Source: Streptomyces agglomeratus
GTDB lineage: Bacteria; Actinomycetota; Actinomycetes; Streptomycetales; Streptomycetaceae
Reading direction: 5' to 3'
NCBI RefSeq assembly: GCF_001746415.1
Contig: NZ_MEHJ01000001.1
Coordinates: 1,799,001 to 1,863,000, forward strand
DNA length: 64,000 nucleotides
This document shows, piece by piece, positions 1-64,000 of this stretch. Within the stretch, counting starts at the first letter, position 1. Every line of letters starts with the position of its first letter. A program made the translations under genes and the position numbers. A model generated the notes under the pieces. It ran no database searches. It was not told where the DNA came from and was given only the letters and a program-made list of their open reading frames with translations.

Positions 1-660
1 GTCCTCGGTGTTCGGCACGAGATGCGAGCCGTTGCGCTCGATCCGCATGCCGGCACCGCCCTCGCCGCGCACCACCGCCGCCGAGATCGCGTCGCCGAAC
101 AGGCCGTTGGAGAGCAGCGATCCGACGCCCAGATCGGTCGGCTGGTAGCACAGCGAGCAGAACTCGCAGGACACGATCAGTACGTTGGCCCGCGGGTAGG
201 CGGTGCAGAAATCGTGCGCGCGGTTGATCGCCGCACCGCCGGCGGCGCAGCCGAGCTGGGCGATGGGCAGCTGCCTGGTCTCCGACCGGAAGCCCATCGT
301 GTTGATCAGCCAGGCGGTGAGCGACGGCATCATGAAGCCGGTGCAGGAGACATAGACGATCAGATCGATGTCCGCGGGCTCCACCTCCGCATGGGCGAGC
401 GCCCGGCGCACGACGCCGGGGACACGCGCCTTGGCCTCGGCCTCGTACAGCTGGTTGCGGATCTCGAAACCCGGGTGGCGCAGGGTGTCCTCGATCGGCT
501 GGACGATGTGCCGGGTGCGGACACCGGTGTTCTCGATGAGGCGCAGGACGAGGTCCCGCTGCGGGTGGCCCGCGTGCGTCTCGCGGGCCAGTTCCAGCGT
601 CTGCTCCATCGTGATGACGTGGTCGGGTACGGCGACGGACGGTCGGCACAGTGTGGCCAT
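1..660 (-). CDS. rppA: Type III polyketide synthase (1,3,6,8-tetrahydroxynaphthalene synthase), N-terminal 220 residues
   Basis: Condenses five malonyl-CoA units to 1,3,6,8-tetrahydroxynaphthalene, precursor of flaviolin and melanin-like pigments in the cytosol. Translating the complement gives the RppA N-terminus beginning MATLCRPSVAVPDHVI. The nucleophilic cysteine falls at residue 138 (QLGCAAGG), the position known for Streptomyces THN synthase, and VSCTGFMMPS and CYQPTDLGVG are also family hallmarks. The ATG at 660 has an AAGGAAAA ribosome site. The reading frame is open to base 1, so the His/Asn catalytic half lies outside the window. It follows the P450 gene by 89 bp in the same direction, as expected for a flaviolin pathway. 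Identification is firm. Confidence 0.95.
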   Translation of the reverse strand, partial: MATLCRPSVAVPDHVITMEQTLELARETHAGHPQRDLVLRLIENTGVRTRHIVQPIEDTLRHPGFEIRNQLYEAEAKARVPGVVRRALAHAEVEPADIDLIVYVSCTGFMMPSLTAWLINTMGFRSETRQLPIAQLGCAAGGAAINRAHDFCTAYPRANVLIVSCEFCSLCYQPTDLGVGSLLSNGLFGDAISAAVVRGEGGAGMRIERNGSHLVPNTED

Positions 661-749
661 GGTTTTTCCTTGTCTCATGCCGGGTCTCATGCCGGACAGC
701 GGTATCGTCGCGCGGTCGTCACCGCGGGGCGGGCGTCACACGGGAGTTG

Positions 750-1991
750 TCACCACGTGACGGGCAGGGCGAGCGGGTGGCGCCAGATGGATGTCGTGTT
801 CCATCGCATCCGCGACGGCTCCACCGCGAGCCGCAGCCCGGGGAAGCGGTCGAGGAGCGCGGCGAAGACCACTTCGAGTTCCATCGCCGCGAGCGGCGCC
901 CCGAGGCAGTGGTGCGCCCCCCAGCCGAAGGTCATGTGGGGCACCGTGGGCCGGTCCACATCCAGCTCGTCGGGCCGGTCGAACATGCGCTCGTCGCGGT
1001 TCGCGGTGAGGTACGAGACATGGACGATGTCCCCGGCCCGGATCAGCACCCCGCTCAGCTCCACGTCCTCGGTGGCGACCCGCGGGATGCCGACGCCCTT
1101 GCGGAAGGGGATGAAGCGCAGGAGTTCCTCGATGGCCGCCGGAAGGGCCGAGGGCCGCGCGCGGAGCTTTCCGAGGACGTCGGGGCGGGTGAGCAGGGTG
1201 TACGCGATGTTCCCGATCTCGTACGTCGTGGTGTCCTGGCCCGTGATGAGCAGCACCATCGACATGACCGCCAGCTCGTCGTCGTCGAGCAGCTCGGCGC
1301 CGTCGCGGGCGGTGGCCAGCGTGCTGATCATGTCGTCGCCGGGGGCGCGGCGCCGTTCGGCGCTGAGCGCCGCGAAGTAGGCCCGCAGTTCGGCCTTGGC
1401 GCGGACGGCGGCGTCCCGGTTCTCGGCGCTCACGTTCATCATGGTGAGCGCGTGCGCGCGCAGCCTGGGCCGGTCCTCCTCGGGGATGCCGAGGACCTCG
1501 CAGATCGTCATGAGCGGCAGGGGCGCGGCCACATGCTCGACGAGATCGGCGGGCGGGCCGAGGTCCGTCATCCGGTCGAGCATCCGGTCCACGACGTTCT
1601 GCGTGCGCTCCCGCATCCGCTCCACGTGGCGTGGCGCGAAGCTCTTGGCAACCAGGCTGCGCAGCCGGCTGCTGGCCGGCGGGTCCATGAGGTTGATCGA
1701 CTCGGACTGGACGATCGGCTCGGGCGTCATCCGCGGGAAGTCGCGGCCCTTGACGGCGCCGCGGCTGAACCGCCGGTCGGTGGTGACGGTCCGCACGTCC
1801 TCGTAGCGCGTCACGAGCCATGCCTCGCCCTCGCCGTACGGCATCCGGATGCGGGCGACCGGATCTGCCTCCAGCATCTGGCGGAGCTGTGGGTCGAACT
1901 CCAGGGCCTCCGCGTAATCGAAGGGACAGCTCCATACGGTGCCGGTGGTCTCCACGTCGCTCCAGACGGTGTGCGGGTCGATGTCCGACAC
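750..1991 (-). CDS. Cytochrome P450, CYP158A-like (probable flaviolin oxidative coupling)
   Basis: A 413-residue soluble P450. Visible are the I-helix motif TGQDTT (250-255), the ExxR motif EELLR (288-292) and the haem loop FGWGAHHCLG with ligand Cys362. The C-terminus ends LALPVTW, like the CYP158A biflaviolin synthases that partner RppA. The start is GTG at 1991, preceded by GGGGA. Directly upstream of rppA, it probably oxidises or dimerises flaviolin, using ferredoxin and reductase encoded elsewhere. The order here is P450 then rppA; I recall the reverse in S. coelicolor and S. griseus. P450 is certain, subfamily probable. Confidence 0.88.
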   Translation of the reverse strand: MSDIDPHTVWSDVETTGTVWSCPFDYAEALEFDPQLRQMLEADPVARIRMPYGEGEAWLVTRYEDVRTVTTDRRFSRGAVKGRDFPRMTPEPIVQSESINLMDPPASSRLRSLVAKSFAPRHVERMRERTQNVVDRMLDRMTDLGPPADLVEHVAAPLPLMTICEVLGIPEEDRPRLRAHALTMMNVSAENRDAAVRAKAELRAYFAALSAERRRAPGDDMISTLATARDGAELLDDDELAVMSMVLLITGQDTTTYEIGNIAYTLLTRPDVLGKLRARPSALPAAIEELLRFIPFRKGVGIPRVATEDVELSGVLIRAGDIVHVSYLTANRDERMFDRPDELDVDRPTVPHMTFGWGAHHCLGAPLAAMELEVVFAALLDRFPGLRLAVEPSRMRWNTTSIWRHPLALPVTW

Positions 1992-2061
1992 ACATCCCCA
2001 ACCAGGAGGACGGTCATGTCCCCAAGAGGGCCAATTAACCGATTAGAGGGAGATTCGGACT

Positions 2062-3432
2062 TCAGCTCGGACACTTCGGGAGTGTCGTCCGCGCCCCTGA
2101 GGGCACCGCCTTGCGCAGCGGCTTGAAGTAGTGGCGGAGCGCCCAGTCCCCGATGCGGCTGCCGGCGGAGCAGCCGGCGATGTCCGCGCTGCGGAAGTGG
2201 ATCCCGCCCCACACCCGGGCGTCGACCATGTCCTGGTTGAACCGGTCGGCGTGCGCGTAGTGCCGGGTGGTGGCCGTGGCCTCGGAGCGGACGTTCAGAC
2301 CGAGGTGCGAGGTGCCGAGCACGCCGGCCGCGGTCCGCAGCGCGGCGCCGGCGACCGCCGCGTGCCCGCTGATGTAGTCGGGGTGCGGAGGGGTGACGAG
2401 CAGCGGCTGCCACCCGGGGTCCGCCTCGGTCGCCGGGTTGTCGTCGGTGTCGGCGAGGTGTACGGCGCTGATGGGCCGCCAGAAGCCGTAGTGCAGCTTG
2501 GAGTCCCATGCGGTGATCACCGCGTCGGCGGCGGACATGTTCACCGCGGCGAACAGCCGGGCCGTGTCCGCGATGCCGAGGTGGTGGCCGGCCGCGTACT
2601 CGCGGAAGGCGGTCTGGAGCTGGACCAGGAGGTTGCCGCCGAAGAAGAGGGCGGTCTCGGTCTGGTGCGCGGTTCTGCCGGACCCCGTCTTCGCCCCCAT
2701 GGTCTTCACCTCGTTGACGTCACGGGCGTAGCGGGCCGAGGACAGGGCGGGCGGCGGACCGGGACGGACCTGGTCGGGGGCCTCGAGCAGGAGGGGGCGC
2801 AGCGTGCCGAGCCACGTGTCGAGGTAAGGCGCGTGGGCGGGCGGGGTCGGCCGCCAGACACCGGGTTCCGGCGGCGCGGTGTACTCCACCGGCTCGAACC
2901 GGCCGTCGTTCTCCCGGAGCCTGACGATGTGTGCGGCGGCGCGCTCTCCGTAGGCCACGCCCTGCTTCTCGGCGCGGCCGTCGGGGATCTTGGCGAGGGA
3001 GGTGGCGTACTCGGCGTCGAGGCGCGCCTGCGAAGCGGGGAAGTAGGCGAGCAGCACGCGGTGCGCGGCGGTGACGGCCGCCGCCTCCGGGGACGCGGTG
3101 ACGGGGCCCCTCTCCCGCCATTTGTAGAGGGCGTACCGGCCCTGGATGCCGGCCACGGCGTTGTAGACGGCCGCGGAGACGAAGCCGTGCCAGACGGCGA
3201 CCTGTCCGGAGGGGTGCATGGCGCCGAGGTTGGCGCTGATGGTCTGGGTGGTGACGGCGTTCCAGTGGCGGACGGCCGCGGGGTCCGTCGCCGGCGCCGG
3301 ACGGCTGTCGGCGGCGGTCGCGGAGCCGGCCGCGCCGGGGACGGCGACGAGGGCGAGCGTCGCGACGATGCCGGCGACGGCTCGTACGCCCGGACGGGAC
3401 GAGCGGGACGGCACAGGGCGGTTCAGGCGCAC
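2062..3432 (-). CDS. Secreted vanadium-dependent haloperoxidase / PAP2-superfamily protein
   Basis: About 456 residues from a GTG at 3432, which has a GAGGGAG ribosome site; an upstream in-frame ATG at 3498 lacks one. The N-terminus is a signal peptide (arginine-containing start, hydrophobic stretch VAGIVATLALVAVP, then an Ala-rich cleavage region). The vanadate-pocket pattern is complete: K-x6-RP (WDSKLHYGFWRP), ISGH with the acid/base His, and R-x5-H (RVWGGIHFR). Such enzymes oxidise halide with peroxide, or act as phosphatases when the Lys is missing; here Lys is present. Next to rppA and a P450 it could halogenate naphthols, but it is exported, so that link is inference. Confidence 0.82.
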   Translation of the reverse strand: MRLNRPVPSRSSRPGVRAVAGIVATLALVAVPGAAGSATAADSRPAPATDPAAVRHWNAVTTQTISANLGAMHPSGQVAVWHGFVSAAVYNAVAGIQGRYALYKWRERGPVTASPEAAAVTAAHRVLLAYFPASQARLDAEYATSLAKIPDGRAEKQGVAYGERAAAHIVRLRENDGRFEPVEYTAPPEPGVWRPTPPAHAPYLDTWLGTLRPLLLEAPDQVRPGPPPALSSARYARDVNEVKTMGAKTGSGRTAHQTETALFFGGNLLVQLQTAFREYAAGHHLGIADTARLFAAVNMSAADAVITAWDSKLHYGFWRPISAVHLADTDDNPATEADPGWQPLLVTPPHPDYISGHAAVAGAALRTAAGVLGTSHLGLNVRSEATATTRHYAHADRFNQDMVDARVWGGIHFRSADIAGCSAGSRIGDWALRHYFKPLRKAVPSGARTTLPKCPS

Positions 3433-3627
3433 AGCAGGACTCTCCCTCGGGCGGTATGACCGGACGGGCACCGGAATGTGGTGCTGGGTCAAGAGCAACT
3501 GCTGGGTGCGGGCTCCGCAAGCCGAAGTACGCGAAGAGACGCATGTACGAGCCGAGGCCCGGCCTGCGGAAGCAGACCGGGCCTCGGGAACGGGCGTACG
3601 GGAACGGGCGTACGGGAACGCGGTGCG

Positions 3628-5412
<1,785 letters not shown>

Positions 5413-5478
5413 CGCGTACTCCTGCTCGGCCAGTCGGAGTGCCTCACCGCTGCCGACCGGTGAGCGCCACTCCATTGT

Positions 5479-5493
5479 TTCCATAATGCGGAA
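5479..5493. promoter_or_regulatory. Candidate operator upstream of gcl (TTCC-N7-GGAA palindrome)
   Basis: TTCC at 5479-5482 and GGAA at 5490-5493 are separated by seven bases, 67 bp upstream of the gcl start, in the AT-richest part of the divergent intergenic region. A related half-site pair (TTGTTTCC and GGAAGCAA) brackets it out to about 5518. Spaced TTCC/GGAA repeats are typical of IclR-family regulators, and gcl is a known target of the IclR-family repressor AllR in Streptomyces. Assignment to AllR is inference. Confidence 0.4.
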
Positions 5494-5699
5494 TTTCGAT
5501 TCTGCTATACGGAAGCAATCTAGGGTGAGGTCCGCCGCGCGTCAAGAGCGGGCATTGGTTGAAGTCCCTCCCCAACGCGTCGCTCTTGGTGGACGATGGG
5601 CGACGTACCGCAGTCACAGGTGCGCGGTCGCGCGGGCCGCGGCCACCCGCACACGCCTGCGCGACGCACAGGGACGCCGACGGTCCGAGGGGGACGGTC

Positions 5700-6461
5700 A
5701 TGGGAGAGAACGTGCCGGTGCGCTGCCCGGCATGCCGTCGACAGCACAGCTTCACGCCACCGGTCTTCCCGTGCGCGTGCGGGGAGCCGCTGGCACCGCC
5801 CCTGTTACGGGGCGCCGCGCCGGAGCGGATCACGCACCGCACCTGGACCGACGCGTGGGTGACCGTCCGGTGCGGCTCGTGCGGGCGCCAGGACCAGTGG
5901 CCGCAGCCCGAGCTGGGATGCGCCTGCGGAGCGGTGCTGCGCATTCCGGTACGCCCCGTACCGCGCTCCGCACCGCCGGCACCGACCGCCGGCGCGCCCG
6001 GGAGCGCCACCGCCACCGGCCGCACTCCCGCTCCCGGCCGTCCCGCGCACATCCCGCTGCCGCCGACGGCGGCTCCCCCGCGTCCGAAGTTCCGGCCGAT
6101 GACGATCAGGACCGCGCGGGACGCGGTGACCGCGGCGGCGCTCTACCTCAAGTGGCTCGGGTTCCGCGACATCATGCAGTCCCCCGAGCGGCCCGCGTCC
6201 GGCATAGACCTGCGCGCCCCGGGCCTGGTCGCGCAGGTCGACCCGACGACCCGCCCGGGCAGCCTGCGCGACGTCGAGTGCCTGTGGCTGCACGGGCTCA
6301 GCGCATCGGCGGTGAGCGTGTTCTTCTCCCTCGCGGGGTACGCCGACGACGCGCGCGCCCGCGCGGACTCGCTCGGCGTCCCGCTCTTCGTCATGGACCT
6401 CACCGGGACGCCGCAACCGGTCAACCGTCCCGCGGACGAGCTGATCAGCACAGGCGCCTGA
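5700..6461 (+). CDS. Zinc-ribbon protein with a C-terminal restriction-endonuclease-like (Mrr-type) domain
   Basis: 253 residues from ATG 5700 (GAGGGGGA ribosome site). Two N-terminal zinc ribbons are visible, each CxxC followed by CxC (Cys 9/12/25/27, then CGSC...CACG around 57-77). A Pro/Ala-rich linker follows. The C-terminal ~110 residues (ARDAVTAAALYLKWLGFRD ... ADDARARADSLGVPLFVMDL) have the look of an Mrr-like endonuclease fold. The catalytic strand reads GIDLRAPGLVAQVDP: the Asp is present, but the usual QxK lysine is Asp, so cleavage activity is doubtful. It borders the mobile-element zone. Function is not known to me; the fold call is inference. Confidence 0.55.
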   Translation: MGENVPVRCPACRRQHSFTPPVFPCACGEPLAPPLLRGAAPERITHRTWTDAWVTVRCGSCGRQDQWPQPELGCACGAVLRIPVRPVPRSAPPAPTAGAPGSATATGRTPAPGRPAHIPLPPTAAPPRPKFRPMTIRTARDAVTAAALYLKWLGFRDIMQSPERPASGIDLRAPGLVAQVDPTTRPGSLRDVECLWLHGLSASAVSVFFSLAGYADDARARADSLGVPLFVMDLTGTPQPVNRPADELISTGA

Positions 6462-6679
6462 CCGACGCCCCTCCACGGCGGCGTCGCGCGCTCGCGTCCG
6501 GTTACGCTTTCCACGCGAGAACAGGCGCCGTACGAGCGGATCACCGAGCAGGAGTTCGCGACGTACGAACTGACTTCGGTCGAGGACTCGACGGACGAGG
6601 ACTGCACGCACGACTGGCGCCTGCCCTGTGCGCTGAACGGAGGTCGAGGCCCCCGCCCTAACCGGCTGGGGGCGTTCCG
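6462..6679. other. Intergenic stretch with a possible gene remnant
   Basis: From about 6500 to 6640 the plus strand is open and has a natural-looking acidic composition (STREQAPYERITEQEF, then TYELTSVEDSTDEDC), but it lacks a start with a ribosome site and runs into the converging minus-strand gene. It may be a fragment left at the edge of the mobile-element zone. Nothing else is seen here. Confidence 0.3.
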
Positions 6680-6853
6680 TCACCCTCCACTGGCAAGGAA
6701 GGTGAGGACGGCCACCCCGAGCAGGCCAGCCGCCACGAAGCCCGTCGACTTCGGCTTGCCGTGCCGGGCCGCCTCGACCGCGCACGGGAGCGCGACAATC
6801 AGCGCGAACATGAAACAAAAGGCGATCGCGAGCAACTTGGCGCCGATGTTCAC
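6680..6853 (-). CDS. Small membrane protein (57 aa)
   Basis: GTG start at 6853 with AAGGAAGAAG seven bases upstream. The protein has two hydrophobic helices (AIAFCFMFALIVALPCAVEA and FVAAGLLGVAVLTFL) separated by a short basic loop RHGKPKS, as in a hairpin inner-membrane protein. It is the last of a run of small collinear minus-strand genes (7857 down to 6680) that looks like the accessory part of an actinomycete integrative element. No function can be assigned. Confidence 0.55.
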   Translation of the reverse strand: MNIGAKLLAIAFCFMFALIVALPCAVEAARHGKPKSTGFVAAGLLGVAVLTFLASGG

Positions 6854-6872
6854 CGGTACTTCTTCCTTCGTC

Positions 6873-7091
6873 TCAGAGGGAAGGTGACCGGACGTCATGA
6901 CAGGCTCGACCGGCCACCTGTGGTGCATAGGTGGCATGTGGGTATCCGAGCTTCACCGTGTACCGGCCGCGGCGAGCGTCCACATCCCACACCGCGGAGC
7001 CTCGCCGATTGAGCACGAGGCGCTGGGCGGTGGGCATGGGCGCATCGAGCACCACGAGGGGGAGTTCGGGGGTCGAGTCAGGCAAGGTCAC
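6873..7091 (-). CDS. Small hypothetical protein (about 72 aa)
   Basis: The first possible start is GTG at 7091, but the AAGGAG site lies almost on top of it, so TTG at 7085 (five bases after AAGGAG) is as likely. The product is soluble with no cysteine cluster except one near the end (GRACHDV); recognisable core segments are TAQRLVLNRRGSAVWDVD and YTVKLGYPHATYAPQ. It sits 20 bp before the membrane gene and 69 bp after the next upstream gene, suggesting one transcript. I do not recognise the family; element cargo is likely from context. Confidence 0.5.
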   Translation of the reverse strand: MTLPDSTPELPLVVLDAPMPTAQRLVLNRRGSAVWDVDARRGRYTVKLGYPHATYAPQVAGRACHDVRSPSL

Positions 7092-7160
7092 TCCTTCAAT
7101 ACGGGCGCGGCCAGCCCTACTTGAAGGCTGACCGCGCTCCTAACGCCAGAGCGGCGTCAC

Positions 7161-7601
7161 TCAGTCATCGCGCCCATCGTCCGAGTCGCACTGGGCGGCG
7201 TTGGTGCCGTCGACCATCCAGAGGTCATCGAAGACCCGGAAGCTGGCGGCCTTCATCGCGTGAGCGGTTGCGGTGACCCGCTCCAGCGGACGCCCGCCCT
7301 CAACAGGGGCCGGCGCCGGGTTGTGGTGCAGGAACCGGCCCGCGTGGCGGTCGCAGAACTCGGCGTACGCCTTCGTGTGCAGAATGAAGGCGTGGTAGCC
7401 CTTGGCCACGTCGTCGCTGGGCATCATCGGGACCGTGGCCGTAGCGACGGTGGCCACGAACGCGATTGCCTGGTCGGCGATGAGTTCGGCGCGTGCCTTG
7501 CTCTCGCCGTCGTGGATCACCACGAGGTTCGTGATGCTGCCGAACAGGGTCTCGTCGACCAGCTCGCGTCCGGTCTTCAGGTCGTTCGCTACTGCGGTCA
7601 T
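7161..7601 (-). CDS. Glycine-rich-domain-like small protein (146 aa)
   Basis: ATG at 7601 with GAGAGGAA upstream; a longer in-frame extension to 7724 has no ribosome site. The core VAKGYHAFILHTKAYAEFCD followed by HAGRFLHHNP matches the W/Y-HxFILHT-x-Y-x-FC and F-x-HH pattern of glycine-rich-domain (GRDP-like, formerly DUF1399) proteins, which recur as small standalone proteins in Streptomyces mobile and biosynthetic regions. The biochemical role is unknown. It belongs to the same small-gene run as its neighbours. Confidence 0.6.
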   Translation of the reverse strand: MTAVANDLKTGRELVDETLFGSITNLVVIHDGESKARAELIADQAIAFVATVATATVPMMPSDDVAKGYHAFILHTKAYAEFCDRHAGRFLHHNPAPAPVEGGRPLERVTATAHAMKAASFRVFDDLWMVDGTNAAQCDSDDGRDD

Positions 7602-7758
7602 GCGTGTTCCTCTCGCGTAGGAGTGGTGCACTGCACTTGCCTCCCGCTCCGGCCACCGAGCAAGCTCACAGGTGCCCGGAGCGGGCACTGAAGGGTCCGC
7701 CCAGCGCGGGTACGGGGGAGCCATGGGAACCGTTGGCCTCCGCGCGGGGCGGACCGGA

Positions 7759-7857
7759 TCATGGGGCGGTTGCCAGGGCCAGACCGAGCACCAGGCCGCA
7801 CGAGGCGCTGATGCCGATGATGAATAAGACCCCGGCGAACCGTCCGATGGCGCGCAT
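7759..7857 (-). CDS. 32-residue single-span membrane peptide
   Basis: The reading frame MRAIGRFAGVLFIIGISASC... ends LALATAP and is a single hydrophobic helix with a basic N-terminus. No strong ribosome site precedes it, but its ATG overlaps the stop of the upstream gene (TGATG at 7855-7859), implying translation by re-initiation and arguing that it is real. It is too short for routine gene callers. Function unknown. Confidence 0.45.
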   Translation of the reverse strand: MRAIGRFAGVLFIIGISASCGLVLGLALATAP

Positions 7858-8056
7858 CACAGACCGGACCGGCAATGGGCGTCTCGGACAGCGTTGCGGG
7901 CGCTCAGCTCCTCGCGGGCGCTGGGCTGCACGACGCGGTCGGGCATGGCGTCCCACTCCGTGCCTCCGCCTAGGGGTCGGAGCTGAACGCGCCCGCCAAC
8001 GAAGCCCTTTACGGCGCCGATTTCGCCGTTGTTCTCGTCCTTGGCAAGGTCGCCAA
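7857..8056 (-). pseudogene. 5'-truncated small gene cut at the edge of the transposase remnant
   Basis: The complement of 7857-8056 reads as a clean natural frame: RLGDLAKDENNGEIGAV, then GFVGGRVQLRPLGGGTEWDA, ending in DAHCRSGL. It resembles short Streptomyces proteins with a Gly-rich small-barrel motif (VQLRP-GGG-EWD) that occur in integrative elements. Its start is missing: at about 8056 the sequence changes abruptly into transposase coding sequence on the other strand. It therefore lost its 5' end when the junction formed. Its stop is coupled to the 32-residue gene. Confidence 0.6.
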
Positions 8057-9429
8057 GGCGTGCGGATGCGTTGTTCGAGCTGGGCGACGCCGTGCTGTGT
8101 GCGGATGGTCCGGTCAGGTCGCTGGTGGAGCTGTCGCTGGTGGGCGAACACCGTCGCGGGCACGGTGGGCTCTACGACGCCCTGGCCGCAGGCCGAGTCG
8201 ATGTCGCCCGGCTGCGGCGGGCGCTGGCCGCGGTGCCTCTGCCGCGGGCGGCGGACAACCAGCTGGTGCTGGCTGCCGACATCACTTGCTGGCTGCGGCC
8301 CGACGCGCACACCTCACCGCAGCGGATCCTGTGCCACACCTACGGGCGGGGCAAGGACCAGCACATTCCCGTTCCCGGCTGGCCGTACTCGGTGATCTGC
8401 GCGCTGGAGACGGGCCGTAGTTCGTGGACCGCGCCGCTGGACGCGCTGCGTCTGGCGCCGGGCGACGACGCTGCCACGGTCACCGCCGGGCAGATGCGCG
8501 AACTGGTCGAGCGACTGATCGCAGCCGGGCAGTGGAGGGACGGTGACCCGGAGATCCTGATTGTGGTGGACGCCGGATACGACGTGCCTCGCCTGGCCTT
8601 CCTGCTGAAGGATCTGCCGGTGCAGGTGCTGGGCCGGATGCGCTCGGACCGCGTCCTGCGCCGGGCGGCACCGCCCCGCACCCCTGGCACCCGGGGCCGC
8701 CCGCCCCGCCACGGTGGCGAGTTCGTCTTCGGCGACCCCGCCACCTGGGACACCCCCGACGCGGCAACCGTGACCGAGACCCGTCTCTACGGCACCGCCA
8801 CCGCCCGGGCCTGGGACAGGCTCCACCCGAGACTGACCCACCGCTCCGCCTGGACGGCCCAGCTGGGCGCGTTGCCCGTAATCGAGGGCACCGTGATCCG
8901 CCTGCAGGTCGACCACCTGCCCAGCGGCGCGACACCCAAGCCGGTCTGGCTGTGGTGGTCGGGCACCGACGCCACCGAAACCGACATCGACCTGCTCTGG
9001 CAGGCATTCCTTCGGCGCTTCGACATCGAGCACACCTTCCGCCTGTTCAAGCAGACACTGGGCTGGACCTGCCCGAAGATCCGCACCCCGGAAGCCGCGG
9101 ACCGCTGGAGCTGGCTCATCCTCGCCGTCTTCACCCAGCTCCGGCTCGCCCGCCCGCTGGCGGCCGATCTACGCCGGCCGTGGGAGAAACCGAGCCCGCC
9201 CGACAGGCTCACCCCCGCCCGGGTCCGTCGCGATTTCCGGCACCTCCGCCCGAACGCCGCCTGTCCCGCCGAAGCACCGAAACCCTCCCGCCCCGGCCCC
9301 GGACGGCCACCAGGACGCAAGAACACCCGGGCAACCCCACGCCACGACGTCCACACAGTCCGCAAAACAGACACCGCGAAACCACGACAGAGGAAGTCAA
9401 CAACCCCACGACCCCGCCGCACAGGTTAA
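8057..9429 (+). mobile_element. Insertion sequence with 5'-truncated DDE transposase
   Basis: About 457 codons of a Streptomyces DDE transposase: catalytic-region motifs LAADITCW, VVDAGYDVPRLAFLL and RRFDIEHTFRLFKQTLGW. The C-terminus RPGPGRPPGRKN is typical of a widespread group (as I recall, NF041680 in NCBI naming). Full-length members begin about 25 residues before RADALFEL. Here that segment and the left end are replaced by antisense sequence of the small gene below 8056, and the only in-frame starts (TTG 8029) lie in that foreign part. It is probably inactive. The right end lies between 9430 and the attachment-like sequence at 9444. Confidence 0.8.
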
Positions 9430-9443
9430 AGATCAAGCTAGAA

Positions 9444-9499
9444 CATGTACCCCAAAGCGATACCACTTGAAGCAATGATAGAAGGGGACGGGCAGACAG
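9444..9499. other. Hybrid phage R4-type attachment site (attP-like arm joined to attB-like arm)
   Basis: A 12-base core GAAGCAATGATA (9469-9480) sits between two different arms. The left arm (9444-9468, containing CCCCAAAGCGATACCACTT) matches, as I remember it, the left arm of actinophage R4 attP with about one mismatch. The right arm (9481-9499) matches the R4 attB arm, which lies in an acyl-CoA synthetase gene. The R4 core as I recall it is GAAGCAGTGGTA, complement of the codons for Tyr-His-Cys-Phe. This is what an integrated R4-type element leaves at one end. The reference sequences are from memory. Confidence 0.65.
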
Positions 9500-10175
9500 A
9501 TCCGGTCCCGCTCGGTGTAGCCGACCATCTCCCCTACGAAGTAACCGTTGTTGAGGATGTTGTGGTGGGAGAGAGTGGCCCCTTGGAGAAGCCGGTCGTA
9601 CCCGAGGTGTGCTGGATGTTCACCGGATCGTCGCACGACAACTCGGGTGCGTACGAGGCCAGTTGGGCGTCGGTGACCCGCCGGGCCGCGTCGAGCAGCA
9701 CGTCCCACGAACCGTCGTCGATGTAGTGGACGGCCCGCAGCTCGGTGCAGTCCGGCCGCACCTGGCCGATCAGCGCGCGGTAGTCGCTCGTCCTGTGGGA
9801 CCGGGAGGCGAAGAGGACGGAGACACCGGCCTGGTCGAGCACGTACGCGAGCTCGTGCGCCCGGTAGGCCGGATTGATGTTCACCATGATCACGCCGATC
9901 CGGGCCGTCGCGTACTGCACGAGCACCCACTCCGCGCAGTTCACCGCCCAGATCCCGACCCGGTCGCCCTTCGCCACCCCGGGCCCGAGCAGCCCGCGCA
10001 CGAGCTGGTCCACGGCCGAGCCGAATTCGGCGTACGTCCACCGGGTGCCGGCCGCGACGTCGACCAGCGCCTCGCGGTCCGGGTACGCCGCGACGGCCCG
10101 GTCGAGGTTCTGGCCGATCGTGTCGCCGAGGAGCGGCGTGGTGCCGGTCCCGTGCGTATACGCGTTGGCCCTCAT
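9469..10175 (-). pseudogene. Acyl-CoA ligase B: N-terminal fragment, frameshifted and cut at the R4-type site
   Basis: Starts at ATG 10175 (MRANAYTHGTGTTPLLGD) and shows adenylate-forming enzyme motifs GIWAVNCAEWVL, VNINPAYRAHEL and the P-loop HTSGTTGFSKG. At 9579-9582 a run of four C on the plus strand should have five; this one-base loss shifts the frame, and the natural continuation (ATLSHHNILNNGYFVGE ... CLPVPFYHCF) is in another frame. The gene stops making sense exactly after YHCF at the attachment core. Its catalytic C-terminal two thirds are not found in the window. Start overlaps the stop of ligase A by ATGA, so A and B were an operon. Confidence 0.85.
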
Positions 10176-10513
10176 CGCAGGTCCCCCTCGTCGTACTCGG
10201 CGCCGGAGCCCTTCGCCGTACGCTCACGCAGCTCGATCCGGCGGATCTTGCCGGACACGGTCCTGGGCAGTTCGGCGAATTCGATGCGCCGGATCCGCTG
10301 GTAGGGAGCGAGCACCGACCGCGAGTGGGCGAAGAGCACCCTGGCCGTGGCGGGCCCCGGCTCCCAGCCCTCGGCGAGTACGACATACGCCTTCGGCACG
10401 GCAAGCCGCAGCGGGTCCGGGGCGGGCACGACCGCCGCCTCGGCCACCGCCTCGTGCTCCAGCAGCGCGCTCTCCAGCTCGAACGGCGAGATCTTGTAGT
10501 GGGACGCCTTGAA
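10172..10513 (-). pseudogene. Acyl-CoA ligase A: C-terminal fragment fused to the recombinase
   Basis: The last 113 codons of the reading frame are the C-terminal domain of an AMP-forming acyl-CoA synthetase: FKASHYKISPFELESALLEH, AVVPAPDPLRLAVPKAYV, and the A10 lysine motif LPRTVSGKIRRIELR. Intact relatives read ...DDVFKASDYKISPFELES..., so the native ligase sequence begins at about 10513 and everything upstream is recombinase. The N-terminal ~450 residues are absent from the window. It keeps its native stop, overlapping the ligase B start. Confidence 0.85.
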
Positions 10514-12487
10514 CGGGTCCTCATGATCAGGCGACTGATCTTCCCCAATGAACAGGCGCGGATCAATGCGCCCCTCAATACGCAGCGGAGGCAACGTGAT
10601 CGCGTCCCGTGCCGGCTCTCCCGACGCCAGTGCAAGGGCTTCCATGAGGTCATCCCAAAGCCCTGACTTCAGCCAGCGGGTCCAGATGCTGGCTACGTTG
10701 CCGTATTTCAGATCGTTCCAGGCGCAGCCTGTACGAGCCTTCGTGAGCAGTGCGTCCAGCAGTCCCCGCGCGTCCGCAGGGCGCCGGCCCCTGCGGGCCT
10801 TCAGAATGGGCTCCACAAGCTCCCAGGCGCCGTCTGTGAGGTTCGGGACGACGCGCTCACGCTCACGGAACCAGGCGCTGATCTGGTCGTCCCTGCGAGT
10901 CTTGCGGGGGGCCTCCCCGAGGATCGTCACCCGCAGGTCCAGAAGGTCCATGATGTCCTCCTGCTGCCGGGCGTTCATGGAGTGCAGGCGTACGCGGGCA
11001 GTGTCGGCCAGCCAGCCGAGGTCCTGCGCCCGGTCGATGCTGCCCTGCATGTCCGCCTGCCACGCCAGCGCTTCGTTCCTGAGCTTTTCAAGATCGGCCA
11101 GCTTGGCCTCAAGGTCCCGCGTTGCGCGGGTAATGGCCTCTTGCGTCGCCTTCTTGTCGAGCCCTTTGCGCCGAGCCCTGCGTGCCGTGGCTTCAGTGGT
11201 GGCGTCGATCGTGCCTTCTTGCTCCTCGATCAGCTCATTGAGTTCCTTGACCCGGGCCTCGTAGTCCACGCCGTTGCTCTCGGCCAGTTCCACCCAGTCC
11301 TGCGTCATCTGCCGGACGCGATCCGGGTCTTCCAGCATCCGGCACGTCTCCGACCAGACGCGGCTCTCCAGGGCCGCGGCGTCGATCTGCGCGCAGTCGC
11401 ACTTCGCCTTGCTCGTGCCTTGCTGGTTCTTACCCGTACATCGGTAGGCCCGGCCTTTGTCATTCCCGATGTTGCTCACGCCAGTGCGGAGCCGGCCGCA
11501 CGTGCTGATGATGTGCTTGCTCAACGGATAGACCGCCGCTTCCTCAGTCCGGGGACCGCTGGAGGTGCGGGCAAGGGCCTTGTTCAGGCGCTCCATTTGC
11601 GCCTTCGTGAAGACGGGCTCCAGCTCGATGGAGACGGTCTCCCCGAACAGCGGGTTGCCGTCCGCGTCCAAGCGGACCTTCGGGCCCTTGGGGTTCCGGA
11701 AGACGCGTACTGCCTCCTGGATGGCCTGTCCGGTGAGTACGTGCCTCAAGGAGCCTCGCGGCCAGTAGTCCAGGGCCGGGCCGGGAATCCGCTCCGCGTT
11801 GTACATGTCCTCGACCTCCGCGCAACACATCCCCTCCTCGACGATGTAGCGGAAGGCTCGGTGCAGGATGGGGTAGCCCTCATGGGCGTCACCCGTGTCG
11901 AGCACGATCCGGCTTTCGCCCTTCACGCCCTTGTTCTCGATGCGGTAGCCGTACGGGGCGACCCCTCCAAGGTGCCCGCCAGTCTCCGCCTTCTCCTGCA
12001 CGCCGCCCTGTGTGCGGTCACGGATGGTGACCCGCTCGTCTTCCGCGCGGTCCTGCTCCCTGCGCATGCGGGAGCGGCCCTCTTCGCTGGTGTTGTCGTA
12101 GTCCCCGCGGACGACGGCAACGAAGATCCCAAGGTCTTCGAGCTTCCAGACCCAGGGCCAGAAGGCGCGGTCGCGCCGGCCGATGGCGCGCTCTTCTTGG
12201 ACGACGACCACATCGAAGGGGCACGGAATCTGCCGGGCGTCTGCCATGAGGCGCTTGAGGTCCGGGCGCTGAGTGTGGTCGAGACTGCCGCTGAACCCCT
12301 CGTCGGCGTAGGTGTCGACGTGGCTCCAGCCCTTCTTGGCGATGTGGGCCTTGGTGCGCTTGCCGGTGTAGGCGATGCCGTAGCCCTTGGTCTGTTCCTC
12401 TGTCGACACCCGCAGATAGTCAACTGCGCGCAAGCCGTCCACGGCTCGCTGCACCGACTCGACGGCCCGCGTGAGAGTCTTTGTCAT
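10172..12487 (-). CDS. Large serine recombinase (integrase) with its 3' end fused in frame to ligase A
   Basis: 771 codons from ATG 12487 (GGGAAGGA ribosome site). Residues 20-170 are the resolvase domain with catalytic Ser28 in YLRVSTEEQ. A recombinase domain follows, then a Cys-containing zinc segment (ISTCGRLR ... YRCTG ... KCDCAQ, about 325-370) and a long coiled coil (about 410-490). Next comes an unusual region (about 560-640: LTDGAWELVEPILKARRGRR, DALLTKARTGCAWNDLKYGN) resembling the N-terminal domain of IS402-type transposases. Native sequence ends near LFIGEDQSPDHEDP; the rest is ligase A. It presumably integrated its element into ligase A. It is not the R4 integrase type. Confidence 0.85.
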   Translation of the reverse strand: MTKTLTRAVESVQRAVDGLRAVDYLRVSTEEQTKGYGIAYTGKRTKAHIAKKGWSHVDTYADEGFSGSLDHTQRPDLKRLMADARQIPCPFDVVVVQEERAIGRRDRAFWPWVWKLEDLGIFVAVVRGDYDNTSEEGRSRMRREQDRAEDERVTIRDRTQGGVQEKAETGGHLGGVAPYGYRIENKGVKGESRIVLDTGDAHEGYPILHRAFRYIVEEGMCCAEVEDMYNAERIPGPALDYWPRGSLRHVLTGQAIQEAVRVFRNPKGPKVRLDADGNPLFGETVSIELEPVFTKAQMERLNKALARTSSGPRTEEAAVYPLSKHIISTCGRLRTGVSNIGNDKGRAYRCTGKNQQGTSKAKCDCAQIDAAALESRVWSETCRMLEDPDRVRQMTQDWVELAESNGVDYEARVKELNELIEEQEGTIDATTEATARRARRKGLDKKATQEAITRATRDLEAKLADLEKLRNEALAWQADMQGSIDRAQDLGWLADTARVRLHSMNARQQEDIMDLLDLRVTILGEAPRKTRRDDQISAWFRERERVVPNLTDGAWELVEPILKARRGRRPADARGLLDALLTKARTGCAWNDLKYGNVASIWTRWLKSGLWDDLMEALALASGEPARDAITLPPLRIEGRIDPRLFIGEDQSPDHEDPFKASHYKISPFELESALLEHEAVAEAAVVPAPDPLRLAVPKAYVVLAEGWEPGPATARVLFAHSRSVLAPYQRIRRIEFAELPRTVSGKIRRIELRERTAKGSGAEYDEGDLR
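10499..10516. other. Probable recombination crossover in ligase A
   Basis: The switch from recombinase to ligase coding falls in or beside the bases encoding FKAS (10502-10513). Large serine integrases leave a hybrid site where their own gene abuts the interrupted target, and an in-frame gene fusion at this point is the expected footprint. The exact core cannot be set without the empty target sequence. Confidence 0.45.
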
Positions 12488-12558
12488 GTCAGTCCTTCCC
12501 GACTGGCCAGACCCCGGCAGCGTGTCCGCGCTCCGGGGTCACCCATGTGGCGGGCAGC

Positions 12559-12740
12559 CTATGCCCCAGGACTGTCAACGTGCGGGGAGAACGACAGCAT
12601 TAGCAGGCGGCGGTAGGCGTCCTCGTCGCGCTCCGTGTTGACGGACCACTCGACAGAGACGGCCAGCTCACTCTCTTCGCTGACGCGCTGCTTCAGCCAC
12701 GCAACGGCTTTTTCTCCGGTATTGCTGATCCGTCCTGCAT
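12559..12740 (-). pseudogene. Frameshifted small element gene upstream of the recombinase
   Basis: ATG at 12740 has a very good ribosome site (GTGAGGAGCACCGC) but its frame stops after 15 codons. Shifting by one base near 12720 gives a natural-looking product continuing NTGEKAVAWLKQRVSEESEL, VEWSVNTERDEDAYRRLL to a TAG at 12559. Small acidic proteins like this often precede actinomycete integrases. A single indel has disabled it, or the true start lies elsewhere. Confidence 0.5.
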
Positions 12741-12750
12741 GCGGTGCTCC

Positions 12751-13159
12751 TCACGTCGTGCAGCGGTGTACCTCAGTGACCGGCTCGTGCCGGTAGCAGT
12801 GGCGCTCCATATCCATGCCGCAGAAGCGGCACACAAGGCCGTGCGGGAGTCCGCACGTACAGACGGGCTCGATCTCCGGGGGCGCCACTCGGCGGCCACC
12901 TGAGCAATCTCAGGGGCAGGGGCCTCGCCGCGGTAGCAGTCCCACGCGTCTCGGGCACTGCGCAGGACGGACACGAACATGAAGCGGCCACGGCCGCGCT
13001 TGGTCTTGCTGTCCCAGGCGAGCCCCTGGCCCGCATCCCGAGAGGTGGTCTCGCCCGTATGAACTTCTCCGGGCTGTCCACGTACCCGCGGGCGCTGAAA
13101 GGCCCCAGGGCCACTGTGTGGATGCCTGGGGCCTCGTCGTACTGGATCTGACCCACCAC
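12751..13159 (-). pseudogene. Unidentified gene with two frameshifts
   Basis: Three frame segments join into one plausible protein: MVGQIQYDEAPGIHTVALG to SPEKFIRA (first frame, from GTG 13159); then GLAWDSKTKRGRGRFMFVSV and SARDAWDCYRGEAPAPEIAQ (second frame, after about 13050). The third, after a C-run near 12880, is PEIEPVCTCGLPHGLVCRFC followed by CYRHEP, a zinc-finger-like cysteine cluster. The stop at 12751 abuts the ribosome site of the next small gene, so they were one operon. I do not recognise the family. Decay of this and its neighbour implies the element is no longer under selection. Confidence 0.5.
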
Positions 13160-13168
13160 GCGGCGGAC

Positions 13169-14302
13169 CTACCCGGAGAAGACACCGAAGCGCACCTCGC
13201 GCGTGCCGGCCGGCGTCAGGGTGGCCAGGACGTACCCGGCCTCCTCCACCAGCGCCGCCTGCTGCGCCCGGCCGAGCGCGGCGAAGGGCTCGACGGTCAG
13301 GGTGGCGGCGGCTCCTCCCCCGGCCTCCTCCAGCCGCCAGATCCCCGCCAGGAAGCCGTCCACCAGGAACGTGCAGTGACTCTGGTTGCCCCTCCAGGCG
13401 CGCGCCTTGTACTCCGCCGGCACCACCCGCGTGCGGTCCGCGTGGGACAGCAGCAGGTTGTCGAACTCCGGCAGGAAGCGGGGCGGCGCGGGAGTGTCCT
13501 CGTCCGGCCGGGGCGCGTCCGGAAGGTCGAAGAGCTCGACGCCGTGTACGTCCTGGAACGTGACGAGCCGTGGCCGCAGCCGCTCGAACGTGTCCCTCAG
13601 CCGCGTCAGCCCGCACCAGGTCTGCATGTCCTTGACCGAGGCCGGACCGAACGCGGCGAGGTAGCGCAGTACGGTCGCGTCGGGGGACGGGACCGGTTCG
13701 GACTCCCGGCCGAACCACTTCTCGGCGGTGGTCAGCGCCACCTGCCCGCTCTTGCCCCACAGCCCGCGCGGCGTCACCTGCACCAGCGGCAGCAGGCAGC
13801 GCGCGGCGACCGAGAGGGCGAGCGGCTCCGCTTCGGGCCACTCCTTCAGCAGCAGCTCCCGGATCTCCTTCAGGGTCCGGGGCCGCTCCTCGACGTGATC
13901 GCGGGTCGTCGCCGCCAGCCGGGCCAGGTCCACGCCCGTGAGCCCCTTGCGGAACAGGTTCAGCTCGCGGTCGCGCGCGGCCTGCACGAGCGGGCGCAGC
14001 GTGAGGCAGTCGTCCGCGGTGTGGGTGTGGATGGTGGAGCGCAGGGTGACCATGCGGCCCACCTCGCGCGAGGCCATCAGCCCCGACAGCTCCTCGGGGT
14101 CGAAGCCCTGGAGGCGGGCCGCGAGCTGGTAGTACGGCGGCTTGGTGTTCTGCGCCTGGAGGCCGACGAGGTGCGCGACGGCGTCCTTCGCGGACATCGG
14201 GGTGCGCCGGAGTAGGAGCTGGCGCGCCAGGGTGGCGCGATTGAGGGCGCGCGTGCTCAGAACGGTCGGCGCGGGTCCCGGGTTCGTCTTCTGCGAGGCC
14301 AT
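13169..14302 (-). CDS. AlkZ-like winged-helix DNA-binding protein (HTH_42 family)
   Basis: About 377 residues from ATG 14302 (an alternative start at 14320 adds six residues; neither has a strong ribosome site). The AHLVGLQAQNTKPPY segment near residue 50 contains the Q-x-Q motif of AlkZ-type DNA glycosylases, which unhook interstrand crosslinks; the related YcaQ/AlkX group has Q-x-D. Other family landmarks are REVGRMVTLRSTIHTHTADD and the C-terminal FLPEFDNLLLSHADRTRVV ... AWRGNQSHCTFLVDGFLAGI. It may protect against DNA alkylation or merely be a housekeeping paralogue. No sign ties it to the cluster beyond 15.9 kb. Family certain, activity inferred. Confidence 0.8.
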   Translation of the reverse strand: MASQKTNPGPAPTVLSTRALNRATLARQLLLRRTPMSAKDAVAHLVGLQAQNTKPPYYQLAARLQGFDPEELSGLMASREVGRMVTLRSTIHTHTADDCLTLRPLVQAARDRELNLFRKGLTGVDLARLAATTRDHVEERPRTLKEIRELLLKEWPEAEPLALSVAARCLLPLVQVTPRGLWGKSGQVALTTAEKWFGRESEPVPSPDATVLRYLAAFGPASVKDMQTWCGLTRLRDTFERLRPRLVTFQDVHGVELFDLPDAPRPDEDTPAPPRFLPEFDNLLLSHADRTRVVPAEYKARAWRGNQSHCTFLVDGFLAGIWRLEEAGGGAAATLTVEPFAALGRAQQAALVEEAGYVLATLTPAGTREVRFGVFSG

Positions 14303-14454
14303 GCTGCGCACGCTACCCACCCTTGCGGACAGGTTCGGTCCGCGGCGGCGGATCGCGGATGGGTGCCGGCGACATTTAGGATGTATATCCTGCCCGTGCC
14401 CGATGGCGCGCCCGGTTCGCGCGCTCCCGGTCCACGCGGGAGGTGAGATCTGCG

Positions 14455-15615
14455 ATGACGGAGCGACGTGTCCGTCCCGCCCTGTCCCCCATGAAGCACG
14501 CCTGGCGCAAGCAGACCCCGCCTCCGGCCGTGCCGCCCGCCGGCTCGTCGGGTGCGGACGGCGGTCCGGCCGTGGACGGCGTACCGCGAGACGGCGCCAG
14601 CGTGGTGCACGCCGCCCTCTACCGGGACGGCCGCCGCGTCTCCACTCCCGACTCGCTCGCCGACACCTTCCGCGAACTGCGCGAGTACCCGTCCGGCATG
14701 GCCTGGATCGGCCTGCACCGGCCGTCCGAGGACGAGATCCACTCCCTCGCCACCGAGTTCGACCTGCACCCGCTCGCCGTCGAGGACGCCCTGGAGGCCC
14801 ATCAGCGTCCGAAGCTGGAGCGCTACGGCGAGACGCTGTTCGTCGTCCTGCGGGCGGCGCGCTACCTCGACGCCGCGGAGGAGGTCGACTTCGGCGAGCT
14901 GCACGTCTTCGTCGGCCGGGACTTCGTCATCACGGTCCGCCACGGCGCCGCGCCCGACCTCTCCGCGGTCCGCAGGCGCATGGAGGAGACCCCCGAGCTG
15001 CTGGCGCTGGGGCCCGAGGCCGTGCTGTACGCGATCCTCGACGCCGTGGTCGACGGATACGCCCCGGTGGTGGAGGGCGTGCAGAACGACATCGACGAGA
15101 TCGAGACGGAGGTCTTCCGCGGCGATCCCGAGGTCTCGCGCCGCATCTACGAACTCTCCCGCGAGATGGTCGAGTTCCAGCGCGCCACCCGCCCCCTGGT
15201 CGGCATGCTGCACAACCTGATGGCGGGCTTCGCGAAGTACCGTACGGACGAGGAACTCCAGCGCTACCTGCGCGACGTGGCCGACCACGTCACCCACACC
15301 AGCGAGCGCGTCGACGGCTTCCGCCAGGCCCTGGCCGACATCCTCACGGTCAACTCCACGCTGGTCACCCAGCAGCAGAACGCGGAGATGCGGGCACTGG
15401 CCGAAGCGGGCTTCGAGCAGAACGAGGAGATCAAGAAGATCTCGGCCTGGGCGGCGATTCTCTTCGCCCCCACACTGGTCGGGACCATTTACGGGATGAA
15501 CTTCGAGGCGATGCCGGAGCTGGACTGGGCGTTCGGCTATCCCTTCGCGATCCTGCTGATGGCGGTGGTGTGTACGAGCCTGTACGTCATCTTCAAGAAG
15601 CGTGACTGGCTGTAG
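14455..15615 (+). CDS. corA: Magnesium/cobalt transporter CorA family protein
   Basis: 386 residues from ATG 14455, with GGAGGTGA upstream. A soluble N-terminal alpha/beta domain and long helices (about 150-310) lead to two C-terminal transmembrane helices; the selectivity motif GMN is present (TIYGMNFEAMPELDWAF), followed by the second span and a basic tail KKRDWL. It forms a pentameric Mg2+ channel in the membrane. The only long plus-strand host gene between the mobile zone and the cluster, it converges on the EamA gene with a strong hairpin terminator between. Firm call. Confidence 0.95.
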   Translation: MTERRVRPALSPMKHAWRKQTPPPAVPPAGSSGADGGPAVDGVPRDGASVVHAALYRDGRRVSTPDSLADTFRELREYPSGMAWIGLHRPSEDEIHSLATEFDLHPLAVEDALEAHQRPKLERYGETLFVVLRAARYLDAAEEVDFGELHVFVGRDFVITVRHGAAPDLSAVRRRMEETPELLALGPEAVLYAILDAVVDGYAPVVEGVQNDIDEIETEVFRGDPEVSRRIYELSREMVEFQRATRPLVGMLHNLMAGFAKYRTDEELQRYLRDVADHVTHTSERVDGFRQALADILTVNSTLVTQQQNAEMRALAEAGFEQNEEIKKISAWAAILFAPTLVGTIYGMNFEAMPELDWAFGYPFAILLMAVVCTSLYVIFKKRDWL

Positions 15616-15726
15616 CCGCCAAGCCGGACGCGACGGACGGGCCGGCGAGCGCGGGGATGCGCCGCCGCCACCCCGCTCGGCTCCATCGCCCTCGCCGGCA
15701 CGCTCTGACCGCCTGCTGTTTTCGCC

Positions 15727-15775
15727 GCGCCCGCCCACCTGCCCCCCTCTGCCTTCGGGGGCGGTGGGCGGGCGC
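15727..15775. terminator. Bidirectional hairpin terminator between corA and the cluster
   Basis: A perfect 13-bp inverted repeat (GCGCCCGCCCACC at 15727-15739, complement at 15763-15775) encloses a further CCCC/GGGG pairing. It lies between converging genes, as expected for shared termination. The rest of 15616-15896 shows nothing else. Confidence 0.7.
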
Positions 15776-15896
15776 AGTCGTGCCGAACCGGCCGACCGGG
15801 AACAGGCTCGTCCTCGAAGGCCGGACCGGGTGCAGGCCGGAACCAAAGCCGCGGGGGCCAGTGGGCCGCGGCCGTCCGCTCCCCGCCGCTTCTTGC

Positions 15897-16910
15897 TCAG
15901 TCCTTGGCCGGCCGGGCCGGGTCGGGTGCGGTGGGCCCGGTGCGGGCCGGGTCCCCATGGGGTGACGCGGGGAGCGGCGCCGGGCGGGGCCCTTCGCCGG
16001 CGGCGAGGAAGAGCACCGCGCACAGCATCAGCGCCGTACCGGTGAGGACGACCGCGTTCAGCCGTTCACCGAAGACCGCGATGCCGATGACCGCGGCGGT
16101 GAGCGGTTCGACCAGGGCGACCACGGAGGCCGTCGCGGCCCGTACGGCGCCGAGGCCGGTGAAGAAGAGCGTGTACGCCAGCGCGGTCGGCACCGCCCCC
16201 AGGTAGAGCATCAGCCCCAGGGTCGGTACCGCACGCTCCATGCCGGGCAGCAGTCCTTCCAGGAGAGCCATGGGCAGCAGGCAGACGGTCCCCACCGCGA
16301 AGCCGGTCACCGTCGACTCGAACGCACCACCGGTGTGCCTGCGGCCGGAAGCGCGCCCCAGCAGGGTCACGCCCGCGTAGCCGACGGCGGACAGCAGCGC
16401 GTACCCGATACCCAGGAGGGGGTGGGGGCCGGTGTTCGCGTCGGCGCCCGTCGTCAGCATCACCAGGCCGGCGACGCCGCTCACCACGGCGCAGGTGCCG
16501 GCGGCGCCCTGGCGTTCGGCCAGCATGAGCCGGGCTCCGACGGTGACCAGCAGGGGCCCCGAACCGAGGGTCACCACCGTCGCCACCGTGAGCCCGGCCT
16601 GTTGCACCGAGGCGAAGTAGGCGGTCTGGTACACGGCCAGCCCGAAGCCCGTGACCATGGCCTGCCGGCTGTTCGCGGTGAACCACCCCCGTAACGACGC
16701 CGTGCCGGGCCGCCGGGAGCGCCGGACCAGGTGGGCTGTCAGGAGCACCATGAGCCCGGTCACGAACCGCCAGAAGGAGACGGAGACGGGACCGATCCCG
16801 CCGACGTCGTACAGCTCGGCGGCCACGGCGCCGCCGGTGCCCCACGCTGTCGCCGCGATCGCGACGTAGAGAACGCCCTGCCGGCCGGGCAGGGCTGAAG
16901 AGGACTGCAC
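15897..16910 (-). CDS. EamA/DMT-family transporter
   Basis: 337 residues from GTG 16910, chosen because GAGGAG lies eight bases upstream. Ten hydrophobic spans in two EamA repeats are visible (GVLYVAIAATAWGTGGAVAA ... ALAYTLFFTGLGAVRAATAS), as in drug/metabolite exporters. The C-terminal tail is Pro-rich. It is the last gene of the minus-strand cluster and follows the methyltransferase after 145 bp containing an attenuator-like structure, so its expression may be set separately. Likely role: efflux of product, intermediate or amino acid; substrate not inferable. Confidence 0.85.
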   Translation of the reverse strand: MQSSSALPGRQGVLYVAIAATAWGTGGAVAAELYDVGGIGPVSVSFWRFVTGLMVLLTAHLVRRSRRPGTASLRGWFTANSRQAMVTGFGLAVYQTAYFASVQQAGLTVATVVTLGSGPLLVTVGARLMLAERQGAAGTCAVVSGVAGLVMLTTGADANTGPHPLLGIGYALLSAVGYAGVTLLGRASGRRHTGGAFESTVTGFAVGTVCLLPMALLEGLLPGMERAVPTLGLMLYLGAVPTALAYTLFFTGLGAVRAATASVVALVEPLTAAVIGIAVFGERLNAVVLTGTALMLCAVLFLAAGEGPRPAPLPASPHGDPARTGPTAPDPARPAKD

Positions 16911-16960
16911 CTGAGATCTCCTCGATTGGTTGCCGTCACGATGTCCGCGTGGGCAACGCA

Positions 16961-17046
16961 CCCAGCCACCCCGGCGACGGCCGGGGTGGCTGGGCGGGAC
17001 CGCCCACCTAGAAGGCGGGCGGCGGAGGAGTCACAAACAGCTGCAC
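16961..17046 (-). promoter_or_regulatory. Attenuator-like leader upstream of the EamA gene
   Basis: In transcript order: a 12-codon reading frame from GTG 17046 (VQLFVTPPPPAF, TAG at 17008-17010), then TGGGCG pairing with CGCCCA (17006-17001 with 16996-16991), then a perfect 15-bp stem (16994-16980 with 16975-16961; 4-base loop). The small hairpin and the long stem share 16991-16994, so they exclude each other, the arrangement of ribosome-mediated attenuators. The leader lacks a clear ribosome site, and no U-run follows the stem. Alternatively the stem is simply the methyltransferase terminator. Confidence 0.42.
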
Positions 17047-17055
17047 AGGTCCAAG

Positions 17056-17892
17056 CTACCCGGCGCCGCGCCCGTCGTCGGCGGGTTTGCGGCCCGAGGC
17101 GTAGACCGTGATCGAGCGGAGGTCGGTGAACCCGGGATCGTCGCACAGGGCGATCACCGCGTCGACGTCCGTCTGTTCCAGCAGACCGGAGGCGACCAGG
17201 TAGGCGCCCTCCTGACGGATGTTGGCGGCGGTCAGCGCGCCGTAGGGGCCCTGCTCGCCGATGCAGTTGGCCCGGGTCAGGACACCGATGTCACGCAGCC
17301 CGGCGCGCGCCAGCCGGGACGGGATCGTCTGCGCCCACCCCAGCATGTCGGAGCCCTGCGCGGCCCACCCCTCCTCCAGGGCCCCGAAGAAGCGGCGGAC
17401 CGGCTCGTACACCGAGCCCGCGGCCGGCATGCACATCGCGTCGCCGAGCGCGAGCCGTCCCCCGGGCTTGAGCCACCGCACCGCCTTCTCGACCAGGGCC
17501 TCCCGCTCGGGCAGGTGGCAGAAGGTCAGCCGGGAGTGGACCAGGTCGAACTCGCCGGGTGCGAAGTCGAGTTCGCGTATGTCGCCGGTGCGCCACTCCA
17601 GGTTGGGCAGCTCGTCGGCGAGGTACCGGGTGTCGATGTCGACGGCGACGACGGAGCCGTCCGGGCACTGCTCGGCCATCCACCGTGCGACGGCCCCGGC
17701 GCCCGCGCCTATCTCCAGGCACCGCCAGTCGCGGCCGATGCCCGCTGTCCGCAGGACGGTACGGGTGTCCGGATCACCCCACTCCTGGAGCAGCCGCAGT
17801 CGCTCGAACTCCTCCGGTGTGTCCTTGCTCAGCGCGCCCGACGCGTAGTCGGTCGCCAGAGTCGGTTCACGGGTCATCGGCTCAGGGGTCAT
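17056..17892 (-). CDS. SAM-dependent class I methyltransferase
   Basis: 278 residues; ATG 17892 has GGAGG eight bases upstream and overlaps the amidase stop by ATGA. Motif I is CLEIGAGAGAVARWMAEQ (about 60-78), the acidic ribose-binding residue is in VVAVDIDTRYL, and FDLVHSRLTFCHLPERE plus VRWLKPGGRLALGD are motifs II/III. It resembles UbiE/type-11 small-molecule methyltransferases. The tight coupling to the amidase places it in the same transcript; it probably O- or N-methylates the cluster product. Substrate unknown. Confidence 0.88.
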   Translation of the reverse strand: MTPEPMTREPTLATDYASGALSKDTPEEFERLRLLQEWGDPDTRTVLRTAGIGRDWRCLEIGAGAGAVARWMAEQCPDGSVVAVDIDTRYLADELPNLEWRTGDIRELDFAPGEFDLVHSRLTFCHLPEREALVEKAVRWLKPGGRLALGDAMCMPAAGSVYEPVRRFFGALEEGWAAQGSDMLGWAQTIPSRLARAGLRDIGVLTRANCIGEQGPYGALTAANIRQEGAYLVASGLLEQTDVDAVIALCDDPGFTDLRSITVYASGRKPADDGRGAG

Positions 17893-19340
17893 GGGTTGCC
17901 TCCGCTGTCGGGCTCCGGCGGACGTCGGTCGCGCCGCCCCAGTGCGCTCTCCAGCGCCGCCGCCACCCTGAAGACGGTCGCCTCCTCGAAGGGCCGTCCG
18001 ATGATTTGCAGACCGATGGGCAGGCCGTTGTCGGCGAAGCCGATCGGCAGCGACAGGGCCGGGTGGCCGGTGACGCTGAACGGGATCGTCTGCATGTCGT
18101 TGGCGAGCTTGGGCGGCGGCCAGTTCTCGGGGAAGTCGCTCCAGCGAGCGGCGGTCGTCTGGCCGCACGCGGTGATCAGCACGTCGTGACCGGCGAAGAC
18201 GGTCTCGTCGAGCCGCCGGGTCAGCATGCGGCGGACCTCGTGGGCCCGCAGCAGGTCGGCCGCCCCGATCCCCGCGCCGGGCATCACACGCTGGTAGGTG
18301 TAGCGGCCGAACGAGCGCGGGTGCTGGCGCAGGTCGTCCTCGTGGGTGGCGAACGCCTCTGCCGCGAAGACGACCCGGCCGACCGCGTTGAACACGTCGT
18401 ACGGCTCCAGTACGACCTGTTCGACGTCGGCGCCGAGGCCGCCGAGCACACCGAGTGCCCGCTCGATACCGGTGACGATCTCGGGCAGCGTGCCGGGGTC
18501 GTCGGCGTACCAGCCGGGCGAGGTCGCGATCCGCAGACCGGCGACGCCGCGTTCCAACTGCGCTCCGTAGTCGGGGACTTCGACGTCGGCGGTGCGCGGG
18601 TCGGCCGGGTCGGCGCCCGCGATGACCTGAAGTGCGGCCGCCGCGTCGGCGACGGTCCAGGTCAGCGGCCCGAACTGGTCCAAGGTGTGCGAGAGCGGCT
18701 GGATGCCGTGGCCCGACACCCGTCCGCGTGTCGGCTTGAGCCCTACGGCGCCGCAGTGGAACGCCGGGCCGCGGGTGGAGCCGCTCGTGTCGGAGCCGAC
18801 GGTGACCCGGACCAGGCCGGCCGCGACCGCGGCGCCGGACCCCGAGGACGACCCGCTCGGCACGTGCTCGGGGCTCCAGGGGTTGCGGGCTGGCGGGAAC
18901 GGCAGATCGAAGCTCGGGCCGCCGACCGCGAACTCGAACGTGGTCAGTTTGCCGAGTCCGACGCCGCCGCCGGCGCGCAGCCGGCTCTCGACCGTGCTGT
19001 CCGTGCGCGCGACGTGGTCGGCGCACAGCCGCGAGGCGTTGGTCGTGGGCACCCCCTCCGCGTCGATGATGTCCTTGAGCGCGTACGGAATGCCGTGCAT
19101 CGGCCCGCGGTCGATCCCGGCCCGCAGGTCCCGGTCGGCCGCGGCGGCGCGTTCGAGCGCCGTCTCGCCCGTCACCAGGATGAAGGCGCTGAGCGCGGGG
19201 TCGAGGCGCGTGATCCGGTCGAGGGCGTGGCGGGTGAGCTCGACCGAGGTGAGCTCACCCGCCCGCAGCAGCGCTCCGGCCTCCGGTACGGAGAGCTCGT
19301 GCAGGGCCGTGGCCCGTCTAGCCGTTCGGGCGTCAGCCAT
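17889..19340 (-). CDS. Amidase-signature family hydrolase
   Basis: 483 residues. The Ser-cisSer-Lys triad is readable: Lys89 in IPYALKDI, cis-Ser in PSGSSSGSGAAVAAG (162-175), nucleophile Ser188 in GSDTSGSTRGPA. It hydrolyses amides or transfers the amide nitrogen. It is preceded by a 66-residue AtzG-like gene with an eight-base overlap, the same pairing as a hydrolase with its GatC-like subunit. In a cluster with peptide ligases it may trim or deprotect an amide. Family certain, role inferred. Confidence 0.9.
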   Translation of the reverse strand: MADARTARRATALHELSVPEAGALLRAGELTSVELTRHALDRITRLDPALSAFILVTGETALERAAAADRDLRAGIDRGPMHGIPYALKDIIDAEGVPTTNASRLCADHVARTDSTVESRLRAGGGVGLGKLTTFEFAVGGPSFDLPFPPARNPWSPEHVPSGSSSGSGAAVAAGLVRVTVGSDTSGSTRGPAFHCGAVGLKPTRGRVSGHGIQPLSHTLDQFGPLTWTVADAAAALQVIAGADPADPRTADVEVPDYGAQLERGVAGLRIATSPGWYADDPGTLPEIVTGIERALGVLGGLGADVEQVVLEPYDVFNAVGRVVFAAEAFATHEDDLRQHPRSFGRYTYQRVMPGAGIGAADLLRAHEVRRMLTRRLDETVFAGHDVLITACGQTTAARWSDFPENWPPPKLANDMQTIPFSVTGHPALSLPIGFADNGLPIGLQIIGRPFEEATVFRVAAALESALGRRDRRPPEPDSGGNP

Positions 19341-19533
19341 GTGCGGCCTCCGTCCCGCCGCCGGTCCTGCCGCGGTGGCCGGTGTCGACGCCGCGCAGCA
19401 GCGCCGTCATGCCCCGCAGTCCCTGGTATCCGCTCAGGACTCCGCCCTTGAGGTCGGCGGGCACCTCGATGCCCAGGCGCCCGGTGAAGACGTCGAACTC
19501 GTGCTCGGCCGGGGTCATCTCGTCAGACGTCAT
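19333..19533 (-). CDS. AtzG-like (DUF4089) GatC-type amidase partner, 66 aa
   Basis: The reading frame MTPAEHEFDVFTGRLGIEVP ... GVLSGYQGLRGMTALLRG is a short helical protein resembling AtzG/DUF4089, which binds amidase-signature enzymes as GatC does in GatCAB. ATG 19533 overlaps the end of the peptidase gene; a second ATG at 19518, just past that stop, is an alternative. It overlaps the amidase start by eight bases, supporting a stoichiometric complex. The similarity is by pattern, not a search. Confidence 0.6.
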   Translation of the reverse strand: MTSDEMTPAEHEFDVFTGRLGIEVPADLKGGVLSGYQGLRGMTALLRGVDTGHRGRTGGGTEAAHG

Positions 19534-21010
19534 CGGTGCCCGGTTCCCGGGGGCCGGCCTCACGCTGCGCGGCGAGCCAGGACTCCACCTCGTGCGACTG
19601 CGTCGGCAACGCCTCCGTCAACACCCGCGCACCCGACGCCGTGACCTGCACATCGTCCTCGATCCGCACACCCACACCACGCAACTCCGCAGGCACCAAC
19701 TCATCATGCGGCTGCAAATACAGACCCGGCTCCATCGTCAGCACATGATTCTCCCGCAACACCCCACCCCCGTAGAACTCCGGACGCGAATGCCCACAGT
19801 CATGCACATCCAGACCCAACATGTGCCCGAACCCGTGCAACGACCACCGCCGGTACTCCAACGACGACGGATCCAACGCCTCCTCCACACTCCCCCTCAA
19901 CAACCCCAACCCACGCAACCCCTCCGCCAGAACCCGGTTGCACACCTCCTGAACCTCAACAAACGCAACCCCCGGCGCCAACACCCCAAGCCCCGCCGTC
20001 CGCGCCGCATACACAATGTCGTACACATCACGCTGCGCCACACTGAACGAACCCGACACCGGCAACACCCGCGTCACATCAGCCGTATAACCATTGACGT
20101 TCTCCACACCCATGTCCAACAACAACACCTGCCCCGGCTCAACCACCCCGTCATTCCGCGACCAGTGCAAAATCGTCGAACGCCCACCACCAGCCACAAC
20201 AGAGCTGTAACCCACCCCATTGCCCTCCACCCGCGCACGCCACGCGAACACACCATCAACAAACCGCTCAGCCGTCACACCATCCGGCCGCAACCGCCGC
20301 GCCACATCCTCAAAACCACGCACCGTCGCATCGACCGCATCCTGCAACTGCGCGATCTCCCACTCGTCCTTCACCAACCGCAACTCCGACAACACACTCG
20401 CCAACAACCCGTCACGCGCCACATTGCCCGCCGTCACCGGCAACACACCACGCTCCAGACCACCGTCGATACCACGGTCATAACCCCGCAACACCCGCAA
20501 CCGGTCCGACGACGCCACCCGCCCCAACACCCCGGGCAACTCACCCAACACCCGCGTCTCAATCCCCAGACGCACCGCCTTCTCCCCCGGCGAGAACCGA
20601 CGCCCGTGCCAGATCTCCCCGTCCATGCGGTCGAGGTACTGGGCGCCGGACGTGGCGTCCGACCTCGGCTGCACGTACAGCACCGCGTCGTGACCGGTGG
20701 CCGTCGGATGCATGACCAGGACCGAGTCGGGCTCCTGGTCACCGGTGAGCCACAGGAAGTCGCTGCCGGCGCGGAAGTCGTACGGCGCGCCGAACGTCCG
20801 CGAGTGGATGTTGCCCGTCGGGATCACCAGCGTGTCACCCGGGAACGCCTGCGACAGCAGCTCGCGCCGCCGCGCCAGGTGCTTCACCTGCGCCACCGGC
20901 GTCAGGTCCACCTCCTCCTCCCGCCAGCCCGTCGCCATGAAATCCACGAACTGTGCCGGGATCTCCGAGTCGTGAGCGCCCGAGACTTCTTCCCGTCCGA
21001 TGTTCGCCAT
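19523..21010 (-). CDS. M24 family aminopeptidase (Xaa-Pro aminopeptidase-like), copy 1
   Basis: 495 residues, ATG 21010 with GAGGAGGAAG upstream. N-terminal creatinase domain (GNIHSRTFGAPYDFRAGSDF, FLWLTGDQEPDS) and C-terminal pita-bread domain with the dinuclear-metal ligands in VLLLDMGVENVNGYTADVTR, WSLHGFGHMLGLDVHD, LTMEPGLYL and VGVRIEDD. Normally removes the residue before proline; in a peptide cluster it may process a precursor or confer resistance. The last ~1.09 kb is almost identical to the copy at 23763-25250, and its coding strand is unusually rich in codons ending in T and G. Confidence 0.92.
   Translation of the reverse strand: MANIGREEVSGAHDSEIPAQFVDFMATGWREEEVDLTPVAQVKHLARRRELLSQAFPGDTLVIPTGNIHSRTFGAPYDFRAGSDFLWLTGDQEPDSVLVMHPTATGHDAVLYVQPRSDATSGAQYLDRMDGEIWHGRRFSPGEKAVRLGIETRVLGELPGVLGRVASSDRLRVLRGYDRGIDGGLERGVLPVTAGNVARDGLLASVLSELRLVKDEWEIAQLQDAVDATVRGFEDVARRLRPDGVTAERFVDGVFAWRARVEGNGVGYSSVVAGGGRSTILHWSRNDGVVEPGQVLLLDMGVENVNGYTADVTRVLPVSGSFSVAQRDVYDIVYAARTAGLGVLAPGVAFVEVQEVCNRVLAEGLRGLGLLRGSVEEALDPSSLEYRRWSLHGFGHMLGLDVHDCGHSRPEFYGGGVLRENHVLTMEPGLYLQPHDELVPAELRGVGVRIEDDVQVTASGARVLTEALPTQSHEVESWLAAQREAGPREPGTDDV
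19529..20622 (-). repeat. 1.09-kb direct repeat, copy 1 (3' part of the first M24 gene)
   Basis: Matches 23769-24862 at a constant offset of 4240 bases; the one difference I noticed is C at 19700 against A at 23940, which changes Glu to Asp. A second identical patch lies at about 20741-20846. The repeat brackets the ATP-grasp-like and MFS genes, so recombination between copies would delete or amplify about 4.2 kb. Confidence 0.92.
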
Positions 21011-21074
21011 GCGGTCTTCCTCCTCTGAACGGGCCGGCCTCGTGGTGTCGAGGCAGTGACCCGGGTCCGACAAC

Positions 21075-21091
21075 CCGCTGTGATACAGCGG
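21075..21091. promoter_or_regulatory. Inverted repeat ahead of M24 copy 1
   Basis: CCGCTGT-GAT-ACAGCGG, seven-base arms, lies in the 145-bp gap between the ATP-grasp-like gene and M24 copy 1, 65 bp before the latter. It could be an operator or a weak hairpin. This is one of the few non-overlapping junctions in the cluster, so a separate promoter here is plausible. Confidence 0.35.
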
Positions 21092-21155
21092 CTGTTCATG
21101 GTCGCAGGTGTTATGTGAGCACAGGTGGCCGGTCGATGTGCGCCTACCGCGCGGA

Positions 21156-22481
21156 TCAGCCGGAGTGCCAGCCGACGGTGCCCAGGATGGTGGGGGCCGC
21201 CGCCCCCGGTGCGGCGTCCGGCGGAGCGGGGATGTCGTAGCGGACGCCGCATCCGGCCATCCGGCCGCCCATGACGAGCGGGCCGAACACCGCGGGGGTC
21301 GAGAGGGACGTGTACGCGCCGCGCTCGCAGTCGAGGACGTCCGTGTCGATCGCGGCGCTGTGGACCACCTCCTGAGCAATCCAGGTGCCGGCCTTCCTCG
21401 CCCCGGTGATGACGTCCTCCCATGCGGGCGCTGACGTCCTGGAGCCGAGGTGGACTCCGGAGTTCTGGTCCCCGTCGGACCGCTTGAGGACGAAGTCCTC
21501 CCGCCGCTTCACGAGCAGCTCGGTCAGGTCCCAGTCGGACCCCTCGTACTCCACGCGCTCCTGCCGGACCGATCGCGACCAGGGGATGTACGTGCGCACG
21601 AACTCCCGGTCCTGGTCGGTCATCCACTCCCGCCCCTCGGACAGCACCGCGAAGAGCTGCTTGTTGGCGGCCTGGTAGGAACTCTGCGGTGTCAGCACCA
21701 CGGCACCGGACTTCTTGATCTTCAGCAGCGGACCGAGATCCCGTCCCGTGTCGATCCACTCCTGCGGCACCATTCTCTCCAGCACCAGCGGGAACTCGTC
21801 GCGGCGCGTGGCGAGGGCGTCGATGAACTCGTCGGTCTCGAAGTACTGCGCCTCGAACCCTCCCTTGCGCAGCGCGTCGACCTCGATCTCGTAGTACCGC
21901 CGGCTCCGGATGCCCACGTCGGCGAGCGACCCGACGAGTGCCACGCGCGGGGTAGTGCCGTGGTCCCCGGCCACGGTGCGCAGCAGTTCGGTGCGTACCT
22001 TCAGGGGGTCGGCGAGCCTGAGTGCGCCGGACACCTCGTCGGGCAGCAGATGGCGCCATATCTCGTTGAGGAGGTGGATGTACACCTGGCCGCCCGTGGC
22101 GGAGCAGAAGTTGAACTCGATGAACTTCCAGCCGGACCCGGTGAGGATCGCGTCCGGTCTGCCGATGGCGGTGGCATACCTGTTCTCGAATTCCTCGTCC
22201 CCGTAGAAGGCGGTCAGCCGCTCGTCGAGGCCCAGGGCGCGGTGCCGGGAAAGGCAGTCGTCGCCCAGGCTCCGTACCGCTCGGCGCAGCAGGCCGGCGA
22301 GATACGTGGTCGCCCCGGCCAGTTCGTCACCGCGCGCGGCCGGAAGCACGACGGGGCCGGCCGGTGCGACGCGGTCGAACCAGAAGGTGCGGAATCCCCG
22401 GAGCTGGTGGTCGAACGCGTTGAGCAGGACGCGCGGCTCCGTCGCGGTCATCGCGCGGGAAGCCGCCGAGAGGTTCTGCAT
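21156..22481 (-). CDS. Putative ATP-grasp-like ligase (unassigned)
   Basis: 441 residues, ATG 22481 three bases after the MFS stop, with AGGAG shared across it. I cannot place it in a named family. The pattern of a pre-ATP-grasp N-terminus, a central segment with KFIEFNFCSATGGQVYIHL, and a later lysine/acid-rich core LLVKRREDFVLKRSDGDQNS, GVHLGSRTSAPAWEDVI resembles peptide-forming or circularly permuted ATP-grasp enzymes. Lying between two M24 peptidases and next to a transporter, it could form a peptide bond in the product. Treat the fold as inference. Confidence 0.5.
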   Translation of the reverse strand: MQNLSAASRAMTATEPRVLLNAFDHQLRGFRTFWFDRVAPAGPVVLPAARGDELAGATTYLAGLLRRAVRSLGDDCLSRHRALGLDERLTAFYGDEEFENRYATAIGRPDAILTGSGWKFIEFNFCSATGGQVYIHLLNEIWRHLLPDEVSGALRLADPLKVRTELLRTVAGDHGTTPRVALVGSLADVGIRSRRYYEIEVDALRKGGFEAQYFETDEFIDALATRRDEFPLVLERMVPQEWIDTGRDLGPLLKIKKSGAVVLTPQSSYQAANKQLFAVLSEGREWMTDQDREFVRTYIPWSRSVRQERVEYEGSDWDLTELLVKRREDFVLKRSDGDQNSGVHLGSRTSAPAWEDVITGARKAGTWIAQEVVHSAAIDTDVLDCERGAYTSLSTPAVFGPLVMGGRMAGCGVRYDIPAPPDAAPGAAAPTILGTVGWHSG

Positions 22482-22484
22482 CTT

Positions 22485-23711
22485 CTACTCCTGGGGAACG
22501 GTTCGGACCGGCGGTGGGGCGGTGTCCCTCGGGGCGCGCGTACGGAACAGCGCCACGTACCCGAGGGCGGCCAGTACGCCGAAGACCGTGCAGACGGCCC
22601 ACAGGGCGTCGGTGCCGTAGGCATCGATGACCACGCCGCTCGTCAGGGGTGCCACGAAGCCGCCCACGGACCAGGACAGGACCATGACCCCCTCGTAGCG
22701 ACCGCGTGCGTGCGCGGGGGCCATCGCCGGGACCTGCGCCTCGCTCGTCGGTACGTAGACGATCTCGCCCAGGGTGTAGACGACGGCGGCGAGGCAGAAC
22801 AGCAGCAGGGTGTCCGCCGTGGCGTTGAGCACGGCGGAGGCCCCCACCAGCAGGGCGCCCGCGCCGAGGACCCGGTGGGCGAGCCGTATCCGGGTGTAGC
22901 GGGTGACCAGGAGCTGGAGTGTCACGATCATGACGCCGTTGACGGCGGCGACTGTTCCGTACTCCGTGGTGGACAGGCCCGCTTCGGCCGTGGACAGGGG
23001 CAGCGCCACATGGCGCTGGGTGAAGACCATGACGACGAGCAGGTTCAGCCCCACCAGGCACATGAACCTGCGGTCGCGCAGCACGGTGGCCATCGACGCA
23101 CGGGGTGCCTCGGGCGCCCGGGCCGTCGCCGGGGGCTTCTCTGGCCGGGTTTCGGGCAGCTTGAGGAAGACAAGCAGCGCGCACAGGAGGGTGGTCGCCG
23201 CGTCCACCACGTACAGCGTCACGTAGCCGAAGGTGGCGAGCGCGCCCGCCGACAGCGCGGAGACCGAGAAACCGAGGTTGAGCGCCCAGTAGTTCAGTGA
23301 GTAGGCGCGTGGCCGGGCTTCGGCGGGCACGATGTCGGCGAGCATCGCCCCCATCGCGGGCTGTGACATCTTCAGCGTCACGCCGAGCGCGGTCATCAAC
23401 AGCGCGATCATCGCGAGGTGTTCGGCGAAGCCGAGGCCCAGGGTGAACGCGGCGGCTCCCAGTTGCCCGGTGAGCATGGTCGGCCGTCTTCCCCAGCGGT
23501 CGGTGAGTGATCCGCCGGCCAGCGATCCGAGAATTCCGCCGAGGCTGTACAACGCCACCATCACGCCGGCGGTGGTGGCGGAGTATCCCCGCTCCACCGT
23601 GAGGTAGAGGGTGAGGAACGGCAGGACGAAGAGTCCGGCCCGGTTCACCAGCGTCGAGGCCCACAACCACCAGAAGCCGCGAGGGAGTTGCTGACGTGGC
23701 TGAGCGCTCAC
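22485..23711 (-). CDS. MFS transporter, 408 aa
   Basis: Twelve hydrophobic spans, with the loop 2-3 signature GSLTDRWGRRPTML after the second helix and the family-typical LPETRPEKPP loop at mid-protein. GTG 23711 is preceded by GAAGG. The family exports small molecules by proton antiport. Between the two near-identical peptidase genes and upstream of the ATP-grasp-like gene, it most likely exports the product or a peptide precursor. Confidence 0.88.
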   Translation of the reverse strand: MSAQPRQQLPRGFWWLWASTLVNRAGLFVLPFLTLYLTVERGYSATTAGVMVALYSLGGILGSLAGGSLTDRWGRRPTMLTGQLGAAAFTLGLGFAEHLAMIALLMTALGVTLKMSQPAMGAMLADIVPAEARPRAYSLNYWALNLGFSVSALSAGALATFGYVTLYVVDAATTLLCALLVFLKLPETRPEKPPATARAPEAPRASMATVLRDRRFMCLVGLNLLVVMVFTQRHVALPLSTAEAGLSTTEYGTVAAVNGVMIVTLQLLVTRYTRIRLAHRVLGAGALLVGASAVLNATADTLLLFCLAAVVYTLGEIVYVPTSEAQVPAMAPAHARGRYEGVMVLSWSVGGFVAPLTSGVVIDAYGTDALWAVCTVFGVLAALGYVALFRTRAPRDTAPPPVRTVPQE

Positions 23712-23762
23712 CCGCGGCCTTCACCGGGCAGGGGCCGCCGGGGGCGCACTGAGGGCGGTGGC

Positions 23763-25250
23763 TCAGTGGTCATCGGTGCCCGGTTCCCGGGGGCCGGCCT
23801 CACGCTGCGCGGCGAGCCAGGACTCCACCTCGTGCGACTGCGTCGGCAACGCCTCCGTCAACACCCGCGCACCCGACGCCGTGACCTGCACATCGTCCTC
23901 GATCCGCACACCCACACCACGCAACTCCGCAGGCACCAAATCATCATGCGGCTGCAAATACAGACCCGGCTCCATCGTCAGCACATGATTCTCCCGCAAC
24001 ACCCCACCCCCGTAGAACTCCGGACGCGAATGCCCACAGTCATGCACATCCAGACCCAACATGTGCCCGAACCCGTGCAACGACCACCGCCGGTACTCCA
24101 ACGACGACGGATCCAACGCCTCCTCCACACTCCCCCTCAACAACCCCAACCCACGCAACCCCTCCGCCAGAACCCGGTTGCACACCTCCTGAACCTCAAC
24201 AAACGCAACCCCCGGCGCCAACACCCCAAGCCCCGCCGTCCGCGCCGCATACACAATGTCGTACACATCACGCTGCGCCACACTGAACGAACCCGACACC
24301 GGCAACACCCGCGTCACATCAGCCGTATAACCATTGACGTTCTCCACACCCATGTCCAACAACAACACCTGCCCCGGCTCAACCACCCCGTCATTCCGCG
24401 ACCAGTGCAAAATCGTCGAACGCCCACCACCAGCCACAACAGAGCTGTAACCCACCCCATTGCCCTCCACCCGCGCACGCCACGCGAACACACCATCAAC
24501 AAACCGCTCAGCCGTCACACCATCCGGCCGCAACCGCCGCGCCACATCCTCAAAACCACGCACCGTCGCATCGACCGCATCCTGCAACTGCGCGATCTCC
24601 CACTCGTCCTTCACCAACCGCAACTCCGACAACACACTCGCCAACAACCCGTCACGCGCCACATTGCCCGCCGTCACCGGCAACACACCACGCTCCAGAC
24701 CACCGTCGATACCACGGTCATAACCCCGCAACACCCGCAACCGGTCCGACGACGCCACCCGCCCCAACACCCCGGGCAACTCACCCAACACCCGCGTCTC
24801 AATCCCCAGACGCACCGCCTTCTCCCCCGGCGAGAACCGACGCCCGTGCCAGATCTCCCCGTGGGTCATGTCCAAGTACTGGGCGCCGGAAGCGCTGTCC
24901 GACCTGGGGCGCACATACAGGACCGCGTCGTGGCCCATCCCCGTCGGATGCATGACGAGCACCGAGTCGGGGTCCTGGTCACCGGTGAGCCACAGGAAGT
25001 CGCTGCCGGCGCGGAAGTCGTACGGCGCGCCGAACGTCCGCGAGTGGATGTTGCCCGTCGGGATCACCAGCGTGTCACCCGGGAACACCGCCGACAGCAG
25101 AGCGCGCCGCCGCGCCAGGTGCTTCACCTGCGCCACCGGCGACAGGTCCACCTCCTCCTCCCGCCAGCCCGTCGCCATGAAATCAAGCCATCGCCGGGAC
25201 ACCCCTCTGCCGATGCTGCCGGAGCGCTCTTCCCGTCCGATGCCGGCCAT
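23763..25250 (-). CDS. M24 family aminopeptidase (Xaa-Pro aminopeptidase-like), copy 2
   Basis: 495 residues, ATG 25250 with GAAGAGGAA upstream. Same architecture and metal ligands as copy 1. Only the first ~130 residues differ (MAGIGREERSGSIGRG against MANIGREEVSGAHDSE, and scattered changes up to HGEIWHGRR); the rest is identical but for one noticed residue (PHDDLVP against PHDELVP). The pattern suggests recent gene conversion. Two paralogues retained with distinct N-terminal domains may differ in oligomerisation or substrate entry. Confidence 0.92.
   Translation of the reverse strand: MAGIGREERSGSIGRGVSRRWLDFMATGWREEEVDLSPVAQVKHLARRRALLSAVFPGDTLVIPTGNIHSRTFGAPYDFRAGSDFLWLTGDQDPDSVLVMHPTGMGHDAVLYVRPRSDSASGAQYLDMTHGEIWHGRRFSPGEKAVRLGIETRVLGELPGVLGRVASSDRLRVLRGYDRGIDGGLERGVLPVTAGNVARDGLLASVLSELRLVKDEWEIAQLQDAVDATVRGFEDVARRLRPDGVTAERFVDGVFAWRARVEGNGVGYSSVVAGGGRSTILHWSRNDGVVEPGQVLLLDMGVENVNGYTADVTRVLPVSGSFSVAQRDVYDIVYAARTAGLGVLAPGVAFVEVQEVCNRVLAEGLRGLGLLRGSVEEALDPSSLEYRRWSLHGFGHMLGLDVHDCGHSRPEFYGGGVLRENHVLTMEPGLYLQPHDDLVPAELRGVGVRIEDDVQVTASGARVLTEALPTQSHEVESWLAAQREAGPREPGTDDH
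23769..24862 (-). repeat. 1.09-kb direct repeat, copy 2 (3' part of the second M24 gene)
   Basis: Partner of 19529-20622. The similarity ends sharply at the bases encoding GEIWHGRR; before that point the genes differ at many positions, apart from a shared ~105-base patch at 24981-25086. Sharp borders of this sort mark conversion tracts. Confidence 0.92.
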
Positions 25251-25285
25251 GATGTTCCTCTTCTCGTTACGGAGTTGTTCTGCCG

Positions 25286-26227
25286 TCACCGGTCGCGGCC
25301 CGGCTCCGGGACGCCCCCGGTCGCGGCCTGTGAAGTCACCAGATGAGCGCAGGTGATCAGGTCGAGGTAGGCACTTCCCGTGGAGGCGAACACCGTCCGC
25401 CGCCACGGGAAACCGTCCGCCTCTTCGGACATCAGGGCGCCCAGCTCAAGGGCGCCCGCATGACTCTCCCCCGCCTCGGCGATCGCCGTGCGCAGGTCCT
25501 CGACGATCACGACGCTGGTACGCAGCAGCTCGGCGGGCACCTCACGCGACGCGGTGGTGTGCGCGCCCATGCAGTTGATGTGCGCATGGGCCGGCAGCTC
25601 CGCCGGGATCGGCAGTGGGACCGCCGAGGTGGTCGCGGTCGACAGGATGTCGACGCCCCGGCCGGCCTCCTCGGCGGAGCCGCAGACGACGACGTCCACC
25701 GGCCGGCCGGCGGCCGACGCCTCGATGTCCCGCGCGAAGGCCGCGGCGTGCGCGGGGCTGCGCGACCAGATCCGGACCTGGGCGAGGTCGCGTACCGCCG
25801 ACACCCCGAGGAACTGCTGGCGGGCCTGCACACCGGAGCCGATGATCCCGAGAACCCGGCTGTCCGGTGCCGCGCACCGGTCGGTCACCAGCGCCGTCAC
25901 GGCCGCGCACTTGAGGTTGGTGACGGTCGCCCCGTCCAGCGTGCCGAGGTAGCGCCCGGTGGAGGCGGAGAACATCGGCACGACGGAGGTGACGGTGGAG
26001 CCCGCGCCCGCCGACGGCATGATCGTCGCGACCTTGTTGACGTACAGGTCGTGGTCGGGCGACACGGCGGGCATCGAGATGAACTTCGCGCCCGACGCGT
26101 CCTCGACGGTCTCCCGCGGCGGCAGCAGCATCCGGCCGACGGAACCGTCGCGCAGCGCCTCGCACATCGCCTCCTGGATCGCACGTACGAGTGCGACCGG
26201 GGCCGGCGGGGTCGGAGTCGATGTCAT
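25286..26227 (-). CDS. Ornithine cyclodeaminase / mu-crystallin family oxidoreductase (OCD 2)
   Basis: 313 residues, overlapping the oxoamine-synthase stop by ATGA. The Rossmann motif is VLGIIGSGVQARQQFLGVSA (about 125-145); substrate-side landmarks are YVNKVATIMP and INCMGAHTTASREVP. Members are NAD(P)H imine or ketimine reductases, alanine dehydrogenases or amino-acid cyclases. Directly after an alpha-oxoamine synthase it may reduce an enone, imine or ketone on that enzyme's product. A second family member lies at 40494. Exact reaction unknown. Confidence 0.88.
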   Translation of the reverse strand: MTSTPTPPAPVALVRAIQEAMCEALRDGSVGRMLLPPRETVEDASGAKFISMPAVSPDHDLYVNKVATIMPSAGAGSTVTSVVPMFSASTGRYLGTLDGATVTNLKCAAVTALVTDRCAAPDSRVLGIIGSGVQARQQFLGVSAVRDLAQVRIWSRSPAHAAAFARDIEASAAGRPVDVVVCGSAEEAGRGVDILSTATTSAVPLPIPAELPAHAHINCMGAHTTASREVPAELLRTSVVIVEDLRTAIAEAGESHAGALELGALMSEEADGFPWRRTVFASTGSAYLDLITCAHLVTSQAATGGVPEPGRDR

Positions 26228-27468
26228 GCCTGTTCGTCCAGTACCTCTTCGAGGACGGAGACGAAGTTCTCCGTCATGGACGCCGTCATGTCGCCGCGCA
26301 GCATCAGCCGGACGCCGGACCGGCCGCGCGGGACGATCGGGAAGAACATGGCCGAGCAGTAGTATCCGCGCCGGTACAGCGCGTTGGAGAGCTGGACGGC
26401 CCGCTCGTTGTCGCCCACGGTGACGAACTTGATGTGCGATCCGGACCCCCGGACGTCGTACCCCTTCATCCGCCGGTCGAAGATGGCGACGTTCTCCGCC
26501 AGCTGGCTCTGCCGCTCGGTGAGTTCCAGGGAGCGGTGTACGGCGATGCTGCCCAGCGTCGTCCCGATGGCGGCCGTGCGCAGCCCCTGGGACCAGCCCA
26601 TCGGACCGGAACGGTAGAGGAAGTCGAAGGCGCCGGAGTCACCGATCATCGCGATCCCGCCGGTGCTGCCGAATGCCTTGGCGGTCGAGGCGACGATCAT
26701 CGTCCGGTCGTCCAGCTCCCGGAACACCGACCGCGCGTACCCCTCGCCGTTCGGGCCCTGGGTGGAGAGGGCGTGGGAGTCGTCCAGGTAGACGTACATG
26801 CCGTACTTCTCCTGGAGTGCCTTGATGCCCTCCAGGTCGGCGAGGCCGCCGGTGGAGTACAGGCCCTCGCAGACGTACGCCACGCGCGGGTAGGTGCGGC
26901 AGACCTCCTCCAGGAACCGCATGTCGTTGTGCGGGCTGGTCAGGACCATCGCCTCGTCGGCCACCACGGGCTTGACGAAGTTCATGGAGAAGTGCGCGAG
27001 CTTGTCGAAGACGACGACCAGCGGGCCGGAGTCCGTGAGGTGCCCGGACGCCAGCAGCGGCAGCACGGCGGCGCTGATCACCCCGCAGGAGATCGAGGGG
27101 ATGACGCGCGTGCCGAACAGTGCCGACAGCTCGTCCTCCAGCCGGTGCGCGGCGTCGAGGCGGATCCGGAACTCGGCCATGGCGAGTCCCGTGATCTGCT
27201 CGTCCCGCAGGGCCGCGATGCCGGCCTCGACGACCGTCGGGTGGCTGTTGAGGCCCAGGTAGGAGCATGAGGACAGGTTGAGGAACTCATGGCCGGTACG
27301 CACGTCCCGCAGCCGGTTCTGGCCGTTCGTCGCGTCGACGCGGATGTCGAGCATCCCGTTGTCGGCGGCGAGCTGCCAGGCGGCCTCGCTCGCGGGGACC
27401 ATGCGCTGGTTGTTCCGGAACCGGTGCGGTCCCATCACCGTCTCGGTCACTTCGTCGCCGAGGTGCAC
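26224..27468 (-). CDS. Alpha-oxoamine synthase (AONS/KBL/glycine C-acyltransferase family)
   Basis: 414 residues; GTG 27468 has AGGAGGAGG upstream and overlaps the hydrolase gene end. PLP signatures: LSSCSYLGLNSHPTV (66-80), YLDDSHALSTQGPNGEGY (228-244, the Asp/His pair) and Schiff-base Lys264 in ASTAKAFGSTGG. The family condenses an acyl-CoA with an amino acid, usually with decarboxylation, to an alpha-amino ketone. In ketomemicin biosynthesis a homologue joins a benzylsuccinyl-CoA unit to glycine to make a ketomethylene dipeptide isostere. With the aldolase and MaoC genes nearby, the same chemistry is likely here. Confidence 0.9.
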   Translation of the reverse strand: MHLGDEVTETVMGPHRFRNNQRMVPASEAAWQLAADNGMLDIRVDATNGQNRLRDVRTGHEFLNLSSCSYLGLNSHPTVVEAGIAALRDEQITGLAMAEFRIRLDAAHRLEDELSALFGTRVIPSISCGVISAAVLPLLASGHLTDSGPLVVVFDKLAHFSMNFVKPVVADEAMVLTSPHNDMRFLEEVCRTYPRVAYVCEGLYSTGGLADLEGIKALQEKYGMYVYLDDSHALSTQGPNGEGYARSVFRELDDRTMIVASTAKAFGSTGGIAMIGDSGAFDFLYRSGPMGWSQGLRTAAIGTTLGSIAVHRSLELTERQSQLAENVAIFDRRMKGYDVRGSGSHIKFVTVGDNERAVQLSNALYRRGYYCSAMFFPIVPRGRSGVRLMLRGDMTASMTENFVSVLEEVLDEQA

Positions 27469-28379
27469 GGTGCCTCCTCCTGTCTAGAGCCCTCGGCGCC
27501 GGCGGTACGGAGGAACGCGCCCAGCCGGGCCAGCGCCTCCCGCCCCTTGGCCAGCCGTGAGTGGTGCAGATGCCAGACGTGGACCATCCCGGGCCAGACT
27601 TCGAGCGTGACCGGCGAGCCCGCCTCGGCCAGTTTGGCCGCGAACCGCTCGGAGTCGCTGTGGAGCATCTCCCGCTCGCCGACCTGGATGAGCGTCGGCG
27701 GGAGTCCGCGCACGTCTCCGTAGAGCGGCGAGGCGTACGGCGTCTCGGGTGCGGCTCCGGCCAGGTACGCGTCCGCGACGTCGGCCACGACCGACCGGGT
27801 CATGAGCGGGTCGATGTGCTCCTTGGACACGAAGGTCTCCCCCGTGCCGGCCAGGTCCGCCCAGGGGGACACGCAGGCCGCGGCTCCCGGCATCGGCAGC
27901 CCACGGTCCCGCAGGGCGAGCAGGGTGGCGAGGGTGAGCCCGCCGCCGGCGGAGTCGCCGGCGACGACGATCCCCTCCGGCGGCCGGCCCTCGTCGAGCA
28001 GCGCCGTGTAGGCGGCCACCGCGTCCTCCAGCGCCGCCGGGAACCGGTGCTCCGGCGCCCGGCGGTACTGCGGGTGCAGGAAGGCGAACCCGGCGCTGCG
28101 CGCGGCCTCGCCCACCATGCTGCCGTGGCTGCGCTGCGAGCCGAACACATAGCCGCCGCCGTGCAGCCACAGACCGATCCGTGCGGGGTCGGCCTGCGGC
28201 GGGGTGAGCAGGTACGCCGGCACGCCCCCCACCTCGCGCTCGGTCACCTCGATGTCCGGGGCCACCGGCGTGCCCCAGGTGTCGTAGAACTCGCGGCCCT
28301 CGAGGAGGTCCGCGGGCCACTCGTCGGCGCCGAGCAGGTCGAGCAGTTTCGCCAGCTCTGCGTGGTCGGCGTCGTTCAT
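27447..28379 (-). CDS. Alpha/beta hydrolase of the hormone-sensitive-lipase family
   Basis: About 310 residues from ATG 28379 (GGAGGT eight bases upstream); a longer frame from 28412 has a poorer site. Oxyanion-hole motif HGGGYVFGS, nucleophile elbow GDSAGGG, and a C-terminal His in GMVHVWHLHHS complete a Ser-Asp-His triad. Such enzymes cleave short acyl esters or thioesters. In this operon it may release a CoA thioester or remove a protecting acyl group. Family certain, role inferred. Confidence 0.9.
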   Translation of the reverse strand: MNDADHAELAKLLDLLGADEWPADLLEGREFYDTWGTPVAPDIEVTEREVGGVPAYLLTPPQADPARIGLWLHGGGYVFGSQRSHGSMVGEAARSAGFAFLHPQYRRAPEHRFPAALEDAVAAYTALLDEGRPPEGIVVAGDSAGGGLTLATLLALRDRGLPMPGAAACVSPWADLAGTGETFVSKEHIDPLMTRSVVADVADAYLAGAAPETPYASPLYGDVRGLPPTLIQVGEREMLHSDSERFAAKLAEAGSPVTLEVWPGMVHVWHLHHSRLAKGREALARLGAFLRTAGAEGSRQEEAPCTSATK

Positions 28380-28423
28380 GCCCGGTACCTCCGGGCGGTG
28401 CGGCAGTGACATGTGACGGTGCC

Positions 28424-29353
28424 TCAGTCGCTCTGGCCGGCCGGGGTCCCGGCAGCGAGCCCGCTGTCCACGCCCCGGTGGTAGCGGTCGTGCTGCGGGG
28501 TGTTCACGTCCGGGACCTTGACGTTGACCTCAGGTATGCCGAGGCGGTAGTGGCGGTACCAGTTGTCCAGGTTCTGGCCGTCGGCGAACTGGAGCTCGAT
28601 GTGGCGCAGCGGGCGCTTGCCGGGCTTGGCCGGGTCCGTGAGGCTCGGCGTGGAGCCGGCGTGCGCGAGACCGCCGTCGACCTCGTTGTTGAGGACGACC
28701 ATGGCCATGTCGTCAATGAGATCGACGTCCACGACGGCCGCGTGGTCGGACAGGATCGCGGCGGTGTGCTCCTGCCGGACGGCGACGTTGTAGCTGTGCG
28801 GCATCAGCTCGACGAGGTCCGCCGGCTCGACGCCCTGCGTGCGGCAGTACTCCCGGGTGTTGCCGACGATGGGCAGTCCGCCGGTGATGTTGGTGTTCGG
28901 GCCGTAGACGTTGCCGATGAACGTCGTGGCGGCGTCGAAGTGGACGCACTTGGTGGTGAGGAACTCGCGCGACTCGGTGTGGTCCGAGTTGGGGGTGAAG
29001 CTGGTGTTCTTGTTGAAGCCGTCCACGTCCATGGCGGCGACCTGGTCGTAACCCATCACCAGCGGAGTGTGCTTGGCGATGTCGGCCTCCGCGGCGAACG
29101 CGCGGAAGACCGCCTCGAAGTAGTCGCGGGCGGCCGCGGCGGCGTCCTCGTCGTGGATGTCCATGCCGTGGCGGGCCAGCAGCGCTCGTGCGCCGTGGCA
29201 GACGGCCAGGCCCGCGCCGTCCGCGACCAGGGTGATCAGGGTCTTGGTCAGTTCGGCGGGTACGGGCCCGAATCGGCCGTCGGTCAGCTCGACGTCGTAG
29301 GCGGAGACGTCGACCATGGCCTGACGCGCGATGTCCGTCATCGTGTTGCTCAC
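28424..29353 (-). CDS. Unassigned protein with HxD motif, possible non-haem iron oxygenase
   Basis: 309 residues from GTG 29353 (GGAGG six bases upstream). I do not recognise the family with confidence. A KCVHFDAATTFIGNVYG segment carries an H-x-D pair, NTNITGGLPIVGNTREYC follows, and the C-terminal HIELQFADGQNLDNWYRHYR could give a distal ligand, so a cupin-type Fe(II) enzyme is possible. There is no signal peptide or membrane span. It lies 23 bp after the aldolase gene and 45 bp before the hydrolase, so it is an integral operon member, acting in a pathway that already has three clearer 2OG oxygenases. Confidence 0.45.
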   Translation of the reverse strand: MSNTMTDIARQAMVDVSAYDVELTDGRFGPVPAELTKTLITLVADGAGLAVCHGARALLARHGMDIHDEDAAAAARDYFEAVFRAFAAEADIAKHTPLVMGYDQVAAMDVDGFNKNTSFTPNSDHTESREFLTTKCVHFDAATTFIGNVYGPNTNITGGLPIVGNTREYCRTQGVEPADLVELMPHSYNVAVRQEHTAAILSDHAAVVDVDLIDDMAMVVLNNEVDGGLAHAGSTPSLTDPAKPGKRPLRHIELQFADGQNLDNWYRHYRLGIPEVNVKVPDVNTPQHDRYHRGVDSGLAAGTPAGQSD

Positions 29354-29375
29354 AATGTCCTCCGGTTCGGTGGGT

Positions 29376-30224
29376 TCAGCGGATGGGGCGTGCGATGCCG
29401 TCGTGCAGCGCGATCATGCGCCGGGCCTTCAGGACGAAGGGCGGGGCGAGCACCCGGTCCTTGCTGACCGCGAAGCCGGCTTCGTCGGCCTCGTAGTCCT
29501 TGATCGTCAGGTGGTGGCGGTCCAGTTCCTCGGGGGCGACGCTGAACGTCTCGACGATGACGTCGACCTGCTTGGGGTGGATGGCCGCCTTGCCGGTGTA
29601 GCCGCACCGCTTCGCGGCCTCGCTCTGCGCCCGGACGATGTCCATGTCCCACAGTTCGAACGAGTTCGTGTCGACGACCGGCAGTCCGTAGCGCGACGCG
29701 GCCACGCACATCCGGGCGCGCGCGTGGGCCAGGTAGGACTCGTCGGGCGCCCACATCTCGGCGACCAGGTCGGCCTGCCCGAAGCAGAGTCCGTCGCTGA
29801 CCGCCGCGATCTCGAAGGCGTTCTCGACGGCGTCCACCGTCTCGATGAAGCTGCATATCTCCGGCGGGTTCGGCAGGCCGGAGAGGAGCGACCGGTACAC
29901 GGCCACGTCGCGTGCGCCGCAGACCTTCGGCACGAACACGGTTTCCAGGGGGAGCCCGCCGATCTCACCGCCGAGTGCGAGCAGCAGCTGGATGTCGAGC
30001 AGCCCGTCGGGGGTCTCGATGCTGTTGACGCGCAGCGAGACACCGTCGAGTCCGGTCCCGGTGAGGTCGACGTCGCGCAGCCGCTCCCGGGCGGTGGGCT
30101 TCGCGTCCTTGGGGACGGAGTCCTCCAGATCGAGCACGAGCGCGACCGAGTGGCGGGGCACGTTCTTGAGGAGCTTGTCGAGGCGCGAGGCCGGCACGTA
30201 GAAGAGGCAGGGGTGGACCTTCAT
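29376..30224 (-). CDS. HpcH/HpaI (CitE-like) aldolase or lyase
   Basis: 282 residues; ATG 30224 overlaps the 2OG-oxygenase stop by ATGA. The TIM-barrel has VLDLEDSVPKDAKPTARERL (Mg-binding acidic and substrate Arg region), VFVPKVCGARDV, CSFIETVDAVENAFEIA and the C-terminal AAIHPKQVDVI, all CitE/malyl-CoA-lyase hallmarks. These join or split acyl-CoA and 2-oxoacids. A CitE-like aldolase starts the ketomemicin pseudodipeptide by adding malonyl- or acetyl-CoA to phenylpyruvate. Here the acceptor could be an arylpyruvate or a 2-oxoacid made by the synthase at 31730. Confidence 0.9.
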   Translation of the reverse strand: MKVHPCLFYVPASRLDKLLKNVPRHSVALVLDLEDSVPKDAKPTARERLRDVDLTGTGLDGVSLRVNSIETPDGLLDIQLLLALGGEIGGLPLETVFVPKVCGARDVAVYRSLLSGLPNPPEICSFIETVDAVENAFEIAAVSDGLCFGQADLVAEMWAPDESYLAHARARMCVAASRYGLPVVDTNSFELWDMDIVRAQSEAAKRCGYTGKAAIHPKQVDVIVETFSVAPEELDRHHLTIKDYEADEAGFAVSKDRVLAPPFVLKARRMIALHDGIARPIR

Positions 30225-31174
30225 GACCGGGTCTCCCGTCCGAAGAGGGCGTCCATCTTCTGGAGCGAGAAGTCCTCGTACCGGATGGGCTCGTAGGCGG
30301 CGGCCCGGTCCCGGGTGAACTTCGGGAAGCATTCGATGATCGCGTCGTCGTTGGCCAGCTTGAAGAAGACGATCGACTGGCGCGGGCTGTCGACGAGCCG
30401 CACGCGGTGCGGCGTCGAGACGTACTCGTCGTTCGACCAACGGGCCATGAGGTCACCGATGTTGACGATGAACCAGTCCCGCTCGGGGACGTCGACGTCG
30501 AGCCATTCGCCCTTCAGGTCGCGCAGCTGGAGGCCGGGGCCGTCCTCGGTGAGCAGGGTGATGAGGGTGCCGTCGGTGTGCTCGCCCATGCCCTGGTCGT
30601 TGGCGAACTCCTGCTGTACGCCCGGGTAGAACTGTGAGCGCAGCGAGTCGTTGGAGCGGTCGGTACGGGTGGCGAAGAAGTCGCGCGGCAGTTCGAGGGC
30701 GACGGTCAGCAGCTCGGTCAACCGCGCGGCGACGGTCTCGCAGGCGGCGAAGTAGGTCTTCAGCGCGGCGCGCAGCGCGGCTCCGCGCTCGTCGGCGGGG
30801 AAGGGCAGTTCCTCGGCGTCGTCGGTGACGAGCCGCCCCACGCTGAACTTCTCGACGTAGTCGGACGGCATGCCCTGCTTGCCGGTGTACGCGTAGGCGT
30901 TCTCGGAGAGCAGCGCGCTGTAGCCGTAGGGGCTGTAGTCGTTGTCGCCGCGAGCGGTGCTCGTGCGCATCGGCAGCGCGTTCTTCTCCGCCGCCGGCCT
31001 GCGGAAGAAGTCGAGGGACAGCTCGTAGGCGTCGTCGAAGACTTTCCGGTCGATGCCGTGGCCGCGCACGACGAAGAAGCCGACCTCGGTGCAGGCGCGG
31101 GAGATCTCGTCGGCCACCTTCACCTCGTCTCCGTCGCGGGCGTGCTCCAGATCGATCACAGGTAGTGCGGTCAT
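30221..31174 (-). CDS. Isopenicillin-N-synthase-like 2-oxoglutarate/Fe(II) oxygenase
   Basis: 317 residues. DIOX_N-type N-terminus (LPVIDLEHARDGDE), iron triad His199-x-Asp201 (GEHTDGTLITLL) and His256 (STPHRV), and 2OG-binding Arg265 in the R-x-S motif (SPRQS). This is the plant-type/IPNS-type DIOX fold, soluble. It would hydroxylate, desaturate or cyclise an intermediate, possibly between dehydratase and aldolase products. It is linked to the MaoC gene by 28 bp and overlaps the aldolase gene. Confidence 0.92.
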   Translation of the reverse strand: MTALPVIDLEHARDGDEVKVADEISRACTEVGFFVVRGHGIDRKVFDDAYELSLDFFRRPAAEKNALPMRTSTARGDNDYSPYGYSALLSENAYAYTGKQGMPSDYVEKFSVGRLVTDDAEELPFPADERGAALRAALKTYFAACETVAARLTELLTVALELPRDFFATRTDRSNDSLRSQFYPGVQQEFANDQGMGEHTDGTLITLLTEDGPGLQLRDLKGEWLDVDVPERDWFIVNIGDLMARWSNDEYVSTPHRVRLVDSPRQSIVFFKLANDDAIIECFPKFTRDRAAAYEPIRYEDFSLQKMDALFGRETRS

Positions 31175-31202
31175 GGGCGTCTCCTGTCTTACGGGCTGGG
31201 GG

Positions 31203-31733
31203 TCAGTGCTCTGGCTGATCGGGTCGGGCGGGGCCGCGCATGGTGGCCATGAGGGTGCGGTCGAACTCGATGACCGGGACCCCGTCCTGGTTGCGGCCCA
31301 CGGTGTGGACGGTGACGATGCCCTCGCCCGGCCGGGAGCCGGAGGGGCGCTTGGCGAGGATCGTCGTCTCGGCGTAGAGCGTGTCCCCCACGAACACGGG
31401 TGCGCTGAGCCGGACCTTGTCCCAGCCGAGGTTGGCGACCGCCTGCTGGCTGATGGTCCTGACCGTCATCCCGTTCACGATCCCGAACGTGACCAGGCTC
31501 GATACGAGCAGCTTCTTGAACGGCGTCGTCGAGGCGTAGACCTCGTCTATGTGGAGCGGGTGCTGGTTGAGGCAGAGCAGCGAACTCCAGATGTTGTCCG
31601 TCGCCGTGATGGTGCGGCCGGGCCGGTGCTCGAAGACGTGGCCGATCACGTAGTCCTCGTAACGCAGGCCCACGTCCTCGCGGAACCGTCCGGGCTCCAG
31701 CTCGACGTAGGCGGGCAGTGTCGGTTCGTTCAC
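31203..31733 (-). CDS. MaoC-like (hot-dog fold) dehydratase
   Basis: 176 residues. GTG 31733 overlaps the preceding TGA (GTGA), so translation is coupled; upstream in-frame codons lie inside the synthase gene. The hot-dog motif is ATDNIWSSLLCLNQHPLHID, where Asp and His are the hydratase dyad, followed by VFVGDTLYAETTILAKR. It is the mesaconyl-CoA/benzylmalyl-CoA type of MaoC protein that dehydrates 3-hydroxyacyl-CoA esters. That fits aldol product to alpha,beta-unsaturated CoA ester before reduction and oxoamine condensation. Confidence 0.87.
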   Translation of the reverse strand: MNEPTLPAYVELEPGRFREDVGLRYEDYVIGHVFEHRPGRTITATDNIWSSLLCLNQHPLHIDEVYASTTPFKKLLVSSLVTFGIVNGMTVRTISQQAVANLGWDKVRLSAPVFVGDTLYAETTILAKRPSGSRPGEGIVTVHTVGRNQDGVPVIEFDRTLMATMRGPARPDQPEH

Positions 31734-33463
31734 AGGGCTCCCTCTCTCGGTCCTGCCAGGTGCGGTACGCAGCCGCTGTCCGCCGGCACGGCGCCGCCGC
31801 GCCGCAGGGCGGACAGCACCGCCCGCACGGTGGCCGCCCGGGGCGTCGGGGCCAGGCCCACGCCCCACACCGGCTGGTGATCCACCAGCACGCGGGCGTA
31901 GCAGGCGTGGGCGGCGCCGGTCGCGGGTTCGGCCGCCGCGCCGGTCAGGTGGTCCACTTCGGCGTGCACTCCGTGCTCACGGGCCAGCGTGAGGAGCGCG
32001 TCCACCGGGTCGTCGCCGTCGGGTCCGGGCTGTGCGAAGCAGGCCCAGCCGCCCATGTCGCAGTACTCGGCGCGGAAGGTGTCCCAGATGAGACCGGGTT
32101 CCACTTCGGCCGCCGTCACGTCGGTGAGTCTCTGGATCACCCCGGCGAGTTCGACCCGCAGTTCCTGGGGCAGGTCGAGCCCCCACCGGGAGCGCAGGAC
32201 GTGGGCGATGCCGCCCTTGCCCGACTGGCTGTTCACCCGGATGATCGCCTCGTAGCTGCGGCCGATGTCCCGGGGGTCGATCGGCAGGTAGGGGACGTCC
32301 CACGGCAGTTGCGCGGCCGGTACCCCGGCGGCGGCGGCCCGGTCCTCCAGGTGCCGCAGCCCCTTGGCGATGGCGTCCTGGTGCGTACCGGAGAACGCCG
32401 TGAACACCAGGTCGCCGGCGTACGGATGCCGGTCCGGTACGGGCATCTCGTTGCACTCCTCGACGGTCCGGCGGATCGCGGGGATGTCGGAGAGGTCGAG
32501 CTGGGGGTCGATGCCCCGGCTGAGCAGGTTCAGCGCCAGGGTGACCAGGCAGACGTTCCCGGTGCGCTCGCCGTTCCCGAAGAGCGTGCCCTCCACCCGG
32601 TCGGCGCCGGCGGCGAGCGCGTACTCGGCCGCGGCCACCGCCGTGCCGCGGTCGTTGTGCGGATGGACCGACAGGATGATGCCGTCGCGGCGTTCGAGGT
32701 TGCGGTGCATCCGCTCGACCTGATCCGCGAACACGTGCGGCGCGTGCATCTCCACCGTGCTCGGCAGGTTGAGCGTCAGGGGGCGCTCCGGGGACGCCTC
32801 GACGATCTCGGCGACGGTGTTGGCGATCTCCAGGGCGAACTCCGGCTCGGTGACGTTGAACGTCTCCGGCGAGTACTCGAACCGGATGTCTCCCCCGGCG
32901 CGGTCGGCGAGCCGCACCATGTGCTGGGCGCTCTGCCGGGCCAGTGCCATCACCTCGGACGGCGTCATCCGGAACACGACCTCGCGCCAGAGGCAGGCGG
33001 TGGCGTGGCACAGGTGGACCATGGCCCGGTCCGCGCCGCGGACCGCCTCGAAGGTGCGGTCGATGAGTTCCTGACGCGCCGAGGTGAAGACGGTGATGGT
33101 GACGTCGTCGGGTATGTGGCCGCCGGTGACGAGGTGGCGCACGAACGCGAACTCGGCCTCGCTGGCGGAGGGGTAGCCGACCTCGATGTCCTTGAAGCCG
33201 AGGCGGACGAGGAGGTCGAACATCTCCCGCTTGCGCCGCAGGTCCATCGGGTTGGCCAGCGCCTGGTTGCCGTCGCGCAGGTCCACCGAGCTCCACAGCG
33301 GCGCGCGGCCCGGGGGACGGTCGAGCCATGCGCGTGTGCCGGGCTCGACCAGGCCGCGCGCTCCGGCGCCGCCGTAGCGGTGGACCGGCATGCCGGACGG
33401 TTGTTGGGGATTCCACCAGGGGTTTTTGGGGGGTCGGTCGTTTTCGGACGACGATGCCTTCAT
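31730..33463 (-). CDS. 2-isopropylmalate-synthase-like enzyme (LeuA family)
   Basis: 577 residues, ATG 33463 with GAGGGAG upstream. DRE-TIM catalytic domain: SVDLRDGNQALANPM (metal Asp), VHPHNDRGTAVAAAEYALAA (His-x-His), GNGERTGNVCLVTLA. The C-terminal LeuA allosteric domain (about 430-560) is present. It condenses acetyl-CoA with a 2-oxoacid. First gene of its transcript, 157 bp downstream of a good promoter. Cluster paralogues of LeuA elongate amino-acid precursors or make isopropylmalate-like units, as in belactosin and cystargolide. Whether it uses 2-oxoisovalerate or another acid is unknown. Confidence 0.9.
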   Translation of the reverse strand: MKASSSENDRPPKNPWWNPQQPSGMPVHRYGGAGARGLVEPGTRAWLDRPPGRAPLWSSVDLRDGNQALANPMDLRRKREMFDLLVRLGFKDIEVGYPSASEAEFAFVRHLVTGGHIPDDVTITVFTSARQELIDRTFEAVRGADRAMVHLCHATACLWREVVFRMTPSEVMALARQSAQHMVRLADRAGGDIRFEYSPETFNVTEPEFALEIANTVAEIVEASPERPLTLNLPSTVEMHAPHVFADQVERMHRNLERRDGIILSVHPHNDRGTAVAAAEYALAAGADRVEGTLFGNGERTGNVCLVTLALNLLSRGIDPQLDLSDIPAIRRTVEECNEMPVPDRHPYAGDLVFTAFSGTHQDAIAKGLRHLEDRAAAAGVPAAQLPWDVPYLPIDPRDIGRSYEAIIRVNSQSGKGGIAHVLRSRWGLDLPQELRVELAGVIQRLTDVTAAEVEPGLIWDTFRAEYCDMGGWACFAQPGPDGDDPVDALLTLAREHGVHAEVDHLTGAAAEPATGAAHACYARVLVDHQPVWGVGLAPTPRAATVRAVLSALRRGGAVPADSGCVPHLAGPREGAL

Positions 33464-33619
33464 GAATTCTCCCTCGGCGAACGAGCGTGCTACTCAAGAA
33501 CGGCGCGGATCGGGCGCTATTGCCTAAGGGGCGTAAGCCGGGAATCCGGCGCTGAGAAAGTTCGGCCCGAAAACATCGGAGGAAATTTCCCTCCGGCGGG
33601 CGACAATGGCCTGAACGAC

Positions 33620-33648
33620 ATCCTTTCCACGACAGGAATTCCTGTCAA
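33620..33648 (-). promoter_or_regulatory. Promoter with overlapping 16-bp palindrome upstream of the LeuA-like gene
   Basis: On the minus strand TTGACA (33643-33648) and AAGGAT (33620-33625) are spaced 17 bp, a good sigma-70-type promoter. The -35 box overlaps the perfect palindrome GACAGGAATTCCTGTC (33631-33646), an obvious operator. Transcription would begin near 33613, leaving a ~150-base leader. That leader contains a second near-palindrome (GGAGGAAATTTCCCTCC at 33578-33594) and a possible 19-codon reading frame. The gap 33464-33697 is the largest gene-free stretch inside the cluster. Confidence 0.6.
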
Positions 33649-33697
33649 GAGACTGCACTTCGCTCGTTGTGGGAAATCCGGCGTTCCTGCCGAGGCG

Positions 33698-34861
33698 TCA
33701 CATCGCCGCCGCGTGGCGCGCCGGGCCGGCCGCGATCCCGGCCCCGTCCGCCGGGACGGGCCCGGCGCCGGCCGTGCCGCGCTGTACGGCCCAGCCCCGG
33801 TCGCGCAGCGCCTCCGACAGCGGCCAGGCGGTCTCCCGGGCCACCAACAGCCCTACGGGGCCGTCCGGATGGACCGACTCGTCCGGCAGGACCATGCGCT
33901 CCAGACCGACGCGGCTGGTGCTCACGTCGGCGAGCAGGTGCTCCGCCCGGCGGTCCGGACCGTCCACGGCGACGGACAGCCAGACGTACGAACCGGCGCC
34001 GCCGCCCAGGGAGGGGGCGATCCTGTCCCGCCCTTCACTCCCCCGGCGCAGGAGCCCGGTCAACTCCTCGTAGGCGTCCCCCCGTTGCTCGGGGCCACCG
34101 TGCGCCAACCGGTCGAGGGCGTGTGCCGCGCGGCCGAGGTCCGCGCTGAGCTCGGCGAGCACCGCGCCGACCGCGGAGGCGTTGGAGGCGAGGATGTCGG
34201 CCCACAGGCCGGCGTCCCCGCCGGCCGTGCGGACGGCGTCCCGCATCCCGCGGCCGGCCAGCCGGAGCGCGTACTCCTCGCCGTCGAGCAGCCGGGCCCC
34301 GGTCAGGCTGGCCAGCAGGTGCGGCAGGTGCGAGACGAGGGCCACGGCCCTGTCGTGGTCGTCCGCGTCGAGGACGACCGGGACCGCGCCGCAGAGCGAG
34401 GCCAGTTCGAGGGCGACGTTGAGCGTGTTCTCGCTGGTCTCAACGGCGGGCGTGAACACCCAGGGCCGGTCCGTGAACAGGTCCGCCCTGGCGTCCAGCG
34501 GCCCCGAGCGTTCGCCACCCGCCATCGGATGACCGCCCACCAGCGTCGTCAGGTCGCAGCCGAGCTCGGCGCACTGGGCGTACGGAGCGGCCTTGACGCT
34601 CGCCACATCGGTGTAGGCGCGGGCCAGTTCGCGTTTCTGGTACTCCGCCACCGTACGGGCGACGTCCGACGGCGGGACCGCGACGACCGCGAGGTCCACC
34701 GGCCCCCCGGGCGGCGCGGCCGTGCCGGCCCCGAGTGCCGCGGCGATGCGTACGTTCTCGGGGTTGCGGTCGATCAGGTGCGTCGTGACGCCCCGGGCGC
34801 TCAGGGCGAGGGCGACCGAGGTGCCGATGAGGCCGGTGCCCACTACTGCGGCGCTGCGCAC
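33698..34861 (-). CDS. pdh: Prephenate dehydrogenase (4-hydroxyphenylpyruvate supply)
   Basis: 387 residues from GTG 34861 with GGAG eight bases upstream. Rossmann start AAVVGTGLIGTSVALALSARG, the prephenate-site LVGGHPMAGGERSG and long helical dimer domain are typical of TyrA. It oxidatively decarboxylates prephenate to 4-hydroxyphenylpyruvate. A dedicated copy accompanies Hpg genes in glycopeptide clusters. Here it is last in the unit that also holds hpgT, hmo and hmaS, so it feeds HmaS. The C-terminal ~75 residues may be an ACT-like extension. Four bases separate it from the EamA gene. Confidence 0.9.
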   Translation of the reverse strand: MRSAAVVGTGLIGTSVALALSARGVTTHLIDRNPENVRIAAALGAGTAAPPGGPVDLAVVAVPPSDVARTVAEYQKRELARAYTDVASVKAAPYAQCAELGCDLTTLVGGHPMAGGERSGPLDARADLFTDRPWVFTPAVETSENTLNVALELASLCGAVPVVLDADDHDRAVALVSHLPHLLASLTGARLLDGEEYALRLAGRGMRDAVRTAGGDAGLWADILASNASAVGAVLAELSADLGRAAHALDRLAHGGPEQRGDAYEELTGLLRRGSEGRDRIAPSLGGGAGSYVWLSVAVDGPDRRAEHLLADVSTSRVGLERMVLPDESVHPDGPVGLLVARETAWPLSEALRDRGWAVQRGTAGAGPVPADGAGIAAGPARHAAAM

Positions 34862-34865
34862 TGGT

Positions 34866-35816
34866 TCACTCCTTCACCGTCTCAGCGCGGCCGGCCGCCG
34901 CACCGGATGTCCCGGCCGGCTCGCCCTCCGGGGGCTGCGCCGGCTTCCGCAATGCGTTGGCCAGCATCACGGCGTTGCCCGCCAGGATCAGGGCGACACC
35001 CACCAGATCGCGTACGGACCAGGTGAAGTCCTCGAACACCGTGGACAGCAGCAGCGCCACGATCGGGAAGAGGACCATCGCGTACGCCGCGCGCTCCCCG
35101 CCGATGCGGCCGAGCAGCGTGAGGTAGGTGCCGAAGCCGATCACCGAGCCGAACAGGGCGAGGTAGCCGAGCGATCCGACGTACTCCCACGTGGCCTCGA
35201 ACATCGGGCCGTCGCCGAGGGTCAGGGCGAACGGCAGCATCAGCAGCGCCCCGTACCCCATGGCGTATCCCGTGCCCTGGATCACCGGGATGCCCTGGGC
35301 CTGGGTCTTGCCGGAGACGACGTTGCCCAGGCAGAACACCACGGTTCCCACGGCGGACAGCACAATTCCGGGGCCGCTTCCCGACGACAGGTCGAAATCC
35401 GCGAAAGCGGGCCAGAAAACGGTGCCGATACCAAGCAGTCCGATACCTCCGCCGACGAGTACCCGGGGGGCGATGGTGCGGCGGAAGAAAAGCCGGGCGA
35501 AGACCATGTTGACCACGAGGGACATGGCGAAAATGATCGACACGAGGCCGGTGGTCAAATGCTCCTCTGCGAAATAGAAGCAGACAAAGTTGACCGAGAA
35601 CATGCATATGCCCATGAGAGCGAACTGCCCGTGCACACGCGCCGGATATCGCAGCGGCAGGCCGCGCAGCCGCGCCCACGCGAGGAGGATCAGCGCGGCG
35701 AGCGCGAACCGGTACGCGATGGAGGCCGTCGGGTGCACCTCGCCCAGCTGGCCCTTGATGGCGAGCCAGGTCGACCCCCAGATGAGCACGGTCACCGTAT
35801 ACAGCAGGCCAATCAC
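34866..35816 (-). CDS. EamA/DMT transporter in the Hpg unit
   Basis: 316 residues, ten spans in two EamA repeats (start IGLLYTVTVLIWGSTWLAIK, second repeat beginning at YVGSLGYLALFGSVIGFGTY). GTG 35816 overlaps the hpgT stop by GTGA. It lies inside the Hpg biosynthetic operon, unlike glycopeptide clusters where ABC exporters dominate. It may export Hpg-type amino acids or the final product. No substrate can be read from the sequence. Confidence 0.88.
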   Translation of the reverse strand: MIGLLYTVTVLIWGSTWLAIKGQLGEVHPTASIAYRFALAALILLAWARLRGLPLRYPARVHGQFALMGICMFSVNFVCFYFAEEHLTTGLVSIIFAMSLVVNMVFARLFFRRTIAPRVLVGGGIGLLGIGTVFWPAFADFDLSSGSGPGIVLSAVGTVVFCLGNVVSGKTQAQGIPVIQGTGYAMGYGALLMLPFALTLGDGPMFEATWEYVGSLGYLALFGSVIGFGTYLTLLGRIGGERAAYAMVLFPIVALLLSTVFEDFTWSVRDLVGVALILAGNAVMLANALRKPAQPPEGEPAGTSGAAAGRAETVKE

Positions 35817-37129
35817 GTGGGGCTCCGTTCCAGCAGACCGACCAGCCGGCGGGCGCCCTCGGCCACCTGCTCGGGGGTGAGGTAGCTGAGCGACAGCCGT
35901 ATCTGGTGGCTGCCACCGTCGTCGGGATGGAAGTAGCTCATGGGTGTCCAGATCACTCCATGATCCCTTGCCGAGCGCTCCAGCAGTTCGTTGTCCGCCG
36001 GGACGGGCAGCGTCATGGTGAGGAAGAAGCCGCCGTCCGGCGCGTTCCAGCTGATGCCCGCGGCCTCCCGCCGGCCCGGCGGAAGCATCCGGTCGAGACA
36101 GTCGAGCAGGACGGTCATGTTGGTGCGGTAGAAATCGGCGGCCGGCTTGTTGGCGTCGCGCAGCCGGCAGTCGTTGGCGACGAGCATGCCTCCGATGACG
36201 GCCTGGCTGAGCGCCGGGGTGTTCACCGTGGTCATGCTCTTCACCTTGGACAGCTCGTCCGCGAGAAGCCGCTGGGTGCCGTCCGCCGCGCGTACCGGCT
36301 GATCGGCCACGACGTAGCCGACCCGGGCGCCGGGGAAGCAGGTCTTGGCGAAGGAACCGAAATAGACCACCTTCCCCGTGCTGTCCAGGGCCTTGAGCGT
36401 GGGAAGGACCTGGCCGGTACGGGTGAAGAAGCCGTACGGGTTGTCCTCCAGCAGCAGCAGGTCCTCGGCCTCGGCGAGTTCGAGCAGCCGCTCCCGGGCG
36501 TCGAGCGTCATGCAGGTGCCCGTGGGGTTGGCGAAGTCCGGGACCACGTACAGGGCCCTGGGCCGCTTCCCGGCCGCCCGGAGCTCCGCGAGGGTGCGGC
36601 GCAGGGCGTCCGGGTCGACGCCGTCCGAGCCCTCGGGCACGTACGCCGTCTCGATGTCGAGCAGCCGGGCGGCCCCCGTGATGCCGATGTAGCAGGGCGA
36701 CGCGACGAGCAGCACGTCCGAGGGGGCGCCGAACAGGGCCCGCAGGGTGATGAACATGGCCTCCTGGCAGCCGACCGTGACCACCAGGGACTCCGGGTCC
36801 GCGTCGATCCCCTCGTCGTTGCGCAGGGTGCGGGCCACCAGTTCGTGGATCTGCCCGTTGGTGCGCCCGTACTGGAAGAGCAGGGTGCGCACCTCGTCGG
36901 GGGTACGGCCCAGCTCCTCGACCAGGTGGCGCTTGTACGCGTCGAGGTACTCGCCGATCCGCTCCACCTCGAACAGCCCCTCGTAGGGGCGGCCGGGGCC
37001 GAAGGAGATGGCCCGCGGGTAGCGGGAGGTGATCTCGTTGAGGAAGTTCATCACCTCCATCAGCGGATCGGCCAGCGAGCCGTGCAGCTCGCCGGCCGCC
37101 AGCACAGTGGTGCGGGAACCGTCACTCAC
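35813..37129 (-). CDS. hpgT: 4-hydroxyphenylglycine aminotransferase (HpgT)
   Basis: 438 residues, PLP fold-type I. Segments match HpgT of glycopeptide clusters closely: LHGSLADPLMEVMNFLNEIT, RAISFGPGRPYEGLFEVERI, LFQYGRTNGQIHELVARTL, VVTVGCQEAMFITLRALFG, VVPDFANPTGTCMTL, LLLLEDNPYGFF and the Schiff-base lysine in YFGSFAKTCFPGARVGYV. It transaminates 4-hydroxyphenylglyoxylate to Hpg, often using tyrosine as donor, which regenerates hydroxyphenylpyruvate. GTG 37129 overlaps the PhyH gene by eight bases. Confidence 0.9.
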   Translation of the reverse strand: MSDGSRTTVLAAGELHGSLADPLMEVMNFLNEITSRYPRAISFGPGRPYEGLFEVERIGEYLDAYKRHLVEELGRTPDEVRTLLFQYGRTNGQIHELVARTLRNDEGIDADPESLVVTVGCQEAMFITLRALFGAPSDVLLVASPCYIGITGAARLLDIETAYVPEGSDGVDPDALRRTLAELRAAGKRPRALYVVPDFANPTGTCMTLDARERLLELAEAEDLLLLEDNPYGFFTRTGQVLPTLKALDSTGKVVYFGSFAKTCFPGARVGYVVADQPVRAADGTQRLLADELSKVKSMTTVNTPALSQAVIGGMLVANDCRLRDANKPAADFYRTNMTVLLDCLDRMLPPGRREAAGISWNAPDGGFFLTMTLPVPADNELLERSARDHGVIWTPMSYFHPDDGGSHQIRLSLSYLTPEQVAEGARRLVGLLERSPT

Positions 37130-38042
37130 CGGACGTCTCCCACAGGACCGGGCAGAAGTCGGGGTCCGTGTAGTCGGGGTTGCCCTGGCTGTCCTTGCGG
37201 ACGAGCGCGTCGTTGTTGTAGACGAGGTTCCCGCCCGAGGACAGTTCGAAGGGGCGCCACTGGTTCGCCGCGTCCTGGAGGTGCAGGGAAATGGCCCGGC
37301 GGGGGCGGTCGCTGACGTTGTAGCCGCTGCCGTGGTAGGTCCGGCAGTGGTGGAAGTTGATGTGTCCCTTGGGGATGGTCACCGGGATCTTGCGGACCTC
37401 GGCACCGTTGGCCGCGGCGTTCTCGGAGAGCAGCCCCTCCAGTTCCGACCGGTCCCGGTCGGCGAAGTGCCGGCTGGTCGAGTCGTCCCCGCCGGTCTCC
37501 TGCCAGGTGTGGCTGCCGTCGATCATCGTGATCGTGCCCATCTCCTCACCGCAGTCGTGGAAGGGGATGAAGGCCGTGAGCATCTGCTCGGACGAGCAGG
37601 TCTGCCAGTAGTGGCGGTCCATGTGCCAGGGAACGATGTTGCGGGCGTCGTCGGCACGCTGCGGCTTGTGGATGAGCGTGCTGTTCCACAGGCGTATCTG
37701 CTCGGTCTTGGCGATGAGGGCCGCGGTCGCCGCGATGACGGGCTTGGAGAGGATGCTCCGGATGGTGTCGTCCTCGTAGAAGATGTAGTCGTTGTGCCGG
37801 TGCACATCGCCCTGTTCGGGCTCCCAGTAGGCGAGCCGGGGCGGCCTGGTGGGCAGGGTGCGGTCACGGTGTCCGGCGTAGAAGCGGTCGGCCGCCTCGT
37901 TCAGCAGGTCGACCTCCTCGTCGGTGAGCAGCTTCTTGGACAGGTACCAGCCGTGCTCCTGGTAGAACTGCACGTCCTCGTCGGTCGGCAGCAGTTCCCG
38001 GTCGGCGGCGGACAGTTCGAAACGTGTGGCGTGCGTGGTCAT
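37122..38042 (-). CDS. Phytanoyl-CoA-dioxygenase-like Fe(II)/2OG oxygenase
   Basis: 306 residues. The PhyH triad reads His140-x-Asp142 (PWHMDRHYW) and His237 (CRTYHGSGYN), with a C-terminal Arg (RPRRAISLHL) for 2-oxoglutarate. Both ends overlap Hpg genes (ATGA with hmo, eight bases with hpgT), so it is translated with them and probably tailors Hpg or a peptide containing it, for example beta- or ring-hydroxylation. No PhyH enzyme belongs to the standard Hpg pathway, which makes this an addition specific to this cluster. Confidence 0.88.
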   Translation of the reverse strand: MTTHATRFELSAADRELLPTDEDVQFYQEHGWYLSKKLLTDEEVDLLNEAADRFYAGHRDRTLPTRPPRLAYWEPEQGDVHRHNDYIFYEDDTIRSILSKPVIAATAALIAKTEQIRLWNSTLIHKPQRADDARNIVPWHMDRHYWQTCSSEQMLTAFIPFHDCGEEMGTITMIDGSHTWQETGGDDSTSRHFADRDRSELEGLLSENAAANGAEVRKIPVTIPKGHINFHHCRTYHGSGYNVSDRPRRAISLHLQDAANQWRPFELSSGGNLVYNNDALVRKDSQGNPDYTDPDFCPVLWETSGE

Positions 38043-39298
38043 GCGTACTCCTTCTCATCGGACTTCTCGTAGGACTGCTCAGGGGACTGTTCGGGGGACT
38101 GTTCAGGGGATGAGCCGTAGGCCGGGGCACGGTGCAGGGCGCCCGCCTCGGGAGCGGCCCGGTGCAGCAGGTCCGGCCCGATCATGTCGAGGCGCGGGCG
38201 TCCGGACAGGGCCATTGCCTCTTCGAACTCCTCCCGCAGGGTGGTCAGTACGCGCTGGGCACCGGCCGCGCCGCCGACGGTCAGCCCCCACAGGACCGGC
38301 CGCCCGGTGAGGACGCCACGCGCGCCGAGCGCCAGCGCCTTCAGTACGTCGGTGCCGCGGCGCACACCGCCGTCCACCAGCACCTCGCAGTGGCCGGCGG
38401 CCGCCGCCACCACCTCGGGCAGCGCGTCCAGCGGGGCTGTCGCGCCGTCGAGCTGGCGGCCGCCGTGGGAGGAGACGATCAGCCCCGACACCCCCAGGTC
38501 GGCCGCGCGCCGGGCGTCCTCGGCGGTGAGGACGCCCTTGAGGACGAGCGGCAGACTGGTCAGCGAGCGCAGCCAGGCCAGGTCGCCCCAGGTGAAGGCG
38601 GCGTCGTGGTGCTCCACGGCGTGGTCGGCCAGGGCGGACCCGGACCGCCGCGCGTGGTGCAGCCCCGCCGCGTACCGGTCGTCGAGGTTGGCCGGCCCGA
38701 TGTGCGCGGGCAGCCGGAAGCCGTTGCGCAGGTCGCGCTCCCGGCGGGCCATCCGGGGGGTGTCCGCGGTGATCACCAGGGCCCGGTAGCCCGCCGCCTC
38801 GGCCCGCCGGACCAGGGACTCGGTGACCTCCCGGCGGCGCAGTACGTACAGCTGGAACCAGAGCGGCCCGGAGGCGGCGGCCGCCGTCTCCTCCAGCGTC
38901 GTACTGGCGAAGGTGCTGACCACCGCGAGCGCCCCCGCGGCTCCCGCGGCGCGCACGGTCGCCGGCTCCCCGTCGGGGTGGAAGAGCCGGTGGTACGCCA
39001 TGGGGGCGACACCCACCGGGAACTCCACCGGAGCGCCGAGCAGGGTGCGGCCGGTCTCACAGCGGGACACGTCGACGAGCGTGTGCGGGCGCAGCCGGTA
39101 GCGCTGGTACGCCTCTTGGTCGCCGCGCAGCGAGACCTCGTCCCCGCTGCCCCCGGCCAGGTAGTCCCACACGGCCCCGTCGAGCTTCGCGCGCGCCGCC
39201 GCCTCGTACTCCCGTGGCGACAGCGGCGACCGGGACGACGGCGGCGACTGGGCCGACCGGGTCGCGGCGGGCGGCCGGAGGGCCGGTGACGTCGTCAC
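38039..39298 (-). CDS. hmo: 4-hydroxymandelate oxidase (FMN-dependent 2-hydroxyacid oxidase)
   Basis: 419 residues; GTG 39298 overlaps the hmaS stop. FMN-oxidase motifs: VGVAPMAYHRLFHPDGE, LWFQLYVLRRREVTESLVRR, LVLKGVLTAEDARRAADLG, and the active-site SSHGGRQLDGATAPLDALPE with catalytic His, then VLVDGGVRRGTDVLKALALG. It oxidises 4-hydroxymandelate to 4-hydroxyphenylglyoxylate. Order hmaS-hmo-PhyH-hpgT is the pathway order. The last ~25 residues are an unusual acidic Ser-Pro-Glu-Gln repeat not needed for catalysis. Confidence 0.92.
   Translation of the reverse strand: MTTSPALRPPAATRSAQSPPSSRSPLSPREYEAAARAKLDGAVWDYLAGGSGDEVSLRGDQEAYQRYRLRPHTLVDVSRCETGRTLLGAPVEFPVGVAPMAYHRLFHPDGEPATVRAAGAAGALAVVSTFASTTLEETAAAASGPLWFQLYVLRRREVTESLVRRAEAAGYRALVITADTPRMARRERDLRNGFRLPAHIGPANLDDRYAAGLHHARRSGSALADHAVEHHDAAFTWGDLAWLRSLTSLPLVLKGVLTAEDARRAADLGVSGLIVSSHGGRQLDGATAPLDALPEVVAAAAGHCEVLVDGGVRRGTDVLKALALGARGVLTGRPVLWGLTVGGAAGAQRVLTTLREEFEEAMALSGRPRLDMIGPDLLHRAAPEAGALHRAPAYGSSPEQSPEQSPEQSYEKSDEKEYA
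38072..38107 (-). repeat. 12-bp tandem repeat encoding SPEQ units at the Hmo C-terminus
   Basis: Three 12-base units (38072-38083, 38084-38095, 38096-38107) differ by one or two bases and encode repeated Ser-Pro-Glu-Gln. Slippage here would change tail length without shifting frame, so copy number may vary between strains. Confidence 0.85.
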
Positions 39299-40398
39299 CG
39301 GCCGGCTCCGGAGGGGGTCTCCCCGCTCGCCGCGTTCGCACGCTCGCGGTCGACCGCCTCGTACAGCGCCTTGATGTTGCCGCTGCCGAAGGTACGCGCC
39401 TCGAAGCGCTGGATCAGCTCAAAGAACACGGTGCGCCGGGCGTACGGCGAGCGGGTGAAGACCTGCACGAGCTGGCCCCACTCGTCGCGGTCGACGAGCA
39501 GGCCGTGCTCCTGGAGGACGGCCGCGTCGATGCCGACGTCGATGCCCCGGTGGGCCAGGGAGGAGTAGTAGGCGGCCGGCGAGCTCAGCAGTTCGACGCC
39601 GGTGGAGCGCAGTTCACGGGCGGCCCGCACGATGTCCTTCGTGCTGTACGCGACGTGCTGCACCCCGGCCCCGCCGAAACCGTCGAGGAAGTCGTGCAAC
39701 TGCCCCCGGCCGCCGGACGGGTCGGGCTCGACCATGGTGAAGGTGATGCCCCGGGTCTCGTCCTGCACCACCCGCGAGGCCATGGCCTGGCCGCCGACCT
39801 CTATGTACTCGTCGTAGGTGTGCCGCAGGCCGATGGCCTTCTCGTAGAAGTTGACCATCTCGTCCAGCGAGCCCGGGCTCAGGCAGAACGCCAGGTGGTC
39901 GATGGTGTCGAGGAGATCGGGGGCCGGACCCGCGCCGGCCACGACCGGCAGGTGGCTGCCGGGCAGGAAGTTCCCGTCGGGGTTGTCCCGCTGGACGAAG
40001 CTGTGCACCAGGCCGTTGGTGGCGGCCACGGTCGCCCTGACGACCCGGCCGGTCTCGTCCTCGTAGGTGCGCGGCTCGGCGACGGCCTCGGCGCCGGCCC
40101 CGACGGCCCGGTCGAAGGCGGCCACGGCGTCGTCGGTGCGCAGCGCCACGTCCCGGACCCCGTCCCCGTGGGTGCGGACGAACGCGGCCGCCGCGTGCTC
40201 GTCGCTCAGGGCGGAGGTCAGCACCAGGCGCACGCCGCCGTGGGCCAGGACGAAGGAGCGGGCTGCGGGGCCGTCGGCGCCGGCGGGTGCCTCGGCCACC
40301 ACCTGGAAGCCGTAGGCGGTGCGGTAGTAGTGGGCGGCCTGTACGGCGTCGCCTACGTAGAACTCCACATGATCGACTCCATGCACAGTCATGGTCAT
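39295..40398 (-). CDS. hmaS: 4-hydroxymandelate synthase (HPPD superfamily)
   Basis: 367 residues. Two vicinal-oxygen-chelate domains; iron ligands His168 (TIDHLAFCL), His248 (GAGVQHVAY) and Glu327 (TVFFELIQ). The C-terminal helix RTFGSGNIKALYEAVDRER matches HmaS of glycopeptide producers rather than HPPD, whose equivalent is GFGKGNFKALFEAI. It converts 4-hydroxyphenylpyruvate to 4-hydroxymandelate by oxidative decarboxylation. ATG 40398 has GAAAGAA upstream; ATG 40392 is an alternative. With hmo, hpgT and pdh beside it the assignment over HPPD is strong. Confidence 0.9.
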   Translation of the reverse strand: MTMTVHGVDHVEFYVGDAVQAAHYYRTAYGFQVVAEAPAGADGPAARSFVLAHGGVRLVLTSALSDEHAAAAFVRTHGDGVRDVALRTDDAVAAFDRAVGAGAEAVAEPRTYEDETGRVVRATVAATNGLVHSFVQRDNPDGNFLPGSHLPVVAGAGPAPDLLDTIDHLAFCLSPGSLDEMVNFYEKAIGLRHTYDEYIEVGGQAMASRVVQDETRGITFTMVEPDPSGGRGQLHDFLDGFGGAGVQHVAYSTKDIVRAARELRSTGVELLSSPAAYYSSLAHRGIDVGIDAAVLQEHGLLVDRDEWGQLVQVFTRSPYARRTVFFELIQRFEARTFGSGNIKALYEAVDRERANAASGETPSGAGR

Positions 40399-40493
40399 CC
40401 GTTCTTTCGGTAGAGGTGTCGTCGCCGGCCGCGCGGTGCGCGGTGCGACGTCTTTCGTACGGAAGGGGCCGGCTGCCGGGGCCGGCGGTGCGG

Positions 40494-41471
40494 TCAGCCG
40501 GACCTGGCGGCGGCGCGGTCCGGTGCGGCGCGCAGGCGTTCGTACGCCGCCGCCGCCACGGCCAGGTCCTGCCAGGCCATGCCCACACTCTTGAACAGGC
40601 GGGGCACCGGCCGGCCGGTGTCCACCCGGCCCCCGACGAGTTCGGCCAGGTCTCCCGCGATGGCGTCGGGCCGCAACTTCCCCTCCGCGAGGGGAAGAAG
40701 GATGTCGCCCGCTTCCCTGAGCGCCGTGGACCGGCTCTCCACGACGAGCGTCGATCCGCACACCAGGTCCGTGTCGACCTCGCGGGCGTCCGGCTCGTGC
40801 GAGCCGACGGCCACCACGGTGGCGTGGGCGGGCACCAGCCGTCCGGGGAACAGGGGCTCCCGTGCCGTGGTGCAGCACAGGACGAGATCGGCGTCGCGTA
40901 CGGCGTCGTTCCCGACCCTGTCCGCCGGCAGACCGGCGTCCCGGCAGCGGGTCAGGAAGGCTTCGGTCCGGCCGGGGTCGCGGCCCACGACCCCGACGTG
41001 GCCGACCGGCCGCACCGTACGCATGGCCTCGACATGCCGCCATGCCTGCGGTCCCGTGCCGAACACGACCAGGCGCGCCGCGCCGGGCACGGCCAGCCGG
41101 TCGACGGCGAGCGCGGAGACCGCCGGGGTGCGCAGTGAGGTCAGGGCCGCGCCGTCGAGCAGGGCCAGCGGGAGCAGGGTCGCGCTGTCGAGCAGGACGT
41201 AGAGGCCCGAGATCCGGGGCAGGTCCAGGTCCGCGTTTCCGGGTGCGACGGACGCGAGCTTCACGCCCGCGTACGGGCCGAACTCGGCGGGCATGTAGAG
41301 GAGTTGTCCGGAGCTCACCCCGGTCACGGTCCTCGGCATCGCGTCGCCGCCGGTGAGGACGCCGGCCCGCAGGGCGTCGACGAGCGCCGTGACGGCGTGT
41401 CGCATCGGCATGAGCCGGTCGAGGGTGCCCGCGTCGATACGGGGCAGTGAGCCGAGATCCATGCCGCTCAC
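40494..41471 (-). CDS. Ornithine cyclodeaminase / mu-crystallin family oxidoreductase (OCD 1)
   Basis: 325 residues; GTG 41471 overlaps the livF stop by GTGA. Rossmann motif ARLVVFGTGPQAWRHVEAMR (about 134-153), KLASVAPGN substrate loop and VAVGSHEPDAREVDTDLV are family features. Only distantly like the paralogue at 25286, so they probably act on different substrates. Members reduce imines or convert ornithine to proline. It is followed by a 95-bp gap before hmaS, one of the few spaces in the operon. Confidence 0.85.
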   Translation of the reverse strand: MSGMDLGSLPRIDAGTLDRLMPMRHAVTALVDALRAGVLTGGDAMPRTVTGVSSGQLLYMPAEFGPYAGVKLASVAPGNADLDLPRISGLYVLLDSATLLPLALLDGAALTSLRTPAVSALAVDRLAVPGAARLVVFGTGPQAWRHVEAMRTVRPVGHVGVVGRDPGRTEAFLTRCRDAGLPADRVGNDAVRDADLVLCCTTAREPLFPGRLVPAHATVVAVGSHEPDAREVDTDLVCGSTLVVESRSTALREAGDILLPLAEGKLRPDAIAGDLAELVGGRVDTGRPVPRLFKSVGMAWQDLAVAAAAYERLRAAPDRAAARSG

Positions 41472-42214
41472 TTCCCCGCCGGAGACGGCTGCGCGGTCCC
41501 GAGGTACGCCTCGGCGACCCGTGGGTCGCCGGCCAGCTCGCCGACCGTGCCTTCGGCCACACAGGTCCCGGTTTCCAGGACGTAGCCGCGGTCCGCGACC
41601 CGCATGGCGGCCCGGGTGTTCTGCTCCACGAGCAGTACCGCGGTCCCCTGGTCCCGGATGTCCTGGATCAGCCGCATCACGGTCGCCACCATTCCCGGCG
41701 CGAGCCCCATGGAGGGCTCGTCCAGCACGAGCAGCCGCGGCTCGGCCATCAGCGCCCGGCCGATGGCCACCATCTGCTGCTCGCCGCCCGAGAGGCTGCC
41801 GGCGGCCTGGCCGCGGAGTTCGGCCAGTCTGGGGAGCATCGCGAAGACGTGGTCGAGACGGGTGGCCAGTTCAGCGGCGTTGCGCACGAGGTACCCGCCG
41901 AGCTGGAGGTTCTCGTGCACGGACAGCCGGCTGAACACCCGTCGGCCCTCCGGTACGTGAATCAGGCCGCGGCCGACGATCTCGTGCGGCTTGGCCCGGG
42001 TGATGTCCTGGCCCTCGAAGGTGATGCGTCCGGCGCTCGGCCTGACGAGTCCCGAGATCGCCGACAGTGTGGAGGTCTTGCCGGCGCCGTTGCCGCCGAG
42101 GAGGGTGACGACCTCGCCCGCCGCGACGGACACGGTCAGGCCGCGCACGGCCTGGACTCCCCCGTAATGGACGTCGACGGCGTCGAGTCGCAGCACGTCC
42201 GGGCGCTCAGACAT
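41468..42214 (-). CDS. livF: LivF-type ABC transporter ATP-binding protein
   Basis: 248 residues. Walker A LLGGNGAGKTSTLS, signature LSGGEQQMVAIGRAL, Walker B LLVLDEPSMGLAP, and the short LivF form lacking the LivG insert (IHVPEGRRVFSRLSV). Second ATPase of a branched-chain-amino-acid-type importer. It overlaps livG by eight bases and the OCD gene by four, so all are co-translated. Confidence 0.94.
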   Translation of the reverse strand: MSERPDVLRLDAVDVHYGGVQAVRGLTVSVAAGEVVTLLGGNGAGKTSTLSAISGLVRPSAGRITFEGQDITRAKPHEIVGRGLIHVPEGRRVFSRLSVHENLQLGGYLVRNAAELATRLDHVFAMLPRLAELRGQAAGSLSGGEQQMVAIGRALMAEPRLLVLDEPSMGLAPGMVATVMRLIQDIRDQGTAVLLVEQNTRAAMRVADRGYVLETGTCVAEGTVGELAGDPRVAEAYLGTAQPSPAGK

Positions 42215-43064
42215 GGCTCTCCTCCCGTTCGGGTTCTGGTTCGGGTTCGCCGGAGGGCGCGTCGGCGCTCTCGTAGTCGGGGTCGGCGCCGAGGTAGGCG
42301 TCGACGACGGCCGGGTCGTTCCAGACCCGGTCCGGCGTGCCGTCGGCGATCTTCTTGCCGAAGTTCAGGACCACGACGCGTTTCGACACCGCGCGGACCA
42401 GCCGCATGTCGTGCTCGATGAGGACGACCGAGACGCCCAGGCCGTGGATGCGGTGCACCAGGTCGGTGAGCGCGGCCTTCTCGGCCGCGTTGAGGCCGGC
42501 GGCCGGCTCGTCGAGCAGGAGCAGCTTCGGCCGCATGGCCAGCGCCCGGGCGATCTCGACCAGCCGCTGGGCGCCGTAGGGCAGTTGCCCGACGGGGCCC
42601 GCCCGGTCGACGGCGCCGGGAACGTTCTCAGGCAGGCCCACGAAGTCCAGCCAGCGGTGCGCCTCGTCGGTGATCTCGCGCTCCGACCGCCGGTAGCGCG
42701 GGGTGCGCAGCAGCGCGTCGAAGACATGCTGCCCGCCCCGCAGGTGAAGACCCGCCCGTACGTTGTCCAGGACCGGCAGGCCGGGGAACAGCCGCAGGTT
42801 CTGGAAGGTGCGGCACACCCCGAGGGCGGCGATGGCCGAGGGCCTGGCCCCGGTCACGTCGTGCCCGGCGATCCGGATGCGTCCCCCGGTCGGCCGGTAG
42901 AAGCCGGTGACGGAGTTGAACAGTGACGTTTTGCCGGCGCCGTTGGGTCCGATCACGGAGACGATCTCGCCCGCACCGATCGTCAGGTCGACGCCGTCCA
43001 CGGCCCGGACCCCGCCGAACGCGACCTCTGTCCGTTCGAGCGTGAGCAGTTCGGAAGTGGTCAT
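42207..43064 (-). CDS. livG: LivG-type ABC transporter ATP-binding protein
   Basis: 285 residues from ATG 43064, overlapping livM by ATGA. Walker A VIGPNGAGKTSLFN, LivG-specific CRTFQNLRLFPGLPVLDNV, signature region GQLPYGAQRLVEIARAL (Leu-Pro-Tyr-Gly instead of LSGGQ, usual in LivG), Walker B LLLLDEPAAGLN. The C-terminus is an acidic tail of Glu-Pro repeats. Pairs with LivF to power the transporter. Confidence 0.94.
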   Translation of the reverse strand: MTTSELLTLERTEVAFGGVRAVDGVDLTIGAGEIVSVIGPNGAGKTSLFNSVTGFYRPTGGRIRIAGHDVTGARPSAIAALGVCRTFQNLRLFPGLPVLDNVRAGLHLRGGQHVFDALLRTPRYRRSEREITDEAHRWLDFVGLPENVPGAVDRAGPVGQLPYGAQRLVEIARALAMRPKLLLLDEPAAGLNAAEKAALTDLVHRIHGLGVSVVLIEHDMRLVRAVSKRVVVLNFGKKIADGTPDRVWNDPAVVDAYLGADPDYESADAPSGEPEPEPEREESHV

Positions 43065-44059
43065 GTGACCTTCTCCGTTCGTACGGATACGGGTTCCGGC
43101 ACGGACCGCCGGGCCGTGCGGCCCGGTTCCCGCGACGGGCGCGGCCACAGGCCCACCGGCCGGAAGACCATGACCGCGATGAGCACCGCGCCGAAGGCGA
43201 AGTACCGGTTGTCCTCGATGCCGCGGAGCAGCTCGGGCACCAGGCTGATGCACACGGCTCCGACGACGACTCCCCGGGAGCTGCCCATGCCGCCGAGCAC
43301 CACGGCCATCAGGACCAGCGCGGACTGGATGAAGCGGAAACTCTCCGGCGAGACGGCGGACATCTGCGCGGCGAAGAGCACCCCGGCCAGACCGCCCCAC
43401 ACCGCACCGGCGCTGTACGCCGCGAGCTTGACGCGGTACGTGTGGACGCCCATGGCTTCGGCGGCGTCCTCGTCCTCGCGGATGAAGCTCCACGCCCGGC
43501 CGAGCCGGGACCGGTCGAGCCGGCCGGCGAGCAGCACGGCGACCGCCACCAGGACCAGGACGGTGTAGTAGAGCCCCACCGGGTCGTCGAGGCCGAGGCC
43601 GAAGAAGGACAGGCCCGGAATCCCGTAGATGCCGGACGGTCCGCCGGTGATCTCCAGGTTGTTGGCCAGGATGCGGATGATCTCGCCGAAGCCCAGTGTC
43701 ACGATGGCGAGGTAGTCGGTGCGCAGCCGCAGGGTGGGCAGGCCGATCAGGATGCCGGCGAGCAGGGTCACCGCGACGACCACCGGAACCGTCTGCACCA
43801 GTGAGAGCCCGTACTGGGTGGAAAGCACCCCGCTGGTGTAGGCGCCCACCGCGAAGAAGGCGGCGAAGCCGAGGTCGAGCAGCCCGCAGTAGCCGACCAC
43901 GATGTTGAGACCGATGGCGAGCATCACGAAGATCGCGGCGCTCGTCATGACGTTGAGGGAGTAGGGCGTGGCGATGAGGAGCGGGGCGAGCGCGGCGGCC
44001 GCCAGGCCGAGCGGGCCCACCGCGCGGCTCTGCGCGAAGCGCCGTAGTGCGAGGTTCAT
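43061..44059 (-). CDS. livM: LivM-type ABC transporter permease
   Basis: 332 residues from ATG 44059. About nine hydrophobic spans and the LivM signature GLNIVVGYCGLLDLGFAAFFAVGAY in two overlapping parts near residue 60, with LGFGEIIRILANNLEITGGPSG in the cytoplasmic loop that contacts the ATPases. Forms the membrane channel with LivH. Short overlaps on both sides place it firmly in the transporter operon. Confidence 0.93.
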   Translation of the reverse strand: MNLALRRFAQSRAVGPLGLAAAALAPLLIATPYSLNVMTSAAIFVMLAIGLNIVVGYCGLLDLGFAAFFAVGAYTSGVLSTQYGLSLVQTVPVVVAVTLLAGILIGLPTLRLRTDYLAIVTLGFGEIIRILANNLEITGGPSGIYGIPGLSFFGLGLDDPVGLYYTVLVLVAVAVLLAGRLDRSRLGRAWSFIREDEDAAEAMGVHTYRVKLAAYSAGAVWGGLAGVLFAAQMSAVSPESFRFIQSALVLMAVVLGGMGSSRGVVVGAVCISLVPELLRGIEDNRYFAFGAVLIAVMVFRPVGLWPRPSREPGRTARRSVPEPVSVRTEKVT

Positions 44060-44949
44060 ACGCGTTCCTGCTCTCGGGCGCCGAGCAGGCCGGTGGGCCG
44101 GACGCTCAGCAGGAGGATGAGGAAGCCGAAGGCGAAGACGTCGCGCCATTCACCGCCGAGCCAGTACGAGCCGAAGGACTCGAGGAGGCCGAGGACCAGG
44201 CCGCCGAGCATCGTGCCCTTCAGGTTCCCGATCCCGCCGATGACGGCCGCGGTGAACGCCTTGAGGCCGATGATGAAGCCCATCAGGAAGTCGACCTTCC
44301 CGTAGAAGACGCCGACCATGACGCCCGCCGCCCCGGCGAGCGCCGAGCCGACGAAGAAGACCCTTGAGATGACCTTGTCGACGTCGATGCCCATCAGCCG
44401 GGCGGCCTTCTGGTCCAGGGCCACGGCCCGGATCGCCCGGCCGTCGCGGCTGCGGTTGATCCAGGCGTCCAGGCCGAGCATCAGGGCGATCGCCACGCCC
44501 ATCAGGAGCAGTTGCTGGGGGGTGAAGCGCGCCCCGAACAGGGTGAGTGCCTCACCGTCCAGGCGCAGCGGGTAGACCTGCGGGTTGGGTCCGGCGGCGA
44601 TGCGCACGCCGTACTCGACGACGAACGAGGCGCCGACGGCCGTGATCAGCAGCGAGAGTCTCGGTGCCTGGCGCAGCGGGCGGTAGGCCACCCGCTCGAT
44701 GGCCACTCCTGCCAGTCCGGTCGCCAGCGAGACCACCACGAGCACCACCAGGAGCGCGAGCACCGGGAGGGTGGCCGGGAACGCGCCGAGCGCGGTGAGC
44801 AGCCACAGTCCGAAGAAGGCTCCCAGCATGTACAGGTCGCCGTGGGCGAAGTTGAGCAGCCTGATGACCCCGTAGACCAGGCTGTAGCCCAGGGCTATGA
44901 GGGAGTAGAACGCCCCGACGAAGAGGCCGTCCCAGATGAGTTGCGCCAT
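44056..44949 (-). CDS. livH: LivH-type ABC transporter permease
   Basis: 297 residues from ATG 44949. Eight or so spans; LivH hallmarks are LIALGYSLVYGVIRLLNFAH followed by GDLYMLGAF near the N-terminus, and the loop KAFTAAVIGGIGNLKGTMLG near residue 225-245. Partner of LivM. It lies nine bases after the binding-protein gene. Confidence 0.93.
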   Translation of the reverse strand: MAQLIWDGLFVGAFYSLIALGYSLVYGVIRLLNFAHGDLYMLGAFFGLWLLTALGAFPATLPVLALLVVLVVVSLATGLAGVAIERVAYRPLRQAPRLSLLITAVGASFVVEYGVRIAAGPNPQVYPLRLDGEALTLFGARFTPQQLLLMGVAIALMLGLDAWINRSRDGRAIRAVALDQKAARLMGIDVDKVISRVFFVGSALAGAAGVMVGVFYGKVDFLMGFIIGLKAFTAAVIGGIGNLKGTMLGGLVLGLLESFGSYWLGGEWRDVFAFGFLILLLSVRPTGLLGAREQERV

Positions 44950-44958
44950 GGGTCGCCG

Positions 44959-46119
44959 CTACTTCCCGCTGTCCGCGAGGACGAACCGGCCGCCGCGCCG
45001 CTCCAGGACCACGAAGCCGCCCTGGGAGAGCGTGTGGTCCTTCGTGAAGGTCAGCGGGCCGGAGAAGAGCGGGAAGCCCTTGAGGCCCTCCAGCTCCGCG
45101 ACCACGTCGGCCGATTCGGTGGAGCCGGCCTTCCCGATCGCTTCGGCCGCGACCCGCACGGCGTCGTAGGACTGGGTGGAGAACGGGCCGGGCCGGGCTC
45201 CGAACTTCTTGCGGTACGCGGCGACCCACTTCTCGCCGCCCTTGATCGTGTCGGGGGTCTGCGTCATGGTCGCGAGCACGCCGTCGGCGTTGCCGCTGCC
45301 GGCGATCTTCGCGAGGGAGTCGCTGACGGCGCCGTCCGCCACCATGATCGTGCCCTTGTAACCGGCCTGCCGCAGCTGGCGGACGAGCAGGCCGCCCTCC
45401 TTGTCGTACCCCGTCCAGTAGACGAAGTCGGGCTTCTCGTCGAGCAGGGCGCCCACGACGCCGCTGTAGTCGCTCTCGCCCGGGGTGAGGGACAGGGCCG
45501 CCACCTGCTCGGGTCCGCCGTCCTTCTTGAGGCGCGGGCCCATCAGTGTGGCGATGTTCTTGGCGTAGCTGGTGCTGTCGTGCACCACCGCCACGCGGCC
45601 GGCCTTCTTGTCCTCCATCCAGGCCAGGGCGGCGTCGGCCTGCTGGGTGCCCGTTCCGTTGATCAGGAAGGTGCTCTTGATGCCTTGCTGGTACAGCTCG
45701 TCGGAGTTGGCCGCCGGGATGACCATCGGGATCTTGGCCTTGGCGAAGACCGGCAGGGTCGGCAGGGTCGCACCCGAGCAGTATCCGCCGACGGAGACCG
45801 CGACTTTCGCGGTGACGAGCTTGTTGGCCGCGGCGACCGCCGTCTTGGGGTCGCACGCGTCGTCCTCGACCCGCAGCTCCAGATCGCGGCCGAGTACGCC
45901 GCCCTTGGCGTTGATCTCGTCGATGGCGAGCTGGGCGCCGTTCTTCATGTACGGGCCGATGTCGGCGCTGGTCCCGGACATCGGGACGGCCATGCCGAGG
46001 ATGACCGGGCCGTCCTGTCCGGCGCCGTCGTCACTCCCGGCCAGGAGACCCTGGCTGCATCCGGACACCAGCAACCCGGCCATCGCCGTCACGGCGGCCA
46101 GCAGCGTCTTCCTGCTCAT
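44959..46119 (-). CDS. livK: LivK-type substrate-binding lipoprotein
   Basis: 386 residues from ATG 46119 (GGAGAG ten bases upstream; ATG 46137 is an alternative). A lipoprotein signal ends in lipobox LLVSGC with Cys21. The type-I periplasmic fold shows GMAVPMSGTSADIGPYMKNG and two-lobe features (VGGYCSGATLPTLPVFAKAK, FSTQSYDAVRVAAEA). It captures the ligand outside the membrane and delivers it to LivHM. First gene of a complete five-gene importer inside a biosynthetic cluster. Ligand could be a branched-chain or aromatic amino acid or a related precursor. Confidence 0.92.
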   Translation of the reverse strand: MSRKTLLAAVTAMAGLLVSGCSQGLLAGSDDGAGQDGPVILGMAVPMSGTSADIGPYMKNGAQLAIDEINAKGGVLGRDLELRVEDDACDPKTAVAAANKLVTAKVAVSVGGYCSGATLPTLPVFAKAKIPMVIPAANSDELYQQGIKSTFLINGTGTQQADAALAWMEDKKAGRVAVVHDSTSYAKNIATLMGPRLKKDGGPEQVAALSLTPGESDYSGVVGALLDEKPDFVYWTGYDKEGGLLVRQLRQAGYKGTIMVADGAVSDSLAKIAGSGNADGVLATMTQTPDTIKGGEKWVAAYRKKFGARPGPFSTQSYDAVRVAAEAIGKAGSTESADVVAELEGLKGFPLFSGPLTFTKDHTLSQGGFVVLERRGGRFVLADSGK

Positions 46120-46157
46120 GTGGAAACAACTCTCCATTGTCGTACGGCGTGTGGTGT

Positions 46158-47342
46158 TCACTGCGTGGGTGCCGGGGGTGTGTGCCGCGCCGGTGCCGGT
46201 GCCCCGGCCGGCCGCTGCCCGTGGACGGCCGCCAGCTCCTTGAGCACCGAGGCCGTCCTGTCGAGCGCGGCGGCGAGGTAGGCCGGGTCGTGTCCGTGGG
46301 CGATCCGCAGATGCCCCTCCGTGCCGAAGTGGGCTCCCGCGCCGACCAGTACGTCGCCCCGCGCGCGCAGCGTCTCGGCGACCTGACGGCTCGGCAGGTC
46401 GAGGTGGTAGGCGACGAACCCCAGGGCGGTGGCCGGGGGCGGGACGTACGACACCAGGTCCCCGTGCGCCGTCACCCAGTCGTCGAGCCAGGTCCTGCTC
46501 TCGCGGATCAGGTTCCGGTACCGGTGTGTCAGACGGGTGCGGTTGCGCTCGGTCAGCGCGATCTCCGCGAGCGCCATGGAGACGGAGCCGGTGGACACGG
46601 TGGCGTACTCGTGGCGCCGCCACAGGTCCGTGAGGGCCTCCCTGGGGGCGACCAGCCAGCCGACGCGCAGACCCGGCATGCCGAATGCCTTGGACAGGCT
46701 GCCGACGCAGATCACCCGCTCGTAACGGCCCCAGAAGCTGGACGTGACGGCGTCGGTGAGGAGTTCGGTGCCCCGGTGCACCTCGTCGGCGAGGATCCAG
46801 GCGCCCGCCTCGGCGGCGATCGCCACGATCTCGTCCATCTCCTGCTCGGTGAGGATCGTGCCGGTCGGGTTGTTCGGGTTCGTGAGGGCGATGAGCCGGG
46901 TCCCGGGGCCCACGGCCGCGCGCAGCGCCTCCAGGTCGGGGCGCCAGCCTGCGGCCGCCGTGGAGTGGATCTCCTCCACGCGGGCTCCCGCGTTCACGGC
47001 GCAGCCCCAGACCTGGCGGTAGCCGGGCGCGAAGGTCACCACGTGGTCGCCGGGACGCACCAGCGCGTCGATGGCGATGGAGTTGGCCTCGGCGGCGCCG
47101 ACCGTGACGATCACGTCGTCCGGCTGCCCGCAGTGGTGCTCCGCGATGAGCTCCCGCAGCCGCTCCTGTCCCCGCTCGGGCGGGTAGTGCAGCGGGGTGT
47201 CCAGCAGGTGGTCGAGTACGTCCTCGCCGTCCAGGAGTTCGCGGACGGTGACCGGCCGGCACCCGCTGTCGGCAAGGCTGTACTGTGCGGCTCCGTCGTC
47301 GAGCGACTGCCATTCGAGGAGCTCGAACGGGGCATAGTCCAT
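46158..47342 (-). CDS. Class I/II PLP aminotransferase
   Basis: 394 residues from ATG 47342 (GAGGAAG upstream); a longer frame to 47438 is non-native-looking Pro/Arg-rich sequence. PLP features: TVGAAEANSIAIDALVRPGD, ALTNPNNPTGTILTEQE, ILADEVHRG (Asp pairing PLP), and Schiff-base Lys in CVGSLSKAFGMPGLRVGWLV. Distinct from HpgT, so it serves another step, for example amino-acid activation or a 2-oxoacid/amino-acid exchange around the oxygenase products. Substrate not predictable. Confidence 0.9.
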   Translation of the reverse strand: MDYAPFELLEWQSLDDGAAQYSLADSGCRPVTVRELLDGEDVLDHLLDTPLHYPPERGQERLRELIAEHHCGQPDDVIVTVGAAEANSIAIDALVRPGDHVVTFAPGYRQVWGCAVNAGARVEEIHSTAAAGWRPDLEALRAAVGPGTRLIALTNPNNPTGTILTEQEMDEIVAIAAEAGAWILADEVHRGTELLTDAVTSSFWGRYERVICVGSLSKAFGMPGLRVGWLVAPREALTDLWRRHEYATVSTGSVSMALAEIALTERNRTRLTHRYRNLIRESRTWLDDWVTAHGDLVSYVPPPATALGFVAYHLDLPSRQVAETLRARGDVLVGAGAHFGTEGHLRIAHGHDPAYLAAALDRTASVLKELAAVHGQRPAGAPAPARHTPPAPTQ

Positions 47343-47397
47343 GGGTGCTTCCTCGGAACGTGGCGGGGTGGGTCGGGGGTTACCAGGCACTGGGGGG

Positions 47398-48387
47398 CTA
47401 CCAGGCACTGTCGGTCTTCTTCGGATCGCGCTCGACAACCGGGTCGAGGATCTCGTCGATCTGCTTCATGAGGTCGGCGTCGAGCGTGGCTTCGGCGGCC
47501 ACCACGTTGTTGCGGACCTGCTGGGGGCGGGACGCCCCGACCACGGCCGCGGCGACGTTGGGGTTCTGAAGGGTCCAGGCGATGGCGAGCTGAGCCCTGG
47601 TCAGGCCGGCCTCACGGGCCAGGGGGGCCAGCCGCTGCACCCGCTCCAGAACGTCGTCGCGCAGGAACCCGGCGACCCACTGGGCGCCGTTCGCGTCGGC
47701 CGCGCGCGAGCCCGCGGGAGCCGGACGGCCCGGCAGGTACTTGCCGCTCAGCACGCCCTGCGCGACGGGCGACCAGACCATCTGGCTCAGGCCCTCCTGC
47801 TCGCAGAGCGGGACGACCTCCTCCTCGATCACGCGCCACAGCATCGAGTACTGCGGCTGGCTGGCCACGAAGCGTTCGAGTCCGAGTTCGTCGGCGAGGC
47901 GCAGCGCCTGCCGGATCTCGTCGGCCGTCCACTCGGAGACACCGATGTAGAGGACCTTGCCCTGCCTGATCAGGTCGTCGAAGGCCCTGAGCGTCTCGGC
48001 CAGCGGAGTGTCCCGGTCGAAACGGTGCGCGTAGTAGATGTCCAGGTAGTCGGTGCCCAGCCGGCGCAGGGATCCGTGCGCCGACTCCATGATGTGCTTG
48101 CGGGACAGTCCCCGGTCGTTGGGGCCGCTGCCGACCGGGAGGCACACCTTCGTGGAGATCTCCAGGGATTCCCGGCGGTGGCCCTTGAGCGCGCGGCCGA
48201 GGACCTCCTCGGCCCTGGTCCCGGCGTAGACGTCCGCCGTGTCGAAGGTGGTGATGCCCACGTCGAGGGCGGCGGCGACGCACTCGGCGGCCGTGTCCTC
48301 GTCGATCTGGGAGCCGTGGGTCAGCCAGTTGCCGTACGCGATCCGGCTGACCTTCAGTCCGCTGTTGCCGAGCCTGCTGAATTCCAT
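47398..48387 (-). CDS. Aldo-keto reductase (voltage-gated K-channel beta-subunit-like)
   Basis: 329 residues; ATG overlaps the preceding TGA by one base (TGATG). The TIM-barrel tetrad is readable: Asp in TTFDTADVYAGTRAEEVLG (with Tyr five residues later), Lys in ISTKVCLP, His in IYYAHRFDRDTP. NADPH motif near GASRPQQVRNNVVAAEATL. It would reduce a ketone or aldehyde. Translational coupling with the molybdopterin enzyme suggests consecutive redox steps. Confidence 0.92.
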   Translation of the reverse strand: MEFSRLGNSGLKVSRIAYGNWLTHGSQIDEDTAAECVAAALDVGITTFDTADVYAGTRAEEVLGRALKGHRRESLEISTKVCLPVGSGPNDRGLSRKHIMESAHGSLRRLGTDYLDIYYAHRFDRDTPLAETLRAFDDLIRQGKVLYIGVSEWTADEIRQALRLADELGLERFVASQPQYSMLWRVIEEEVVPLCEQEGLSQMVWSPVAQGVLSGKYLPGRPAPAGSRAADANGAQWVAGFLRDDVLERVQRLAPLAREAGLTRAQLAIAWTLQNPNVAAAVVGASRPQQVRNNVVAAEATLDADLMKQIDEILDPVVERDPKKTDSAW

Positions 48388-50465
48388 CAGTCCTCGTCTC
48401 TGCTCGGGCGGTCGATCGGTTCGACCTCCACCCGGTTGTCGTGAAAGACGGCTCCGCCGCCCATGTCCGCGTCGCGCTCCTCGGTCGTGGCGTTGACGCC
48501 GAAACCGTCGTGGAGCTTCGGCCAGTGGCCCTTGGGGCTCGATGCCACGCCGGGCCGGACCGTGTCGTCGACGCGGGCCGCTGCCGTGAAGGAACCGCGG
48601 GCGTTGAAGACCCGTACCGGGTCGCCCGCCGTGATGCCCCGTGCGGCGGCGTCGAGGGGGTGCAGGACCACGTACGGGTCACCGGCCCGGCGCCGCAGCT
48701 TGGGCTTGTTGCCGAACACCGTGTTGAGGAAGAAGTGCGAGGCTCCGGAGAGCAGCACCAGGGGGTAGCGGCCGGCCAGCTCCGGATCCGACACCTCACG
48801 GGCGGGCGTGAAGCCGGCCAGGGGGTCCAGGCCCTCGGCCGCGGCCCGCTCCGACAGGAACTCCAGCTTGCCCGAGGGGGTGGGGAACCCGTCCTTGTAC
48901 GGGGCGAAGGAGGCGGGATAGGCGAGCCGGGCCCAGCCGTTCTTGCGCAGGTGCTCCAGGGTGATCCCCTCCAGTGAGGGGTGTTCGGAGTCCAGCAGCT
49001 GCCGCGCCAGTTCCTCGTCCGAGTCGTACAGGCTCGGCTCCGTGAGCCCCATGTGGCGGGCCAGCCGGCGGAAGGTCTCGGTCGTCGACAGGCACTCGCC
49101 CGGCGGGGGTACGGCCGGCTCGTTCCAGGTGAGGTAGAGGTGGCCGTAGCCGTCGTGCAGGTCCATGTGCTCCGGCTGCATGGTGGCCGGGAGCACGAGG
49201 TCGGCGTAGTCGGCGGTGTCCGTCTGGAAGTGGTCCATGACGACGGTGAAGAGGTCCTCCCGCTCCAGGCCCCGGCGGATCCGGTTCTGGTCCGGCGAGC
49301 TGGCCACCGGGTTCGCCCCGTACACCACCAGCGCCTTGACCGGCGGGTCCGCCGCTTCGAGCAGTCCTTCGGCCAGCCGCGTCATGGACAGGGACCGCAC
49401 CGGGCCCGGTCGCAGGTCGTCGCGGTACAGCGCCTCGCGGTTGCCGCCGAAGTACCCGTCGGTCGTGTAGTGCAGGCCGCCGCCGGGCAGCGCCCAGTCG
49501 CCGGTCACGCCGGGAATGCAGGCGAGGGTGCGTACGGCCGTGCCGCCGCCGGCGTGGCGCTGGATGCCCTGCGCCACGCGGATCGCGGTCGGCCGGGTCG
49601 TCGCCAGCCGCTCGCCGAGACTCACGATGACGGCCTCGTCGAGGCCGGTCAGCCGGGCGACACGGGCGGGCGTGAACTCCATGACCCGTTCGCGGAACTG
49701 CTCCCAGCCGACGGTGTGGCGCTCCAGGTACGCGCGGTCCTCGGCGCCCATCGTGACGACGACGTGGAGCAGCCCGAGGGCGAGCGCGGCGTCGGTGCCC
49801 GGCAGGGGGGCCACGTGCTCGTCGGCCTGCTGGGCGGTGCGCGTCCTGACGGGGTCGATCGCCACGACCTGGGCACCGGCCCGGCGGGCCTGCTGGATCG
49901 GCTTCCACAGGTGGTGGCCGGAGCTGAGGGTGTTCGTCCCCCACAGCAGGATGAGCCGGGAGTCGCGCAGGCCCTCCGGGTCGAGGCCCCGGCTGGTGCC
50001 GAGGGTGTATTCGAGCCCCGCGAGACCGGCGATCGAGCAGATGGTCATGTCGTGCTCCGACGCACCGAGCACGTTCCAGAGCCTGCTCCCCGCTCTGCCC
50101 TGAAGTCCCTGGAGGAAGCCGAGCGTTCCCGTCCCCTGGTAGGGCCAGATCGCCTCGCCGCCGTAGCGGTCGACGATGCCGGTGAGCCGCTGGGCCATCT
50201 CCGTCAGCGCCTCGTCCCAGGTGATCCGCTCGAACTTCCCCTCCCCCTTGGCGCCGACGCGGCGCAGGGGATACAGAAGACGGTCGGGAGCCCGGGTGTG
50301 CTCGAGGAACTGGTTGACCTTCACGCACAACGCGCCCTGCGTGTACGGGTGGTCGGGGTTTCCCCGCATGTCGACGGCGGCGCCGTTCTCGATCGTCAGC
50401 AGCCAGCTGCAACCGTCCGGGCAGTCCAGCGGGCATGCCCCCGGAACGGTCTTCGACTCGGTCAC
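48387..50465 (-). CDS. Molybdopterin-dependent oxidoreductase (DMSO-reductase superfamily)
   Basis: 692 residues from GTG 50465 (GGAAGAGG upstream). A 4Fe-4S site is formed by Cys11, Cys15, Cys19 and Cys47 (ACPLDCPDGCSW ... GALCVK). Molybdopterin-binding domains follow: LLWGTNTLSSGHHLWKPIQQ, VAIDPVRTRTAQQADEHV, the C-terminal beta-barrel TAGDPVRVFNARGSFTAAAR. No Tat signal, so it is cytoplasmic, unlike most respiratory members. As I recall, a molybdopterin enzyme in the belactosin cluster reduces the nitrocyclopropyl group to the amine. The neighbouring diiron and 2OG genes suggest the same job here. Confidence 0.9.
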   Translation of the reverse strand: MTESKTVPGACPLDCPDGCSWLLTIENGAAVDMRGNPDHPYTQGALCVKVNQFLEHTRAPDRLLYPLRRVGAKGEGKFERITWDEALTEMAQRLTGIVDRYGGEAIWPYQGTGTLGFLQGLQGRAGSRLWNVLGASEHDMTICSIAGLAGLEYTLGTSRGLDPEGLRDSRLILLWGTNTLSSGHHLWKPIQQARRAGAQVVAIDPVRTRTAQQADEHVAPLPGTDAALALGLLHVVVTMGAEDRAYLERHTVGWEQFRERVMEFTPARVARLTGLDEAVIVSLGERLATTRPTAIRVAQGIQRHAGGGTAVRTLACIPGVTGDWALPGGGLHYTTDGYFGGNREALYRDDLRPGPVRSLSMTRLAEGLLEAADPPVKALVVYGANPVASSPDQNRIRRGLEREDLFTVVMDHFQTDTADYADLVLPATMQPEHMDLHDGYGHLYLTWNEPAVPPPGECLSTTETFRRLARHMGLTEPSLYDSDEELARQLLDSEHPSLEGITLEHLRKNGWARLAYPASFAPYKDGFPTPSGKLEFLSERAAAEGLDPLAGFTPAREVSDPELAGRYPLVLLSGASHFFLNTVFGNKPKLRRRAGDPYVVLHPLDAAARGITAGDPVRVFNARGSFTAAARVDDTVRPGVASSPKGHWPKLHDGFGVNATTEERDADMGGGAVFHDNRVEVEPIDRPSRDED

Positions 50466-50559
50466 GCTACCTCTTCCCCCGTTGCTCACCACTGACTGTC
50501 GGTCCCCTCCGGACGGCTGGTGCCGGCCGCCCGGAGGGGGAGGCACATCGCCCCGCTCG

Positions 50560-51816
50560 TTACTCCAGCTCGAGCTCGATCAACGCGGTCGCGTCGAGGA
50601 GCCGCTGGTTGACCTCTTCGTGCGTGTCGGCCTCGACGTACACGTACAGCGCGTCCTGCTGGACGGCGTCCGGCACGGTGACCAGGCGGGCGCCCGGTTC
50701 GAGGACGACCTCGATGTCGAAGACACCGGGGCTCTTCCACGCGTCCTCGAGGCCCTTCACGGACTTGAGGACGCCGGGGACCGAGGGGCACACGGCGCGG
50801 TAGCCGGCGTAGCCCTTGCGGCGCGGCTCGATCTCGGGGCGGTGCCCCAGCGCGATCTCGATGGCCGCGCCCATCAGGTCGACGCCCAGCGAACGGGCGA
50901 TGATCTGCGGGACCCGCTGGCCGGCGGGGCGGGGGTGCAGTTCGAGCAGTCGGGGTCCCCTGCTGGTCATCCGCATCTCGGCGTGCACGACCGCGAAGTC
51001 CAGGCCGAAGCCCTTGATGGTCGCCTCGTTGGCCGCGAACGCCTCGGCGACGGTCTGCTCCGGGAAGGCGGTCGGGGTGATGAACTCGACCTCCGGGAAG
51101 ATCGGGCCGGGCATCAGTTCCGGGTTGTCGGAGATGTTGTGGAAGAGGATCTCCCCGTCGAAGACCAGGGCGTCCACCGTGACTTCGAGACCATCGAGGT
51201 ACTCCTCGACCACGAGGTCCGCGCAGTCGCTGAGGTTGAGGCCCACCTCGCGCGCCTTGGTGAAGGCGGCCTCCACCTCGGACTCCTGGTGCGCCAGGAC
51301 CACACCCGCGCTGCCGGTGCCGTACGTGGGCTTGATGACGACCGGGTAGCCGATCTTCGCGGTGGCTTCGAGGGCCTCTTCCAGGGTGTGCACGAGGATG
51401 CTGGCCGCCGACGGCAGGCCGAGCTCCGCGAACCGCTCGCGCATGGCGTTCTTGTCCCGCAGGGCGGCGGCCATCGACGGGGAGGGGCCGTTCAGTCCGA
51501 GCTTCTCGGCGACGTGGGCCATGACCGGCACCGCGCTGTCGAAGGTGGTGATGATCCCCTCGACGCCCTGCTCACGGCAGAAGTCGGCCACGGCGGCGAC
51601 GGTGGCGTCGAAGTCCGTGTAGTTCTCGACCGAGAGAGGCAGGATCTCGTCGCAGAACTCCTTCTCCCAGGTCACCGCTTCCTTGATCAGGACGGTCCGG
51701 ATACCGCGTTCCCTGGCCGCCTGGAACAGGAGCGGCTTGGACGGGCCCGCGGCCCCGAGGATGAGAAGTGTCCTGCCTTTGAGGGCCGTTGCCTCGTCCG
51801 TGGTGTTCTCGGGCAT
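50560..51816 (-). CDS. ATP-grasp amino-acid/peptide ligase
   Basis: 418 residues, ATG 51816. Pre-ATP-grasp Rossmann-like start (TLLILGAAGPSKPLLFQAA), ATP-lid lysine in GYPVVIKPTYGTGSAGVVLA, DLVVEEYLDGLEVTVDALVF, and the Mg-binding segment VVHAEMRMTSRGPRLLELHP followed by RPAGQRVPQII. This is the carboxylate-amine ligase type of BacD and of dipeptide-forming enzymes in belactosin- and dapdiamide-like pathways. It activates a carboxylate as acyl phosphate and couples an amine. With no NRPS here, it is the best candidate for peptide-bond formation. Confidence 0.92.
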   Translation of the reverse strand: MPENTTDEATALKGRTLLILGAAGPSKPLLFQAARERGIRTVLIKEAVTWEKEFCDEILPLSVENYTDFDATVAAVADFCREQGVEGIITTFDSAVPVMAHVAEKLGLNGPSPSMAAALRDKNAMRERFAELGLPSAASILVHTLEEALEATAKIGYPVVIKPTYGTGSAGVVLAHQESEVEAAFTKAREVGLNLSDCADLVVEEYLDGLEVTVDALVFDGEILFHNISDNPELMPGPIFPEVEFITPTAFPEQTVAEAFAANEATIKGFGLDFAVVHAEMRMTSRGPRLLELHPRPAGQRVPQIIARSLGVDLMGAAIEIALGHRPEIEPRRKGYAGYRAVCPSVPGVLKSVKGLEDAWKSPGVFDIEVVLEPGARLVTVPDAVQQDALYVYVEADTHEEVNQRLLDATALIELELE

Positions 51817-51865
51817 GCGCAGTCATTCCTTCGATGGTGGAGAAAGTGGGGGTACTGAAAAGTCC

Positions 51866-53185
51866 TCAGGCCGCTCGGCGGGCACGTCTCAGCAGCACCG
51901 AGAGCAGTGCGGCCGACAGCAGCGTGGCGAGCGCCATGGCCGCGAACATCGACCAGGCGGGCGCGAACGTACCGCCGACGCCGATGGCCGCCAGCAGCAG
52001 GAGCTGCACGATGGACGACGCGAACTGGATGCCGCTCAGGACCCGGCCGAGTACGGCCGGCTCCGTCCTGGCCTGTACGTAGGCGGGGAACAGGATTCCC
52101 GAGCAGCTGATCGCGAGGCCGAGCAGCACCGAGGCGGGAAGCGAGTAGCTCATCTCCGCGATGACGGAGAAGACGAGCATCGTCACGGCGATCGCCACGA
52201 GGGAGTGGACCAGCAGACGCAGCTCGTCCGTGATCCGCCCGGCGAACCGGGAGATCACCATCCCGGCGAGCAGGGCCCCGCCGCCCCAGGCTCCCTCCAG
52301 GAGGCCGAAGCCGACCGGGCCGGCGCCGAGCTGCTCCTTGGCGAAGACCGGCAGCAGCGCGTTGGAGGCCGCCAGCACGCTCAGCGGCAGGATGGAGAAC
52401 ATGACGACCAGCAGATGGGTGCGGTTCGCCGCGACGCTCCGCGCAGCGACGCCCAGGTCGTGCCGCCAGCCGCTGCCCGCCGGCGCGGCGGGCCCGTCCT
52501 GCACGGCGGGCATGTCGGGTCCGGCGGGCACACCGGGGACACCGGGCACACCGGCACCGGGCACGGCGGCCACCGCGACCGGGGGTGAGGCCGGCGCGGC
52601 GGCACCGGGGACCAACTGGAGCGCGACCGCGGCCACCAGGTAGCACAGTGCGGCCGTGTACAGCCCGATCGCCACACTGCCGCCGCCCACCAGGAGCCCG
52701 CCCAGCGCGGAGGCGGCGATGCCGCCGACCTGGGTGGCGATCTGCCAGGTCGCGTTGCCCGTGACGAGCTTCTGTCGGGGCAGCACCTGGGGCAGCATGG
52801 CCCCGTAGCACGGCAGGGTCACCGCGTTGCCCAGCCCCAGCACCAGGGTGACCGCGTAGACGTGCCACAGGGCGAGCGGCGCCGCGCTGTGCAGCACGGC
52901 GAGAGCCACCACCGCGCCGACCCTGGTCAGTTCGGCGATCTGGCCGATGCGCCGGCGGTCGTAACGGTCGATCAGCACACCGCCGTACAGCGCCGCGAAC
53001 ACGCTGGGTACGGTCATCGCGATGGCGAGCCCCGCGACTTCGGTGCTGTTGCCGCCCTGGTCGATGAGGAGCCAGGCCGTGGCGATGAAGTAGACACCGG
53101 TGGCGGCGACCGAGGCGAGCCTGGTCGTCAGCAGGGGGAAGAACCCCCGCTGTGCGACCGTCCGGGTGTCGTCGACACGGATCAC
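51866..53185 (-). CDS. MFS transporter with Gly/Pro-rich central loop
   Basis: 439 residues; GTG 53185 (GGGAG upstream) overlaps the epimerase-like gene by GTGA. Twelve spans in two bundles, loop GGVLIDRYDRRRIGQIAEL with the MFS basic signature, and GIAASALGGLLVGGG in helix 5. The central cytoplasmic loop (about residues 200-235) is a Val-Pro-Gly-rich low-complexity stretch longer than usual. Likely exporter for the product or for self-protection. Confidence 0.88.
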   Translation of the reverse strand: MIRVDDTRTVAQRGFFPLLTTRLASVAATGVYFIATAWLLIDQGGNSTEVAGLAIAMTVPSVFAALYGGVLIDRYDRRRIGQIAELTRVGAVVALAVLHSAAPLALWHVYAVTLVLGLGNAVTLPCYGAMLPQVLPRQKLVTGNATWQIATQVGGIAASALGGLLVGGGSVAIGLYTAALCYLVAAVALQLVPGAAAPASPPVAVAAVPGAGVPGVPGVPAGPDMPAVQDGPAAPAGSGWRHDLGVAARSVAANRTHLLVVMFSILPLSVLAASNALLPVFAKEQLGAGPVGFGLLEGAWGGGALLAGMVISRFAGRITDELRLLVHSLVAIAVTMLVFSVIAEMSYSLPASVLLGLAISCSGILFPAYVQARTEPAVLGRVLSGIQFASSIVQLLLLAAIGVGGTFAPAWSMFAAMALATLLSAALLSVLLRRARRAA

Positions 53186-54045
53186 GCCGGTACTCCCTGG
53201 CCCAGGCGGGCGCGGAAGGCCGGCGAGAAGTCTCCGGTGGCCACCTGCTCGGCCGTACCGGTCATCGTGATCTCGCCCTGCTCGCCGACCGACACCTCCA
53301 TGGTCCCGCCCGCCATCTCGACGACGACGTGCTCGCCGACCAGTCCGAGCCGGTGCGCCGCGGCCGTGGCCGCGCAGGCGCTGCTGCCCGAGGCGAGGGT
53401 GTAGCCCGCGCCGCGTTCCCACACCTCGATCCGGATGGTGCCGCGGTCGAGGACGCTCAGGAACTGGACGTTGGTGCCCTCGGGATACGCGGGGTGCCAG
53501 GCGATCAGCGGGCCGAGTTCCCGGGCGAGGTCGGCGCTGACCTCGTCGAGCGGCACCACCGTGTGCGGGTTGCCCAGGTGCAGGCCGATCACGTCGAGGT
53601 GGCGCGCCCCCGCCGTGAGGCCCACCGGGGCGTCCGTGGCGAACGCCGGCACGCCCATCTCGACCCGGACCCGCCCCTCGGCGAAGTCCAGGATGTCGGC
53701 GCGGGAGTCCCCCGCGACGGTCCTGAGGACGACGGAGGTCTCCGCCGGCTCCTCGGGCCGCACCGGCCCGGCTCCGTAGTGCTCCGCCAGGTAAAGGGCG
53801 AACATCCGCAGCCCGTTGCCGCTCTTCTCGCACGGGCTGCCGTCGGAGTTGAAGATGCGCAGTCCGACGGGCTCGCCCGGGCGGGGTTCTGCCGTGGGTC
53901 CGATGAGCACACCGTCCGCGCCGACGCCCAGGTGCCGGTCGCACAGCAGCCGGACCGTCTGCGCGGTGGCGGTGAAGTCCACGCGCAGTGGATCGATCAC
54001 AAGGTAGTCGTTGCCGAGTGCCTGGTACTTCGTGAAGTCGCTCAT
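53182..54045 (-). CDS. Diaminopimelate-epimerase-family protein with both catalytic cysteines replaced by serine
   Basis: 287 residues. DapF fold throughout: FTKYQALGNDYLVID, IFNSDGSPCEKSGNGLRMFA, HLGNPHTVV, EVWERGAGYTLASGSSACAA. In DapF the first base is Cys in E-x-CGNGxR and the second is Cys in TLACGTGACA. Here residue 75 is Ser (EKSGNGLR; a Cys lies at 72) and residue 219 is Ser (LASGSSACA; a Cys lies at 224), both codons read directly. Ordinary thiol/thiolate epimerisation is therefore unlikely. It may be an isomerase with altered chemistry or bind an amino acid carrying the nitro or amino group. It is not the housekeeping enzyme. Confidence 0.85.
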   Translation of the reverse strand: MSDFTKYQALGNDYLVIDPLRVDFTATAQTVRLLCDRHLGVGADGVLIGPTAEPRPGEPVGLRIFNSDGSPCEKSGNGLRMFALYLAEHYGAGPVRPEEPAETSVVLRTVAGDSRADILDFAEGRVRVEMGVPAFATDAPVGLTAGARHLDVIGLHLGNPHTVVPLDEVSADLARELGPLIAWHPAYPEGTNVQFLSVLDRGTIRIEVWERGAGYTLASGSSACAATAAAHRLGLVGEHVVVEMAGGTMEVSVGEQGEITMTGTAEQVATGDFSPAFRARLGQGVPA

Positions 54046-54094
54046 CAGTCCCGCTCTGTTCCCGAATCCGTTGCGGTGCGGCCGGTGGGGCCGG

Positions 54095-54784
54095 TCAGGC
54101 CGGGCGGTCGGCCAGCGCCCGCTCGTCGTGCTCCTCGCCGTACCACTTGTCGCTCCAGCGGGAGAACGCGACGATGACGATGTCGCGGTGGCCCGGCCCG
54201 CCGTCGGCGGACAGGACGTCGGTGACGTCGTGGGCCAGCGCGCGGTCGTCCAGCAGCACAGCCTGGTTGGGGTTGAGGGTGCCCTCCCAGAAGGGGGCGT
54301 CCGCGCCGGGCTCCCAGAGCCGGGTCTCCCCGCCGGCCACGTTCTCCCTGCGGAAGACGGCGATCATGACGAACTCGTGGCCGTCGTGGTGCACACCCTC
54401 GGGGGTCAGCGGACCGGGCTTCCCGCCGTCGGCGCGGGTCCGGTTCTGGTGCACGTTGATCTGCCAGTCCTCGGACCGGTCGAGACCCAGCTCGGCGGCG
54501 CCGATGGCGATCAGCGGAGTGAAGTCGACCTGGATCGGCTCGTAGACCCGGCGGATGCCGCCGCCGACGGAGTTGAACGTCTTGTACGTCGTGTAGTCAC
54601 GGTGCGGCAGCAGCTCGAAATGCCACTCACCGTCCTTGGACTTCAGCCGGTACTGGTCGAAACGCTTGAAGCGCGTGCCGTTTCCCATGTAGTCGTCGAC
54701 GGGCAGATCGTCGTAGCTGGCGAGGAGGTCCGCCGATGCCTCGGGCAGGTCGACGACGGTGAATCCCTGTGCGTTCAGGGGCAT
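54095..54784 (-). CDS. 2OG-Fe(II) oxygenase of the 2OG-Fe_Oxy_2 type (isoleucine-hydroxylase/HrmJ-BelL-like)
   Basis: 229 residues from ATG 54784. Iron ligands His132-x-Asp134 in GVHHDGHEFVMIA and distal His185 in DDRALAHDVTDV, with a conserved Arg at 200 in GHRDIVIVAF. The N-terminal YMGNGTRFKRFDQYRL and PIQVDFTPL belong to the free-amino-acid dioxygenase group (PF10014). As I recall, HrmJ and BelL of hormaomycin and belactosin, which close a nitrocyclopropane from 6-nitronorleucine, are of this group. Next to the diiron gene the pairing matches those clusters. Simple amino-acid hydroxylation is the alternative. Confidence 0.82.
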   Translation of the reverse strand: MPLNAQGFTVVDLPEASADLLASYDDLPVDDYMGNGTRFKRFDQYRLKSKDGEWHFELLPHRDYTTYKTFNSVGGGIRRVYEPIQVDFTPLIAIGAAELGLDRSEDWQINVHQNRTRADGGKPGPLTPEGVHHDGHEFVMIAVFRRENVAGGETRLWEPGADAPFWEGTLNPNQAVLLDDRALAHDVTDVLSADGGPGHRDIVIVAFSRWSDKWYGEEHDERALADRPA

Positions 54785-54822
54785 GACACAGCCTTTCGGG
54801 AAAGAGGTCGGGGAATGCGCGA

Positions 54823-55866
54823 TCAGGCGGCGGCGACCGGCATGCGCTCGTCGAGGTAGCGGGCCGACGAGTTCAGCCGCCAGAGCGTGCCGCGTGCGAT
54901 GGCCCGGCGCATGTGGGCCGATTCGGCGGCCGGCAGCACCACGTTGTGGAACCATCCGGCGGCGTGCTGGGAATCCACGGTGATGTGCAGCCGGTGGTAG
55001 ACGATGCCGATGTCCGGAAGACCGAGCCGCTCCCAGGCGTGCACGACCTGGACGAACCGGTCGGGCACCATCCACTCGGTCATGCCGAGGAAGCCGACGG
55101 CCTCCGGGTAGAACTTGCGGTACCTGGAGAGCATGACCGCGAGGTTCCCCGAGAGCAGGGCGTTGGCCGTGAGGCTTCGCTCCAGCTCCTCCGGCGGGAT
55201 CTCGAACACCTCGTAGATCTTGTTGAAGAGCAGAGTGTGCACCTGGTCCGGGTCGCCGTTGCCCATCTCGTCCCAGAAGTTCGCGGCGATCTCCATCTTG
55301 GCCCGCCCCGAAGTGCCGACCTGCATCATGGCGAGCAGGTCGTCGAAGCGGCCGTCGACCACCGACTCCTGCATCACGTAGTTGCGCAGGTCGTCCGCGT
55401 CGGCCTGGTTGCGGATGAACTCGTGGTAGTACGGGTGCTTGAAGACGCGGTGTCCACGGGCCAGTTGCTTCAGCCAGGACAGGTAGGCGCGGGGCTCCTC
55501 GGGAGCCTGCTCGAGAAGGCCGGGCTCGATCCAGTCGTCCTCGACCTGCGCGGTGGCTTCCTCCAGGAGGCGGGTCACCTCGGACACGAAGACGGAGCCT
55601 TCGGCCGTCGTCGTCTCGGGGAGCACGGTGTGCATCTGGTAGATCCGGGCCAGCAGCAACTGCTGGGCGTAGAAGGCTGCCTGATCACCTACGAGGGATT
55701 CGGCGTTGAGCTTGCGCACCCCGTCGATCAGCCTGTCCCTGTCCTCGCCGGTGATCTTCGCGTCGACTTCTGCGGCGTCAGTGGTCAGCCAGCCCGACAC
55801 CTCGTCGACGAGGGCGAGCGGGTCGTGCGGCACTGCGGTCCGGGCGGGTGTCTCACGGGTTTCCAT
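54823..55866 (-). CDS. Haem-oxygenase-like diiron oxygenase/oxidase (HDO; BelK/HrmI-like)
   Basis: 347 residues, all-helical, from ATG 55866 (AAGGAA eight bases upstream). Metal-ligand pattern of the iron-containing redox family: Glu167 (NYVMQESVVDGRFDD), Glu200 and His210 (NFWDEMGNGDPDQVHTLLF), then Glu264, Asp298 and His301 (HRLHITVDSQHAAGWF). Relatives include UndA, SznF and, as I recall, BelK/HrmI, which oxidise the lysine side-chain amine to a nitro group. First gene of the long minus-strand run, adjacent to the 2OG oxygenase that would act on a nitro amino acid. Family likely, reaction inferred. Confidence 0.8.
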   Translation of the reverse strand: METRETPARTAVPHDPLALVDEVSGWLTTDAAEVDAKITGEDRDRLIDGVRKLNAESLVGDQAAFYAQQLLLARIYQMHTVLPETTTAEGSVFVSEVTRLLEEATAQVEDDWIEPGLLEQAPEEPRAYLSWLKQLARGHRVFKHPYYHEFIRNQADADDLRNYVMQESVVDGRFDDLLAMMQVGTSGRAKMEIAANFWDEMGNGDPDQVHTLLFNKIYEVFEIPPEELERSLTANALLSGNLAVMLSRYRKFYPEAVGFLGMTEWMVPDRFVQVVHAWERLGLPDIGIVYHRLHITVDSQHAAGWFHNVVLPAAESAHMRRAIARGTLWRLNSSARYLDERMPVAAA

Positions 55867-55948
55867 GGAAAGGTTCCTTGTGTGTGCGGTCGTACGACTG
55901 GGCGCCGGTGCGGGTGTGCACATGGCGCGCATGAGGCGACCCCGCGGG

Positions 55949-56001
55949 CGCCGGCCGCACAGCTGCGGCCGGCGACAAGGCAGGCGGGCCCGCGCCTTGT
56001 C
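55949..56001 (-). promoter_or_regulatory. Two adjacent hairpins in the leader of the first cluster gene
   Basis: A perfect 11-bp stem (55949-55959 with 55964-55974, loop CAGC) is followed at once by GACAAGGC/GCCTTGTC (55974-55981 with 55994-56001) enclosing the palindrome GCGGGCCCGC. They lie 83 bp upstream of the diiron-oxygenase ATG, on its transcript if the promoter is further out. They could be a terminator for the small peptide gene above, an attenuator or an operator. The rest of 55867-56350 (484 bases) shows no coding sequence I trust. Confidence 0.45.
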
Positions 56002-56350
56002 CAGGACGGTCAAGGACGGGACTGGCGGGGGGTTTTCGGCGGTCGGGGGGTCGGGCCCGAGCGCCGTGGGTACGGACAGGGCCGCGGTCCGGCGGCGGCG
56101 CGGCGGGCGCCGCGCGACGCGGTGGAGTCCACGTCGGCGGCCGCATGCCGTTCTCGTCCGCCGCGCGGGCCCGGCGGTCGGGCCCTCATCGGGCGGAGCC
56201 CGGAAGGCGCCCGCCTCTCCTGCCGGCGGAGGACCGCTCACAGGCGGCCTGCCGGGCGCCGGATCGCGGGATCATTCCCGTGAACAGCCCCGGCTGCCGC
56301 GGGGGTTCAGGGGAGACATGGGGTGCGGGCCGTGGGCCGGTGCGAACCGG

Positions 56351-56527
56351 TCACTGCCATCCGGCGTCGTCGATCGCGCCCTGGGGCGCGGGGTTCTGCC
56401 AGCCGGCGTCCAGCGGGGTCGCCGCGGGAACGGTGTCCGCGAGCGCGGTGCCGGTCGAGGCCCACGTGCCGGTTCCCAGCACCAGAGCCATCGCGACGGC
56501 TCTGCCCGCGACCTTCAATCGATCCAT
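56351..56527 (-). CDS. 58-residue secreted peptide with repeated DAGWQ motif
   Basis: ATG 56527 with GAGGA upstream. Residues 1-30 are a classic signal peptide: basic MDRLKVAGR, hydrophobic AVAMALVLGTGTW, cleavage region TGTALA. The mature part would be only ~28 residues, DTVPAATPLDAGWQNPAPQG then AIDDAGWQ, with DAGWQ twice, the second at the C-terminus. No cysteines. It lies upstream of and in line with the cluster. It might be a signalling peptide or precursor, or an unrelated small secreted protein. It is below the size limit of many gene finders. Confidence 0.6.
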   Translation of the reverse strand: MDRLKVAGRAVAMALVLGTGTWASTGTALADTVPAATPLDAGWQNPAPQGAIDDAGWQ

Positions 56528-56547
56528 TTTTCGCTGTCCTCATCCAT

Positions 56548-56581
56548 CAGACTTCGGTCGAGCTCTTCGCCACCGAGTCTG
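56548..56581 (-). promoter_or_regulatory. Inverted repeat just upstream of the small peptide gene
   Basis: CAGACTTCGGT (56548-56558) pairs with ACCGAGTCTG (56572-56581) with one bulged base, 21 bp before the peptide ATG. It may be an operator or a 5' UTR stem. The remaining bases to 56819 hold nothing recognised. Confidence 0.35.
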
Positions 56582-56819
56582 GTTCAGGGGTGCGGCGAAC
56601 TGAAGGGGGGACGGCGGGGGCAATGCGGCCATGTCCGCTGGTGGACAACCGTGGCTCAGGGGGCGGGGGGCCACGGCTGCCGGACGTGCGTCGAGGGGCG
56701 TTCGGTCATCCGCCTTCCCCCGGCCGCGCGGTCCATTCCCGCGGGTGGGGGCGGATTCCCGGGCGAGGGCGGAGTCAGGCGCGCGGGACCGGCACGCGGG
56801 CTGTCCGGCGGGGGGGCGG

Positions 56820-57125
56820 TCACCCGTCGTAGCCCGGCATGATCGGCATGATCGGCACTTCGGCGCGTACCAGCTCCCAGTTGCGCAGATAGGCGTGCCG
56901 GCAGCGGGCGGCGTCCCAGATGTCCAGCGCTGCCGCTTCCGCGGCCCTCAGCGAGTCGAAGGCCAGGTAGACGCCGATGACGGGACCGGGTTTGGCATCG
57001 GGGTGCAGAGCGATGTGCACCACTTCGGCGATATCCGCCGCGGCGGCCGTGATGGCCGCGCGGGTGCAGTCGGGCAGCAGATCACCCCGAGGGTGGGGCA
57101 CCAGGTGAATGTGTACCAGATACAC
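56820..57125 (-). CDS. Small hypothetical protein, 101 aa (ferredoxin-like fold suspected)
   Basis: GTG 57125 has AGGAA seven bases upstream and gives VYLVHIHLVPHPRGDLLPD; the ATG at 57137 has no site. The pattern of an N-terminal beta strand, a helix (AAITAAAADIAEVVHIALHP), another strand (GPVIGVYLAFDSLRAAEAAA) and a C-terminal WELVRAEVPI suggests a one-domain alpha/beta-sandwich protein. It is divergent from the regulator gene across 533 bp. Function unknown; similar small proteins often sit beside lanthipeptide or peptide genes, but that is only an impression. Confidence 0.6.
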   Translation of the reverse strand: MYLVHIHLVPHPRGDLLPDCTRAAITAAAADIAEVVHIALHPDAKPGPVIGVYLAFDSLRAAEAAALDIWDAARCRHAYLRNWELVRAEVPIMPIMPGYDG

Positions 57126-57658
57126 GGAGTTCCTCATGGAGTGATCGATATCGATTCATAGGGCTTTTGCAGCGATTCAACGTATACCGATCCCCTTTCC
57201 ACCGGATGACTCTCGGCATTGTTGCCGCCGGAGGGGTGAATCGCCCCCTGCGGGTGGGCTTTCTTCGGCCCTGCTCACTCACGGAGAATGAGGAAACGGC
57301 TGCCGGTACCGGGCGAGCGGGCGGTGCCGGGTCGAAGGAGCGGCTCGCCGTGGACTCATTCGACCGCCCGGGGCCGCCGCGCGATCCTGTCTACCCGTCA
57401 GAACCGGAGGTGTCCAGCCACTCGGCACGTCCTGGATTCCGCATACGGGTGGAGAGGCCCCCGTAGGCGGAAGTGTCGGTATCCCGCCAACACGAACAAG
57501 CCAGGAGGGCAGGTTGCGGGCGGTTGAACTTTCCACGTTCCGCGCTTTGGAACCGCTAAAGTCTCTTTGATCGGCGAGCGGTTGAGGGTTAACCTGGCCG
57601 CTTCGTCCGGAGACCTGCGGGTCCAAGCGATGTGACACAGAACAGAGGGGGGCTTCTG
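57126..57658. promoter_or_regulatory. Divergent intergenic region with a 12-bp palindrome
   Basis: Between the small gene and the regulator the sequence is locally AT-rich, unusual in this window. ATCGATATCGAT at 57144-57155 is a perfect 12-base palindrome 19 bp from the small gene start, a likely operator. A second AT-rich patch (about 57520-57600, with AACTTTCCACGTTCCGCG) precedes the regulator and may hold its promoter. No coding sequence is evident. Confidence 0.4.
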
Positions 57659-58654
57659 GTGCTGGTTGAACTGGGGATCGACTCGATAACCGAATCGGTC
57701 TATCGCATACTTCTGACCAATCCGTCGGGTGGCATTCAACAATGGGCCGCACAGCTTGATCTGCCCGTCGCCGAGGTGCGGCGCTCTTTGGACCAGCTGA
57801 GCGAGATGTCCCTGGTAACGATGTCCACGGAGGACAGTCCGCAGGTGCAGGTCATCCACCCTCTCCTGGGCCTGGAGGCGCTGCTCGCTCGCCAGCAGGC
57901 GGAACTGGCAGCCCGTCAGCAGCAGGTGGAGGAGACGCAGGCGGCCGCCGCCGAGCTGCTCGCCTTCTACGCCCACAAACAGTCCACGTCGAGCGCCGGG
58001 GTGCAGTTCCTCGACGGAATCGACGCGATCCGCAGCTACATCGTCACGCTGCACAGCAGGGTACGGGAAGAGTTCCTCACGTTCGCCCCCGGCGGACCGC
58101 AGACGGCCGAGAACATGCGCGCGTCCCGGCCCCTGAACACCAGAATGCTGAAGCGCGGTGTCCAGATGAGAACGATCTACCTCGAAAGCATCCGCCGTGA
58201 CCGGGCCACGATGGAACACGCCCAGTGGCTGGAAAGCCTCGGTGCCAAGATCCGCACGGCGCCCGCCCTCCCCAACCGCGTCATCATCCACGACCAGCGG
58301 ACCGCACTGATCGCCACCGACATCGAGAACACGGCGGTCGGGGCGGTCGTCGTGACGAACCCGGGCATGATCTCGCTGCTGTACACCTTGTTCGAACAGG
58401 TCTGGCAGTCGGCCGAGCCGTTCGACGCCTCTCCGGAGCGGACCCCCGGAAAGCTCACGGCCCAACAGGCCGAGGTTCTCCGTCAGATGACCCAGGGGCG
58501 CACGGACGAGGCGATCGCGGCGAGCCTCGGCGTCTCGACCCGCACCGTTCGCCGCATCTCCACCAACCTGCTTCAGCTCGTCGGCGCCCAGAGCCGCTTC
58601 CAGGCCGGTGTCCACGCCGTGCAGCGCGGGTACCTTCCCGCCACCCCGCAGTAG
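57659..58654 (+). CDS. TrmB-like / LuxR-type transcriptional regulator
   Basis: About 331 residues from GTG 57659, with AGAGGGGGG eight bases upstream; GTG 57632 is an in-frame alternative. N-terminal winged helix (SITESVYRILLTNPSGGI, WAAQLDLPVAEVRRSLDQLS, TrmB style), a coiled helix (about 75-115), a ligand-type central domain, and a C-terminal LuxR helix-turn-helix (LTAQQAEVLRQMTQGRTDEA, IAASLGVSTRTVRRI). Such regulators are common in Streptomyces clusters. It is the only regulator near the cluster, so it is the prime candidate to control it. A perfect terminator follows. Confidence 0.88.
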   Translation: MLVELGIDSITESVYRILLTNPSGGIQQWAAQLDLPVAEVRRSLDQLSEMSLVTMSTEDSPQVQVIHPLLGLEALLARQQAELAARQQQVEETQAAAAELLAFYAHKQSTSSAGVQFLDGIDAIRSYIVTLHSRVREEFLTFAPGGPQTAENMRASRPLNTRMLKRGVQMRTIYLESIRRDRATMEHAQWLESLGAKIRTAPALPNRVIIHDQRTALIATDIENTAVGAVVVTNPGMISLLYTLFEQVWQSAEPFDASPERTPGKLTAQQAEVLRQMTQGRTDEAIAASLGVSTRTVRRISTNLLQLVGAQSRFQAGVHAVQRGYLPATPQ

Positions 58655-58669
58655 GCCCCGGACACGGAG

Positions 58670-58701
58670 GGGCTGTTCCTGCCGGCCGGCAGGAACAGCC
58701 C
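58670..58701. terminator. Perfect 32-base palindromic terminator after the regulator
   Basis: GGGCTGTTCCTGCCGG followed by its exact complement begins 15 bases after the regulator stop. It is symmetric and so could end transcription from both sides. The remaining bases to 58841 hold nothing recognised. Confidence 0.8.
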
Positions 58702-58841
58702 AGTACCCCGAGGGCGGTGAACGGACCGGGTGGACCGGCTCGGCGCGGGGCGATGCCCCCGCCGGAGCGCATGACCGCATGACGGCATGACGCCGTGTCC
58801 GGGCGGGGCAGGGCCACACGCCCGGACCGTTGCGACCGCCC

Positions 58842-59048
58842 TCACGAGCGGCGTTCGGGCTTCCCGTGCTCCGCGTCCGCCTCCGGTACGTACGCCGAGC
58901 AGTCCGGGTTCCGGCAGGGGCCGGGGCGCCAGACGGGCACGAAGACCCCCAGGGATTTGTGCCGCTTGATTTCGGACGCGACGGGTTGCTTGCAGACCGG
59001 ACAGACGTGTCGGGCCCGCGTCTGTGACTCACGCTGATTAGTGCCCAT
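58842..59048 (-). CDS. Small zinc-binding protein, 68 aa
   Basis: ATG 59048. Cysteines are arranged as two knuckles, HVCPVCKQPVASEIKRHKSL and GPCRNPDCSAYV, a treble-clef or rubredoxin-like pattern, with basic N-terminus MGTNQRESQTRAR. Similar short proteins occur widely in Streptomyces genomes, so it is a conserved hypothetical. Role unknown; nucleic-acid binding is plausible from composition. Confidence 0.7.
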   Translation of the reverse strand: MGTNQRESQTRARHVCPVCKQPVASEIKRHKSLGVFVPVWRPGPCRNPDCSAYVPEADAEHGKPERRS

Positions 59049-59124
59049 ATCTCCACGTTATGCCCGCTCTGCGGAATAGAACAGACCGTAATGCCCCGGC
59101 TAGACACTCTCCGTGAGCGATCGG

Positions 59125-60342
59125 TCACCGTGCGCGTGAAGGGCGTGCGGCCGGGGCTCCCCCACCGGAACCGGGGGGCGTCGCCGCGGCCTGCGGGCCG
59201 CGTTGCCCCGCGTCCCCGCCCGGGATCTCCAGCCTCTCCCTCACCCAGCCGTGGAACGCTCCGATGTGGTGCTCCGCCGGGACCAGCACGCCCCCGTCGC
59301 GGTAGGCGCGCGAAGCCATGGCCGGCTGGGTCCGTTCGCAGGCGTCGAAATCCTGCACGTTCACCCGGTGGAACAGCTCCACCGACTTGTCCAGGTCCGC
59401 CCCCGACTCCACGACCCCCGGGGCGTACAGCCAGTCGCACTCCACCACCGTGCGGTCCTCGGCCAGCGGGAACATCCGGTGGACGATCACGTGGTCCGGC
59501 ACCAGGTTCACGAAGACCTGCGGCCTAATGGTGACCGCGAAGTAGCGGCGGTCCTGTGCGTCGGTGATACCCGGCAGCCTCCCGAAGCCGGCGCTGCCGT
59601 CGACCGTGAAGCCCTGCGCCTCCTCGCTGAACTCGGCGCCGTGCCCGACGTAGTACTGCGCGGCCAGGCCGTCCGCGAACTCCGGCAGTACGTCGGTCAG
59701 CTCCGGGTGGATCGTCGCGCAGTGGTAGCACTCCATGAAGTTCTCGACGATCAGCTTCCAGTTGGCCGCCACGTCGTAGCCGATCCGCCGCCCCAGGGCC
59801 AGCTCCTCGGTCGCGTACCGCTCGATCGTCACGGTGTCGCCGAGCCGCTCCACGACGGCGCCGACGACGGTGTCCTCGAAGGACGGCGGCTCGTCGGCGA
59901 GGCAGATCCACGCGTAGCCGAGCCATTCCCGCAGAGCGACCTTCACGAGGCCGTACTCGGTGCGGTCGATGCCGGGCATCTGCCGGAGGTTGGGCGCGGC
60001 GACGAGCCTGCCGTCCAGTGCGTAGGTCCAGGCGTGGTACCGGCACACGAGGTTGCGCCGCACCTCCCCCGCGTCCTCGGTGCACAGCCGTGCGCCGCGG
60101 TGGCGGCACACGTTGAGGAAGGCACGCAGCTCGCCGGTACGGGTGCGCGTGACGATGACGCTCTCGCGGCCCGCCCGGACCGTGCGGAAGGCGCCGGGGC
60201 GGTCGAGATCGGCGCTGCGCACGGCGCAGTACCAGAGTGCCTCGAAGATCCGCTCCTGCTCGTCGCGGAAGATTCCGGGATCGGTGTAGAAACGGCCGGG
60301 CAGGGTGGAGATCAGGCCGGCGGTGCTCGTGGTGGTCGTCAT
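59125..60342 (-). CDS. Rieske-type oxygenase alpha subunit (glycine-betaine monooxygenase GbcA-like)
   Basis: 405 residues; ATG 60342 overlaps the sarcosine-oxidase stop by ATGA. Rieske cluster Cys79-x-His81 ... Cys100-x2-His103 ([21 protein letters not shown]). The catalytic iron region is [20 protein letters not shown]. The sequence is of the RHO group that demethylates quaternary amines: betaine to dimethylglycine plus formaldehyde. It sits with a dimethylglycine-dehydrogenase-like and a sarcosine-oxidase-like gene, completing a betaine-to-glycine route. A reductase partner (GbcB) is not in the window. Confidence 0.88.
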
Positions 60343-61550
60343 GGCATGGGCTGCCTCTCGGCTCGGGCGGGCGCGGGGGCGGCGGGCACGTACGCGGGCT
60401 CTGCGGTGAGCCTGCGGGGGTCGAAGAGCTCGATGGGGTGCCGGGTCTCGCCCGTGAGCGCCAGGTCGGCGACGATCTCGCCGACGACGGGCACGAACTT
60501 GAAGCCGTGCCCGGAGAATCCGCAGGCGACGGTGACCGCGTCGGGGTGCCCCGGGTGCCGGGCGATCACGAAGTGTTCGTCGGGGGTGTTGGAGTACATG
60601 CAGGTGGCGGCCTTGAGGAAGGTCCCGGGCAGGGCCGGGATGTGCCGGGACATGTGCCCCGCCATGGCCGCCACTTCCTCGTCGTGGACCGTCCGCTCGA
60701 TCGTCCGCGGGGTGCAGACGGTGCCCTTGCGGAAGAAGGCGACCTTGGCGCCGGAAGCCGGCCCGTCGATCGCGGGGAAGCCGTAGACCTGCACCCCGTC
60801 CGCGTCCTCCCAGATGTAGACGGGGTGCTTGTCCGGGAGGAAGGGCTCGACGCCGCCGCTGGGGCCGAACCAGTACATGACCTGCCGCTCGATGGCGAAC
60901 GGCACCCCGATGTCGCCGAGCAGCCGCGGCGCCCACGCGCCGGGACAGATGACGAGGTGCCCGGCCGTGTACGTGTCCTCCGCCGTGTGCACGCGGACTC
61001 CCCGGCCGCCTCCGAGCGCCTCCCAGCGGGTCATGGGCTCCTCGAAGTGCAGGTCGGCGCCCCCCTGGGTGGCGAGCTGGACGTGCGCGGCGACCGTGTT
61101 CTCGGGGCGGACGTACCCGGCGCGCTCCTCGTGGAGCGCCACCTCGTCGTCGCGGGGCGTGAGCGTGGGGTAGCGCCGGCGGATCTCCGCCGCGTCCAGC
61201 ATCTCGTGCGGCAGGTCCCACTGCCGGGCGGAGAGCAGGGAGCCCGCGACGGTGCGCGATTCGGGGCGCCCGACCATGACGCCGCCGCAGAGGGTGACGA
61301 CGTCGCGGCCCGTGTCGCGTTCCAGCCGCTCGTAGAGCTCGTACGCGCGGAGCAGGAGCGGTACGTACGCCGGGCCCTCGAAGTAGGACTGCCTGGTGAT
61401 GCGCGACCCGCCGTGGCTGGAGCCCTTGCTGTGGACCGGGCCGAACTTCTCCAGGCCCAGCACCCTGGCGCCGCGCGCGGCGAGATGGTGGGCGGCGGCG
61501 CTCCCCATGCCGCCGAGGCCGACGACGATCACGTCAAAGGTGGGTGGCAT
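60339..61550 (-). CDS. Monomeric sarcosine oxidase / N-methyl amino-acid oxidase
   Basis: 403 residues, DAO family. FAD-binding [20 protein letters not shown] at the N-terminus; [20 protein letters not shown] and the flavin-linking region [29 protein letters not shown] match MSOX/SolA. It oxidises sarcosine to glycine, formaldehyde and peroxide. ATG 61550 lies 15 bp after the dehydrogenase gene, and ATGA links it to the Rieske gene. Together they degrade betaine. Confidence 0.92.
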
Positions 61551-61565
61551 CTCGCGAGACCTCGC

Positions 61566-64000
<2,435 letters not shown>

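Follow-up and report, generated by a model that had tools for sequence, protein, structure and literature searches.

Does the 40-kb run of biosynthetic genes at this Streptomyces agglomeratus locus encode one merged pathway or several neighbouring ones? The run occupies 15897-55866 of the 64,000-nucleotide stretch of DNA that we analysed (the window), and an initial annotation had read it as a single NRPS-free cluster merging three amino-acid-making modules. We called genes with a codon-usage script, reading two peptidase genes by translation, and compared each of the 36 genes called between 15.9 and 55.9 kb with Pfam and 20 of these with NCBIfam. Every gene in the run lies on the minus strand, with intergenic gaps of -22 to +306 bp. 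Pfam and NCBIfam recover an Hpg set (prephenate dehydrogenase, HPPD/HmaS-like protein, FMN dehydrogenase and PLP aminotransferase), a CitE/MaoC/LeuA/oxoamine-synthase set and a Haem_oxygenas_2/2OG-Fe_Oxy_2/molybdopterin set, along with one ATP-grasp protein carrying LAL_C2, two M24 peptidases and five transport systems (two EamA, two MFS and one five-gene Liv-type ABC system); adenylation, condensation and carrier domains are absent from the Pfam matches of the 36 proteins. The inventory of the initial annotation was thus correct at family level and in one block, from its three modules and NRPS-free character to its two peptidases, five transport systems and "at least one" ATP-grasp ligase, of which there are two, the second recognised by fold only. 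That second ligase (21156-22481) had been overlooked, as had two oxygenases, a cryptic one of Fe/2OG type (28424-29353) and one of the PhyH family (37122-38042), and two members of the ornithine-cyclodeaminase family (25286-26227, 40494-41471). Two junctions cut the run into cassettes A (55866-40494), B (40368-33698) and C (33391-17056), separated by 125 bp (A/B) and 306 bp (B/C, the widest gap in the run).

Cassette A comprises the following genes, the first two of which lie beyond the run but go with it:

57788..58654, plus strand: LuxR-type regulator, divergent (GerE domain)
56820..57125, minus strand: small protein (Pfam, 0 matches)
54823..55866, minus strand: HrmI/BelK-type diiron oxidase, HDO (PF14518; PDB HrmI 9n1a, E 2.7e-65)
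54095..54784, minus strand: BelL-type Fe/2OG nitroalkane cyclopropanase (PF10014; His at position 136)
53182..54045, minus strand: DapF-like epimerase, BelM/HrmT counterpart (TIGR00652 above cut-off)
51866..53185, minus strand: MFS transporter (PF05977/PF07690)
50560..51816, minus strand: ATP-grasp amino-acid ligase (PF13535, PF18603 LAL_C2; best PDB match 3vot, L-amino acid ligase)
48387..50465, minus strand: molybdopterin oxidoreductase (Mo enzyme), putative BelN-like nitro reductase (PF00384, PF01568, PF04879)
47398..48387, minus strand: aldo-keto reductase, AKR (PF00248)
46158..47342, minus strand: PLP enzyme AT40, GntC/VioD/aminotransferase type (NCBIfam GntC; PDB 3op7, 8fft)
41468..46119, minus strand: five-gene Liv-type ABC importer (PF13458; PF02653 twice; PF00005 twice)
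40494..41471, minus strand: ornithine-cyclodeaminase-family enzyme OCD2 (PF02423)

HrmI (9n1a) is the sole PDB match to the HDO at E <= 0.001, and the activity of the HDO is predicted from this sequence likeness. The BelL-type enzyme matches 8jms/9dq0 with a score of 420 bits, and an eye count puts the identity at roughly 75-80%; we take 8jms to be the cis-forming ScBelL. It carries H136, as BelL does, and not the Arg of HrmJ, a residue rule described, along with roles for HDO, BelL, DapF and the Mo enzyme in nitrocyclopropane pathways, in the accessible part of PMC10764440. As far as the accessible parts of PMC10764440 and PMC11427300 describe them, the bel and hrm pathways likewise combine an HDO, a BelL-type cyclopropanase and a DapF-like gene, and belactosin shares the Mo enzyme and an ATP-grasp ligase. 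The PF00384 Mo enzyme gene lies near HDO and BelL, with the MFS and ligase genes between DapF and Mo. Unlike bel and hrm, cassette A adds OCD2, AT40, AKR and the Liv-type importer, and the run has no NRPS. To our knowledge, the bel cluster has no OCD gene. OCD2 finds its best PDB match in Delta1-pyrroline-2-carboxylate reductase (6t3e) and AT40 its best NCBIfam row in GntC (257.8 bits against a cut-off of 415); the activities of both are family-level guesses.

4,5-Methanoproline is a bicyclic proline of the type found in saxagliptin-like DPP-4 inhibitors, and 2,4- and cis-3,4-methanoprolines have been reported from plants; an enzymatic route to the 4,5 type is not known to us. In cassette A, the diiron enzyme would N-oxidise L-lysine to 6-nitronorleucine, which the BelL enzyme would close to nitrocyclopropyl-alanine. 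The Mo enzyme, perhaps with the aldo-keto reductase, would then reduce the nitro group to give aminocyclopropyl-alanine, and the PLP enzyme and/or OCD2 could close this onto C-alpha to form 4,5-methanoproline, a fusion that cis-selective nitrocyclopropanation makes geometrically possible; the ATP-grasp enzyme would ligate the product and the MFS pump export it. Of the 20 HDO loci fetched, 4 combine Mo, AKR, AT40 (60% or more) and OCD2, and the remaining 16 have none of these. OCD2 is present in 4/4 loci with nitro-reducing genes against 0/16 without (Fisher p 2e-4; 4 against 9, p 0.0014, within the 13 loci whose BelL reaches at least 70%), a pattern behind which there may be few independent events. 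This confinement predicts conversion of cis-aminocyclopropylalanine to 4,5-methanoproline, and we tentatively propose cassette A as a dedicated route from L-lysine to that amino acid by cis-nitrocyclopropanation, Mo-freed amine and OCD-type ring closure. An end point at aminocyclopropyl-alanine, with OCD2 and AT40 serving pipecolate or proline supply, redox recycling and the like, has a chance only a little short of even: OCD-family names span many reactions, and AT40-like genes (30-34%) occur in nine fetched HDO loci that lack the Mo enzyme. Against it stand the restriction of OCD2 to loci with the Mo enzyme and AKR (an OCD2-like protein at 28% was found by blastp in locus L103) and the reductase structure closest to OCD2. 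This alternative concerns a single step and is compatible with the division into three cassettes.

One other genome, G209, carries all of cassette A in collinear order, regulator through OCD2; it has the small protein and divergent regulator in the same arrangement (54% and 64%), and neither B nor C nearby. Among the 20 fetched HDO loci, only that of G209 has the Liv operon and a close ligase. Whole-genome searches found the A ligase in one of 17 carriers, again G209, and not in three of the four A-type carriers searched (G025, G289 and G361).

Cassette B follows as six genes:

39295..40368, minus strand: hydroxymandelate synthase-like HmaS (glyoxalase/HPPD family)
38039..39298, minus strand: FMN hydroxymandelate oxidase-like Hmo (PF01070)
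37122..38042, minus strand: PhyH-family oxygenase (PF05721)
35813..37105, minus strand: HpgT-like aminotransferase (PF00155; in 15/20 fetched loci)
34866..35816, minus strand: EamA transporter (PF00892; in 6/20 fetched loci)
33698..34861, minus strand: prephenate dehydrogenase (PF02153/PF20463; in 16/20 fetched loci)

Glycopeptide-type Hpg pathways use prephenate dehydrogenase, HmaS, Hmo and HpgT, and cassette B likewise holds counterparts of all four in one operon, the full gene set of an Hpg pathway; it differs in lying in a run without an NRPS and in its tie to a PhyH oxygenase and an EamA transporter. The HmaS-like gene scores 310.8, above the NCBIfam HPPD cut-off of 277, and we infer its identity as HmaS from two things: the adjoining Hmo- and HpgT-like genes, and the presence in the genome, at a distant site, of another HPPD-like gene with 39% identity to it. 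The four enzymes would convert prephenate into L-Hpg, which the PhyH oxygenase would modify and EamA export. HmaS and Hmo lie near PhyH in 19/20 fetched PhyH loci, and the same six genes form an operon in 5/20, from five other genomes, free of A and C markers; HDO, BelL, Mo enzyme, oxoamine synthase, LeuA and U23 (the cryptic oxygenase of cassette C) were found in none of the 20.

Cassette B lacks a ligase, and the amino acid that it would make could therefore be passed to cassette A. The resulting arrangement, in which A and B cooperate, the ATP-grasp enzyme joining an Hpg-type residue to a cyclopropyl or bicyclic amino acid while C makes a second product independently, is in our estimate unlikely. 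The A/B gap is merely 125 bp, and ATP-grasp-like genes stand beside related Hpg/PhyH gene sets in four loci (L115, L116, L117 and L121), which makes ligase-made Hpg peptides plausible. However, G209, whose cassette A includes a ligase, does not belong to the carriers of PhyH, and in the five loci above B stands without A genes.

The remainder of the run is cassette C, listed here with the EamA gene at its far end:

31730..33391, minus strand: LeuA-like synthase (PF00682; NF002991 above cut-off)
31203..31733, minus strand: MaoC/RipB-like dehydratase (PF01575; RipB row below cut-off)
30221..31159, minus strand: Fe/2OG oxygenase (PF03171/PF14226)
29376..30224, minus strand: CitE/RipC-like aldolase (PF03328; RipC row below cut-off)
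28424..29353, minus strand: U23, cryptic Fe/2OG-type oxygenase (HxD...H; fold; Pfam/NCBIfam 0 matches)
27447..28379, minus strand: alpha/beta hydrolase (PF07859)
26224..27468, minus strand: oxoamine synthase, PRK07505 subfamily (NF005697, 434.6 bits against a cut-off of 342)
25286..26227, minus strand: ornithine-cyclodeaminase-family enzyme OCD1 (PF02423)
23763..25250, minus strand: M24 aminopeptidase P-like, copy B (PF00557, PF05195)
22485..23648, minus strand: MFS transporter (PF07690; in 2/17 C loci)
21156..22481, minus strand: ligase, eukaryotic glutathione-synthetase-type ATP-grasp fold (model pLDDT 86; Foldseek 3kal, E 4e-16)
19523..21010, minus strand: M24 aminopeptidase P-like, copy A (PF00557, PF05195)
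19333..19518, minus strand: g17, small gene, 61 aa (Pfam 0; homologues adjoin the amidase in several C loci)
17889..19340, minus strand: amidase (PF01425; in 10/17 C loci)
17056..17892, minus strand: methyltransferase (PF08241; in 5/17 C loci)
15897..16910, minus strand: EamA transporter (PF00892; in 0/17 C loci)

The core of cassette C occurs in 17 loci from Streptomyces to Corallococcus. U23, the oxoamine synthase and OCD1 are retained in 17/17, CitE and MaoC in 13 and LeuA in 12, and H138, D140 and H251 of U23 are invariant in the 17 sequences compared; HDO, HmaS, Hmo, PhyH, HpgT, Mo enzyme and DapF were found in 0/17 within at most 10 kb on each side. The ligase, which has no Pfam match and no PDB sequence match, is kept in 3/17; with the A ligase lacking from three of four A-type carriers, neither ligase is constant. 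The M24 copies are near-identical duplicates, with 64 mismatches in 1488, 3 of them within the first 1100 bp. CitE and MaoC, and LeuA, would assemble an acyl-CoA that the oxoamine synthase would join to an amino acid; the two Fe/2OG enzymes and the OCD would tailor the product and the glutathione-synthetase-fold enzyme ligate it, and the extra M24 aminopeptidases may provide self-protection or processing.

For cassette C, the closest known system that we compared is ketomemicin, for which the accessible part of PMC11943689 gives the ktm gene list: a CitE-type aldolase, a MaoC-type dehydratase, an oxoamine-type PLP acyltransferase and an ATP-grasp ligase without an NRPS, a set that cassette C resembles at family level, in the ligase's case by fold. 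Counterparts of KtmA, KtmB and KtmC (aldolase, PLP acyltransferase, dehydratase) are present at family level only, and the Pfam matches of the 36 proteins (15.9-55.9 kb) include no amidinotransferase (KtmE) family. Cassette C also differs in having no obvious KtmF-type dehydrogenase/enoyl reductase, OCD1 alone being a possible reductase; in adding LeuA, two Fe/2OG-type enzymes, a hydrolase, an amidase and M24 peptidases; and in a ligase whose ATP-grasp fold belongs to a glutathione-synthetase-like branch.

We then compared the genomic distribution of the cassettes. Counting the window's own genome, HDO (A) is carried by 29/392 genomes, PhyH (B) by 32/392 and U23 (C) by 8/246, and these carrier sets overlap in that genome only: no other sampled genome has two of the three markers. 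This absence of shared A and B carriers does not reach significance by itself (2.2 would be expected, and the probability of none is 0.09). A whole-genome search, with no positive genome included for comparison, found the oxoamine synthase in 0/29 A/B carriers. Fetched flanks extended to at most about 10-20 kb. Together A, B and C form one 43-kb block that is missing from the matching site in one relative, G114, where its left and right flanks lie 2.7 kb apart; among four relatives whose sequence past the left flank was retrieved, G114 alone has both flanks, and other genes follow the left flank in G085, G119 and G006. The EamA gene that ends the run beyond cassette C is 72-78% identical to EamA genes that adjoin A-type HDO genes in three genomes, and has no counterpart in the 17 C loci.

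From gene content, the separate conservation of each cassette and the absence of the block from one relative's site, we conclude that the locus is probably a supercluster, in which three NRPS-free cassettes that evolved independently and are largely self-sufficient lie head to tail in a 43-kb island and probably give two or three products. A merged pathway to a single (pseudo)peptide that joins an arylglycine to a ketomethylene unit and a cyclopropyl amino acid, as the initial annotation had predicted, appears very unlikely; its fallback, products from adjoining clusters, fits better. The contiguous genes with short gaps on a single strand, the wholesale absence of the block from G114 and the A-type EamA at the end of C do favour merging; the single block on one strand and the EamA gene also run counter to a supercluster in that they could mean that the block functions, or came together, as a unit. 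Yet the region splits into operons separately conserved elsewhere, A in G209, B in five loci and C in 17, each without the other two in the flanks fetched, and ligase genes are present in both A and C and an exporter-like gene in every cassette. Clavulanic acid and cephamycin C form such a supercluster, with separate pathways side by side in one island; the present island shares that arrangement and differs in showing no sign of joint action of its products.

The supercluster reading corrects a tempting one-pathway view of neighbouring genes and supplies testable cassette borders. It also offers three leads: an enzymatic route by which 4,5-methanoproline may be made; an oxoamine/Fe-2OG/ligase cluster, apparently uncharacterised, that is common to Streptomyces, Nocardia, Kitasatospora, Embleya and Corallococcus, whose ligase, with a predicted glutathione-synthetase fold and no Pfam match, is itself a lead; and a PhyH-tied Hpg pathway found either with an EamA transporter only or beside ATP-grasp-like genes.

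The source genome is 9.13 Mb in 5 contigs, and the window is G000:C1:1799001-1863000. From 55866 down to 15897 all called genes lie on the minus strand, with gaps of -22 to +306 bp. Pfam scans of all 36 genes in this run and NCBIfam scans of 20 bore out the gene list of the initial annotation, and no NRPS domains were present among the Pfam matches of the 36 genes. The run comprises the following parts:

55866-40494, minus strand: cassette A, nitrocyclopropyl type
40368-33698, minus strand: cassette B, 4-hydroxyphenylglycine (Hpg) operon
33391-17056, minus strand: cassette C, oxoamine type
15897-16910, minus strand: EamA gene

Cassette A resembles the belactosin/hormaomycin clusters and cassette C the ketomemicin clusters, and cassette B is an Hpg pathway; as far as tested, none of the three fully matched any characterised cluster. 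No description of this gene combination was found in the titles and abstract openings of open-access literature, a search with subscription papers mostly outside it, and such silence is weak evidence of novelty.

Either a single product drawing on all three cassettes or two products of adjoining clusters had been predicted from the sequence. The single product did not hold: each cassette is found elsewhere without the other two, and we therefore dropped one merged pathway as the best reading. Searches with the cassette A diiron oxidase HDO and with the cassette B gene PhyH identified 29 and 32 of 392 genomes, respectively, and the cassette C oxygenase U23 was found in 8 of 246 genomes of the genus sample (one a 32% partial match), the source genome being counted each time; no two of the three carrier lists share any other genome. 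Chance alone would place 2.2 genomes in the overlap of A and B carriers, and the probability of zero is 0.09, not significant alone. At locus level, A and C markers were absent from all 20 PhyH loci fetched (of 33 non-own places), and HDO, HmaS, Hmo, PhyH, HpgT, the Mo enzyme and DapF were absent within at most 10 kb on each side of 17 U23 loci, where matches to the cassette A ornithine-cyclodeaminase-family protein OCD2 (16/17) are cross-matches to its cassette C relative OCD1. A whole-genome search of 29 A or B carriers, with no positive genome included, returned no oxoamine synthase, and the cassette A ligase occurred in one of 17 carriers searched (G209), three other A-type carriers being without it.

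Comparison with relatives further delimits the run. In genome G114, the left flank (87% identity) and right flank (58864-62764, 85-89%) of the window are only 2.7 kb apart, and thus ~43 kb containing A, B and C together is missing from that site. The 2.7-kb spacer holds two ORFs, neither resembling any window protein, and G114 is absent from the listed HDO, PhyH and U23 carriers. Among the four relatives fetched past the left flank (G085, G114, G119 and G006), both flanks are visible only in G114; G085, the closest at 89%, G119 and G006 continue with other genes. No exact direct repeat of at least 14 bp was found between 15301-16200 and 55801-59300. The cassette junctions coincide with gaps of 125 bp (A/B) and 306 bp (B/C), and a junction scan revealed no sigma-70-like promoter at either. 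One terminator-like stem lies between B and C (33595-33577), with 0.6 expected and so not above chance. Together, A, B and C are a supercluster by location, made of independent parts.

The right chromosomal flank, 59125-63980 (minus strand), encodes a Rieske oxygenase, an FAD oxidase and a GCV_T-domain oxidase, a set also found in G114 and likely to serve betaine, dimethylglycine and sarcosine breakdown. At 9534-12409 (minus strand), a 745-aa ORF begins like a serine recombinase and continues with a weak zinc-ribbon match, part of a DUF4096 transposase and the C-terminal domain of an AMP-binding enzyme, and the ORF after it has the AMP-binding N-terminal part only; this region looks like a synthetase gene broken up by mobile elements.

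For cassette A, published belactosin/hormaomycin work describes conversion of lysine through 6-nitronorleucine to nitrocyclopropyl-alanine by HDO and BelL-type enzymes, predicts nitro-group reduction by the Mo enzyme BelN, and reports cis isomers from BelL homologues of other strains (PMC10764440). The window BelL-type cyclopropanase has H136, as in BelL and unlike HrmJ. By eye it is roughly 75-80% identical to 8jms and 9dq0, the former of which we take to be the cis-forming ScBelL. Of 30 non-own HDO places, 20 loci were fetched, and in four (L086, L092, L093 and L094) the Mo enzyme, the aldo-keto reductase AKR, the PLP enzyme AT40 (at least 60%) and OCD2 occur together. All four genes are absent at these thresholds from the other 16, some of which are distant HDO relatives or lie on a short contig (Fisher p 2e-4, kinship ignored). 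The 13 loci with BelL of at least 70% split 4 versus 9 (p 0.0014, kinship ignored), and L103 encodes an OCD2-like protein at 28% by blastp. The best solved match of OCD2 is Delta1-pyrroline-2-carboxylate reductase, and those of AT40 are 3op7 and 8fft, the latter presumably GntC. On the simplest reading, for which we infer each chemical step, cassette A ends in 4,5-methanoproline: the nitro group would first become an amine, giving cis-aminocyclopropyl-alanine, an ornithine analogue whose ring OCD2 and AT40 would then close. Against such closure, AT40-like genes (30-34%) occur in nine fetched loci without the Mo enzyme. In the portions of the literature examined, natural methanoprolines are plant compounds of the cis-3,4- and 2,4- types, and other methanoproline work concerns chemical synthesis and DPP-4 inhibitors.

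One fetched HDO locus, L086 of G209, contains cassette A complete, in the order divergent regulator, HDO, BelL, DapF, MFS, ligase, Mo enzyme, AKR, AT40, LivJHMGF and OCD2, followed by genes named by eye as TetR-like and MFS-like. Upstream of cassette A in the window, 56351-58654 encodes a LuxR-type regulator and a 101-aa protein, both with counterparts in G209, and contains a 46-aa ORF in which the motif DAGWQ is repeated. In three further loci (L096, L097 and L098), the genes near the HDO relatives (65-67%) include short BelL-like ORFs (26-32%) without the HxD motif present in the window cyclopropanase.

The HPPD-like gene of cassette B exceeds the NCBIfam HPPD cut-off and is read as HmaS on two grounds: it has Hmo- and HpgT-like neighbours, and the genome contains another HPPD-like gene (4936001-4937053, 39% identity). 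Four cassette B enzymes are enough to make L-Hpg. PhyH regularly accompanies Hpg genes: the 20 fetched PhyH loci include HmaS and Hmo in 19, prephenate dehydrogenase (PDH) in 16, HpgT in 15 and EamA in six, with the order HmaS-Hmo-PhyH-HpgT-EamA-PDH in five (L106-L110). EamA may export the cassette B product. A related Hpg/PhyH set is found in L115, L116, L117 and L121, where it adjoins genes 26-30% identical to the window's ATP-grasp ligase, and L115 also encodes a luciferase-like monooxygenase (domain checked there).

Cassette C was traced through 17 U23 loci with record titles, one from a metagenome-assembled genome. The oxoamine synthase and OCD1 adjoin U23 in every locus, accompanied by the Fe/2OG oxygenase g25 (16/17), a hydrolase (15/17), CitE and MaoC (13/17), LeuA (12/17), an amidase (10/17), an M24 peptidase (8/17), the window's ligase g18 (3/17) and its MFS gene (2/17). 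Four loci are from Corallococcus and keep U23, the hydrolase, the oxoamine synthase, an OCD and the Fe/2OG enzyme together with an ATP-grasp-like gene, LAL-type by a check in L021. A cassette C variant occurs at L009, where domain checks showed an N-oxygenase of the AurF type, a protein resembling class II tRNA synthetases and a possible carrier protein of 76 aa; L014 and L020 share protein families with this variant.

U23 (28424-29353) has no Pfam or NCBIfam match, and most of the 120 listed among its 122 relatives are hypothetical or unnamed, one bearing a TauD/TfdA-like label. Alignment, leaving out L015 (stop codon within its range), identified invariant residues H138, D140 and H251. The U23 structural model (pLDDT 73.8, weak over 101-141) gave 50 listed Foldseek matches, by title all Fe/2OG-type oxygenases as far as judged; TM-scores are low, and E falls below 0.001 for a single match (4m23, 3e-4). 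These features make U23 a candidate Fe/2OG-type oxygenase, cryptic to family profiles. For the 441-aa g18 protein (21156-22481), neither Pfam nor a PDB sequence search gave a match, and its 20 database relatives all lack a functional name; in a Foldseek comparison, its model (pLDDT 86) resembles eukaryotic glutathione synthetases, the best at E 4e-16. Near this place other cassette C loci carry different proteins, alike by eye in L010, L018, L021 and L025 and of another type in L009, L014 and L020. Among three of these proteins that were scanned, two had no match and the third had a weak one, below cut-off, to a circularly permuted ATP-grasp.

Across 1488 positions, the two M24 peptidase genes of cassette C (19523-21010 and 23763-25250) show 64 mismatches, only three of which fall within the first 1100 bp; this 1.1-kb stretch is a gene-conversion footprint. 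The genome has three more homologues at other places, one of them interrupted by an internal stop. We infer a self-protection role for the pair, and because of the peptidase copies a product of the bestatin/amastatin inhibitor type was considered, which is only a lead; no gene cluster for these inhibitors was found in open-access literature for comparison. The EamA gene at 15897-16910 had at first seemed part of cassette C, and it is absent from all 17 C loci. Among 384 genomes, matches of at least 72% occur in only three besides the source, each adjoining an A-type HDO, and two of these genomes have a second copy elsewhere. Contexts of this rare gene are the window, L092-L094, L162 and L165.

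Loss of the surprise of a merged pathway leaves concrete, testable points: the ring-closure prediction for cassette A, and a ligase family and an oxygenase family in cassette C that had gone unrecognised.
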